A model generated the notes under the pieces. It was not told the DNA's origin, did not search any database, and saw only the letters and a list, made by a program, of their open reading frames with translations. From the NCBI RefSeq assembly GCF_009765865.1, contig NZ_LMUQ01000053.1, positions 1 through 42,931 on the forward strand: DNA of 42,931 nucleotides, in the 5' to 3' direction. This document shows, one piece after another, positions 1 to 42,931 of this stretch. The translations under genes were made by a program, and so were the position numbers. The stretch is from Acidisoma sp. L85. GTDB lineage: Bacteria > Pseudomonadota > Alphaproteobacteria > Acetobacterales > Acetobacteraceae. Every line of letters starts with the position of its first letter. Position 1 is the first letter of the stretch.

Positions 1-92
1 CCACCCGCTACGACCGCTGCGCACACACCTTCTTCTCCGCCATCTGCATCGCAGCCAGTGTCACCTTCTATCTCAAAGAATGAGTCCTGACC
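1..92 (+). mobile_element. Right end of an IS5-family insertion sequence
   Basis: This covers the transposase tail and the presumed right inverted repeat (GAGTCCTGACCC at about 82-93). The other end is outside the window, so target duplication and exact length cannot be checked. The element abuts the tail of a nickel/cobalt permease reading frame, which suggests that it disrupted that gene. Confidence 0.6.
3..83 (+). CDS. IS5-family transposase, C-terminal end (cut by window start)
   Basis: The first 26 codons read through TRYDRCAHTFFSAICIAA and stop at a TGA. This is the characteristic C-terminus of IS5-family (IS427/IS1031-like) transposases, whose DDE catalytic domain would lie upstream of the window. 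It would catalyse cut-and-paste movement of its own element. Whether the full gene is intact cannot be seen. The sequence just after the stop (GAGTCCTGACCCTAG) has the look of the terminal inverted repeat of such elements, and host coding sequence resumes within about ten bases. Confidence 0.8.
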   Translation, partial: TRYDRCAHTFFSAICIAASVTFYLKE

Positions 93-257
93 CTAGATCT
101 TAAAGGCAAGTTCTGGAATGGCATATTTGCACTCAACACGAACTTCAGCATGATAGGGTATCTGACGATCGCAGTCTTCGTCGCGAGCTGGGTTTTGGCT
201 GTGGTAATATATCGAATTCGTGGGTATGATCGGATCGGGGGCCGGATAAACTTATGA
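93..257 (+). pseudogene. Nickel/cobalt transporter (NiCoT/HoxN family), C-terminal fragment
   Basis: Directly after the IS5 end an open frame of 54 codons ends in TGA. It reads LDLKGKFWNGI, then a hydrophobic helix (GYLTIAVFVASWVLAVV) and a basic tail. NiCoT permeases (HoxN, NixA, HupN) end with a similar FW-containing loop, a final transmembrane helix and a short basic tail. The rest of the protein is missing, so it cannot transport metal. The family call rests on a short match and is moderate. The likely cause of the truncation is the adjoining IS5 insertion. Confidence 0.55.
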
Positions 258-379
258 CTTCCGACCGGTTCAAGGTCCTCGCTGCCCACGCGGGACCCAA
301 AACTACCCATTATTGCAGTGTGCGGGGCTAGGTTCGACTTGCCTTCGCACCCGCGCAACGATCAAATTGAGGTTTCGTG

Positions 380-1450
380 ATGTCGCACCATTTCGACACA
401 CCAAGCGCGCTTGAAGATCCGCGCATAAATGTTTGTGATATGTATCTGTTCTCTGGCCAGCCCGGCACCACGGTGATGGCTATGACGGTAAACCCTGACG
501 CCGGGCTCTCGGCGCCGAGCAGCTTCCGCGAAGAGGGGCTGTATGCCTTTCGGATCGATCTCAATGATGATGGAAGAGAGGAGGTTGTGTTTAAGGTTCG
601 ATTCGGCGCTCTTCATCATCCGAATGGAGACGAACATCGGCACGAACAGTCCTTCGAAGTTCGGCGTGCGACCGGATTGGGACCTCTAATGGGATTAGAG
701 GGTGAACTTATTGCCACGGGTAGCACGGGTGTTGTAGTCGAGGGCGCTGGCGGCGTCCGCTTCCTCGCTGGCTTGGCCCCTGACCTATTTGCCGGCGATG
801 CCGTTGCGCTTGGGAGCTTTCGTAAGGCCTTGTACAGTGACCACAGATACGATCGCTCTGTATTCCTTAACGCCAGAAACTTCTTTGCTAGACGAAACGT
901 GACAGCAATCGTGCTCGAGGTCCCAAATTCTCTCATCGGCGAGGGCCGTATTGCTGCCTGGGCAACGGCTTCGCTTTACGGCCACGCACCTGAAGTCCAG
1001 GTGTCGCGATGGGGCCTGCCGCTGATCACGAATTTTTACATGCCAGACGCCGAGATGAAGGAACGGTTCAACCGGGCCATGCCAACCGACGATCAGACAA
1101 CGTTCATTGCGCGGATTGCTGAAGTAACGGAAGAGATTCTTTCGCTGGGGGGCGCGTCCGAACAGTCGGCCGTCTACGTGAAGCAGCTGATCGCGCGCCT
1201 GTTCCCGACGATGTTGCCCTACGAGATAGGCACACTCGCACGTTTTGACGTAACCACCTTTAATGGAAGAGCGCTGACTGACGACGCGATGGATGTTATT
1301 CTGTCCCTTGCAACGAATAGCCATCTTACAGATGGCGTAGCGCCTGACCCAACGCGAACAAGGGCGCACTTCCCGTATTTCGGGGAACCTTATTCTTCAT
1401 TTGAGCAAGCTGAATTGGCTCCTGCGCGACCTAAACGGACGCTTACCTAA
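380..1450 (+). CDS. DUF4331 family protein
   Basis: A 356-residue protein beginning MSHHFDTPSALEDPRINVCD, the standard opening of DUF4331 proteins (usual form SHHxD...DPR.N..D.Y.F). The N-terminal third carries GTTVMAMTVNPDAG, then acidic strands and a segment typical of this beta-rich family. No signal peptide or membrane segment is visible. Function is unknown. An upstream in-frame GTG overlaps the ATG by one codon, but the GAGG at about 369-372 is better spaced for the ATG at 380. The gene stands alone between the permease fragment and a convergent msrBA pair, and appears intact. Confidence 0.88.
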   Translation: MSHHFDTPSALEDPRINVCDMYLFSGQPGTTVMAMTVNPDAGLSAPSSFREEGLYAFRIDLNDDGREEVVFKVRFGALHHPNGDEHRHEQSFEVRRATGLGPLMGLEGELIATGSTGVVVEGAGGVRFLAGLAPDLFAGDAVALGSFRKALYSDHRYDRSVFLNARNFFARRNVTAIVLEVPNSLIGEGRIAAWATASLYGHAPEVQVSRWGLPLITNFYMPDAEMKERFNRAMPTDDQTTFIARIAEVTEEILSLGGASEQSAVYVKQLIARLFPTMLPYEIGTLARFDVTTFNGRALTDDAMDVILSLATNSHLTDGVAPDPTRTRAHFPYFGEPYSSFEQAELAPARPKRTLT

Positions 1451-1767
1451 ACGCGCCGTTCGCGCGCCGTGGCGTCCTAAGGCTAGTCCCTCCAGTTTGC
1501 CCTTTCTGGGATCGCAAATCGATGTAATCTTTCCACGTGGTTTGTCAACAAGCGCCAACAGGCTCGGGGACCCGCGTGAGTGGCACCCCGAGCACCAGTG
1601 CTGAGGGAAAAGCAGCATTCGATTCCGCCTGCCGAGCTCGTCGAGTGTGACGGGGGGCGCAGAATGCCTGAGCATCGATCGAATATGGAACAAGGAGTTT
1701 AGGTGCCCTTCGCCCGATGATGCCATGGGTCATAATCCTACCCCGGGTTGCGGTGTTGTCGATGGCG
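1451..1767. other. Intergenic region, convergent gene ends
   Basis: About 317 bases between the stop of the DUF4331 gene and the stop of msrA. Open frames here are short and match nothing recognisable. No clear terminator hairpin with a T-run was found. Confidence 0.5.
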
Positions 1768-2283
1768 TCACGCCGCCGCGTGTCGGTGGGCAAGCTTCCA
1801 CCCCGGCCGGACGAAGTGGCATGAATAGCCGTGCGGGATCCGCTCCAGATAATCTTGGTGCTCCGGCTCGGCCTCCCAGAAGTCGCCCGCTTCGGTGACC
1901 TCGGTCACGACCTTCCCCGGCCAGAGACCTGACGCATCGACATCAGCGATCGTTTCCTCGGCAATCCGCTTCTGGTCGCAGTTCGCGTAGAAGATAGCTG
2001 AGCGGTAGCTTACGCCGCGGTCGTTACCCTGACGGTTCAGGGTCGACGGATCGTGGATTTGGAAATATAACTCAAGGAGTTCCCGAAAGCTCACCTTTTC
2101 TGGAAGGAAGGTGATCTCAATCGCTTCGGCGTGCGTGCCGTGGTTTCGATATGTTGCGTTCCTGACGTCGCCACCCGTATAACCGACTCGGGTCGAGACG
2201 ACGCCAGGCAATCGCCGAATGAGTTGCTGCATTCCCCAGAAGCAGCCACCGGCGAGAATGGCGCATTCAAACGTTGCAGTCAT
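1768..2283 (-). CDS. msrA: Peptide methionine sulfoxide reductase MsrA
   Basis: A 171-residue protein with the MsrA signature GGCFWGMQ near the N-terminus, where Cys is the catalytic nucleophile that reduces the S-epimer of methionine sulfoxide. It also has [13 protein letters not shown] and YRSAIFY, all typical of MsrA. The C-terminus lacks an obvious pair of resolving cysteines, so recycling may differ from E. coli MsrA. The ATG at 2283 was chosen because AGGACG lies about seven bases upstream and the family homology starts there; a longer in-frame extension has no homology. It sits ten bases after msrB, and its ribosome-binding site overlaps the msrB stop, so the two form one operon for repairing oxidised protein methionine. 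Confidence 0.93.
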
Positions 2284-2293
2284 GCTGGGCGTC

Positions 2294-2737
2294 CTATGCC
2301 GAGAAAAGTTTCTTAAAGTCCTCATACCCTTCATGCTCCAACCGATCGCGGTGCACAAAGCGAAGGGAGGCGGAGTTCATGCAGTACCTCAGCCCTCCCT
2401 GATCTCTTGGGCCATCCGGGAAGATGTGGCCGAGGTGACTGTTTCCATGCTTAGAACGGACCTCGGTACGGGTCATGCCATGGGTGCTGTCAACCTTTTC
2501 GACGATGTTTGCCCCATCGATGGGCCTGGTGAAGCTCGGTCAGCCTGTGCCGCTGTCAAATTTGTCGAGGGAAGCAAAAAGAGGTTCGCCGGAGACGACG
2601 TCGACGTAAAGACCAGGCTCTTTGTTGTCCCAGTACTCATTGGCGAAAGCCCGTTCGGTTCCATCCGTCTGTGTTACGCGGAACTGTTCAGGGGTCAGCC
2701 GAGACAGGGCTTCCGGACTCCTGTGGTAAGTTTTCAT
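2294..2737 (-). pseudogene. msrB: Peptide methionine-R-sulfoxide reductase MsrB, interrupted by an in-frame TGA
   Basis: The frame from the ATG at 2737 (AGGA ribosome-binding site) reads a typical MsrB start ([17 protein letters not shown]) through DKFDSGTG. It then meets TGA at 2542-2540 and continues in the same frame as [27 protein letters not shown] and the catalytic GGLRYCMNS to a TAG at 2294. The stop occupies the Trp of the conserved GTGWPSF motif, a one-base change from TGG. Total length would be 147 codons, normal for MsrB. It is the non-zinc type: the CxxC pairs of zinc MsrBs are replaced ([17 protein letters not shown]). The active-site Cys is intact and distant, so the TGA is not a selenocysteine site. 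It is the first gene of the msrBA operon. Confidence 0.9.
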
Positions 2738-2890
2738 ATGCGAATCCTAATAGGCGTTGGAGGAAGGGAGGCTGTGCGCTTTCGTCCAATAAAAGACGGC
2801 TATGCAGCCCAGGCAACTGAACCAAATGCGGCATCTCCATTTATGCGCCCCCACGCAAAAGTAGGAAAGGCGGCGGGGCAGGGGACGCTG

Positions 2891-3463
2891 TCAATACAGT
2901 TCCTTGAGTACGTCGGCCGAATACCGTTTGAGTTTTGAGAACTGACCACGACGGACTTTGATGGGCCATTCTGGGTCTACGAGCATACCGCGGCCAATGG
3001 CGAACAGATCAAAGTCGTCGCGCTCCATGGCTTGCAGTAGGTCATCGAGGCCGCGAACCTCTCCAACATCGCCAAGTAGCAAAGACTCAACGTGGTCGCT
3101 GGTTATGCCGACAGAGCCGACGGAGATAGCAGGTTTTCCCGACAGGCGTTTTGCCCAAGCCGCGAGGTTGTGTTCGCTTCCAAACTCAGTCTCCCAAAAG
3201 CGACGCTGAGAGCAATGAAAAGCATCGACTCCGGCATCGACTAGCGGACGCAGAAAGCTCTCCATCTCCTCGGGGCCTTCAAACAGTTTCGCGCTGAAGT
3301 CCTGTTGCTTCCACTGCGAAAGGCGCAACGATATCGGAAAGTCGGGTCCAATCCTGCCACGGATTTCTCTGACGGTCTCGGCCGCAAAGCGAACGCGATT
3401 TTCCATAGGGCCACCGTAGTCATCGGTGCGGCGGTTCGTCGCTTTCCAAAAACACTGATCGAA
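2891..3463 (-). pseudogene. Old Yellow Enzyme-type NADH:flavin oxidoreductase, N-terminally truncated
   Basis: The frame can be followed from FDQCFWKATNRRTDDYGG, the classic OYE motif, through ENRVRFAAETVREIR, ISLRLSQWK, GVDAFHCSQ, AISVGSVG and FAIGRGMLVDPEWP to the stop at 2891. These are the C-terminal strands of the FMN-binding TIM barrel. About the first 150-180 residues, including part of the FMN and substrate site, are missing. Upstream of about 3463 the frame no longer resembles OYE and runs into DNA leading to an IS6 transposase. The gene is therefore a remnant, probably cut by that insertion. Confidence 0.85.
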
Positions 3464-4164
3464 CGGTTTTGTCAGAAGTCGCGCCAGAAGGATGGTTTGC
3501 GGGGAGTGGCTGACGCCGTAACATCGTAGGCGAGGGACTGGGAAGCCGGGGCTGGCGGGATGAACTGCGTGTACTGTGGCTCGAAGGCGGTGACGGAGCG
3601 GCGGGAGATCACAGCGCGAGGCTACCGGCGGTTCCGCTGCCGGGACTGCGGGCGGCAGTTCAACGAGCGCAGCAATGGCGTCCTGAACCGGACCTGCCTG
3701 CCAAGCGACATCATCGCTTCGTCGTGTTCTGCCGGTTGCGCTATCGGCTGACCCTGCGGGATCTGAGTGAGATCATGGTGCTACGCGGGATCGAAGTCAG
3801 CCATGAGGCTATCCGCGACTGGGAGGCAAAGCTGCTGCCGGTCATGGGCGACGCGCTGCGCAAACGGCGTCACGGAACCCGGCGCGGAGCCGGGATCAGC
3901 TGGTATATCGACGAGACGCACCTGAAAGTTCGCGGCCGGTGGTGCTACCTCTACCGGGTGATCGACCGGGACGGAAACCTGATCGACGGGATGCTGACCG
4001 AGCATCGTGATATGCAGGCGGCCAAGGCCTTCTTCCGCTCGGCGCGGGCGACCATGGGCTTTCGACCGGACCGGGTCACGACAGACGGTCACGGCTCCTA
4101 CCCCAGAGCGATCCGCACCGTGCTGGGCAAGACCGTGCGGCACCGGACCAGTGCCTACCTGAAC
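3464..4164 (+). mobile_element. IS6-family insertion sequence, truncated
   Basis: OYE homology ends at about 3463. About 100 bases of non-coding DNA then lead into an IS6-type transposase frame. The element loses its 3' part at about 4164, inside the catalytic domain, so its right end is absent here. The left boundary is inferred from where OYE homology stops; no matching inverted repeat could be paired with it. Confidence 0.6.
3560..4164 (+). pseudogene. IS6-family transposase, frameshifted and lacking its C-terminus
   Basis: It starts MNCVYCGSKAVTERR with a zinc ribbon (Cys 3, 6, 27 and 30). At about 3717 one base is missing: the text should read IIAFVVFCRLRYRL but runs out of frame. It resumes at about 3724 with FCRLRYRLTLRDLSEI. 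The catalytic part shows the first Asp (WYIDETHLKVRGRW) and the second (TTDGHGSYPRAI) and continues to HRTSAYLN. The expected next block with the catalytic Glu (NRLEQDHRGIK in relatives) is replaced by unrelated sequence after 4164. A C-terminal piece of the same kind of transposase lies about 440 bases away on the other strand. Confidence 0.85.
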
Positions 4165-4606
4165 ATTATCGATATGATGCAGTCTGGTGGCGTGATCAGG
4201 CTCTTCCTGAAACAAGGTGATCGTCCACAACGGTTTTAAACCGCTGCGACCCGGCAACCGCAATCGCTATCACTGCGTGACACGAGTTTTCACTCACTTG
4301 GCCCTGCCGATCATGCCAATGTGGCCTGATCACGCGCCGCCTCTTTGCGAGGTTTGATCATGAGCCACCGCGAAGAAGGCGGCCGGACAATGTTGCGAGC
4401 CGAAAAACGAGCGTCGTGGCACTACGGCTGGGGCTGAGAGGGCTGCACATATGCCACTGGACGGATAACGGAACTCCATAGGAGCTTGGGCATTGCTCAG
4501 CCGCTCTGGTTAACGTTTCCTGCTCTTCACAAATTTCAACCATAAGAGGTTCTTCCGGAACCGGGGACCTAGCGAGCCTGCCTTCCCGCAAGCCGTAGCG
4601 AATGGG
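4165..4606. other. Spacer between two inverted IS6 transposase pieces
   Basis: No gene is recognisable in this 440-base stretch. It contains an exact 12-base inverted repeat, GCGTGATCAGGC at about 4191-4202 and GCCTGATCACGC at about 4327-4338. It also has a short hairpin, GGTTC-TTCCG-GAACC, near 4550. It may hold the end of another element, but no transposase frame was found. Confidence 0.4.
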
Positions 4607-4737
4607 TCAAGGACGGATGTTTCCGCTCTCGACCTGATTGTGACGGCGACGAGGGCGAAGAAGATTGCGGAGTTCGCCGTGTTCTCTACAGAAGCGCTCG
4701 GCGGCATCATGGCTTTTGAAGCCTCGCATACACAGGG
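4607..4737 (-). pseudogene. IS6-family transposase, C-terminal fragment (opposite orientation)
   Basis: On the minus strand the frame reads CMRGFKSHDAAERFC, then REHGELRNLLRPRRRHNQ, and stops at TGA (4609-4607). This is the C-terminal end of the same IS6 subgroup whose N-terminal and middle part lies at 3560-4164 on the plus strand. Upstream of TGTATG the homology ends abruptly near the 3' end of the regulator gene. About 15 residues carrying the catalytic Glu are missing between the two pieces. They represent either two partial copies or one copy split by an inversion. Confidence 0.8.
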
Positions 4738-4759
4738 ATTGGGCTCAGTCGGTCAATCT

Positions 4760-7705
4760 TCAGGGCGTGTATTTCTTGACTGGGCCGCCTGCGGGCGGCA
4801 GTGTTTCGAGCAGAGCCCCCGCAGCGCGCAGGTCCGCGGTGCCGAAGCCCTCTGTGAACCGCTCGTAGACGTGGGCTAGACATTGTCGCGCGTCGGCCGG
4901 TCGGTTCTGCTTTATTCTCAAGCTTGCGAGACTCGTTGCGGTTCGCAGTTCCCAGGACAAGGCGTTTTGCTGCCTAGCCAGCTCGAGCGCCCCTTCAAAG
5001 CATTCCTCGGCCGCTACAACCGAGCCGTCTCCGGTCTGAAGGAGCAACAGTTCGCCCTTTGCCCGCATAAGCTCGGCAAGATACCAGCGCTGGCCACCCA
5101 GGTCCGCTCTTGCGAGCGCCTCGTCTATCGTTACAAGCGCGGCGCTAAGCTGTCCTAGTCCGGCATAGCCTTCCGCCAACGCACCCAGGGATTCCGGGAA
5201 GAACATCGTCCAGCCGGTTTGTTCACATAGATCGAAAGCTGCGCGCAGCAGGCGTGAACCCTTGTCGAACTCGCGGCGTTTGATCAGCAGCTTGCCCTCC
5301 ATGTAGTGCGATACGACTTTCCAAAAAGCCGCATTTACGTTGGTGGCGAATTCGTTCAGGCGCGCAACCTTCTGCTCTGCGGCGGGCAGGTCGTCCGTCA
5401 TCAGCGCAACTGGAAAAGCAGCGATGTGTGTGACCCAGCAGATCGAGAGTTTGTGACCGTTAGCTTCCGCTTCTTCGTAGCTCACAGCTGCTTGGTCAAT
5501 CGCCTGATCAACAAATCCCTGTAGCCAGAGCACTCGTGCTCTCATCGCTCGGGCCATTATCCGGTGGTCGTACAGGGACAAGAACGTGCGTTCATGTTGC
5601 TTCGGCGCTGCATGGTGTTCGATAACGCGTTCCAAGTGCCGCTGCGCTTCGCGTAGATTACCTGTATCGTGCAGCGCAATGCCCAAAAGTCGCTCGCCCA
5701 AGACGACGGCAGTCGGGTCGCCGCTGCGATACGCGACACTGGCGAAATGTTCCGCTGCATGGAGCGCCTTGAGACTATCACCATTGATCGAGTCCGTGAG
5801 ACATTGGCCCCAAAGGGACCCCAACTGAGCCCCAGTGTCCTGCAAGTTCGTGGCAATTTCGAGCGCCCTGGCAAACGCCGTTCTGTGTCGTTTGATAGCT
5901 CTCATCGTGATCAAAGAAGCTATCCCGAACGCGAGAAGGAGCTGTAACAACATCGGGGCCATCAGGCTCGCTTCCAGATGGGGGCTTTCCAAACTGCGTT
6001 CGGCGTATTTGCCGAACTCGACCAGTAAATCAAGATACAGCCAGAACGAGGCATATGCCGCGGTAAGAACAATGCCGATCTCCGGTTTTCCGGCTGGTGA
6101 AAAGGACCAATCAAGCGCCGCCCGGATATTGTCGATCTCTAGGGAAAGGCGCGCCATACCTTCGGTAGCAGCCCGCCCCGACGCTCCTGCATCAAGTCTA
6201 CCGAAGATCGGGGGCAACGAACTGGGCGAACTGGGCGCGACCAGATCTCGAAAGTATTCGGCGTGGCGCTGCGCCACCTGTTGGGTTTCACCGCCTTCAG
6301 TGAGTTTTGCAAGTGCATAAACTCGAGTGGTCTCGAGCATCCGCCACCGGCCGGCGTCCGCCGATCCGTCCTGTGTCACTAGCGACTTGGCAACGAGGTT
6401 TGCAACGCCGTCTAAGACGGCATACGAGTCACCGTCGGGGTCGCTCATGACAGCTGTCGCCGCATCAAGTGTGAACCCGGCGGGGAAGATAGCCAGGCGA
6501 CGCAGAAGGCGTTTTTCCATCATAGGCAGAAGTTCGTAGCTCCAGTCGAGCGTTGCACGGAGCGTCTGGTGACGAGGCAGTGCCGTTCGGCCGCCGTTTG
6601 TCAGCAGGCCGAAACGATCGTTAAGATGCGTCTCTACCTCTCGCAGCCCGAGCGTGGCAGTGCGCGCGGCCGCAAACTCTATCGCGAGCGGAATCCCGTC
6701 GAGGCGCCGACAGATTGCTGCGACCACGGGCAGGTTCGGCGCATCCGCCGAAAAAGTGGAGTCCAGCGCCATCGCTCTACTAATGAAGAACTGAACTGCA
6801 CTATGTTTGAGGATGTCGTCAGGCCGGTCTTGATTCTGAGGTGGCACGTCGAGCGGTGGAATTCGATAGACGCACTCGCCGGGAATCCCCAGCACCTCTC
6901 GGCTGGTTGCTAGAATTGTCACGTGCGAACATAAACGCACAATTGTGTCCACTAGAACTGCTGCCGCATCGACTAAATGCTCGCAATTGTCCAGAACGAG
7001 AAGGAGTCTCTTATCCCCGATGGCTCGAGCTACGGACTCAGAAGAGATCGCGTCGCCGCCTAGCTTCAGGCCAAGGGCGGCGGCGGCGACGGACGGCACT
7101 AGGCCCGCGTCTGACAGGGAACCCAGCTCGACGAGCCGGGCATCGCCCCCGAAACTGGGAAACAGGTCGCGGGCAACCTGTAGCGCGAGCACTGTCTTGC
7201 CTATACCACCGGGCCCGGTCAGGGTGACAGCCCGAAAAGCGGTCAGCCGATCCCGCAGACGGTGTATGGCGGCGGCTCGGCCGATAAGGTCGGACAATGC
7301 CGCTGGAAAATTGGTCGCGAACGGCGGCGTCGGCACCTGCATCGCCTCGCGAAGAATCGGTCTTGGCTCGGGAGCCTCCAGAAGTGGTGTCCAGTCACCG
7401 AGTAGTTGGTAGCCACGACCAGGCGATGTCTTCAGCATGATGCGATCGGCGCCAAGCGCCTTGCGAATTGCCCATATATGGACTTGAAGTGTGCTCTCCT
7501 CGACGACCGCCCCAGCCCACACGCGCGCCATTATCTGGTCTTTGGTGACGAGCTCGCCGGCAGACTGAAGAAGTACTTCGACGATTTCGAATGCGCGACT
7601 GCCAATCGGGACAACAACTTCGCGCCAACGGAGCTCTCGTCGACCCAGGTCGATTTCCCATTCGCCAGACCGATACACTGCTCGCCCGTCCGACCCGCTT
7701 CCCAT
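4760..7705 (-). CDS. Winged-helix / NB-ARC ATPase / TPR transcriptional regulator (AfsR/LuxR-like)
   Basis: A 981-residue protein in three parts. Residues about 15-105 form an OmpR/PhoB-type winged helix (EWEIDLGRRELRW, GELVTKDQIMARVWAG, VHIWAIRKALG, GRGYQLLG). Residues about 135-420 are an STAND/NB-ARC ATPase with Walker A GPGGIGKT (about 164-171), Walker B LLLVLDNCEHL (about 234-244) and a sensor segment ILATSREVLGI. The remainder is helical with TPR-like repeats. Such proteins are signal-dependent activators in which the TPRs sense a ligand or partner and ATP controls oligomerisation. The ATG at 7705 was chosen over an upstream TTG because GGAGGGGG precedes it. It is monocistronic, with no receiver domain and no partner gene adjacent. 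Its target is unknown. Confidence 0.88.
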   Translation of the reverse strand: MGSGSDGRAVYRSGEWEIDLGRRELRWREVVVPIGSRAFEIVEVLLQSAGELVTKDQIMARVWAGAVVEESTLQVHIWAIRKALGADRIMLKTSPGRGYQLLGDWTPLLEAPEPRPILREAMQVPTPPFATNFPAALSDLIGRAAAIHRLRDRLTAFRAVTLTGPGGIGKTVLALQVARDLFPSFGGDARLVELGSLSDAGLVPSVAAAALGLKLGGDAISSESVARAIGDKRLLLVLDNCEHLVDAAAVLVDTIVRLCSHVTILATSREVLGIPGECVYRIPPLDVPPQNQDRPDDILKHSAVQFFISRAMALDSTFSADAPNLPVVAAICRRLDGIPLAIEFAAARTATLGLREVETHLNDRFGLLTNGGRTALPRHQTLRATLDWSYELLPMMEKRLLRRLAIFPAGFTLDAATAVMSDPDGDSYAVLDGVANLVAKSLVTQDGSADAGRWRMLETTRVYALAKLTEGGETQQVAQRHAEYFRDLVAPSSPSSLPPIFGRLDAGASGRAATEGMARLSLEIDNIRAALDWSFSPAGKPEIGIVLTAAYASFWLYLDLLVEFGKYAERSLESPHLEASLMAPMLLQLLLAFGIASLITMRAIKRHRTAFARALEIATNLQDTGAQLGSLWGQCLTDSINGDSLKALHAAEHFASVAYRSGDPTAVVLGERLLGIALHDTGNLREAQRHLERVIEHHAAPKQHERTFLSLYDHRIMARAMRARVLWLQGFVDQAIDQAAVSYEEAEANGHKLSICWVTHIAAFPVALMTDDLPAAEQKVARLNEFATNVNAAFWKVVSHYMEGKLLIKRREFDKGSRLLRAAFDLCEQTGWTMFFPESLGALAEGYAGLGQLSAALVTIDEALARADLGGQRWYLAELMRAKGELLLLQTGDGSVVAAEECFEGALELARQQNALSWELRTATSLASLRIKQNRPADARQCLAHVYERFTEGFGTADLRAAGALLETLPPAGGPVKKYTP

Positions 7706-8060
7706 GCCCCCTCCAGCCGCAGTCTTCCCGACCAAGACGGCGGTTAAGATCTTTTAAGACATTTTAAGAGCTGGCCCAAGGGATAATGCGCTTTCGCGGG
7801 GTGAGATGGCCATTTGTACGCGTTCTTCTCAGGCATTTGCGATTTGGCGGGCGTTGCTTGCCGCAGTCGGCAAGAGACCGTCCTCACAGGCGTACTTAAC
7901 GCTGCTCTGGTGCAAAATGCTCGAGCCGCCGGGCGTCTATTGGCGTGCTGAACGTTGAAGGTTCCGCCCCGCGCCTTGTCGACGACGCGTCCGACCATCA
8001 TGCCTCGGGTGCGCCGCCATGTTCCGAAGTTCAAGAAGCCCTGGCGGCTGTTCGCCGGAG
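7706..8060. other. Non-coding or decayed region upstream of the STAND regulator
   Basis: No supported gene. The regulator promoter should lie here, since the gene reads leftward from 7705. Near 7745-7775 the sequence is AT-richer, with a repeated TTTTAAGA (CTTTTAAGACATTTTAAGA), a possible operator or promoter element. Confidence 0.35.
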
Positions 8061-8280
8061 CGACCGGCCAGCCTGGAGGATCGACGAGATATATCAAGAT
8101 CCGGGGAAAGGGTTTTGTCTCTATCGCCGGTTGACCGGACAGGCACGACGATCAACTGCTGGCTGATCGCCAGCAAAGCGATCAAAAGCCACTAATGCGC
8201 TTGCAGACAGTCACCATGGACGGCCATGTCCGCGTCTCACCGCACAGTGCGCGAGTTAAAGGCCAATCAATCCCGTTTCT
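8061..8280 (+). pseudogene. Decayed IS6-family transposase remnant
   Basis: Several out-of-frame pieces match IS6 transposase motifs in the right order. WRIDE, then (after a shift) YIKIRGKG, correspond to the usual W-R-V-D-E-T-Y-x-K-x-R-G-K block at about 8074-8116. QTVTMDGH, then (after another shift) ASHRTVRELKAN, correspond to the usual TVTIDG...SHRAVRE block at about 8207-8270. At least two frameshifts and a deletion separate them. It belongs to a different IS6 subgroup from the copy at 3560. Confidence 0.6.
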
Positions 8281-9091
8281 TAAAGCGCGAGCAAGAGCGA
8301 GTAGATAATCTGGCGGATGTCTTCGACAAGCCTTTCGGCGATTGGTCTTCACCCTATCCCTCGCGCGCAGCGGAAGGAGCCATGGTGCCACGACGATACG
8401 CCGGTGACCAAGCCTGGCGATCCGGTGAAGCCGCGGCTGCTGGACTGTTTCTATCAGAAAGAGAAGTATGAATTGGCCTAGCCAAATTTCGCAGCAAACA
8501 TTCGAGCGCTGGTCATACCAAAACGAAACGCGCTTCGCCTTCGAATCCAGCGTCGGCGAACGCGACCGAGCTCTCCAGCGTCGAGGTATCCAAATCAACA
8601 TGGACCTGGCTATCTTGTCCCACGACTGGTCCCACGTGAGAGGCTGCAAGCCGCCCGACCCACCTAACACTCGCTCGGCAAATAATGCGTGGGCGGCCAC
8701 CGCAGCAGTCACGAACACGAGGTCCGAAGAGTCCAACGGTCCGGCTGCGGCAAGCCCAGTAGCAGGATGCAAGGGGCCAGAAGATCTAGCCAGGAAAATT
8801 TAGATCTGCACCAAGGTTTTCAGGGCCTCTTCCGGAGATAACGTCGTTAGGAGGTGAACCAATGTTCAAGATCACGGCTCTGTTACCATCCCCTCGTACC
8901 ACGGTTCAATCCAATGTGCTGCGGTGAGAATGATGCCGCCGGCACCGTTCCAGAAGAAGAGGGCTCGCGAGTGGCCGCTGTCGTTCTCACAATGAGTGCA
9001 TCAGAGTTAATGTCCCAATTTGGGCTGTGGTGGCCCCATGGCCCCTCCGTGCGAGAACCTTCGGGAGGGTTGCCGTGAAGTTCTTGCCTAA
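8281..9091. other. Decayed intergenic region
   Basis: About 800 bases with no gene I can support. Open frames here show no recognisable domain. One short frame at 8862 has a very good ribosome-binding site and is listed separately. Confidence 0.4.
8862..8927 (+). CDS. Possible 21-codon leader or gene start with perfect Shine-Dalgarno
   Basis: AGGAGGTGA is placed about five bases before an ATG that opens a 21-residue frame (MFKITALLPSPRTTVQS then NVLR) and stops at TGA. The ribosome-binding site is stronger than any nearby. It may be a leader peptide or, more likely in this decayed stretch, the surviving start of a lost gene. No homology is recognised. Confidence 0.2.
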   Translation: MFKITALLPSPRTTVQSNVLR

Positions 9092-9292
9092 ATCACCCCC
9101 TCGGCGGTTGAGGTTTCGCTGGCGCTCGGGTTCCAGACGAAGTCGAACTTCGAGGCATTTTTCGAGCGATTCGCTGCGCGGCCGCGTCAGATGTGGCGGA
9201 GAACCGGTCGCGACCTGAGGACTGAGGATGGTCGGCGACGTGCGCCAAAAGAATATTGCGGAGCCGCGAATGGAATTCGCTCCGTACCCTAA
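9092..9292 (+). pseudogene. AraC-family regulator, C-terminal helix-turn-helix fragment
   Basis: The frame after a TAA reads ITPSAVEVSLALGFQTKSNF, then FFERFAARPRQMWRR. This matches the second helix-turn-helix of AraC/XylS regulators (usual form IxEIALxxGFxSxSxFxRxFRRxxGxxPxxWRR). The rest of the DNA-binding domain and the whole sensor domain are missing, and there is no start codon with a ribosome-binding site. It is a relic just upstream of the LysR gene. Confidence 0.65.
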
Positions 9293-9344
9293 AGGGTCCT
9301 TAATCGCTTTGACTTGCCAATCTTGCCCCTGACCGAGGACGCCT

Positions 9345-10352
9345 ATGGAACTTCAACAGATTCGCTATTTTCTAGCTCTAAAGCGGACACTCAATTTCTC
9401 CGAAGCCGCGAAGCAATGCAATGTGACTCAGCCAGCTCTCACGAGGGCCGTGCAAAGGCTCGAGCAAGATCTCGGTGGCGAGCTGATCCACCGAGAGGGT
9501 CGTCTGACCCATCTGAGCGATCTAGGGAAAGCAGTGTTGCCGATGTTAGAGCGGACTCTCGCCGCAGCCGACTCGGTTACCTCCCAGGCTAAGGATTTCT
9601 GGTCTCGGACGAGCGGGAAGCTCCGCATCGGCTTGATCCCGTCGGTCTCTGCTTTTCTGATGACCGAGCCTTTGTCGGAACTGTCACTCCGCGCACCGGG
9701 TTTGCAAATCGATCTCATCGAAGATAAGAACGAGAACCTGATCCAAGCTCTGCTAGACGGCGATATCCACGCGGCACTAGGAGATGGGACGGAAGAGTTA
9801 CCTATGCGCATTGATCATTGGCAACTGTTCGAGGAGCGCTATGTCGTCGTGACTTCGGCCGGTCACCAGTTCGCGAGCCTTACTGAAATCCCGATCGACT
9901 TGCTACAGGAGGCAACATGGCTTCAGCGGGACATAGGTGAGGCCACTAACGGTTTCGAAAGTATGTTTCCTGGCGCACCGGGAAAATGGCGCGTTAGCCA
10001 TCGGGCGCAACAAGAAGCCTATCTTCAGCATATGGCAGCAATCGGAGCGGGTGCTCTGCTCGCTCCTGAACATGCACCGCTTCTGCCGACACTCGTCTCA
10101 CGCCCAATCAAGAACGATCCGCTCCGTCGAAGAGTGGAACTGTTGACGGTCGCGGGAAGGCGCTATTCCCCGATCTTAGAACTCTTCGTCAAGATCTCGC
10201 GTTGCCACAATTGGCAACGTACGCTTGCGAAAGCCTGCCGCGATCCTGCCGCGACTAAATCTTCCTGGCTTCAGACCGACCTCGAGGGCTTCCCCTTGGT
10301 TCCGTCGTCGGCTTTGCTTAGTACTGGAGTTGCGGATTTCAACGGGTCCTAA
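9345..10352 (+). CDS. LysR-family transcriptional regulator
   Basis: A 335-residue protein. Residues 1-60 carry the LysR winged helix-turn-helix (MELQQIRYFLALKRTLNFSE, then CNVTQPALTRAVQRLEQDLG). A linker helix and the two-lobed substrate-binding domain follow from about residue 90 (KLRIGLIPSVSAFL, LIQALLDGDIHAALGDG). The start ATG has GAGGA about seven bases upstream. The C-terminal 35 residues (after KACRDPA) look unlike the family and may be read-through into flanking DNA. LysR proteins usually act on a divergent neighbour, but the upstream DNA is decayed, so its target is not evident. Confidence 0.9.
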   Translation: MELQQIRYFLALKRTLNFSEAAKQCNVTQPALTRAVQRLEQDLGGELIHREGRLTHLSDLGKAVLPMLERTLAAADSVTSQAKDFWSRTSGKLRIGLIPSVSAFLMTEPLSELSLRAPGLQIDLIEDKNENLIQALLDGDIHAALGDGTEELPMRIDHWQLFEERYVVVTSAGHQFASLTEIPIDLLQEATWLQRDIGEATNGFESMFPGAPGKWRVSHRAQQEAYLQHMAAIGAGALLAPEHAPLLPTLVSRPIKNDPLRRRVELLTVAGRRYSPILELFVKISRCHNWQRTLAKACRDPAATKSSWLQTDLEGFPLVPSSALLSTGVADFNGS

Positions 10353-10468
10353 TCTCCATTCCAAATGTCTTACGGAACGATCCCCGAAGCGTCCTGGTTG
10401 GGAGCATCTTCCCGATACAGTGATTACGACTGCTTGGGTCGGCCGCAACCGCAGTGGAGTTGCCCCCG

Positions 10469-11357
10469 TTAAACCGGACACGAGGCAGGTTGCGATTGGC
10501 TGCGGATGAACTCACGAGGTGAGCGCATGCGCAAGCCGCTATGTGGATGATGTTCGTTGTAATCGTTGATCCAGGTCGGCAGCTGTTGCAAAACAGTCAA
10601 AGCATCCGGACGAGGTTGGATGCGGGCGTAGTCGCGCTTGAGGGTCTTCACGAAGGCCTCGCTGCCCCGTTGCTTTCCGGGCTGCGAACCGGTGTGAAGC
10701 ATGGCACCAGGGCCAGCGCAGCGGCGAATTCTAGCGTCTCACGGGCGACATAGGGGGAGCCGTTATCGCCAACCATTGAACGGGGTGCGGTGCCCGCAGG
10801 GCGTTGAATCGCCGTTCGACACAGGCCAGCATGAGGTCGCGCACCATCTCGCCGCTGACGCCGCCGGTGCTGGCCTGCCAGGCGATGATTTCTCGGTCGC
10901 AGGTGTCGATGGCGAACACGAGGCGGACGATTTCGCCATTCCAGCAACTGATTTCCAAGCCGTCGGACGACCAGCGCTGATTGGACGCCAGGGCAATGAC
11001 GCGGCCCTCATGGGCCCGGATTGGTCGATGACCGACATGCGGTTGGAGCAGCAGCTGGCCCTGCGCCATGAGGCGGAAGACACGTTTGTGGTTGATGGGC
11101 TCGGCGCCGGATGCTTGACGTGCCCGGTTCAGGAGCGCTGTGATCCGCCGGTAGCCGTAAGTTGGGCGTGCATCCGTCAGCTGGCGGATGGCAGCCAACA
11201 GTTCGTCGTCGCCTCGCCGTTGATAGCGGCCGCGGGGTTTGGGGCTGTCAGAAAGCTGCCTGACGAGATTAGACCGGGCGACGCCGAGCGTGTCGGCCAC
11301 AACCTTCACCGGGAAGTGCCGCGTGGCGGCGACGGCAACTGCCAGACAGGCTTTTTT
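10469..11357 (-). pseudogene. IS3-family transposase OrfB, two frameshifts
   Basis: OrfB carries the DDE integrase core. Segments in order are KVVADTLGVARSNLVRQL, YGYRRITALLNR, NQRWSSDGLEISCWNGE (first Asp), DNGSPYVARETLEFAAAL (second Asp), PVRSPESNG, then SEAFVKTLKRDYARIQ (Glu) and HSGLRMRSPREFIRSQ. One base is missing near 10780 (QWLSDNG expected, QWLAIT read) and another near 10675 (NGMSEAF expected). Both shifts fall inside the catalytic core, so no active enzyme can be made without correction. In intact relatives OrfAB is formed by programmed frameshifting between orfA and orfB. Confidence 0.85.
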
Positions 11358-11694
11358 CCCGAGCGGCGGCGAGCGCTTCCTTGAGGATCTCGACTTCCAT
11401 GGTTTTACGGCCGAGCAGGCGTTCCAGCTCACGGACGCGTAGTTCGAGATCGCGAGCTTTACTGGCTGCAACGACATCTTCATCGGCTTTGACGGCGACC
11501 TGACCGCCCTGGGACATGAGTTGCCTCCACTTGAACAGCAGGCTTGGCGAGACGCCGTGCAGGCGGGCGACGGCTGATACCGTCATCCCAGGCTGCATGG
11601 TGGCATCGACCAAGGTGAGCTTCTCATTGGCAGTATAACGGCGGCGGCGCTCGTGTCCGGTGATGATTTCAACGCGTGTGGTGTCATTGGGCAT
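11269..11694 (-). CDS. IS3-family transposase OrfA
   Basis: A 141-residue protein. Residues 18-60 form the helix-turn-helix of IS2-type OrfA (RRYTANEKLTLVDATMQPG, then VSAVARLHGVSPSLLFKWR). A leucine-rich heptad region follows at about 85-112 (LELRVRELERLLGRKTMEVE), used for oligomerisation. It binds the IS ends and is the N-terminal part of the OrfAB fusion transposase. The ATG at 11694 is preceded by a short leader inside the right end. The gene looks intact, but OrfB is broken, so the element probably cannot move by itself. Confidence 0.85.
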   Translation of the reverse strand: MPNDTTRVEIITGHERRRRYTANEKLTLVDATMQPGMTVSAVARLHGVSPSLLFKWRQLMSQGGQVAVKADEDVVAASKARDLELRVRELERLLGRKTMEVEILKEALAAAREKSLSGSCRRRHAALPGEGCGRHARRRPV

Positions 11695-11948
11695 AGGCGC
11701 ATGCCTAGGCGTAAGCCTAGGTCCTCATGGTTGCGCCAGGTGTCCGGTCGAAATGGGGGCCGCTCCAGCGAGCACGGTGCCCAGGTAGGCGCCGATAGTC
11801 GTAGCGACGAAGACGCCAAGAGATTTCACGCTGAGGCCCTAGAAAATGGCAATGGACCATCAAGGTCGTGCGGGAAATGTCAGAAGCATCTCACGAGTTG
11901 GGCAGATGGATTACAAAGGCGCCATGCTGACTGTGGGGCGCCGAGAGC

Positions 11949-12209
11949 CTATGCCGCTACTTCGGCGTCCCGTAGCCGCATGATGGTCTGCCGGCTGGTG
12001 CCGTAGTGCCTGGCCAACTCTGAGACACTGTCACCGGCCCTCAGGGCAGCCAGCACGGCCTGCTGCTCTTCGTTCTCTAATGTGACGAAGCGCAACGTCA
12101 ACCGACTGTGACGCCCGCTGAGTTGGCTGCGCCCCAGTTGTTGATGGGCCGGCGGAGCCACCAGCCGCCGGGGCGCGGTTCCCGTGGTGCAGTCATAATC
12201 CCCTGTCAT
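11949..12209 (-). pseudogene. Serine-recombinase-type C-terminal helix-turn-helix fragment
   Basis: The last 40 residues, ending at a TAG, read EEQQAVLAALRAGDSVSELA, then RHYGTSRQTIMRLRD. This resembles the C-terminal DNA-binding helix-turn-helix of resolvases and invertases (Hin/resolvase family). The first half of the frame has no recombinase resemblance and the catalytic N-terminal domain with its Ser is absent. I read it as a fragment. A small stand-alone DNA-binding protein is possible. Confidence 0.45.
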
Positions 12210-12495
12210 CGCGAGGCGGAAATTAGGCCGCTAATTCGCGCCTTCGGCGCTCGGGACTGTGTCGATAGCAATGCCCGGACGCCGAACCTCACTCGCCCAG
12301 GTGCAAAGTTGATGAGCATTAAGTGCGCGGCGGTGGCATGCTAAGCCGAGGCCCGCGGAAGCGAGATCCGTCACAGAATGTAACCCTCTGGCTCGGCTAC
12401 GAATTGCCTGTAACCGCACTCAACTTCGTTCGCTGACATATCGTCCTTTATGAGCGCTCGTCCTCCCATTCCTAGACGAGACGATTATGACGACC
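12210..12495. other. Intergenic region before the polysaccharide block
   Basis: Nothing recognisable. It marks the change from IS-rich DNA to the glycan gene block, whose first gene reads leftward and ends at 12496. Confidence 0.35.
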
Positions 12496-14013
12496 TCAGC
12501 CTGGCGACCTCCTTCGAGTGACATTCCGATTCTCTTCTCCAAGAAGATCTTCTATCAGAGCAGCGGAGAGCTTGGCGTCGAGCTTGTCATTAGCGTTTCT
12601 CGGCAGTCGCTCAATGGTTCGAAATATCTCAGGAATGCAGTAACTCTCGATCTTGCCGGCCAAAGCTTTTCTCAATTGTATCTCGTCGAACTCGGCGCTT
12701 CTTGGGCACTCAATGAGGGCCACAAGGGTCTCGTGCCTCTTTACGACACAGGCGGTAGGCCAGCCGCACTCCCGTATCGCTGCGGAAACTGCAGCGAGCT
12801 CGATGCGGTACCCGCGGAATTTGACTTGGAAGTCAAGCCGCTCTCGGAAATAAAGCTTACCTTCTATTCGCTCCGCCCAATCGCCACTAAAATACGCTCG
12901 CTCAACGCACCCATCTATTTCCACGTCCCGAAAGGCTAATTTCGTCTGTTCGCTATTGTTCCAATAGCCATTTGCGAGCTGGGGGCCGGTGATGACGATC
13001 TCGCCCTCGTCGACGGTCGGGCCCCCCAGCAGATGCAACATCATGCCTGGAATCTGCTCTCCAATGGACACATTGCTTCGGCAATTTAGCGCTAGGTTTT
13101 CTGGAGTTAGCCGCACCTCAGTCATCGAAACCGTAGTCTCAGTTGGTCCATATGTGTTTCTCACGTCAGCATAAGGGCACGCGGCGAAGATAGCTCTAAC
13201 CTGATGGGCCAGTAGCGGCTCCCCGCAGAACAAGAACAAGCGGATCGACGACAGAAAGGCCGCGATGGCCTCGCCAGAAGTAATCATTAGACTCACGACG
13301 CTGGGCACCGAGATCCAAATCGTCAGCTTGAGCTGGGCAATTCTACGCGCCGGAACGAGGCGATCACTTTTTGTCTCAAAGGAGCAAAGGGTAGCGCCAG
13401 AGCATAGGGCCCCATAAATCTCAAGTACGGCTAAGTCAAACCCGATATTTGCATACTGGGAAACGCGATCCTCTGAATTCAGGCACAGAGTGGAAACGCT
13501 CCAAGCGATATAGTGATTCAAGGCCGAACGCGAAATTTCAACACCCTTAGGCGTTCCTGTGGACCCTGATGTGAAGATCACATAAGCTGTAGTTCCACAT
13601 CTTCCCCTGCCATGAAGAGGTGGCATGCTCAAGACCAAAGCCGGATCAATGTGATATCCGTGCGGTCGCAGGTGAGTCAAACTCGTGCGACACGCTTGAT
13701 CCGCGACAATCAAGTCCGGGTCGAACAGTTCGGCGATATGTAGCAGTTTCTCCGCTGGCGCCGAGACGTTAAATGGGGCGTAGGTGATACCGGCCAGCAG
13801 TGCTCCCAGCATGGCAGCATAAGCTTCCCCACACTGAGGTAAGGCGATCATCACTCGCTGGATGCGAGTTCGAATGAATAGCCCGGCGAACTGCCTGACG
13901 GCATATTCGAGTTCGCGATATGTCCAGTCACGCCGGGCGTCAGAAACGGCGGTTGCGGCTGGACGTGTCTGAGCGGACAGCAGAAAGCTGTCAACGACAT
14001 CATGAACATTCAT
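12496..14013 (-). CDS. Free-standing AMP-forming adenylation domain protein (NRPS A-domain-like)
   Basis: A 505-residue ANL-superfamily enzyme. Core motifs are visible: A3 YVIFTSGSTGTPKG (residues about 144-157), A4 GFDLAVLEIYGAL (about 191-203), A5 NTYGPTETTV (about 286-295), A7 YFSGDWAE (about 374-381), A8 GKLYFRERLDFQVKFRGYRI (about 384-404) and A10 NANDKLD (about 473-479, with the catalytic Lys). The Asp after Phe in A4 matches the residue that binds the amino group in amino-acid-activating A-domains, so an amino acid is the likeliest substrate; the side-chain pocket cannot be read with confidence. No carrier or condensation domain is fused. A separate ACP at 25025 is a possible partner. 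The ATG at 14013 fits the family start. Confidence 0.85.
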   Translation of the reverse strand: MNVHDVVDSFLLSAQTRPAATAVSDARRDWTYRELEYAVRQFAGLFIRTRIQRVMIALPQCGEAYAAMLGALLAGITYAPFNVSAPAEKLLHIAELFDPDLIVADQACRTSLTHLRPHGYHIDPALVLSMPPLHGRGRCGTTAYVIFTSGSTGTPKGVEISRSALNHYIAWSVSTLCLNSEDRVSQYANIGFDLAVLEIYGALCSGATLCSFETKSDRLVPARRIAQLKLTIWISVPSVVSLMITSGEAIAAFLSSIRLFLFCGEPLLAHQVRAIFAACPYADVRNTYGPTETTVSMTEVRLTPENLALNCRSNVSIGEQIPGMMLHLLGGPTVDEGEIVITGPQLANGYWNNSEQTKLAFRDVEIDGCVERAYFSGDWAERIEGKLYFRERLDFQVKFRGYRIELAAVSAAIRECGWPTACVVKRHETLVALIECPRSAEFDEIQLRKALAGKIESYCIPEIFRTIERLPRNANDKLDAKLSAALIEDLLGEENRNVTRRRSPG

Positions 14014-14493
14014 GTCCGAGAACCCTGAGCAATTAGCCGATGCTACGACGGAATGATAGCGTAAGGCGCAGGACGATGCAACTCATTTGCTCGTCTGTAG
14101 AATCGTCAGTCAGCGCGAATGCACGCTCCGGTTGCTTCTCGATAAAATACCTCCCTTGGCTACGTCTAGACATGCTCGGACGCCATTTACTTGCAGCTAT
14201 CAGTTGAGAACGTGGCGGCTCCATCACTTGATCGAACGGGGAAAGGTTGGCCAAATGTTTTCGAGCGCCTGAGAACTTTTGACAGCCGGGTCGGTGTAGC
14301 CAAGCCGGCACCGGTCCAACTACGGCGTCCGGGTTCAGGATGGCGTTGGCCGGCTCCGCACGGAACCTAGGAGAGGCCCATCAACACAGGTGCTTCTTCA
14401 GCGAAAGCGACGGCATACTGGGTTTGCCGTTGTCGGCTATGATCAAAAGGCATAGGATTCACACGGGCTGTCCTCTCCATTTGGAAGATCGCG
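14014..14493. other. Divergent intergenic region
   Basis: It lies between the leftward adenylation gene and the rightward WcbI gene and should hold promoters for both. Short open frames occur on both strands but none has a recognisable domain. Confidence 0.4.
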
Positions 14494-15849
14494 GTGCTTC
14501 CCATCGATTTTCTCCCTGGCGGAAATGCTAAGCGGTTCCTGCAAGATGGTTGGTCTTTTCAGGAACCCATTGGCATATGGGCCGTCGGATCAGAAAGCGC
14601 GGTTCTGTTGCCCCCTGTCATTGCGTCCGCACCTCGCCGTCTCTCGGTACAGCTCTTTCCACTCATCGCACCTCCTGAGCTCATGCAACAACGTGTTGAG
14701 CTGATCCTGAATGGAGTGCTCATCTACCAAACCGCACTGACCGCTGAGGAGAGGAATCTCACATGCGCAATTCCCGATGAACTACTTCAACCTGACGCAA
14801 CTAACAGACTTGTCATTGTGCATCCTGATGCCGCGGCGCCGCGCGACTTAAACCCTCTCAAGACCGATCCCCGCAGACTGGCAGTTTGTCTTAGGCGCAT
14901 TGAATTCGAGACGCCGGCCAAGCCAGGCACCCAGGTTGAAGTTGCCAGTGATCAGAGAAACCCGCGCGGCCCGATCGCTGTGGCGCCCCGAAACGAGCGC
15001 CGCCTCGTACTATGCAGACGGGACACGCTCTCCAGCGAAATCGCGCAGATACTTCGCTTTTTTCCTCCCTTTGAAGATGCCTTCGACTTACGCTTGATCA
15101 CCGGTACAACACCATGGTCGATAGTGCTGCAAAGCCTTTCCCCTCAAGATAGCGGACGACTTGCAGCAGTCTGGGATCAGATAGTACCCGAGGCCGTAAA
15201 TCAAGAGCCCTACCTGCGTGGAATCCTACCGCAATCTGCAACCTATATTAGATTCCCTCGGCTCTTTATCAATTGCCTTTGGCCACTTCGTGGCCACGAC
15301 CCGAGACTTGCGCTCGAGCCTCAATTTCCTAAAGGACGATATCCCTACACTGATATCGCGGCTGCCGAATTGCGTAACGAACAGCTGAATGACGACGCGC
15401 TGTATGCGCGCTATATGCAACGCTCGGCTGAACTGATGCCCGACTTGGATGTAGAGTGGGACCGCGACGTGTCCGCGTGGCGGACGCTAGACGCGCGATG
15501 CGACGTGCAGCTTTGTCCTTTTATTATCTCCCATTTTCACACGACACGGCTATTCTATGGCCCCGATCTACCCTGCGCACCGTTGTTAGCCTATCTCGTT
15601 GAACAGCTTCTTGGCGGTCTACTCACGCAAATGCAGTTTAGCCCGTCCGACGTCTACAACCAGTTCTCCGACTACATTTACGGATATCAGGGTATGTTTC
15701 TCGATCAGGCTCCGGTGCATCCCTTTGTCCTCAGGAAGTTTAATGTGCCGTGGCTTTCGACAACCTATGAGTATCGGAGGGGTCACAGTAAACGTACGTT
15801 CCGTGAACATATCATAGACTATATCCACTGGGCTCCGTGGTTCGCGTGA
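14494..15849 (+). CDS. WcbI-like protein with N-terminal beta-sandwich domain
   Basis: A 451-residue protein. Residues about 25-135 look like the jelly-roll module often attached to glycan enzymes (RVELILNGVLIYQTALT, CAIPDELLQPDATNRLVIVH, DPRRLAVCLRRIEF). Residues about 165-451 resemble WcbI polysaccharide-biosynthesis proteins (PYLRGILPQSATYIRFPRL, INCLWPLRGHDPR, HPFVLRKFNVPW). WcbI of the Burkholderia capsule binds CoA and is a putative acetyltransferase. The position of the family GNCQ-like motif reads LVLCRRDTLSSEI, so Asn-Cys-Gln is missing. The start is GTG with GGAAGA eight bases upstream. A second WcbI gene follows on the same strand after 113 bases. Confidence 0.75.
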   Translation: MLPIDFLPGGNAKRFLQDGWSFQEPIGIWAVGSESAVLLPPVIASAPRRLSVQLFPLIAPPELMQQRVELILNGVLIYQTALTAEERNLTCAIPDELLQPDATNRLVIVHPDAAAPRDLNPLKTDPRRLAVCLRRIEFETPAKPGTQVEVASDQRNPRGPIAVAPRNERRLVLCRRDTLSSEIAQILRFFPPFEDAFDLRLITGTTPWSIVLQSLSPQDSGRLAAVWDQIVPEAVNQEPYLRGILPQSATYIRFPRLFINCLWPLRGHDPRLALEPQFPKGRYPYTDIAAAELRNEQLNDDALYARYMQRSAELMPDLDVEWDRDVSAWRTLDARCDVQLCPFIISHFHTTRLFYGPDLPCAPLLAYLVEQLLGGLLTQMQFSPSDVYNQFSDYIYGYQGMFLDQAPVHPFVLRKFNVPWLSTTYEYRRGHSKRTFREHIIDYIHWAPWFA

Positions 15850-15962
15850 CTACAAGCTGACTGTGAAAAATGTGGCACGATTCGGGCCAGCGGGATTCGG
15901 CTTAACCAAGTGTAACACACGTCGTGTCCACTAGAACGAGCCACTCTAGGTAGGAAGAGAGT

Positions 15963-16865
15963 ATGATGAGTGATGAAGAGGCTTTGTCGAAGAAACAAGG
16001 CAAGCCGGTGTGGCTTATTTACGCTAACTGCCAGGCCGCTGCGATCGCCGCTCTCCTACCGCGCATCGGGCGATTGTCGGATTCGGTCGATATAAAGTAT
16101 GTCTTCATTCACTCCCTAGAAGAGCGTGGCAAGGGCTGGGACACGTATCCCGCGTCCTATATGGATGGAGTGACGGTTGTTTGGGAGCAAGTAAGTGAGG
16201 CCTTTCCGGCCGTGCGCGCTGAGTTTCATCGGCGACTTCCTGAGACTGCCCGTCGGATCAGGTTTCCGGCTTTTACGGCCGGGATGATCTGGCCTTTCGC
16301 CGCCCCTGACCCAAGACCGTCCAAACACCGTCCGTATCTATATGGTGATTCTGTTGCAGCGCGGCTCGGACTTAGCTTAGCGGGCCGTCGCTTGACGGAC
16401 GATCAAATATTCTCTGAGTACATGGCCCTTAGCTACAAGAGGATGCCGGATCTCGATCGAAGTCTTGAGCTGGAGCTCGCAGCGTGGCAGAGGCGCGATC
16501 TCGATTCCGATATTTCCGTGTCGGCCTATCTAATTGAGAATTACCGAAAGACACAGCTATTTTACGAGCGCGGGCGCATTACACAGTATCCAGTGCGCTA
16601 CCTCATAGATCGGCTGCTACAGGAAAGCCTTGACGCGAACGCCGTCAACGTCACCTCCGTTCTGGAGGACGCAGCAAGGCTACTCAAGTACCATCAGGGT
16701 TCTGACAACATCAGTCAGCCGATCCATCCGTTTGTAGCCGATAAACTGAAGTTGGAGTGGTTTGATCCAGAAGCTGTCTACAGATGGTTCATGCACGACT
16801 GGACGTTTAGAGACTGGATTGTACGATGCGTACGGCTTGCACCGTATGTCGGCGGCAATTTCTAA
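15963..16865 (+). CDS. WcbI family polysaccharide biosynthesis putative acyltransferase
   Basis: A 300-residue protein starting after AGGAAGAGAGT. It shows the family N-terminal motif as VWLIYANCQAAAIAALL (Asn-Cys-Gln retained), then RFPAFTAGMIWPFAAPDPRP, GDSVAARLGLSLAG and IHPFVADKLKLEW. The pattern is shared with the preceding gene, so the two are paralogues. By family knowledge it acts in the cytoplasm on a nucleotide sugar or nascent capsule unit using an acyl-CoA. The donor and acceptor here are unknown. It has no signal peptide or membrane segment. Confidence 0.82.
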   Translation: MMSDEEALSKKQGKPVWLIYANCQAAAIAALLPRIGRLSDSVDIKYVFIHSLEERGKGWDTYPASYMDGVTVVWEQVSEAFPAVRAEFHRRLPETARRIRFPAFTAGMIWPFAAPDPRPSKHRPYLYGDSVAARLGLSLAGRRLTDDQIFSEYMALSYKRMPDLDRSLELELAAWQRRDLDSDISVSAYLIENYRKTQLFYERGRITQYPVRYLIDRLLQESLDANAVNVTSVLEDAARLLKYHQGSDNISQPIHPFVADKLKLEWFDPEAVYRWFMHDWTFRDWIVRCVRLAPYVGGNF

Positions 16866-16902
16866 CGTTGCGCGGAATATCACGCCACCAATATCAGTCT
16901 CT

Positions 16903-17877
16903 TCAAGAAACTGGGTCGCTTGTTAGAAGCCTTCGATACTGATCGTAGAACCTGTCAATTACAGGCCTTTCCTTCTCAAGTTCGTTAGCTCCTATGTGGT
17001 CGTTCAAGCAGAAAAATGCCGGCCGATCGAGGATAAGCCTGTCCAATCGTAGTTTCCAGTCTACGTGTCCGTCTCCAAGAGGAACGAACCTGTATTCGTC
17101 AGCAGTAAGGAATTTTACAGAACCGGACGCGGAACTACTGGCAGCGGTTTCTCGATCAGCTTCCTCGCTGCGCTCCTTGTAGAGGAAATAATGTGCATAA
17201 AGAAACGCAAATAACATGTTCGTCGTCGCACGAAAGCGCGACGACGAAGTGGCGAAGAGTTGTGGTCCGAAATTTAGCCAAAGTTCGAAGCATGATGACC
17301 GTCTGCATCCAAACGGCGTATGAGTTAGAAAATGCCTTTGCTCAACCTCCAGTCTTTCCGAAAGAAGTGCGTCGGTTCCGATAAGTGCTTGCGCATAAAG
17401 ATCGTCTTCATCCGCACTGTCCGGCACATAGTGACGTTCCATTCTAAAAACTGGTCGCCCTTCTTGGGAGAAGAAGTCTCCTTTTGAAAGGGGTCGACCA
17501 ATAAAGAAGTCGTCGTTGAACATGATAAACTGCTCTGACAGCCCATCAATAAAACAGACATTACTTTCTATAGAATTGGAGTTAAACGTTGGAAGATGGT
17601 GTCGAGAGCAATAAAACTGCTCGTGGTAAATGACCTCGACACCGGGCACGCCTAGTACGGCTTCCGGTGGCGACTGGCCATTGGTGACAATAAATATCTT
17701 GCGCACCCATGGAAGAAATTTGCGAATCGCAGGAACTGAAAAGCTGAGCTCCTCGTTGTCTCTGTATCGACTCGCCAATAGATTACTCCGCGGCCCGGCC
17801 GCCTCTTGCCATTTTGCGAGAGAGCGCGCTAGATCGTCGTCAAGCTTCACCCACAGAACGACAGCATCAATAATCAT
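16903..17877 (-). CDS. Stealth family sugar-phosphate transferase
   Basis: A 324-residue protein with the four conserved Stealth regions. CR1 is IIDAVVLWVKLDDD (residues 2-15), CR2 is YRDNEELSFSVPAIRKFLPW followed by VRKIFIVTNGQ (about 38-68), CR3 is FNSNSIESNVCFIDGLSEQF followed by IMFNDDFFIGRP (about 98-130), and CR4 is near FCLNDHIGANE (about 290). Stealth proteins transfer hexose-1-phosphate in bacterial capsule synthesis and are related to GlcNAc-1-phosphotransferase. CR1 normally reads WVDGxDP; here it is WVKLDDD, an odd change. It reads convergently to the WcbI pair. Confidence 0.88.
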   Translation of the reverse strand: MIIDAVVLWVKLDDDLARSLAKWQEAAGPRSNLLASRYRDNEELSFSVPAIRKFLPWVRKIFIVTNGQSPPEAVLGVPGVEVIYHEQFYCSRHHLPTFNSNSIESNVCFIDGLSEQFIMFNDDFFIGRPLSKGDFFSQEGRPVFRMERHYVPDSADEDDLYAQALIGTDALLSERLEVEQRHFLTHTPFGCRRSSCFELWLNFGPQLFATSSSRFRATTNMLFAFLYAHYFLYKERSEEADRETAASSSASGSVKFLTADEYRFVPLGDGHVDWKLRLDRLILDRPAFFCLNDHIGANELEKERPVIDRFYDQYRRLLTSDPVS

Positions 17878-17962
17878 TGCCGGATCCTGTTGACTTGGGA
17901 TAGACCCAGGTAGTTAGCACTTACATCTGAAATTGGCATAAGTCGTACATCATCTGTTCGCG

Positions 17963-18463
17963 CTAGCTCAGGGAAGTCTCAGCTGACGACTTCGACCTTA
18001 GCTCGATCTCAGCTAAATTGCGAAGAAGGACCGACAGTCGAATGATCGCTTCGTTTACGTCCAAGATCGCTGACATATCGGGTGCGGGGGCTGGCTCAGC
18101 TTCAATCAAGGTAGGGCTTTCTAGCTCCGCCAGGACCTGCCGGTGCAACTGAGTCATTCGCAAGGTCCGCATGCAACTATTATATAATTCGGGGGACCGA
18201 TCCAGGAGCTCAGTGATAAGGCCCAGGTCGGCGGCGAGGGCAGTCGGGAACTCACCTTGAGATAGAATTTGCGTAACAAGCCTTGCACTATGGGAGAGCT
18301 CGGAACAGGACCCTATGATGGCGTCGGCCGCATTGAGCGGAATTTGTAAGATCTTGGCAAGCGTCTTCGCCAACAACATGAACGCAAGATCATAGGCGCT
18401 CACGTGGGACGCCAACTCACAGTCTAGACCCATGCCGCCTTGAGGTGTTTTGGTCCGGACCAA
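17963..18463 (-). CDS. Hypothetical helical protein of the polysaccharide block
   Basis: A 166-residue protein I do not recognise. It is predicted mostly helical, with no signal peptide or long hydrophobic segment. It is rich in Leu, Ala, Ser and Glu, with an acidic Pro-rich stretch near residue 125 (EAEPAPAPDMSAILD). It reads on the same strand as the Stealth gene, 85 bases upstream of it, and the two may be co-transcribed. A 15-base perfect palindrome lies about 35 bases upstream of the start. Homologues were not recalled, so it could be lineage-specific. Confidence 0.5.
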   Translation of the reverse strand: MVRTKTPQGGMGLDCELASHVSAYDLAFMLLAKTLAKILQIPLNAADAIIGSCSELSHSARLVTQILSQGEFPTALAADLGLITELLDRSPELYNSCMRTLRMTQLHRQVLAELESPTLIEAEPAPAPDMSAILDVNEAIIRLSVLLRNLAEIELRSKSSAETSLS

Positions 18464-18497
18464 GTGCCGACTCCAACTAATTCGTCAAAACCGTAGA

Positions 18498-18512
18498 ATG
18501 TAGATTCTACAT
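18498..18512. promoter_or_regulatory. 15-bp palindrome upstream of the hypothetical gene
   Basis: ATGTAGATTCTACAT is a perfect palindrome about a central T, embedded in GTAGAATGTAGATTCTAC. It lies about 35 bases upstream of the leftward gene starting at 18463, a position suited to an operator. Function is inferred from position only. Confidence 0.35.
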
Positions 18513-18625
18513 GAGATTACCTATGGATGCCATACAGTTGCGCGTGCTTGGGCCTGGGAGGCTCAAGAGGCGTCACGCCATACCTCTTGGCGAATGCCCT
18601 GTTTAAGCCGAACAAGAGCCGGTTT

Positions 18626-18688
18626 GATAGTTTGAATGAATTCTCGAGGTGAACGCACGCAGACACCGCCATGCATGTGGGCTTCGTA
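18626..18688 (-). pseudogene. IS3-family OrfB C-terminal remnant
   Basis: The minus strand reads YEAHMHGGVCVRSPREFIQ. It aligns with the end of OrfB in the IS3 element of this window (YNEHHPHSGLRMRSPREFIR), and the DNA of the two places is also visibly similar. It is a short scar of an IS2-group element. The longer frame around it (to 19057) has no recognisable function and is probably not a gene. Confidence 0.6.
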
Positions 18689-18932
18689 ACTAGCGCCTTC
18701 TTCCGCTGCAAGCAGGACAACTCGGAAGTGGGTGGAGAGCCAGAAGTCCGGCTTGGATGTTCGATCGTGATCTGCCTTCTCTGTCCCGATAGTCAACCTT
18801 GTGGCACTGAACGCCCTGTCGGCCCACTCGATCAGCTGTCGGAGGGCCGCCGCGCCTTCGAGGATCGAGCTCTTGGACCAGCGCGCTGCGCTGCCGATCG
18901 CGGCTTCCACCAGTATAAACGCCACTGGCCTA
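18689..18932. other. IS-derived or decayed DNA downstream of the GT1 gene
   Basis: No supported gene. It sits between the IS3 OrfB scar and the stop of the glycosyltransferase gene, whose last residues seem to read into this junk. Confidence 0.35.
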
Positions 18933-20210
18933 CTAACCAGATGGTCGCCGCCGAGCTTGAGGCGTGTCGGAACCGACCACCCCTGTACGCCGCCGAGGTG
19001 GAGAAACAGGTTTATCGCCCACAATTCTATGAGACACTGTCCTCGTGGTCCCGTCACTCCCCCCTCTGCTAACTAGACTACCCCCTTTCTGGAGATCATG
19101 CGTTGTGCGGATCACGTCTAGTCGTTTAAGCATTCTCAAGCCGGTAGGCCGGTCGTTCGCGACCTTCTCGACGGTCCGCCGCCCCAAACGGCGCAGCTGA
19201 CGGGCCCAGATCGGATCATCTATAGCTTTTAGCATTAGATAAAGAGCGTGGTCTAGATCCGGCTCCGCCCAATGTTGTCCTTGCCACTGCGGATACTGGC
19301 CTTCTTCTACCTTTGTAAGAGAATAACGCACGCAGAGTGAGTTCTCGTCCGACATATAGTCGCAGTTGCCAGACCATCCCGTTGCCAAAGCCAGGCGGTC
19401 GGCCATCATTGCCTCAGCCATACCTCTGCCAAATCCCTCGGATCTATGAAGGGATGCGAAGCAGTCGGTGGATTGTATGAGGCTTCGTGCCGCAAAACTC
19501 TCTAGACTCTCGGCTAGAACAATCGTTCCACCAGGAACTTCGTCAGAGAGCTCGCGAGCTAGGTTCTTAGCATCCCCATCTCCCAATCTCGCCTTTATTA
19601 TCAGCTGTATGTCGTCAAATGGCCGAAGCGCCGAAAGCCTCTTAAACAGCTCTACTACTGCCCAAGGGTTTTTCCGATGCACATAAGAACCCATATCGAA
19701 AAGGTTCAATACAGTATAAGATGATTCTCTAATACCAAAGAAGCGCCTAGGAAGATAAGTCTTGAAGTCGGATTCGACCGACTGTCCTACGTGATGTGCT
19801 ACTAATCCTGAAGCTTCCAGCGACTGTTGGACGAAGGATGAGATGGCCCAAATCTCGTGGAAACGAGCCAGACCATCGCGCCACACGGCCGGATAAGTCG
19901 GAAGCTCCCAAGCCGGCACGATGATATTGTAACCCTCCGAAAACGACTCGCCCTTATCTGCCAGGTGCGACAGCACCCGCTCAACCTCGTCACCATTTAT
20001 ATGAAAGATCCTGATGTCACTCCCGGACAACGTCAGGGTCTCTGTACCGGCGAGAAGGGCCCTCATGTCGGGATCAGTCCTAGCAGAGTAACGGAAGATG
20101 TCGTAGCCCAGGGCCGGCACGCCGACAGCCCTTAGCGCACGTAGCCCCGCACGGACCTGTTCGCCCATTCCGCTTGACGAAAAGGGATGACCAGCGACCA
20201 CCACATTCAT
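18933..20210 (-). CDS. GT1/GT4-type (GT-B fold) glycosyltransferase
   Basis: A 425-residue protein starting MNVVVAGHPFSSSGMGEQVR, the N-terminal Rossmann half with a Gly-rich loop. The C-terminal half carries YVHRKNPWAVVELFKRL, IQLIIKARLG and the nucleotide-sugar motif SLHRSEGFGRGMAEAMMADR (E-x7-E type). Such enzymes add sugars from NDP-sugar donors to glycans in the cytoplasm. The ATG at 20210 was chosen because homology begins there and GGGAG lies upstream; an in-frame extension to 20321 has no homology. The last 40 or so residues (Arg/Pro/Gly-rich, after TTHDLQKGG) look unlike the family and may come from adjoining IS debris. Confidence 0.85.
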   Translation of the reverse strand: MNVVVAGHPFSSSGMGEQVRAGLRALRAVGVPALGYDIFRYSARTDPDMRALLAGTETLTLSGSDIRIFHINGDEVERVLSHLADKGESFSEGYNIIVPAWELPTYPAVWRDGLARFHEIWAISSFVQQSLEASGLVAHHVGQSVESDFKTYLPRRFFGIRESSYTVLNLFDMGSYVHRKNPWAVVELFKRLSALRPFDDIQLIIKARLGDGDAKNLARELSDEVPGGTIVLAESLESFAARSLIQSTDCFASLHRSEGFGRGMAEAMMADRLALATGWSGNCDYMSDENSLCVRYSLTKVEEGQYPQWQGQHWAEPDLDHALYLMLKAIDDPIWARQLRRLGRRTVEKVANDRPTGLRMLKRLDVIRTTHDLQKGGSLVSRGGSDGTTRTVSHRIVGDKPVSPPRRRTGVVGSDTPQARRRPSG

Positions 20211-20361
20211 AATGTCAACGCTCCCGAAAAAGGGTACGACCGCGTTAAGCAAGAGGTTGAGAAGATGACAGCCAACGGCCGAGCTAGTCTGCGAAACTCG
20301 ACGGTGGCTGGATCGAACCACAAAACCCTAGGTCCAGGCTCAATCGATCTAGAACAATCCC

Positions 20362-21228
20362 TTAAGCGGTAGGCTCTTCCGAAACGGCTCTCAACAAACT
20401 GGCAGTGTCAACGCTCGACTGGCCGAGCGATGGCTCTTCGCTTGACCTAACACTTCTAAGTTTTCGACAAACCAAAACGTCATTATAAACCGCATAAAGC
20501 CCAACGTACAGATTCTCCACCTGGATGAGCGACACTGAGGTTCCGGAATGGTAAGATAAGAAGTCGATTATGTCATATCCCCAGTCCATCGTAACCAGGC
20601 TTCCGTCATGGGACATGGGGTTGCCGTGATATTGCGCAGGTTGGAGATACTCGACCACGCCATTTTCGAGCCTCGCACGACGCGCGCTTGGCTCGACTCC
20701 ATTTACAAGAGGTACCGTCATAATGTGCGCGCCGCCTGATTCGAGGGTGCGAGCGATCTCCGCTATAGCGAGCTCCGGCGCGAACAGATGCTCGAACACG
20801 TCTTGCGTTATCACGAGATCGAAGGACGAGTCGGTGAATGTCTGATGTTCAAGGTCTTCACTGCGGTACTTCTTTACCGGATGTATCGAGCCTTGTGGTA
20901 AGGCAGGGTCAAACTGGCTCTTAACGTATCCCGGACACTCGTCTTGAAACCGACGGCTCGCTCCGCGATAAACGGGTGAACTTTCATGAATCCTGAGGTC
21001 TTTCCAATTTGGATAGAACAGCTCGACGGCATTAAACAAGGCGCGCTCGCGCGGAAGAGAACCGCATTGTCGGCATTTAAGGCTTCCTCTAAACCAATGC
21101 TTGTACCACTTCGGCGAAATCTCGTCATCGCGCTCCGCTCGAAACTCTACGGCTGTCCGGCAGATGCAACAAACGCCGCCGACAGAGAAGATAAACTTCC
21201 CGTTTATGAAGCTTGCCTGCTCGTGCAT
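20362..21228 (-). CDS. Class I SAM-dependent methyltransferase
   Basis: A 288-residue protein. The N-terminal 60 residues hold a cysteine set (GVCCICR, then LKCRQCGSLPRERAL) likely to bind zinc. Residues about 90-200 match the Methyltransf_11 type: SSFDLVITQDVFEHLFAPE is motif IV, followed by ARTLESGGAHIMTVPL (post-motif). Related proteins are common in polysaccharide loci and methylate sugars or terminate chains. The ATG at 21228 is preferred to an upstream GTG at 21252 because GAGGA lies directly before it. It is 150 bases upstream of the GT1 gene on the same strand. Confidence 0.82.
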   Translation of the reverse strand: MHEQASFINGKFIFSVGGVCCICRTAVEFRAERDDEISPKWYKHWFRGSLKCRQCGSLPRERALFNAVELFYPNWKDLRIHESSPVYRGASRRFQDECPGYVKSQFDPALPQGSIHPVKKYRSEDLEHQTFTDSSFDLVITQDVFEHLFAPELAIAEIARTLESGGAHIMTVPLVNGVEPSARRARLENGVVEYLQPAQYHGNPMSHDGSLVTMDWGYDIIDFLSYHSGTSVSLIQVENLYVGLYAVYNDVLVCRKLRSVRSSEEPSLGQSSVDTASLLRAVSEEPTA

Positions 21229-21252
21229 ACCATTTCCTCTTCTGCCGGCCAC

Positions 21253-21555
21253 AGCTGAATTAGGAATACCCGTTCCACTCGATCAGGTACTACTCTAAAC
21301 ACTTCTTGGCACGCTGACAGCATTCGCCAAGTTACACCGGAATAAAGTTGCGACCTTGCTGGCGACCGCAACTTTCCGGCACACTGGGCCCCAGCACGCA
21401 ATCCTTAGTTGCCTTCGCTACTTGGGTTCCTCTCTGGGTGGCAAGTGTGTGTCGGCTTGTTACTATGGGTTAATGGACATGGCGCTCGGCGAAAGCTAAT
21501 GTCTGACTAAGTTAACTAACTCGTTGATACACCAGCGAGTCTTTGGTGAGCCGCG
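21253..21555. other. Divergent promoter region
   Basis: About 300 bases between the leftward methyltransferase and the rightward repeat-protein gene. No gene is seen, and promoters for both directions are expected here. Confidence 0.4.
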
Positions 21556-22077
21556 ATGAAAAAGATGTCACTGCCGAGTTCCGAAACGCCAGTGTCGACA
21601 GGGCCAGTCGTAGCAAACGGCTTTTTTCCGATCCCCGAAGACTTTTCTGATCACGTTGGCGTGTCTCTCGACGAGTTCAGAGGGTCGCGAAAAGTGCTGG
21701 TTAGCCTCGACGTCTTGAGATCACTTATCGGGTTAGCTGCAGCCGGCATTGGCTTTGACGAAGTCACCTACAGAGAGCGTAACCAAGATCTGCGCGAGGC
21801 GCTAGCGCGTGGTGCCATTTCCGATCTTCGCACACACTTCATTACGGAGGGCTACTTCGAGAAGCGACCGGGATCACGAGCTCAGGCGTATCCGGTCGAC
21901 GAGACTTGGTATTTGGAGCACTATCCTGATGTGTTGGAGGGCATAAAAGCTGGTCTAGTCGATACGCCAACTCAGCACTATCTGGTCACAGGTCGCAGAG
22001 AAGGCCGATTGCCCCGAGGTGATATCTCAGGTGCCGTACGGCACCTGATCTCGGCGTTGAAGTCGACGGAAGGATAG
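21556..22077 (+). CDS. Small protein with two YPDV-type repeats found in glycosyltransferases
   Basis: A 173-residue protein with no catalytic motif. It contains two copies of a module. The first is degenerate (FDEVTYRERNQDLREALARG, then HFITEGYFEKRPG, about residues 67-110). The second is canonical (DETWYLEHYPDVLEGIKAG, then HYLVTGRREGRLP, about residues 115-155). The same module occurs as four copies at the N-terminus of the next gene, a GT2-WbsX fusion, and in many large surface-glycan glycosyltransferases. A scaffold, chain-binding or regulatory role is an inference. It is 78 bases upstream of that gene on the same strand, so co-transcription is likely. Confidence 0.65.
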   Translation: MKKMSLPSSETPVSTGPVVANGFFPIPEDFSDHVGVSLDEFRGSRKVLVSLDVLRSLIGLAAAGIGFDEVTYRERNQDLREALARGAISDLRTHFITEGYFEKRPGSRAQAYPVDETWYLEHYPDVLEGIKAGLVDTPTQHYLVTGRREGRLPRGDISGAVRHLISALKSTEG

Positions 22078-22155
22078 TTCCCAATGCGCGATCGACTACG
22101 GCCGATGTAGTGGGTCTGACTGAGGGGTGGTTGCGTTTACCCTTCATGTATTGGG

Positions 22156-24990
22156 ATGTACGTAGTGGCCATTAAAACAAAAGGAAGGTCTCGACCAATA
22201 GATCTGCCAGGACAGACTGGTGCTTCTACTCAAGGGACTCCGAACTCGGATTTCAGCATACGCGCCCTGCTGGATCTCCCGTTTGTGGATGATCGAGTGC
22301 TTTTTCGCAATTTTGGCCTACGGCGCCATCAGCATTCTGAGCTTGGAGCCGTGTATATGCGGATGCCCGCCCGTAATAGGGCCACGCTGTCACCATACTT
22401 CGACGTTCAGTGGTACATGAGCCAAGTTCCCGGGCTCGCGGAGTCGGACGTCGACCCCTTTTGGCATTTCTGTACCCAAGGGGTCTATCGCAAGCTCTCG
22501 CCGCACCCCCTTGTCTCACTCACTCACATGCTTCGTCATCATCCCGATCTTCTCTCGCCTAATGGTGCGCTCGAGCGCCTCGTTAAAGGCTTGGAAGTAG
22601 ACTGGATCCCGCCCTCACCGTATTTCGATATCAGCTATTACTTAGAAAAGCGACCTAGCGCGAGATTGGCTCCCTATGGGCCACTTCGTGACTTCGTCGA
22701 ACAAGAAAGCAAGGCTGTCATTGTTCCCAACGAGTACTTTGACGCGGACTTTTATATTGAACGATATCGAGACGTACCCGGCAACATTCGCGATGCTTAC
22801 CTACACTTCGTCGTCGTCGGCGATCGACAGGCGAGATTCCCTAGTCAGATATTCGATTCCGACTACTATCTAAGGAACAATCCGGATGTCGCTGAGGCCA
22901 GATTTCCCCCTCTCATGCACTTCATTGGATGGGGCCGCGCGGAAGGTAGGCGCCCCGTAGGAAGGCGCCGTTTTGATGTACCGGTAGCAGCTGCTCCTCG
23001 GAACGAGTTCGCGAGTTACGAACCAGACTTTAAATTAGGCCGCGAACGCTACCTTGAAGCGGAGGCGGTTCTCACCAAACGCAAGCAGGCCCTACTTGCT
23101 ACTGTTGCTGAGCGCGACATTAGGCCCGTCATAATCTCCGATTTACAGGACGCCCTCGCGGCCCTCTCATTCGAATACCCGCAAGATCCAAAAGTATCGA
23201 TCCTTATACCGTGCTACAACAATCTTAAGGTCACTTTGGAGTGCCTCCTGTCGATCGCCTATTCGAAGTCGACTTGCAGTTTCGAGATCGTAGTTGCGGA
23301 CGACTGCTCTCCCGATCTGGAGGTTCAGCAGCTTCGTTCCGTATCGGGACTCGTCTATATTCGTCAACCGAAGACTCTGAACTTCCTAAGGAACTGCAAC
23401 GCAGCGTTTGGGTCGCTTCGCGGGGAGTATGTCCTACTTCTCAACAACGATGCACAGATATGTGAGGGCGCTCTGGACGCGCTCGTGATGGCTCTGGACA
23501 GTAATCCCGCCGTCGCCGCCGTCGGGCCGAAGATACTCTTCCCGAACGGTCGGCTTCAAGAGGCGGGTTGCATAGTTAACAGAGACGCAAGTACGACCAT
23601 GATAGGGTTGTCGGAAGACCCCGCTCAACCGTGCTACAACTACGATCGTGACGTTGACTACGTGTCGGGGGCGGCCCTTATGTTCCGTCGCTCCCTGGCG
23701 AGGGACGATCTATTTGAAGAGCGTCTCGCCCCAGCCTATTGCGAAGACATTGATCTCTGTCTCCATCTTTCATCGAAAGGATACAGGATACGGTACATCG
23801 CGAGTGCGACGATCGTCCATCATCTTAGCATGTCATTCTCGGATTATGGAAAGAAAGTTTCCATGATCCGGACGAACCAACAGACACTAATTGAGCTATG
23901 GGGAGAACGACTGGCGCGCATGAACGAGGTCCGGGCGATTGCTTTTTATCTTCCGCAGTTTCATCCAATCCCGGAGAATGATCGTTGGTGGGGAGCTGGT
24001 TTCACCGAATGGACGAACGTTACGAAGGCGCAGCCTAGCTATCAAGGCCATTACCAACCCCATCTTCCGTCGGACCTCGGATTCTACGACCTTCGGCTTG
24101 CGGATGCATTGCGTAAGCAGGCGCATCTGCTGCAGCGTTATGGGCTCGGTGGCTTCTGCATGTATTACTACAACTTTGGTGGCAAGGCCTTACTGGACAC
24201 ACCACTGAGAGTGATTCTAGACAATCCCGATATTGAGTTCCCGTTCTGCTTATGCTGGGCAAACGAGAATTGGAGTCGCAGATGGGACGGCGGCGTTCGC
24301 GGAATGCTAATCGAGCAGCAATACGATGACGCAACCATCGACTCTGTCGCGAGCAATGTCTCGCGAGTGGTCATCGACCCTCGGTATATCCGCGTCGATG
24401 GAAGAGCGCTGCTTTTGATCTACCGCCCGCTGCTGATTCCGAAGCTCGACAAGGTGCTAGAAAAGATAAGAACAGCTGCACGAACCACTGGAGGCGGCGA
24501 ACTCCAAATCGTTCTGGTCGAGGGTATGGAGTTCGTCGAGGCGTCAGTCGACCCAATACAGCTGGGATTCGACGCGTCAGTAGAGTTCCCTCCTCAAGGG
24601 ATCGGCGTGGCTATGAAGGACAAAAGGGAAATCTACAAAAGTGACTGGAATGGCACGCGTTATGATTATCTAGAGACCATGGCTAAGGCGATCCTGACGC
24701 GACGGGCGAGCTGGCCAAGCTATACCTCCGTATTTCCGTCCTGGGATAACACTGCGCGCCAACCGCTTTTGGGTACTTCCTTTGATCTTTGTTCGCCGGA
24801 GGCATTTCAATTTTACTGCGAAAAGAAGATTGAGCAGTGTAAAGAACGCTTTACTGGTGATAACCGTCTAATGTTTATTAACGCCTGGAATGAGTGGGCG
24901 GAGGGCGCCCACCTTGAACCGGATCGAGTCTTCGGACATAGTTGGTTGGAGGCGCTGCACAATGCATTGCTTTCTAGCGGTTCTCTGTAA
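22156..24990 (+). CDS. Bifunctional GT2 glycosyltransferase / WbsX-like (GH99-type) protein with N-terminal repeats
   Basis: A 944-residue protein. Residues about 70-275 hold four repeats of the form F-D-x-x-x-Y-h-x-x-x-x-D/S, with loops ending HF-x-x-x-G (for example FDSDYYLRNNPDVAEARFPP, then HFIGWGRAEGRRP). Residues about 344-570 are a GT2 domain: KVSILIPCYNNLKVTLECLL, VVADDCSPD, LLLNNDAQI (DxD-like, near residue 428) and YCEDIDLCLHL. Residues about 588-944 match the WbsX/GH99-like family: IAFYLPQFHPIPENDRWWG, FTEWTNVTKAQP, CMYYYNFGGK, WANENWSRRWDG and NAWNEWAEGAHLEPD. WbsX domains are found in O-antigen and capsule loci and resemble endo-mannosidases. One polypeptide could therefore both build and trim or transfer a chain. 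The enzyme lacks membrane segments and starts at ATG without a strong ribosome-binding site. Confidence 0.88.
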   Translation: MYVVAIKTKGRSRPIDLPGQTGASTQGTPNSDFSIRALLDLPFVDDRVLFRNFGLRRHQHSELGAVYMRMPARNRATLSPYFDVQWYMSQVPGLAESDVDPFWHFCTQGVYRKLSPHPLVSLTHMLRHHPDLLSPNGALERLVKGLEVDWIPPSPYFDISYYLEKRPSARLAPYGPLRDFVEQESKAVIVPNEYFDADFYIERYRDVPGNIRDAYLHFVVVGDRQARFPSQIFDSDYYLRNNPDVAEARFPPLMHFIGWGRAEGRRPVGRRRFDVPVAAAPRNEFASYEPDFKLGRERYLEAEAVLTKRKQALLATVAERDIRPVIISDLQDALAALSFEYPQDPKVSILIPCYNNLKVTLECLLSIAYSKSTCSFEIVVADDCSPDLEVQQLRSVSGLVYIRQPKTLNFLRNCNAAFGSLRGEYVLLLNNDAQICEGALDALVMALDSNPAVAAVGPKILFPNGRLQEAGCIVNRDASTTMIGLSEDPAQPCYNYDRDVDYVSGAALMFRRSLARDDLFEERLAPAYCEDIDLCLHLSSKGYRIRYIASATIVHHLSMSFSDYGKKVSMIRTNQQTLIELWGERLARMNEVRAIAFYLPQFHPIPENDRWWGAGFTEWTNVTKAQPSYQGHYQPHLPSDLGFYDLRLADALRKQAHLLQRYGLGGFCMYYYNFGGKALLDTPLRVILDNPDIEFPFCLCWANENWSRRWDGGVRGMLIEQQYDDATIDSVASNVSRVVIDPRYIRVDGRALLLIYRPLLIPKLDKVLEKIRTAARTTGGGELQIVLVEGMEFVEASVDPIQLGFDASVEFPPQGIGVAMKDKREIYKSDWNGTRYDYLETMAKAILTRRASWPSYTSVFPSWDNTARQPLLGTSFDLCSPEAFQFYCEKKIEQCKERFTGDNRLMFINAWNEWAEGAHLEPDRVFGHSWLEALHNALLSSGSL

Positions 24991-25024
24991 CTTGAGTCGC
25001 GCAACTTCGCAATGGCATAGCGTC

Positions 25025-25282
25025 TTAAGCCGGTCTTCCATCACCAGTCTTCGTGGTAAGTACATTCACTAGGTCGCCCACATTGTTGAGGCCGTCGATT
25101 TCACGAGTCTCAAGCTTGACACCGAAACGCTGCTCGACCGCCATTATAATGTCGATCTGTCGGAAACTATCCCAGCCGGGTACGTCCTCAGCCGTCATAT
25201 CCGGTCTCAACACAAGGTCGTCTCGAAGAAACACGTCGTTGAAGACTTCGGTGAGTACATCATAAAGTTCCGACTCAGTCAT
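25025..25282 (-). CDS. Acyl carrier protein
   Basis: An 85-residue acidic four-helix protein with the phosphopantetheine site VPGWDSFRQIDIIMAVEQ (Ser at about residue 39) and the usual helix 3 pattern RFGVKLETREI. It begins four bases after the stop of the fkbH-type gene, with its ribosome-binding site inside the end of that gene, so the two are translationally linked. In FkbH pathways the ACP carries the glyceryl unit made from a glycolytic phosphoglycerate. It could also accept a substrate from the free-standing adenylation protein at 12496, though that link is inference. Confidence 0.9.
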   Translation of the reverse strand: MTESELYDVLTEVFNDVFLRDDLVLRPDMTAEDVPGWDSFRQIDIIMAVEQRFGVKLETREIDGLNNVGDLVNVLTTKTGDGRPA

Positions 25283-25286
25283 GCGG

Positions 25287-27182
25287 CTAGATCTCCCTAG
25301 TCTTTATCAACGGGTTAGCCAGTACGGATACCCCGAGGTCCAGCACGCCTATGCAGCATCCGTCATCATAGGTGGCCACAATGTCGAAGCCTAGTCTAGG
25401 ATAAAGGTCTTCGACCATTTTGTTTTTACTTGTCGGTCTGAAATCGCCGACCAGCCGCTTAGCGCCTAGGGCTCGGGCATGGTCAACGATGAGCTTTAGC
25501 GTGGATTGCTCCACGCCTCGACCAAGTACGCGGCAGCTCATAAGCCATGTGTCGATTAGTACGTCTTTATCGCCCTGCAGACGACCTATAATGATGGCGA
25601 TGATGCCGTTGTCACCGAAGCGGTCAATGAGACGTAGCTGCAGTCCAAATGCGCTACTATCTTCCATTACTGCCATTACGTCCTCCCTTGTGTATCGGAG
25701 GGTGGTCAGGTTAAACTGATTCGTCTTGTTGATGAGTTGTACTACACGCTCCAGTCCAATTCTATCAAAATGTTTCCATCGAAGCTCCATCTCAAGACTC
25801 TGAAGATAAGAATCGAGATCCGTGGACGTGTCCGCCAATAAACTACGAACCGTGTTGGCTTGATACTGCCCAGCGCGCGATCGATCTTCGTCTGTTACCG
25901 CTAAGCTCTCGAAATAGCCAGCGTCCGCCAAGGTTTGCGGAACGAGAGCCGGGTCACTGGGGACCTCTGGCACAGCTACCATTGGAAGTTCCTGGCGGAC
26001 GAGCGCGCGTTCGAATGGGCTGTCGTCTACGAAAACAAGCGATTCTAGCCCAATATTGAGCTCTCGTGCCACATGTCGAAGGTTCGACGCCTTGTCGTTC
26101 CAGTTAACACAAAAGCAGGCCACGTCTTCTCTTCGCAACAACATTTCCGGATGTTTTTCGAATGGGATCGCGGCGGTCATCTCGTCGTTTTTCGAGCACA
26201 CTGCCAAAATGACGCCGCGTCTCTTAAGGCTCTGAGCATAGGCTTGCACCGCGGCGAATCCTTCTCCTAACGGACTACCTTGGCCAACAACGATCCCATC
26301 AAGCCCATCTTCTCCAATGGTGCCGCCCCAAATCGTGTCATCCAGATCGAGTACTAAACACTTAGCAGACCGTCCTTGCTGCGCCGCAATAAGCCGCGCA
26401 ACCAAATCGCCGTATAGTGGGGCCGCCGGCGGTGCCACGTCTTGCTTGGAACGGTGCCACAGTGCTGGGTCATGCCAAGCAAGAACTCCATCCTTGTGGA
26501 CGTGTGCATCTAGCGCCATCAGGTCGACTCCCATCTCATCGGCTTGCAAACGAAGCGCGAAATTGAGCTTCTCGACCATGTAGCGGCGCGAGTCGGGCAG
26601 ACGATGTTCGTTACTTCCCAATAGTGTGGGTAGGGAGTTGAGGACAGTTTGCTGCAATATAGTGCATTGGAAGCTTCGGCGCGCGAGTGCCCAGCAGTGC
26701 CGGATCCGATCGAGGGCGCTATTAAGTGTCGCCTCGGCATCTTGGCTACTAAGCGCGCGATCCACGTTTCGAGCTACGTGATGGGCGTCAAACGAAAACA
26801 GAATGGTCGTCGGATTGAACTGGTGAAGCCCTGAGTCAGGATCCATCAGCTCCTGAAGGTACTGGCCGTAAGCGGTTTCATAAGTCGTGATCCAGATACT
26901 GCGACGTAGCGCTGCTACACGAATAGCAGCATGCAGGTGCGAAAGTGTCGAGGAACCTAGTATCGCCAATCTAACTGGCCGAGTCCCGATCTCTCCAAGG
27001 TGCTCGACGTCGCACACCCGACGCACAATGTCATCCAATGCATTGGTTGACAAAAAGTCGAGGCGCGTATTGGCAAGCGCGATTGCAGCCTTCAGCGGAT
27101 CGCTAGCGGTGGCGAGCATCTTGATCCCCCGTCGAACCTCGCTCTCAATCGGCAACCAGTGAAGTTGCGGCGCGTTCGCCAC
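25287..27182 (-). CDS. FkbH-like HAD-superfamily protein with C-terminal GNAT-like domain
   Basis: A 631-residue protein. Residues about 65-250 form the N-terminal domain usual in FkbH relatives (VRLAILGSSTLSHL). Residues about 275-440 are the HAD IIIC phosphatase domain, with motif I LVLDLDDTIWGGTIGEDG, motif II CSKN, Lys in NWNDKASNLR and motif III LVFVDDSPFERALVR. Residues about 480-620 are a GNAT-like domain (LGRGVEQSTLKLIVDHA, GDFRPTSKNKMVEDLYPRLG). FkbH proteins dephosphorylate 1,3-bisphosphoglycerate and load the glyceryl group on an ACP. Homologues also occur in polysaccharide loci. The start is GTG with AAGGAGAG eight bases upstream. Confidence 0.9.
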   Translation of the reverse strand: MANAPQLHWLPIESEVRRGIKMLATASDPLKAAIALANTRLDFLSTNALDDIVRRVCDVEHLGEIGTRPVRLAILGSSTLSHLHAAIRVAALRRSIWITTYETAYGQYLQELMDPDSGLHQFNPTTILFSFDAHHVARNVDRALSSQDAEATLNSALDRIRHCWALARRSFQCTILQQTVLNSLPTLLGSNEHRLPDSRRYMVEKLNFALRLQADEMGVDLMALDAHVHKDGVLAWHDPALWHRSKQDVAPPAAPLYGDLVARLIAAQQGRSAKCLVLDLDDTIWGGTIGEDGLDGIVVGQGSPLGEGFAAVQAYAQSLKRRGVILAVCSKNDEMTAAIPFEKHPEMLLRREDVACFCVNWNDKASNLRHVARELNIGLESLVFVDDSPFERALVRQELPMVAVPEVPSDPALVPQTLADAGYFESLAVTDEDRSRAGQYQANTVRSLLADTSTDLDSYLQSLEMELRWKHFDRIGLERVVQLINKTNQFNLTTLRYTREDVMAVMEDSSAFGLQLRLIDRFGDNGIIAIIIGRLQGDKDVLIDTWLMSCRVLGRGVEQSTLKLIVDHARALGAKRLVGDFRPTSKNKMVEDLYPRLGFDIVATYDDGCCIGVLDLGVSVLANPLIKTREI

Positions 27183-27886
27183 TAGTCACTCTCCTTGCAG
27201 CACCCGTTGCCTTCCCCTCGGGGCGTCCTATGTCGCGCCGTTAGAGAAAGGCCTTGAAAGTGGCCGTTCGTCGAATTGAGATAGCCCACGTCGTTTCCTC
27301 CGGTAGCAAGGTTCACTAACGCCCGATGCAGATATGGACGCGACTCTAGGCATGGAACTCCAGCGCTAGCGCCGGGAAAATCATGAAGGACGCCTCGCGT
27401 ATAGGTTGCGCTACAACTGCTATTAAAGCCGCGACGGGTACAAATGCGTCGAGGTCACCGGGTGTAGCCACTCTACCTAGCCGAACCAGCGCAGCTGGTT
27501 CAATCAGCAGTATTAAACTCAAATTCGGCGCGTGAACACAATAGGTGGGCGCCGTCTCGCTTATTGGACTCCGATAAATGATGCGGGACTGTTGTTTCGT
27601 TCATTCCAGAAGAATGTGATAAAAATTTAACATTCTGCGTCGAAACGGGTTGCCCTGGGCGACGCGGCGAGGTAATTGATTGATTCTCTGTTGCGGATAC
27701 GACCGAGGCCGTGAATCAAGCTTTAGCTGACAGATCGGATCTGTGGAAACGCAGAGCATCTAGTAATGGTCGAGAAGCCCTCTGTTGAGGGTAAATACTG
27801 GTCTACCTTTAGCCAATAATTCTAGAACGAGATGCTCGACGTTGGCCGTACTTAGGCACGACTGGGGTCTTCGATGAGGTGAGAAG
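27183..27886. other. 700-bp non-coding region between divergent genes
   Basis: No credible gene on either strand. It must contain the promoters of the fkbH-ACP operon (leftward) and of the RTX-like gene (rightward). The stretch near 27610-27640 (AAAAATTTAACATTC) is AT-rich. No clear sigma-54 or other specialised box was identified. Confidence 0.45.
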
Positions 27887-28324
27887 ATGACGGATACTAC
27901 AATATGCGGCGGTTCTCACGCGTCAAACTTCACAGGCGGCCACGGACACGAGGTAGGCCACAACCCGTTTAGCAGCCCATTTATAGGTGGGTACGGCGCG
28001 ATGACGGTTAGCGGAGGAGAACATGGGGCAACGCTGTTTGGCGGCGAGCACAATTCTCCGGCTTACCAAGGTGCATTTGGAAATAACACGCTTACTGGCG
28101 GCTGGAGCTCCACTAGGCTAGTGCACGGCAGCACGGGAACAAGCGGAGACCTGTACGGCTTCCTTTCGAATCAGAGCCACGGTCTCAGCGAGCTGTTACC
28201 CTCCCACCATGCCAGTGATGTAAAACTGACCGTTGCGATTAATGATTTCGTTGGCAGCACAGACATGATTAAGCTTCACGACGGAACGACAATCGCTGTC
28301 TCGGATTTGGATCATCACCACTAA
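27887..28324 (+). CDS. Glycine/histidine-rich RTX-like secreted protein
   Basis: A 145-residue protein with no N-terminal signal. It contains glycine doublets at roughly regular spacing (ICGGSHASNFTGGHGHEVG, FIGGYGAMTVSGGEHGATLF, GGEHNSPAY, TLTGGWSS), similar in pattern to RTX nonapeptides. The usual calcium-binding Asp is mostly replaced by His, Gly or Asn. The C-terminus (VAINDFVGSTDMIKLHDGTT, IAVSDLDHHH) resembles the tails of RTX-type proteins exported by type I secretion. It is preceded by GAGGTGAGAAG. No type I transporter is seen in the window. It may bind metal or glycan outside the cell, an inference. Confidence 0.7.
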   Translation: MTDTTICGGSHASNFTGGHGHEVGHNPFSSPFIGGYGAMTVSGGEHGATLFGGEHNSPAYQGAFGNNTLTGGWSSTRLVHGSTGTSGDLYGFLSNQSHGLSELLPSHHASDVKLTVAINDFVGSTDMIKLHDGTTIAVSDLDHHH

Positions 28325-28355
28325 TTGTCACAGCGTGTCTTTTGGCTGATAGAGA

Positions 28356-28442
28356 GCGAGCAAAGCAGTGCCTTGCTCGCGGGAGCATCGACCAGAAGTT
28401 CATGGGTTTAGCGTTCCAGCAACATCATCATGGATGATGTTG
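28356..28442. other. Two hairpins downstream of the RTX-like gene
   Basis: The first is GCGAGCAA (28356-28363) with TTGCTCGC (28373-28380), an 8-bp stem with a 9-base loop. The second is CAACATCAT (28420-28428) with ATGATGTTG (28434-28442), a 9-bp stem with a 5-base loop. Neither is followed by a T-run, so they are not classical intrinsic terminators. They may be transcript-stability or attenuation elements between the RTX-like and beta-helix genes. Confidence 0.4.
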
Positions 28443-28528
28443 ACATAGCCGACTTTCCAGCTCGTCATTTACCTGCGGGCCTATGTCTTCTTGAATCCAG
28501 AACTTGAAATGGCACGCAGAGAAAGTCG

Positions 28529-29848
28529 ATGTCCTGGTTAGTAAGAGTGCGGCTCCTAGCACTAGTTGCCTTCCTCCCCATCGTAACGATCGGTGCCACA
28601 GAATCCCAGGGTAGTTCTACTAGCAAGATCTCCGACCTGAGTCGGTCGGAGCCAGGAGAAGATTATGTTAGACCTGAGGAGTTTAAGCGCTCGTCGGACC
28701 CCGATGATACACACTCTTTATTAGAAGCAGGCCGCTTCGGTTTTGTTAGACTGACCGCCGGGCGGACCTATGTAACTTGTTCAACCATACGTTTATATCA
28801 TCTGATTGCCGACGGACCGGGAGCCATATTGCGCGCCTGCCGGAACTGGGGAGTTGGCTACCCTGGATCAAGCCGGGCAATGGTTAGAAATCCTAATTGG
28901 AATGCCACAGGTAGAATAGATCATGGGTTGATCGTGGAGAATGTCACCCTTGATGCTCGAGCGATTCAGGAACCTGGATCATTCCATTCAATCGCCTTTA
29001 GAATGGCTCGACGTATCCGAATCAACAACGTGACATGTTTAGGGGGCGGTGACTGCACGGCCTTCGAGGGGGATGTGGACACAGCTATTGGAAACAGCCG
29101 CGCAGTGGGGATGGCCAATGCCTGTTGGGACCACTGGGAATCGTCAAGTTCCGTCCGTGTTATCAATACGAGCTGCGATACAAACTTATACGGCATTTTG
29201 TTTACAGGTACGAATACAGCGGAGAATGATCCCGGTGTCGCGAAAGGGGGTGTCTTTTCCTACAATCGACTCCTAGTGCGAGGGCATGCCGGAGCCGCAT
29301 TGTGGCTGAATGGACTTGGCCCCTTTGGATCCGGCTCATCCAGTGTTGTCGTTGCCCACAACGATATTAGTGCGTGTCATGAGGGTAACGTCGGGATCAA
29401 GATCTCCGGATCGAGTTCAGAAATAGCCATCCTCAACAATCTAATTAGTGGAAAAACCTTTGGCCAAGGAATCGTGGTCAGCAATGACTCTGGTGGGCGG
29501 CCATCGAACGTGGTGCTAGTCGCGAATGTCGTGGATGGTTTAATTGCCAAACCAATTGACGTCGCTCCAATCTCTGTAGGTGGTGATAACGTGATCGTAT
29601 CGGGAAATTTCGTCTATGGCTCCTTTCGATCCCCCGCGTATTGGCTTCATGGGAATCATCAGAAGGCACGACAGAATTCTTTCAACGGCAACTATGGCGC
29701 TAACATATATGAGACCTCGGGAGCAAAAAACCTAACAATCAACTTAGATAAACTTGGCCGGCCAGCAGATCCTCCAATTCACGAGGGACAGGTTAATATC
29801 GGTTCAGCAGCTCGTTCAAACACTGGAAGGCCCGATAATTGCCTTTGA
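28529..29848 (+). CDS. Exported right-handed parallel beta-helix protein
   Basis: A 439-residue protein with a signal peptide (Arg-containing start, hydrophobic LLALVAFLPIVTI, cleavage near Ala-Thr-Glu at about 23-25). The body has repeated short strands typical of pectate-lyase-like beta-helices: IDHGLIVENVTLDA, RIRINNVTC, SVRVINTSC, SVVVAHNDIS, SEIAILNNLISG, NVVLVANVVDG and NVIVSGNFVYG. Such folds are found in polysaccharide lyases, epimerases and hydrolases of exopolysaccharide loci. No specific catalytic set could be assigned. Its place at the end of the glycan block suggests that it acts on the exported polymer in the periplasm or outside. Confidence 0.82.
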   Translation: MSWLVRVRLLALVAFLPIVTIGATESQGSSTSKISDLSRSEPGEDYVRPEEFKRSSDPDDTHSLLEAGRFGFVRLTAGRTYVTCSTIRLYHLIADGPGAILRACRNWGVGYPGSSRAMVRNPNWNATGRIDHGLIVENVTLDARAIQEPGSFHSIAFRMARRIRINNVTCLGGGDCTAFEGDVDTAIGNSRAVGMANACWDHWESSSSVRVINTSCDTNLYGILFTGTNTAENDPGVAKGGVFSYNRLLVRGHAGAALWLNGLGPFGSGSSSVVVAHNDISACHEGNVGIKISGSSSEIAILNNLISGKTFGQGIVVSNDSGGRPSNVVLVANVVDGLIAKPIDVAPISVGGDNVIVSGNFVYGSFRSPAYWLHGNHQKARQNSFNGNYGANIYETSGAKNLTINLDKLGRPADPPIHEGQVNIGSAARSNTGRPDNCL

Positions 29849-29967
29849 AAATTCCGGCCTGTGCCCATCCTCGCTTGACCGAGTTCCGGCAATTACTACA
29901 GCCCATATCAAAGGCGGCATACGATGATGAGTTGTAGCCATCCGCTGTAGGCCGCAGGCGACGATGG
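29849..29967. other. Short spacer
   Basis: Nothing recognisable. It marks the edge of the glycan block and the change to plasmid-maintenance DNA. Confidence 0.3.
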
Positions 29968-30128
29968 TTACGCGAATAGGTCGGGGTCCTGACGATGCAT
30001 TTCGAGGAGGTTTTTGAGCTCCTCTATGCCTTCGTCGATAAAGGCCATGATGGCGTTTCGCTGATACCATAGACCCAGATGATACCGTCCTCGGGTTCCA
30101 TGCCGATAGAGATCAGCTCAGCGCTCAT
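29968..30128 (-). pseudogene. Small conserved-looking protein gene with a frameshift
   Basis: The minus strand opens MSAELISIGMEPEDGIIWVY, GIS, then needs a one-base shift to continue as NAIMAFIDEGIEELKNLLEM, HRQDPDLFA, stop TAA. Both halves have protein-like composition and the second half is an amphipathic helix. An intact version would be about 53 residues. I do not recognise the family. The break falls near 30058. Confidence 0.35.
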
Positions 30129-30440
30129 TGTGCGCATTATACACACGGAAAGGGCTCCGGAGGCAATAGCCCAAGAAGCCTATCCCCGTTTTATTGTGGC
30201 AACCCGCCCTCTCCGCTAGCTTAGGCACGGTAAGTGTTTGTTACCGTGCCTAACGGGAGGCAAGTCATTGTTCCCCGGCCCTACCAAAATAACAGACAGC
30301 GGCCAAATGTCGCCCCTTTTGCAGACGCGCATGACGCATGACGCGAAATAGGATTGGGGTGCCAAAAGCCCGAAGCGATTCAGCGTGGCCAGCGGGCGCA
30401 GTTACCCAATAAATGATGCTGGACGAAGGGTGTCATGCAG

Positions 30441-30458
30441 CAATACGTCAATACGCAT
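30441..30458 (+). promoter_or_regulatory. Partition-type direct repeat, copy 1
   Basis: CAATACGTCAATACGCAT. A second copy differing at one base lies at 30630, just before parA. Together with GCATGACGCATGACGC near 30327, these make a cluster of TACGTC/ATGACG-type words upstream of the partition genes. They are likely binding sites for the ribbon-helix-helix partner or for ParA autoregulation. Confidence 0.5.
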
Positions 30459-30629
30459 GACGTACCTCCGAGAGCGATGTGACCTGATCGTCGCCGGCCC
30501 CAAGGCGCGCTAGGCGGATACAGCGCAGGCGACGGCCTGTCGCACTTTGTAACGCAGTTTTACACCGATTGGCCCAGGCAGAGGCAATTAGTGTCTTGAT
30601 GTATGCCGCCAGCCACAAGACGCTTGCCG

Positions 30630-30647
30630 CAATACGTCAATACACAT
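30630..30647 (+). promoter_or_regulatory. Partition-type direct repeat, copy 2 (parA promoter region)
   Basis: CAATACGTCAATACACAT, 17 of 18 bases identical to the copy at 30441 and ending about 28 bases before the parA start. The position suits an operator for partition-gene autoregulation or part of a centromere. Confidence 0.5.
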
Positions 30648-30675
30648 TAATATCCGCCTTATTGGGGAGGCAACG

Positions 30676-31362
30676 ATGATGATTCTGACCATTGCGAGCT
30701 CAAAGGGCGGTCCCGGCAAGACGACCATGGCTGAGTTGATCGTCTGCAGTCTGGCGTCAGAGGGTGTCAACGTAATCGCACTCGACGCCGACCCGACCGG
30801 CGGCCTGTCACGCTGGGCGACACGACTTTATGAGGGACCTACCTTTGCGTGTCATCACGAGGCTGACGAGGCGCGCCTCGCTCACTTAATCCACCGCGTT
30901 GCGCAAGAGGCTGATGTCGTCGTGGTGGACACCGCGGGCTTCGGAAACCGCGCAGCAACCGTGGCCATGACTGCAGCAGATGCGGTGCTGATTCCGATGG
31001 TGCCGGGGGAGGGGGACGTGACGGAGGCAGCCCGGACCGTCGAGCTGGTGGCCGGTGTCGCATCCGCTGCTCGTCGGGAGATTCCATCCCGCGTGGTTCT
31101 AAACCGTGTCCGGTCCTCGACCGCTCTCTCACGGCACGCTGCGGCCGAGGCTGGCCCGCTGCCGAAGCTAGAAGCTGGACTGTCGGACCTGGTGGCCTAT
31201 GGCGAGATGGGCTTTTCCGGCCGCATGCCCACGGGCAAGGCAGGCGCAGAAGCCGCTGCGCTTATCGCCGAGCTGCGGACGATCGGATTCCTTCCAGCGG
31301 CGGTTGACAATACGACAAGTGTCAAGACGAAATACGTCAAGACGACGAGGTTGGGACGATGA
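30676..31362 (+). CDS. parA: ParA-family plasmid partition ATPase
   Basis: A 228-residue protein of the MinD/ParA class with the deviant Walker A SSKGGPGKTTMAEL (residues about 8-21), Walker A' ALDADPTGGLSRW and Walker B ADVVVVDTAGFGNRAA. It lacks an N-terminal DNA-binding domain, as in small type Ib ParAs. These ATPases pull plasmid copies apart by cycling on the nucleoid. A GGGGAGG ribosome-binding site precedes two adjacent ATG codons; the first is used here. Its stop overlaps the start of the next gene (ATGA), and direct repeats lie upstream. This is a typical plasmid-stability operon. Confidence 0.9.
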   Translation: MMILTIASSKGGPGKTTMAELIVCSLASEGVNVIALDADPTGGLSRWATRLYEGPTFACHHEADEARLAHLIHRVAQEADVVVVDTAGFGNRAATVAMTAADAVLIPMVPGEGDVTEAARTVELVAGVASAARREIPSRVVLNRVRSSTALSRHAAAEAGPLPKLEAGLSDLVAYGEMGFSGRMPTGKAGAEAAALIAELRTIGFLPAAVDNTTSVKTKYVKTTRLGR

Positions 31363-31667
31363 AGGGTCTCAAAAGCACGCGACAAGCGCCGGCGGCCTCG
31401 CCCAACGAAATGCTGCGGATCGCCGGGGCGGCGGCGCCTCAACAGCCCTCGGCGATCGCGCGGACCAATGGCGCGGAAAAATCTGCAATGCTGTCGGTTC
31501 GGCTTACCGAAGCCACATTGGACGCCCTTGCCGACTACGCCCTTCAACAGGGCACAACACAACGGCGGGTGATTGCGGAGGCTCTGGCATTCCGTGGGAT
31601 TGAGGTAGCCGGGCGCGACTTGGAGGACAGGCCGCCACCGCGGCGAAGGGGCAGCAATCGGAGTTAA
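31359..31667 (+). CDS. Ribbon-helix-helix partner of ParA (ParB-like small DNA-binding protein)
   Basis: A 102-residue basic protein whose start overlaps the parA stop by four bases (ATGA). Residues about 43-80 (SAMLSVRLTEATLDALADYA, LQQGTTQRRVIAEALAFRG) fit a ribbon-helix-helix domain: one strand, two helices. The N-terminal 40 residues are Ala/Pro-rich and probably flexible, as in ParA-stimulating partners. By analogy with other type Ib systems it would bind the upstream direct repeats and stimulate ParA ATPase activity. Confidence 0.75.
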   Translation: MKGLKSTRQAPAASPNEMLRIAGAAAPQQPSAIARTNGAEKSAMLSVRLTEATLDALADYALQQGTTQRRVIAEALAFRGIEVAGRDLEDRPPPRRRGSNRS

Positions 31668-31862
31668 CTTTCTTCCGCTCTCGTGTTGCTGCCGATCAAA
31701 GCGGGGCTAGAAAGGGGGGGAGGGACCGCTACTCTTGAGCCTCACATCTTCAGGTCTCTGACCCCCGTCCAATCGTGAAGTGTCTCGAAGCACTTGAACC
31801 TGGGAATTTTGGGCAGCTTGGAGCAAATGCGACTCGGGCCAGCTTCATTCATCCCCGTTTGT
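31668..31862. other. Spacer between partition genes and iterons
   Basis: No gene. It is part of the probable origin region. Confidence 0.4.
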
Positions 31863-32041
31863 CCGTGGGGTTAAGCGCTGAGTGAAATTCCTCCCCAGGC
31901 CATCCAGGTTTTCCCGTGGGGTTAAGCGCAGGAACCGTGGGGTTAAGCAGCGCGACTCGCACTTATTCCGTGGGGTTAAGCGCACTGTACAACTAGTAGA
32001 TTCAACTAACCTTCTACTAGCTCTTCGCGCTTAACCCCACA
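31863..32041 (+). other. Iteron array (plasmid replication origin, oriV)
   Basis: Four direct copies of CCGTGGGGTTAAGCGC lie at 31863-31878, 31914-31929, 31935-31950 (ends CAG) and 31968-31983. One inverted copy lies at 32027-32041 (GCGCTTAACCCCACA). Another inverted copy overlaps the stop codon of the following rep gene (33048-33061). Iterons of this GGGGTTAAGCG type next to a RepA gene mark the origin of iteron-controlled plasmids, where RepA binding both starts replication and limits copy number. Confidence 0.85.
31993..32020. promoter_or_regulatory. Hairpin between iterons and rep
   Basis: CTAGTAGA (31993-32000) and TCTACTAG (32013-32020) form an 8-bp stem with a 12-base loop. It lies between the last direct iteron and the inverted one, just before the rep gene, where an operator or a structured leader for rep control is expected. 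Function is inferred from position. Confidence 0.5.
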
Positions 32042-32104
32042 GTTGACGCCTACTGTTACAAGGTGAAAGAAAGACATGTCAGCGAAAGAGGCGGAGGCGA
32101 GATA

Positions 32105-33055
32105 GTGGACAACGACGCAGCTGCCGGAGTGCATCGTCTAGTACTACTACATGGCAAAGACAGGGCACGTGAGATGGTGCCTCAGCACCGCCGAGCGCTT
32201 GTTGATATCGCTGCCGAAGTCATGGGCGACGAGACACAAGCCGTAGGGATTTCGTACACGGGCTTTTGCCTAACGTCCCTTCCGCACAAGCGCCTTGCCG
32301 ATGATCAAACGTGGAAGAAGGTCGGACACCGTGTCTCCTTAGTCGTAGAACCAGGTCATATGCTTTCCCGCGGTGAGACTAAGCTCTATGGCGTTCCGTT
32401 TGGCGCACGTGCTCGAATGGTGTTGCTTTACCTCCAAACGCAAGCCGTCAGAACAGGCAGCCGAGAGGTTGAACTGGGCCGTTCGATGCGAGCTTGGCTA
32501 GAACGTATGGGCGTCACCGTGGGGGGTGAGACAGCCAAAGCCTTTCGAGAGCAGGCGACACGAATCAGCGCGTGTTCGTTAAAGTTCTTTTGGGAGGGCG
32601 ATCGCCGCTCCGCCGGATGGTCTGCCGGACGAATCGTAACGTCCGGCTTGTCCTTCCATGCAATCGAGGAGTCTGGCCAGGAGAGTCTCTGGGAGGACCG
32701 GGTAGAACTCGATCCAACTTTCTACAAAGCTTTGAAAGAGCATCCTGTTCCAGTGCTAGAAACAGCGATCAAACAGCTTCGGGATCGCTCGATGTCCCTG
32801 GACCTGTACGTGTGGCTGGCCTGGCGGCTACATACACTAGAGCGAGAAACGCCCATCTCTTGGCCTGCTGTATTCGGACAATTCGGAGAGGGCTACGTTC
32901 AACTTCGCCACTTTAAACCGCGCTTCATTGAGGCCTTGTCCGCCGCTGTCGCGGCCTACCCAGAAGCTCGGGTGTCAGTAGACGAGGACGGCATTAAGCT
33001 CCGCCCATCCCGTCCGCCTGTCGCAAAACGCCCATCCCAATTGGCCCGCGCTTAA
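32105..33055 (+). CDS. repA: Plasmid replication initiator RepA
   Basis: A 316-residue protein (330 if an upstream in-frame GTG at 32063 is used). It resembles RepA initiators of alphaproteobacterial iteron plasmids: SYTGFCLTSLPHKRL, ETKLYGVPFGARARMVLLYL, REVELGRSMRAWLERMG, LKEHPVPVLETAIKQL and LDLYVWLAWRLHTLERETPI. These are winged-helix parts that bind iterons and open the origin. The GTG at 32105 was preferred because GGAGG lies seven bases upstream; the upstream GTG has a weak site. Iterons precede the gene and one copy overlaps its stop, so autoregulation is likely. Confidence 0.88.
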   Translation: MDNDAAAGVHRLVLLHGKDRAREMVPQHRRALVDIAAEVMGDETQAVGISYTGFCLTSLPHKRLADDQTWKKVGHRVSLVVEPGHMLSRGETKLYGVPFGARARMVLLYLQTQAVRTGSREVELGRSMRAWLERMGVTVGGETAKAFREQATRISACSLKFFWEGDRRSAGWSAGRIVTSGLSFHAIEESGQESLWEDRVELDPTFYKALKEHPVPVLETAIKQLRDRSMSLDLYVWLAWRLHTLERETPISWPAVFGQFGEGYVQLRHFKPRFIEALSAAVAAYPEARVSVDEDGIKLRPSRPPVAKRPSQLARA

Positions 33056-33354
33056 CCCCACACCCGGACGAGGAACACCAGCGGCTGGCGGTGCCGAACC
33101 AAGGCATAGACCGTTCGCGCGAGCCCTCGGCGCGATCAATGACAAGCACCCCGGCTTCAACCTCCTGCCGGATGACGCCGATCGGCCTTCTGTTATGTTC
33201 GAAGCCCAGCAATCAATCGCCAAACGGACAGCGCGCATCAAACCGCAATGATATCGCCTGGGTCTCCGTGATCTTGACTTTGACGATCGGCTTACCCAGT
33301 GAGAGCTTCGCTCCTGGGGGCGCCGCGCGAAACGGATAGCTCCGCGCACAGATA
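33056..33354. other. Region after rep
   Basis: It includes the 3' iteron copy at 33048-33061. On the minus strand several protein-like stretches appear (for example IGVIRQEVEAGVLVIDRAEG and GKPIVKVKITETQAISLRF) but in broken frames. I cannot assign them. They could be debris related to the adjoining ku fragment. Confidence 0.35.
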
Positions 33355-33556
33355 TTAGACCTTCCGCTCGTAGATAGCATCGCTGAGCTTAGTCATGGGG
33401 CCCCCCAACTTCTCGACCGACATGATCGCGGAACTCTCGACCTTGACGCTCTCGAAGTCCTCATCATTCAGGATCAGATACCGACGGTTTCGCCACGAGC
33501 CACGGGCTCACCCGTTCCGGCATCCTGGGAAACCATCTTGATCCGGTTGCCGGGAG
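33355..33556 (-). pseudogene. Ku DNA-end-binding protein fragment
   Basis: The minus strand reads [22 protein letters not shown], here separated as [12 protein letters not shown] and [10 protein letters not shown]. After a one-base deletion it continues [27 protein letters not shown]. This matches the core beta-barrel part of bacterial Ku (usual form GYE..RG..Y.L...EDLD.VKLES....IE.FV), which acts with LigD in non-homologous end joining. Only about 60 residues remain. The stop at 33355 follows unrelated residues. The 5' end of the fragment overlaps the start of the recombinase gene on the other strand, so that gene was joined to ku debris. Confidence 0.65.
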
Positions 33557-34125
33557 CGTCGCCGCCTATCCCAACCTGGCCTGCATCCTGGCGCGGCCGA
33601 TCGCTGTCCCCAGCCGAGGTGACCAAGCTGCTGCATGCCGCCAAGGTCGGCCACCATGGCGTACGCGACCACCTGCTGTTGCTCATGACCTACCGCCATG
33701 GTCTGCGCGTCAGCGAGGCCGTGGGCCTGCGCCGCGACGAACTGGACCTCGACCGCGCACGGCTCTGGGTGAGCCGCCTCAAGGGCGGCCTCTCGGTCGA
33801 GCAGCCAATCGCCGGCGACGAACTGCGCGCCATCAAGCGCTATCTTGCCACTCGCACCGATGCGCTGCTCTGGCTGTTCATCTCCGAGCGTTCCCAACCG
33901 CTCACCCGGCAGGCGGTCAACTACCTCATCGGCGCCGCAGCCGAACGCGCCAGCTTGCCCGGCGTTCATCCGCATACGCTCCGGCATTCCTGCGGCTTCG
34001 CGCTGGCCGACAAAGGCCACGACCTGCGCCTCATCCAGGACTATCTCGGCCATCGCGACCCCAGGCACACCGTCCTTTACACCCGCACCGTAGGCAGGCG
34101 GTTCGAAGGCCTCTGGAGCCGCTGA
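33538..34125 (+). CDS. Tyrosine recombinase / site-specific integrase
   Basis: A protein of about 195 residues consisting of the catalytic domain. The active-site set is visible: Arg in [14 protein letters not shown], Lys in [10 protein letters not shown], His-x-x-Arg in [17 protein letters not shown], His in [11 protein letters not shown] and the nucleophile Tyr in VLYTRTVG. It resembles the short FimB/FimE-like integrases common on alphaproteobacterial plasmids, which lack the core-binding domain. The start is unclear: the TTG at 33538 lies in ku debris, and homology starts at about [12 protein letters not shown] (near 33600). The DUF6880 gene begins four bases after its stop. Confidence 0.87.
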
Positions 34126-34129
34126 CCGC

Positions 34130-35569
34130 ATGCCGTCCAAGAAGACCGTGACCCCGGACAACCTGGCTGCCCTTGGAGCGGAGCGCCTTGCGACGATCCT
34201 TGTCGAGCTTGCCGACGGGGATGCGGAGATCAAGCGCCGCCTGCGCCTGGAGCTCGCGGCGCAGGAAGGCGGCGACAGCGTCGCCGCCGAGATCGGCAAG
34301 CGCATCACCGCACTCAGGTCTGCCCGATCATTCATCGACTGGCAGAAGCGGCGGGACTTTGTGCGTGACCTCGACCTGCAGCGGGCGATGATCACGGACC
34401 GCGTCGCGCCCGCTCGCGCCGACCTGGCACTGGACCTTATGTGGCAGTTCCTGAACCTCGCCGAGCCGGTGATCAATCGCGTGGACGACAGCAACGGCTC
34501 GGTCGGGGATGTCTTCCGCTCAGCCTGCGAGGACCTCGGCGCAATCGCGGTCCGGGCCAAGCCCGATCCGGTGGCCCTCGCGGACCGGGTGTACGATGCG
34601 CTGCTGGCCAATGACTACGGCGTCTATGACAGCTTGATGCCGGCTATGCTCCCGGCCCTCGGCGACGCCGGGGCATCTCATCTGAAAGGCCGGCTGGTGC
34701 AGGCTCTCGCGAAGCGGCCGAGCCCGGGGCAAAGGGATGGGCGCGTAGAGGCCGCGCGCCGGGCGCTGCAGGACATCGCGGACGGGCAGGGCGATATCGA
34801 CGCCTACATCGCGCTGGTGCCTGCGGCGGCGCGGAGCAACCCGCACAAAGGTGCCGAGATCGGCCATCGGCTTCTCGCGGCTGGCCGGGCGGCCGAGGCA
34901 CTCGCCGCGCTGGAATTGGCCAGGCCGAAGCGGCGGACTGTCCGCGCCACCGACGACGACACCCTGTTGCTCGCAGGGTATGGCGCTGACAGCGCGTGGG
35001 AGGAGGCCTACATCGAAGCCCTCGAGGCGACCGGCCAGCAGGAGCACGCGCAGCGACTTCGCTGGGCGGCATTCGAGGAGCGGCTCTCGTCGACGCATCT
35101 GCGTGCGTACCTCAAACGGCTGCCGGATTTCGAGGACGTCGAGGCCGAGGACCGGGCGATGCAACATGCGCTTGGGTTCGGCAGCTTCGCGGCAGCGCTC
35201 AACTTCTTCCGGGACTGGCCAGATCAGGCCCGCGCAGCACAGCTCGTGATGACACGGACGCAGGAGATCGACGGGAACCTATATTTCCTGCTCGACCCGG
35301 CAGCGCAGCTGATCGAAGGTCGATACCCGATGGCGGCGACACTGCTTCGGCGGGCGATGATCGAGGACACGCTGAATGGGGCCAAGTCTACCCGCTACAA
35401 GCACGCGTCCCGGCACCTGCTAGAATGCGTGTCGCTCGCGCCGGGCATCCACAACTTCGGCGGCGTCGAAACGCACGAAAGCTTCGTCGGCCGTCTGCGC
35501 GCCAAGCACGGTCGAAAGGTCGGCTTCTGGGGGCAGACTGCGGAAGCGTCGAGAGGGAGCCAGCTCTGA
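34130..35569 (+). CDS. DUF6880 family protein
   Basis: A 479-residue, mostly helical protein starting MPSKKTVTPDNLAALGAERL. It continues ILVELADGDAEIKRRLRLEL, RSARSFIDWQKRRDFVRDLD and LALDLMWQFLNLAEPVINRV, the pattern of DUF6880. The rest looks like TPR/HEAT-type helical repeats. Function is unknown. The gene starts four bases after the recombinase stop, so they are probably co-transcribed. It is G+C rich and intact. Confidence 0.82.
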   Translation: MPSKKTVTPDNLAALGAERLATILVELADGDAEIKRRLRLELAAQEGGDSVAAEIGKRITALRSARSFIDWQKRRDFVRDLDLQRAMITDRVAPARADLALDLMWQFLNLAEPVINRVDDSNGSVGDVFRSACEDLGAIAVRAKPDPVALADRVYDALLANDYGVYDSLMPAMLPALGDAGASHLKGRLVQALAKRPSPGQRDGRVEAARRALQDIADGQGDIDAYIALVPAAARSNPHKGAEIGHRLLAAGRAAEALAALELARPKRRTVRATDDDTLLLAGYGADSAWEEAYIEALEATGQQEHAQRLRWAAFEERLSSTHLRAYLKRLPDFEDVEAEDRAMQHALGFGSFAAALNFFRDWPDQARAAQLVMTRTQEIDGNLYFLLDPAAQLIEGRYPMAATLLRRAMIEDTLNGAKSTRYKHASRHLLECVSLAPGIHNFGGVETHESFVGRLRAKHGRKVGFWGQTAEASRGSQL

Positions 35570-35856
35570 TCTCCCCGACAACTTCTAGATGGCCATTTTT
35601 GCACAGCTTCGCGGTCACCGGGCAAGAAGGAAAGGGATAGGTTATAGGTTCGGCGCTCGGGCGTGCTATCGACACAGTTCCCAGACGCCGAAGACGAGGT
35701 TGAGCGTACCAAACACCGCCTCGCGGCTCAGACGATCAGCCTGAACGACGGTCGCCTCCGCCCCAACAGACGTCGTCCTGCTGGCCTCATGAATGCTATA
35801 ACTCCCCGCATCCTGGGCGCGGCATCAAGGCTTCGTGCGAACGTGCCAGCTCCGCC
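35570..35856. other. Spacer after the DUF6880 gene
   Basis: No gene I can support. A 71-codon frame from 35663 has no recognisable domain. Confidence 0.35.
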
Positions 35857-36152
35857 ACGGGCGGCGCCTGTGTCGTAGAAGCGGCAGCCGGCGATGAGGC
35901 GGCTGAGAAGCTGGGGACCCCGATGCTATCGACGTGGTGTTCACTGACGTGCGGACGCCCGGGAAAATGGACGGCATTGACGTGGCCGTGCGCGCTCGCG
36001 AACTCCATCCCGGCATCGCAGTGCTTGTTGTTTCTGGTTTTGCCCCGCAGCTGTGGGAGCGCCTTGAGGGGTTGGATCCGCCAGCGGTGTTCCTCCCTAA
36101 ACCTTACCGGACGCGCGATATCCTCAACAACATACGCCGCCTGGCCGTCTAG
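35857..36152 (+). pseudogene. Response-regulator receiver domain remnant
   Basis: The second part reads DVVFTDVRTPGKMDGIDVAV, then AVLVVSGFA and PAVFLPKPYRTRDILNNIRR, ending at a TAG. These are the phospho-acceptor Asp loop, the Ser/Thr region and the Lys-Pro of a CheY-like receiver. The preceding part (VVEAAAGDEAAEKLG) is in another frame, one base out near 35920. The N-terminal acidic pair of the receiver is missing. No output domain follows. It is a decayed single-domain response regulator. Confidence 0.65.
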
Positions 36153-36158
36153 AGGACA

Positions 36159-36246
36159 CCCCCGTTGAGTCACATGAACACCCCCATCTCGTCACAACCG
36201 AGCACCCGTTGAGTCACTACAACGCCCCAGTTGAGTCACAATCAAA
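36159..36246. repeat. Four tandem 22-bp repeats
   Basis: Units start at 36159, 36181, 36203 and 36225, exactly 22 bases apart. Each has a C-rich lead (CCCCC or CACCC type) and a core: GTTGAGTCAC in units 1, 3 and 4, and ATCTCGTCAC in unit 2. An AT-rich stretch follows, with a DnaA-box-like site at 36318. This may be a second iteron array or a centromere. Alternatively it is the multi-repeat end of an IS21-family element, whose termini carry such repeats; no IS21 transposase is visible. Confidence 0.7.
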
Positions 36247-36317
36247 GCCGTAACTTCCTGTTTTTGTTATGTTATTCGTGCCCTTAAGTTAGAATCTAAG
36301 AGAACTTGAACTAGAGC

Positions 36318-36326
36318 AGTGGATAA
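36318..36326 (-). promoter_or_regulatory. DnaA-box-like site
   Basis: AGTGGATAA reads TTATCCACT on the minus strand, eight of nine matches to the DnaA box TTATCCACA. It lies about 70 bases beyond the 22-bp repeats and an AT-rich stretch. A single site may be chance. Confidence 0.3.
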
Positions 36327-36389
36327 GCCCCTGGGTCGTTGCGAGCATCTGCCTTCGGCTAGACTTGTGCTTGCATCCGATAGCACTAA

Positions 36390-36785
36390 GTGCTATGCCA
36401 CGCTGTGGCCGATGCTGACGAAACCGCGCGGGCTTTTAAGACCGCCTGGTTCGCCAAGGCAGCGCGCAAGGCGCTCGTTAACGATGAGGAGCTTTGTAGA
36501 GCCATCGCAGAGGTCCGGAAGGGCCAAGCCGACGACCTCGGAGGAGGTGTGTTCAAGAAGCGCCTGGATAAGAACAGGCATCGAAGCATCATTGTCGCCA
36601 AGGGTCGACGCTATTGGGTTTACGCTTACCTTTTTGCGAAGAAAGATCGGGCGAACATTGAGGATGATGAACTGAAGGCGTTTCGCAAACTGGCCGACCT
36701 CTACGCCGCAAAGACGGACATCGAGATCGGGAAGGAACTGGAAGCCAAAGAGCTAGTGGAGATTTGCAATGACCGCGAGCCGTAA
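36390..36785 (+). CDS. RelE/HigB-type toxin of a type II toxin-antitoxin system
   Basis: A protein of up to 131 residues, of which the conserved part is FKTAWFAKAARKALVNDEEL, CRAIAEVRKGQADDLGGGVF, KKRLDKNRHRSIIVAKG, RRYWVYAYLFAKKDRANIED. This matches RelE/ParE-superfamily mRNA-interferase-like toxins whose gene comes before the antitoxin, as in higBA. The start is uncertain: GTG at 36390 or GTG at 36405, neither with a clear ribosome-binding site. It overlaps the antitoxin gene by 17 bases. A palindrome TTAGAATCTAA at 36289-36299 may be the operator. Confidence 0.82.
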   Translation: MLCHAVADADETARAFKTAWFAKAARKALVNDEELCRAIAEVRKGQADDLGGGVFKKRLDKNRHRSIIVAKGRRYWVYAYLFAKKDRANIEDDELKAFRKLADLYAAKTDIEIGKELEAKELVEICNDREP

Positions 36786-37092
36786 GTTCAAAAGCGACGC
36801 CTTCGAGGCGGTCCACAGCGCCGCCGCCGGCATGTATCGCGTCGGCACGATCGACAAGGCGACCATGAGAGACTTCGATGAAACCTGCTTGGCCATCACG
36901 CCGACCATCGCACCAGCGGCAATCAAGCAGCTGCGCGAGAGCAACAAGGTCAGTCAGCCCGTGTTCGCGCGCTACCTCAACACGAGCGAAAGCACGGTCG
37001 AAAAGTGGGAGACTGGGGCCAAGAAGCCGAGCGGCGCTGCGCTAAAGTTGCTGAGCATCGTCCAGAAGCACGGGCTCCAAATTCTTGCCTAG
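36769..37092 (+). CDS. HTH-domain antitoxin (HigA/NadS-like)
   Basis: A 107-residue protein. The C-terminal half (IKQLRESNKVSQPVFARYLN, TSESTVEKWETGAKKPSGAA) is a Cro/CI-type helix-turn-helix. The N-terminal half should wrap the toxin. Its start overlaps the toxin end, giving translational coupling. By family behaviour it neutralises the toxin and represses the operon. The pair would stabilise the plasmid by post-segregational killing or serve another stress role. Confidence 0.85.
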   Translation: MTASRKFKSDAFEAVHSAAAGMYRVGTIDKATMRDFDETCLAITPTIAPAAIKQLRESNKVSQPVFARYLNTSESTVEKWETGAKKPSGAALKLLSIVQKHGLQILA

Positions 37093-37389
37093 CCTATGCT
37101 TTGCAACATCTTTGAGCGAGCTTCGCGGTTGGGTCCGATAAGCGCGCGGAGTGGGATATAAGGCGAGTCCTGAGCCGTTGATGACGGCCTCAGGCTCCCA
37201 GCGTCTTCGCCTGGAAATCACACTCTGCGAAACTATGACGAGCGGAATCCGATCGTCATGGGTCAGCGACCGGCCATCTGGTCTGTCGAAACCGCCGATC
37301 AAAGGTGCCGCGCCATAGACGCTGCCGAGCGCGAGCGGACACTTATCGAGAAGTGGACGCAAGTCGCAGCGGAAGCGAGCAAGCTGAAA
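37093..37389. other. Spacer between the toxin-antitoxin genes and traD
   Basis: No recognised gene. A plus-strand frame starting at 37258 (with AADQR/ERTLIEKW-like helical residues) and a minus-strand frame across 37042-37362 are open but show no family resemblance. Confidence 0.35.
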
Positions 37390-37785
37390 TTACTCCCGCA
37401 CCTCCATTCCCAGCGGCTCTTCCTGCCTCAGGTGCATTACCTCAGCGCCAGCCGCCTCCTTATCCGCATCGAAGGCGCGCAGTCCCCGTCGGCGCCATCT
37501 GGCACAGAGGTCGGCGACGGTTCCTTCTTCCGATTGCCCGTCTTCCTGAAGCCTTTGTGCGATGTCCAAAAAGGCGCCAAGCAGAGTGGCGCGATCATCG
37601 TTGACGAGTTCGACCAGCCCGGCCTTTTGAACGAGGCCACCGAGTTCGATGAGGTGGCGCGTGCGCTCACGGCGATTTCGCACCCATTGCCGGGTATCAT
37701 CCCGCGCACGAGCGGCCTCCGTTCTGTTCCTTTGCACGGTCAGGCGCCGGAGCTGAGCTGTTGTTGTCTGAAGGTCATGGAGCAG
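37390..37785 (-). CDS. traD: Conjugal transfer protein TraD
   Basis: A small basic helical protein. The recognised part is RRERTRHLIELGGLVQKAGL, VELVNDDRATLLGAFLDIAQ, RLQ, then WRRRGLRAFDADKEAAG. This matches the short TraD of Ti-type and sphingomonad mobilisation regions (not the coupling protein of F-type plasmids). Its start is unclear because no ATG is in frame: CTG at 37785 (overlapping the traC end) keeps the full coiled helix, and GTG at 37737 is the alternative. It follows traC on the same strand and probably helps the relaxosome. Confidence 0.72.
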   Translation of the reverse strand: MLHDLQTTTAQLRRLTVQRNRTEAARARDDTRQWVRNRRERTRHLIELGGLVQKAGLVELVNDDRATLLGAFLDIAQRLQEDGQSEEGTVADLCARWRRRGLRAFDADKEAAGAEVMHLRQEEPLGMEVRE

Positions 37786-38056
37786 GGTTGCTGGTTGAGG
37801 ATTTCTTCCCCCGTTTGCCACCTTCCTGAAAGAAGGTCTGCCCCCGTTCGGTCCACCTCGCGACGGCTTCGGGTTGTTTCTTGGATTGTTCGAGAGCGGC
37901 GAGCAGTGCGCCGGCGAGCGCCTCGATAGGGAGGGCATCTGCGCCGGTGACCTGGATCAGCTCGCCGAGCTGAGTGGTCTTCTGTGTTTTGACCTTCTTG
38001 GCTTTCTCCATGAGCGCTTGGAGTTCGGCATCATAGTCGCGTGGTTTGCGGGCCAT
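37775..38056 (-). CDS. traC: Conjugal transfer protein TraC
   Basis: A 93-residue protein: MARKPRDYDAELQALMEKAK, KVKTQKTTQLGELIQVTGAD, ALPIEALAGALLAALEQS, then a basic tail. It fits the TraC family found with TraA-type relaxases, an auxiliary relaxosome component that probably binds near oriT. The ATG at 38056 matches the family start exactly, so a longer in-frame extension is rejected. It reads divergently from traA, the two separated by about 210 bases with a candidate oriT. Confidence 0.88.
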   Translation of the reverse strand: MARKPRDYDAELQALMEKAKKVKTQKTTQLGELIQVTGADALPIEALAGALLAALEQSKKQPEAVARWTERGQTFFQEGGKRGKKSSTSNPAP

Positions 38057-38129
38057 TGGTGGGTTCCAGAGCAGTGAGCTGCCGCCGATTCTAGCAACGC
38101 CCAAGCCTATGGCCAACTCCTTCGGCTGT

Positions 38130-38216
38130 CGCTTACGCGCGAAAAGCATCATGTGCAGACCGGAGCGTAAGCGTAGGTCATCAGGCAAATGCGCGCTTAT
38201 AGGTCATTGCATGACC
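38130..38216. other. oriT: Candidate origin of transfer (oriT)
   Basis: Between divergent traC and traA lies a 9-bp inverted repeat CGCTTACGC (38130-38138) / GCGTAAGCG (38165-38173). It is followed by GGCAAATGCGCGCTTA (38184-38199), similar to the nick region of RSF1010/MobQ-type origins (GGTAAATGCGCCCT). A hairpin GGTCAT-TGC-ATGACC follows at 38202-38216. Location, inverted repeat and nick-like core agree with the Ti-type arrangement. The exact nick base cannot be assigned. Confidence 0.6.
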
Positions 38217-38268
38217 CGCGCAGAATTGGCTAGATTCGACACCGTCTAGTGGGAGCCGGAGCTGCTGC

Positions 38269-41200
38269 GTGGCGATCTACCACTTCTCCGCCAAGGTAAT
38301 CGGCCGCTCTGGCGGACGCAGCGCTATCGCTTCGGCGGCCTACCGGGCTGGCGAGCGGCTGCACGACGACAAGCGCGACCGCAACCATGACTACTCCGAC
38401 AAGGCTGGCGTCGTGCATCGCGAGATCATGCTGCCGGACGGCGCGCCCGCACGCTGGGCCGACCGCGGCACGCTCTGGAACGAGGTCGAGGCTGGAGAGA
38501 AACGCAAGGACGCGCAGCTTGCCCGTGACATTGAAATCTCCCTGCCACGAGAGCTCGGGAAAGCGGAGGCGATCCGGCTGGCGCAGGACTTCGTGCATGA
38601 GCAGTTTGTCGCGCGCGGAATGGTCGCCGACCTGAACGTGCATTGGACCCAGGCGCGAGATGGCGGCGAGCAGCCGCACGCGCATGTCATGCTCACCATG
38701 AGGGAGGTGTTGCCAGGGCTAGGCGCGCTTGAGGGAAAGGAAGAAGGGGCGTTCGGCAAGAAGGTGATTGCGTGGAATGACCGGGGGCTGTTGACCGGAT
38801 GGCGGGAGCGTTGGGCCGAGTTAGCGAATGCGCGGTTGCTGGAGTTGGGGCACGACATCCGCATCGATCATCGCTCCTATGCTGAGCAGGGGATCGAGCT
38901 TGAGCCGCAGCACAAGATAGGGCCGGTTGGAACCTACCGCGAGGATGAGCGTCAACAGCAGTTGGAGCGGGCCGCTGAGCACCGGGAGATTGCCCGGCGC
39001 AATGGAGATAAGCTGCTCGACGAGCCTGCGATCGCGCTGCGTGCGCTGACGCAGCAGCACAGCACCTTCACCCGGCAAGAGCTGGCGCGGTTCGTGGACC
39101 GTCACACGGATGGCGCCGCGCAGTTTTCGGCGGTGATGACGAAGGTGGAAGCGGCGCCGGAGCTGGTACGGCTGGGCCAGGACGGCCGCGGACGTGATCG
39201 GTTCACCACTCAAGACATGCTGGACGCCGAGCGACGGATGGAAAGGGCGGCGCGCCTGCTCTCCGATCGTGATGGGCATCGCGTGTTGCAGGTCGCTGGG
39301 TGGCGGGCGGTGAAGGCGGCGGAGCGCGGCGGGCTGGTGCTGGAAGAGGAGCAGCGCGCGGCGTTTAAGCACGTCACGTCGGGGCCGGACCTTTCGCTTG
39401 TTGTGGGCTACGCCGGCAGCGGCAAAAGCACGATGCTGGGGGTGGCACGCGCGACCTGGGAGGCGGAGGGTTTTCAGGTGCGCGGGCTTGCGCTGTCGGG
39501 CATCGCGGCCGAGGGGCTTGAGAAAGGTTCGAGGATCGCTTCGCGTACCATCGCCAGTCTCGAATACGCCTGGAAGGAAGGGCGCGAGCCCCTTACCCGC
39601 CAGGATGTGCTGGTGATCGACGAGGCCGGGATGATCGGCTCGCGGCAGATGGAGCGGGTGCTGTCTGCCGCGCAGGCGGCCGGAGCTAAGGTCGTGCTGA
39701 TCGGTGATCCCGAGCAATTGCAGGCGATCGAGGCAGGGGCCGCATTTCGGGCGTTGGCGGAGCGGCATGGCGCGGCCGAAATCACGACGGTGCGCCGGCA
39801 GCACGAGGCGTGGCAGCGCGAAGCGACGCGTGAGCTGGCGACCGGACGGACGGAGCAGGCACTGGCGCGGTATGCGGCGGCGGGCATGGTGGTGGCGTCC
39901 GACACGCGTGCGGAAGCGCGCGGGGCACTTGTCGCGAGCTGGGATGCGGCGCGGCGGCAGCAACCGGAGGAGAGCCGGGTCATCCTCGCCTACACGCGCG
40001 CCGACGTGCGGGATCTGAACGATCTGGCCCGTGCGCAACTGCGGGCGGCCGGCGAGCTGCGGATGCCCGACCAGGTGGTGCAGACGGAGCGCGGCGCACG
40101 GGCCTTTGCCGCAGGCGACCGGATCATGTTCCAGAGGAACGAGCGCGGGCTTGGCGGGCATGACGACCGGCGGGACGGGGTGGCGGTGAAGAACGGCTCG
40201 TTGGGCACGGTGCTGGCGATCGACGCCGAGGGGCAGCGGTTTACCGTCCGGCTTGATGGCGCGGCGGCACCAGGACAGGCGCAGGGAGGGAACGTGCGCG
40301 AGGTGACGTTCGCCCTCGGGGATTACGCGCATATCGACCACGGCTATGCGGCGACGGTGCACAAGGCGCAGGGGGTCACCGTTGATCGGGCGCATGTGTT
40401 GGTGACGCCGCACATGGACCGGCATGCGGCCTATGTCGGGCTGACGCGGCACCGGGACGGGGTGGCGCTGCACTACGCCCAAGAGGACTTTGCCGATCTG
40501 GCCAAGCTGACGCGTGCGCTCAGCCGGGAGCGGGCGAAGGATACCAGTCTCGACTATGACCGGGATCGCGAGGGTGACGAGCTGTCGCGGCGCTATGCCG
40601 AGCGGCGCGGGCTCGACCCGCTGCGGCCAGAAAGCGCGATCGTGGTGCGCGAGGTGGCACACCAGCCTGAGCGCGAAGCGACGACGTCGACCCCCCGGCG
40701 GAGCCGGTTTACCGGGCTGAAGCTCAGGGCTGAACAGGACACACTGCGCCAGGCCGAGCCAGTGCGGCAGACCGAGCCGGTCACGGCCATGGAGTCACTC
40801 CCTCGCACAACGCCGGAGATCGAGCGCGAGGAACGACTACGGGGCGCACTGACGGCCTATGCCGTGGCGTGGGCGGATGCCGGCCGCATGACGGCAGCCG
40901 ATCTGCCGGTGCTGGCGCATCAGGCGGAAGCGCTGGAACGAGCTGAGCAGAGGCTGGAAGCTCTGGCGCCTAACCTCCCGCGTGACGCGCGTGCGGCGCT
41001 GGAGCGCGCGCCGGAGCTGGCGCGAGATGCCGCAACGCCGGACGGCATGGCGGCGCTGGGGACGGCGATCAGTATCGAGCGGCGTGCGCGGCTTAATCTG
41101 GACGAGCGTGGCCGAGCGGCGGTGCGGACGTGGGATACGCTGGAGCGGGCCTATGAAGCGGCCGAGAAGGAGTACGACTGGAAGGCCCAGCGGAAGGTGG

Positions 41201-41403
41201 GCGCGCGGATGGAAGCGTTCGCCAAGGAGCTGAAATGCGATCTGCCGCTGGACCGCCTGTTACGGCAGCGCGGCCGGGAGCTGGGTGTGGACAAGGGGTC
41301 ACGGCTCGACCAGGTGGTGCAGGCACGCGAGGCCGACGTTACCCGGACGCTGCGGCGGGAGCTCGGCATTAGCCGGGGGCGCGACATGGGTATGAGCCTG
41401 TAA
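38269..41403 (+). CDS. traA: Ti-type conjugative relaxase/helicase TraA
   Basis: A 1044-residue protein. Residues about 1-220 are a MobA/MobL (MobQ) relaxase: AIYHFSAKVIGRSGGRSAIA, the candidate catalytic Tyr in SAAYRAGERLHD and the metal-binding EQPHAHVMLTMRE. Residues about 365-760 form an SF1 helicase: Walker A VVGYAGSGKSTML (near residue 380), Walker B VLVIDEAGMIGSRQ, then GDPEQLQAIEAGAAFRAL, and HGYAATVHKAQGVTVDRAHV with YVGLTRHRDGVALHY. The helical C-terminus is lineage-specific. It nicks oriT, stays attached to the 5' end and unwinds the strand for transfer. The start is GTG with GGGAGCCGGAG upstream. The DUF6118 gene follows four bases after its stop. Confidence 0.93.
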   Translation: MAIYHFSAKVIGRSGGRSAIASAAYRAGERLHDDKRDRNHDYSDKAGVVHREIMLPDGAPARWADRGTLWNEVEAGEKRKDAQLARDIEISLPRELGKAEAIRLAQDFVHEQFVARGMVADLNVHWTQARDGGEQPHAHVMLTMREVLPGLGALEGKEEGAFGKKVIAWNDRGLLTGWRERWAELANARLLELGHDIRIDHRSYAEQGIELEPQHKIGPVGTYREDERQQQLERAAEHREIARRNGDKLLDEPAIALRALTQQHSTFTRQELARFVDRHTDGAAQFSAVMTKVEAAPELVRLGQDGRGRDRFTTQDMLDAERRMERAARLLSDRDGHRVLQVAGWRAVKAAERGGLVLEEEQRAAFKHVTSGPDLSLVVGYAGSGKSTMLGVARATWEAEGFQVRGLALSGIAAEGLEKGSRIASRTIASLEYAWKEGREPLTRQDVLVIDEAGMIGSRQMERVLSAAQAAGAKVVLIGDPEQLQAIEAGAAFRALAERHGAAEITTVRRQHEAWQREATRELATGRTEQALARYAAAGMVVASDTRAEARGALVASWDAARRQQPEESRVILAYTRADVRDLNDLARAQLRAAGELRMPDQVVQTERGARAFAAGDRIMFQRNERGLGGHDDRRDGVAVKNGSLGTVLAIDAEGQRFTVRLDGAAAPGQAQGGNVREVTFALGDYAHIDHGYAATVHKAQGVTVDRAHVLVTPHMDRHAAYVGLTRHRDGVALHYAQEDFADLAKLTRALSRERAKDTSLDYDRDREGDELSRRYAERRGLDPLRPESAIVVREVAHQPEREATTSTPRRSRFTGLKLRAEQDTLRQAEPVRQTEPVTAMESLPRTTPEIEREERLRGALTAYAVAWADAGRMTAADLPVLAHQAEALERAEQRLEALAPNLPRDARAALERAPELARDAATPDGMAALGTAISIERRARLNLDERGRAAVRTWDTLERAYEAAEKEYDWKAQRKVGARMEAFAKELKCDLPLDRLLRQRGRELGVDKGSRLDQVVQAREADVTRTLRRELGISRGRDMGMSL

Positions 41404-41407
41404 GCCG

Positions 41408-42121
41408 ATGGACCGGATCGAGCCAGGGCACGAAGCACAGGAGCATGACGGGGCTGAGCAGGCGTTCGAGGCATTGCGCGAGGAGGTGACGGCGCTGCGG
41501 CGTGGCGTCGAGCTGGTCTATCGCCAAGGGCAGGATGCGAAGAAGCCGACCGATACCGGCCCGGATTATACCCTCACGCTGGGGGCGATCGCGAAGGAGC
41601 TGAAAGGTGTCGCCGCGCGACTGGACGCGATGGAGCGTGCTCCGGCGCTGGCCACGACACCGGCGCGGCAGGCTGCCGAGCTGCGCCGGGAATTGCTCCA
41701 CATCGGGCAGGACGCGCGGGGTGGGCTGGTGCATAGCCAGGCCCAGCTTGACGGGACCGTGCGCGAGCTGCGCGGCATGATCAGGTCCGCCCGTGACAAG
41801 CAGGACCAGCAGCAATGGCTTTGGACGGCGGGCGCATGCGGCGCGATGGGCGGCGTGCTGTTGTGGTTCATGCTGACGGCCATGTTGCCTTGGGGTGGCG
41901 GCACCTGGCTGGCAGGCCTGGCCTTTGGCGGACGTTGGAACGCCGGTCAGGTCATGATGCAGGACGCCAATTCGGCCGCGTGGAACCGGATGGTGCGGCT
42001 TTACAAGGCGTGCCCATCCGATAGTGCGACAGAATTATGCGAGGCCTCGCTGGCGGTAGGGATGATTCCACCGTCACGGCCCCTGCCGCATGAGAACCGC
42101 ACAAGACAGCAAACGCCGTGA
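41408..42121 (+). CDS. DUF6118 family membrane protein
   Basis: A 237-residue protein. Residues 1-135 are charged and helical, probably coiled coil (EAQEHDGAEQAFEALREEVT, ELRRELLHIGQDAR). A transmembrane segment lies at about 137-178 (LWTAGACGAMGGVLLWFMLT, AMLPWGGGTWLAGLAF). A cytoplasmic or periplasmic tail with ACPSDSATELCEASL, two Cys, follows. DUF6118 proteins are regularly found directly after traA in sphingomonad plasmids, so a part in transfer is likely although no function is established. It starts four bases after traA. Confidence 0.8.
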   Translation: MDRIEPGHEAQEHDGAEQAFEALREEVTALRRGVELVYRQGQDAKKPTDTGPDYTLTLGAIAKELKGVAARLDAMERAPALATTPARQAAELRRELLHIGQDARGGLVHSQAQLDGTVRELRGMIRSARDKQDQQQWLWTAGACGAMGGVLLWFMLTAMLPWGGGTWLAGLAFGGRWNAGQVMMQDANSAAWNRMVRLYKACPSDSATELCEASLAVGMIPPSRPLPHENRTRQQTP

Positions 42122-42439
42122 AAGCTAAACAACGACGATTAGCGGCCTTGATACCGATGGTTGACTATAAGACGGTTGGGAACCGATTAGGGACTGGTCC
42201 GAGCCAAAGCCCATCACGAAGTTGCCTTAGCCGTCTTCATCGCCAGCAGGTCCCGCCTTCATCATCTTCGAACCCCCGCCTCTTTGAGCCGCAGGTTCAT
42301 CATCAAGAACAGCCCAGTAACCCCACCTGCATCACGTCTATGTCAAGATGGTCCTCGTGTCCGGAACTTCGGACCACGGTCATTGCGTTCGCGCCGCATC
42401 GCCCAATTTCCTCATCTATTTTATCGTCAGGAAGTAGAC
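42122..42439. other. Spacer after the transfer genes
   Basis: About 320 bases with no recognised gene. Frames here are short and unlike known proteins. Confidence 0.4.
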
Positions 42440-42750
42440 ATGAGCGACGTTCAAGCGGGGAGTGCCTCATCGACTTCCAAAGACGTCGCAGATGATCTTG
42501 CGGTTTTGAAAAGTGACGTGGCGGCTCTCATCAAAGAGATGAAGGATCTGGCCATACGAGAGGGAAGTCGGATCGGACAGAACGCAGCCGAAAAGATTAG
42601 CGGCAGCGCCTCCGACATCTATGGCGGGTGTCAAAACAAACTCAGCGTTCCGCAGAGGCTGTCGGTCAGCATGTTCAGGACTGGCCCGTCTCCAGTCTGC
42701 TGATTGCCTTCGTCGGTGGCTTTGCCATCTCCAAACTCTTCACCCGCTGA
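42440..42750 (+). pseudogene. YqjD/ElaB-like (DUF883-type) membrane protein with a frameshift
   Basis: It starts at ATG 42440 after AGGAAG. It reads SKDVADDLAVLKSDVAALIK, EMKDLAIREGSRIGQNAAEK, ISGSASDIYGG. One base is missing near 42627, after which the other frame continues RSAEAVGQHVQDWPVSSLLI, AFVGGFAISKLFTR, stop at 42750. The joined protein would be about 103 residues: an amphipathic helix, then one C-terminal transmembrane segment with Gly-Gly, as in YqjD/ElaB proteins that sit in the inner membrane and bind ribosomes. As written, the frame loses its membrane anchor. Confidence 0.7.
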
Positions 42751-42761
42751 GGACGCATTGA

Positions 42762-42931
42762 ATGCCATCGATGGGCAGCCTGGTGAAGTTGGGCACCACT
42801 CTAGCGTTCAATCCGATGACGATGGTGCAGAACGCGCTAGCGTCGGTGCGACGCACTGCAATTTTGATTGTTTGCGCTCTGGTCGCTGGTCTGATCGTCT
42901 TGCCGGCAATTGGCTGCCTGATGGCGGCGCT
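42762..42931 (+). CDS. YqjE-like membrane protein, N-terminal part (cut by window end)
   Basis: ATG at 42762 opens a frame running off the window: MPSMGSLVKLGTTLAFNPMT, MVQNALASVRRTAILIVCAL, VAGLIVLPAIGCLMAA. It has a strong transmembrane segment at about residues 34-55. It follows the YqjD-like gene by 11 bases, as yqjE follows yqjD, so a YqjE/holin-like membrane partner is suggested by order and topology. The family match is weak and the rest of the gene is outside. Confidence 0.5.
   Translation, partial: MPSMGSLVKLGTTLAFNPMTMVQNALASVRRTAILIVCALVAGLIVLPAIGCLMAA

What the first reader, a model, noticed from the sequence alone, without database searches (positions are those of the whole stretch)
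12496..29848. Polysaccharide locus combining an adenylation domain, ACP, FkbH-GNAT, two WcbI proteins, Stealth and a GT2-WbsX fusion
The block holds enzymes that build chains (GT1, GT2-WbsX), transfer sugar phosphate (Stealth) and handle acyl groups (WcbI pair, FkbH-GNAT plus ACP, free-standing adenylation domain). FkbH with ACP is known to make glyceryl-ACP, adenylation domains activate carboxylic acids, and WcbI proteins bind CoA. Together they suggest a surface glycan carrying a glyceryl, aminoacyl or related substituent delivered through an ACP. I do not recall this exact combination as a described pathway. No transport (Wzx, Wzy, ABC) genes are in the block, so export must be encoded elsewhere.
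Basis: partly seen in the sequence, partly recalled or inferred. Interest (0 to 1): 0.75.

Follow-up and report, generated by a model that had tools for sequence, protein, structure and literature searches.

The report
Carrier-protein-fed glycan acylation gene cluster
A plasmid of an environmental bacterium carries a sugar-polymer gene cluster in which a small carrier protein, loaded with an acid by a partner enzyme, most likely hands that acid to a pair of WcbI proteins for attachment to the polymer, which would suggest what partner the puzzling WcbI proteins work with.

Summary
In detail: adenylation domain (A), two WcbI proteins, Stealth, GT1, GT2-WbsX, ACP and FkbH, plus a methyltransferase, lie at 12496-27182 of a plasmid-type contig. 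It is a real module: relative G107 carries seven of these and a 173-aa ORF (44-62% identity) as one block in another order, without A and Stealth. New is a link between WcbI and carrier proteins. Of 13 ACP genes found within 4 kb of 71 WcbI genes, 10 lie within 150 bases of one (null mean 0.66). In a second draw across the phylum, 4 of 8 PxHP-type WcbI genes and 0 of 10 PxYP-type have an adjacent ACP. Loaders beside these ACPs, where seen, are FkbH, an A domain, or both. The WcbI pair recurs as eight tandem pairs; in 8 of 8 the first protein lacks the CoA-binding cysteine and the second keeps it. Best reading: FkbH charges the ACP, probably with glycerate, and the WcbI pair passes the acyl group to the glycan. 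Against: the closest FkbH relatives mostly have neither WcbI nor MBOAT, and most WcbI loci show no ACP. This is comparative genomics only.

The parts
12496..14013 (-). stand-alone adenylation (AMP-binding) protein, 505 aa; active-site half closest to DltA among solved structures
   Evidence: relatives 44-48% identical in Mesorhizobium plasmids and four same-family genomes, each read one with an ACP gene beside it
14494..15849 (+). WcbI1: N-terminal jelly-roll-like domain plus WcbI domain without the Cys14 equivalent
15963..16865 (+). WcbI2: WcbI protein with the NCQ motif (Cys23 = Cys14 of solved WcbI)
16903..17877 (-). Stealth-type phosphotransferase (CR2, CR3 over cut-off, CR4 weak, CR1 not matched)
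17963..18463 (-). 166-aa ORF without Pfam match; may or may not be a gene
18933..20321 (-). GT1-type glycosyltransferase
   Evidence: 59% identical relative in L094
20362..21252 (-). SAM-dependent methyltransferase (Methyltransf_11)
   Evidence: 46% identical relative in L094
21556..22077 (+). 173-aa ORF related to the N-terminus of the GT2-WbsX protein (34% over 89 aa)
   Evidence: relatives beside FkbH in L094 and L041
22156..24990 (+). GT2-WbsX fusion, 944 aa
   Evidence: 55% identical relative in L094
25025..25282 (-). acyl carrier protein with DSF motif; groups with FkbH-linked ACPs
25287..27182 (-). FkbH protein (FkbH_N, HAD-IIIC, C-terminal FkbH region), 631 aa

Best explanation
A plasmid-borne module that decorates a glycan with a carrier-protein-bound acid. 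FkbH takes a three-carbon acid, probably glycerate from 1,3-bisphosphoglycerate, and loads it as a thioester on the neighbouring ACP. The ACP docks on a heterodimer of WcbI1 (Cys-less, with a carbohydrate-binding-like domain that may hold the glycan) and WcbI2 (with the catalytic cysteine), which moves the acyl group to a sugar of the chain built by GT1 and GT2-WbsX; the methyltransferase may methylate the acid or the sugar. The DltA-like adenylation protein is a second loader (amino acid, perhaps D-alanine) for the same or another ACP. Shown: gene identities, conserved gene content, linkage of WcbI with ACP and loaders, loss and retention of the cysteine within pairs. Inferred: acid identity, docking, heterodimer, direction of transfer, roles of A and Stealth.
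For: G107 contig C284 holds GT2-WbsX, MT, GT1, WcbI1, WcbI2, the 173-aa ORF, FkbH and ACP together, 44-62% identical, all on one strand. FkbH, ACP and WcbI are consecutive in Niveispirillum plasmid NZ_CP025615, in G005 (FkbH-ACP-WcbI1-WcbI2) and in a named Acetobacteraceae MAG, L172 (WcbI-WcbI-FkbH-ACP). WcbI and FkbH lie within 12 kb in 6 of the 20 family genomes that have both (8 gene pairs, 0.27 expected by uniform placement). ACP next to WcbI: 10 of 13 nearby ACPs within 150 bases, null mean 0.66, 0 of 20,000 draws. Second draw: 4 of 8 PxHP WcbI genes with an adjacent ACP, 0 of 10 PxYP, P 0.023. A-ACP-WcbI in G102 and G638, an A-ACP fusion then WcbI and FkbH in G146, WcbI1-WcbI2-A-ACP in G145. 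Eight pairs: first gene Cys-less 8 of 8, second NCQ 8 of 8, identity matrices correlated 0.93 (4 of 40,320 permutations as high). WcbI profile matches solved WcbI at E 1.4e-14. WcbI binds CoA but showed no activity, and its authors proposed an unknown partner (PMC4104973, passages).
Against: In the window WcbI and ACP are 8.2 kb apart with other genes between. The 10 same-family FkbH loci closest to the window (L041-L050) have neither WcbI nor MBOAT in the stretches held, and 13 of the 15 closest named loci likewise (the two sets overlap at least at Acidisphaera), so FkbH-ACP of this clade usually serves something else. 14 of 20 family genomes with both WcbI and FkbH do not have them within 12 kb. 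Most of the 62 WcbI contig loci show no ACP within 4 kb, some cut by contig ends. One pair (G107 C82) has no ACP in the 57.8 kb read of its 63.4-kb contig. G171 has MBOAT beside FkbH as well as a WcbI 4.4 kb away. WcbI2 of the window has Arg where solved WcbI has His201. Confidence was lowered from 0.6 to 0.5.
Confidence: 0.5

Rival explanations
1. Two separate decorations: WcbI proteins O-acetylate the glycan from acetyl-CoA, as proposed for Burkholderia WcbI, while FkbH-ACP feeds an unidentified transferase. Neighbourhood reflects only that both are glycan genes.
For: Solved WcbI binds CoA (PMC4104973); most WcbI loci lack an ACP nearby; the closest FkbH relatives lack WcbI.
Against: ACP genes near WcbI sit directly beside it far more than uniform placement gives, repeated in a second draw; three loci have FkbH, ACP and WcbI consecutive or with WcbI pairs consecutive.
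Confidence: 0.27
2. The A domain, not FkbH, supplies WcbI: an aminoacyl (D-alanyl-like) group is loaded by A on an ACP and moved by the WcbI pair; FkbH-ACP serves another step.
For: A is divergent from the WcbI pair in the window; A-ACP-WcbI or ACP-WcbI-A in G102, G638, G533, G588 and WcbI1-WcbI2-A-ACP in G145; A pocket half closest to DltA.
Against: No ACP beside the window A gene; the only window ACP groups with FkbH-linked ACPs; G107, G005 and L172 pairs have FkbH but no A domain detected in the stretches held.
Confidence: 0.15
3. An accidental pile-up of glycan genes on a mobile plasmid, with no joint pathway.
For: Plasmid replication and mobilisation genes and transposase/resolvase remnants flank the block; strands alternate; A and Stealth are not kept in G107.
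Against: Seven of the genes plus a small ORF recur together at 44-62% identity in another order.
Confidence: 0.08

Closest known systems
Dlt system (DltA ligase, DltC carrier, DltB MBOAT)
   Same: an adenylating loader and a carrier protein bring an acyl group to a cell-surface polymer (PMC3783018, passages)
   Different: no DltB or DltD found; a FkbH loader and soluble WcbI proteins instead; A scores below the DltA equivalog cut-offs
FkbH-ACP glyceryl modules of polyketide pathways (e.g. Mad7/Mad8 of tetromadurin)
   Same: FkbH protein with a stand-alone ACP, giving glyceryl-ACP (PMC7489565, passages)
   Different: no polyketide synthase or FabH-like enzyme among the scanned window proteins; glycan genes instead
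FkbH-ACP-MBOAT loci of Proteobacteria and Acidobacteria
   Same: FkbH and ACP adjacent; 49 of 80 named loci hold an MBOAT gene (recount)
   Different: window, L094, L054, L003, L113 and L172 show WcbI and no MBOAT in the stretches examined
WcbI of the Burkholderia capsule locus (4bqn, 4bqo)
   Same: same family by profile and fold
   Different: window has a pair, one Cys-less; PxHP motif where 4bqn reads SLYP; FkbH and ACP in the locus

Membership tests
FkbH family | TIGR01686 above cut-off | tested here: met
   306.2 bits against 146.65
FkbH family | HAD motif DxD and conserved residues | tested here: met
   D279, D281, C550 among invariant columns of 10 homologues; that these are catalytic is recalled
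FkbH family | makes glyceryl-ACP | not testable with these tools
   needs mass spectrometry
WcbI family | PF18588 above cut-off | tested here: met
   35.7 and 53.2 bits against 29.2
WcbI family | homology to solved WcbI | tested here: met
   profile of WcbI2 and 11 relatives hits 4bqn, E 1.4e-14; WcbI2 alone gave no match; WcbI1 model (pLDDT 74) best matches 4bqo/4bqn, E about 1e-8
WcbI family | CoA-binding cysteine (Cys14) | tested here: inconclusive
   present in WcbI2, absent in WcbI1
DltA | NCBIfam DltA equivalog cut-off | tested here: not met
   256.8 against 559.85 (TIGR01734), 268.9 against 476 (NF003417)
DltA | DltA-like substrate pocket sequence | tested here: met
   residues 184-418 region: five best solved matches are DltA, FLFCGE and NTYGPTE shared; full length is closer to NRPS domains
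Dlt operon | DltB (MBOAT), DltC and DltD beside DltA | tested here: not met
   no MBOAT match in the window; ACP is 11 kb away; DltD: no Pfam match among the 30 scanned proteins
Stealth | CR1 to CR4 | tested here: inconclusive
   CR2 and CR3 over cut-off, CR4 below it, CR1 not matched
FkbH-ACP-MBOAT module | MBOAT acyltransferase in the locus | tested here: not met
   no MBOAT match in the window

The most novel reading that the evidence does not exclude
PxHP-type WcbI proteins are a soluble class of acyl-carrier-protein-dependent glycan acyltransferase, interchangeable in loci with MBOAT enzymes and fed by FkbH or adenylation loaders; in the window type the enzyme is a heterodimer of a catalytic WcbI2 and a cysteine-less, sugar-binding WcbI1, so the long-sought WcbI partner is the ACP plus, in these pairs, a dead paralogue.
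Probability: 0.38. Interest if true: 0.78.

Novelty: new variant of a known kind. Interest (0 to 1): 0.6.

Why it matters
WcbI is a structure without a shown activity: its authors found CoA bound, no transfer, no acceptor site, and proposed a missing partner (PMC4104973, passages). If ACP is the donor and a Cys-less paralogue the acceptor-presenting partner, the open question becomes a direct in-vitro test with proteins from harmless environmental bacteria. It would also give a second, soluble route for carrier-protein-dependent glycan acylation besides MBOAT systems such as Dlt.

Tried and rejected
Near-identity search of the block in plasmids: no match. First genome-contig scan with the single FkbH protein found nothing; the second with alignment A3 gave 579 relatives, of which the best 80 were kept. 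Single-sequence PDB search with WcbI2 gave only chance hits. A first greedy gene caller chose wrong strands in G+C-rich loci; later counts used six-frame HMM or tblastn hits. An idea that the Cys-less state occurs only in pairs was rejected: Cys-less WcbI genes outside the eight pairs exist (G123 C281, C132, C34; G187 C51, C416; G037; G171 C139; G047; G162), and tandem WcbI genes with cysteine in both or all exist (G187 C165, G105 C1). An idea that G324 is a second Niveispirillum-type case was dropped: its contig length equals NZ_CP025615. One search was a badly framed literature search and is not used. Dropped rows: one sub-cut-off WcbI place (G498) from the 71; one of 71 had no ORF; 14 of 70 genes with neither H nor Y/F in the motif column and 3 phylum genes without a clear motif were left out of the Fisher tests, including two Cys-less pair members with adjacent ACPs (G107 C185, G181).
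Full report
What is there. The window is contig C74 of a 6.38-Mb, 85-contig genome. It carries RepA_C, a ParA-type ATPase, a MobA/MobL relaxase-helicase and an integrase on the right, and transposase and resolvase-type helix-turn-helix remnants on the left of the block, so it is most likely a plasmid or part of one. RepA is about 60% identical to those of Acidiphilium and Azospirillum plasmids. G+C of the block is 0.51-0.56 in most 2-kb steps, against 0.57-0.70 outside.

The module is real. In genome G107, contig C284 (locus L094), relatives of GT2-WbsX (55%), methyltransferase (46%), GT1 (59%), WcbI1 (44%), WcbI2 (62%), the 173-aa ORF (56%), FkbH (61%) and ACP (58%) lie together on one strand, with one further 470-aa gene without a Pfam match. 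The order differs from the window, so the set has been kept through rearrangement. The adenylation gene, Stealth and the 166-aa ORF are absent from that stretch.

FkbH and ACP. The two genes are 5 bases apart. In the best 80 of 579 named FkbH relatives, 75 stretches hold an ACP, 74 of them within 300 bases of FkbH on the same strand; 49 hold an MBOAT gene, 1 holds WcbI (L172), none holds both, and 30 hold neither. The window ACP groups with ACPs next to FkbH in relatives in a FastTree tree whose support values I did not print. [quoted passage not shown] The same product here is inferred.

WcbI and carrier proteins. WcbI was found in 40 of 150 genomes of the family and 7 of 385 of the class, own genome included in both. 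I took 71 places in 45 genomes (62 contig loci) and searched their surroundings. Thirteen ACP genes lie within 4 kb; 10 are within 150 bases of a WcbI gene, 9 on the same strand; a null that places each ACP uniformly in the same surroundings gives 0.66 on average and never reached 10 in 20,000 draws. G005 is scored as 833 bases because its first WcbI has no Pfam hit; it is in fact FkbH-ACP-WcbI1-WcbI2. The ACP profile was built from nine ACPs that include the window's and Niveispirillum's, the latter being one of the ten. Most WcbI loci have no ACP in view, some because the contig ends. ACP-linked genes fall in several branches of the WcbI tree, all in the part with the PxHP motif apart from the Cys-less pair members reading PxNP. 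This split was seen after the fact (8 of 37 against 0 of 19, P 0.041), so I drew 398 genomes of the phylum: 4 of 8 PxHP genes and 0 of 10 PxYP genes have an adjacent ACP, P 0.023; together 12 of 45 against 0 of 29, P 0.0023. Own genome and G338 were removed from the second draw, and its motif was read by a simple pattern. Genes are treated as independent though some are related.

Loaders. Beside these ACPs are FkbH (Niveispirillum, G005, L172), an adenylation domain (G102 A-ACP-WcbI; G638 A-ACP-WcbI; G533 and G588 ACP-WcbI-A; G145 WcbI1-WcbI2-A-ACP), or both (G146: an A-ACP fusion, WcbI, then FkbH). For others (G181, G107 C110, G107 C185, G123 C24, G139, G022, G190) I saw no loader in the stretch held. 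WcbI and FkbH lie within 12 kb in 6 of the 20 family genomes with both (8 gene pairs against 0.27 expected by uniform placement); glycan genes cluster anyway, so this expectation is too low. One of the six (G171) has an MBOAT beside FkbH.

The pair. Eight tandem WcbI pairs of the window type were found: window; G107 C284, C82 and C185; G181; G005; G145; L172. In 8 of 8 the first protein lacks cysteine at the Cys14 position and in 8 of 8 the second has NCQ. Identity matrices of the two partners correlate at 0.93; 4 of 40,320 relabelings are as high, as co-inheritance would give. Six of the eight first proteins (window, three in G107, G181, G145) carry the same extra N-terminal domain; G005 lacks it and L172 has a long N-terminal extension that looks like TPR repeats by eye. 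The AlphaFold model of window WcbI1 (mean pLDDT 74, pTM 0.57, six sequences) matches solved WcbI best (E about 1e-8), and its N-terminal part matches jelly-roll domains such as CBM36 and part of BcsB. An ACP is in the locus of 7 of the 8 pairs; for G107 C82 none was found in 57.8 of 63.4 kb. Pairs with cysteine in both members and single Cys-less genes exist elsewhere, so this is a feature of this pair type, not of all WcbI tandems.

The adenylation protein. Its active-site half is closest to DltA among solved structures, but the whole protein scores below DltA cut-offs and nearest to NRPS domains at full length. Four same-family relatives (of 5 in 150 genomes at E 1e-50, the fifth being the window) and the two Mesorhizobium records I read have an ACP gene beside it, followed by a GNAT gene in Mesorhizobium. 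The window copy has none, next to a truncated mobile-element border, so its carrier is either the FkbH ACP or elsewhere; the genome has seven PF00550 places, one beside an MBOAT gene on C44.

Results against. The closest FkbH relatives mostly lack both WcbI and MBOAT: 10 of 10 same-family stretches L041-L050 and 13 of the 15 best named loci (overlapping sets). So WcbI is one of several partners of this FkbH type at most, and I lowered confidence from 0.6 to 0.5. In the window the WcbI pair and ACP are 8.2 kb apart. Window WcbI2, its G107 C284 relative and G005 have Arg at the His201 position.

Novelty. Searches of the held open-access library for WcbI with acyl carrier protein, WcbI alone, FkbH with glycan terms and FkbH chemistry listed no paper that reports this link, judging from listings; a FkbH-domain gene in a flagellar-glycan region of Campylobacter jejuni is mentioned in PMC7099621 (passage). 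Subscription papers are mostly not held.

Noticed in passing
L048, L178, L179, L223 and L003 (beside FkbH-ACP): A MaoC-plus-short-chain-dehydrogenase fusion sits in or near FkbH-ACP loci (10 of 80 named loci; Pfam on L003), suggesting that the ACP-bound acid is processed further in some lineages.
   Followed up: partly
window 14494-14920 and L094, L114, L096, L115: The jelly-roll-like N-terminal domain of WcbI1 recurs in other proteins of glycan loci; a single-linkage cluster holding it spans 17 of 30 loci, though such clusters may chain unrelated proteins.
   Followed up: partly
window 21556-22077: A 173-aa ORF of the same repeat type as the GT2-WbsX N-terminus; relatives stand beside FkbH in L041, L094 and L166.
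   Followed up: no
window 27887-28324 and 28529-29848: A Gly/His-rich 145-aa ORF without Pfam match and a weakly matched right-handed beta-helix protein next to the block, not found in the G107 block.
   Followed up: no
G000 C57:209560-210384 (L158): A second, sub-cut-off FkbH-like region in a 963-aa ORF elsewhere in the same genome.
   Followed up: no
L157 9403-11291 (G000 C44): An ACP-MBOAT gene pair elsewhere in the same genome, a possible second carrier-dependent acylation system.
   Followed up: partly
G053 C98:14112-15599: A relative of the adenylation gene with one in-frame TGA; described only.
   Followed up: no
L178 (Mycobacterium sp. 1245111.1 contig): An FkbH-ACP-MaoC set 56% identical to the window type in a record labelled Mycobacterium; transfer or contamination.
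   Followed up: no
window 34130-35569 and 38269-41403: DUF6880 protein and a MobA/MobL relaxase-helicase, consistent with a mobilisable plasmid.
   Followed up: no
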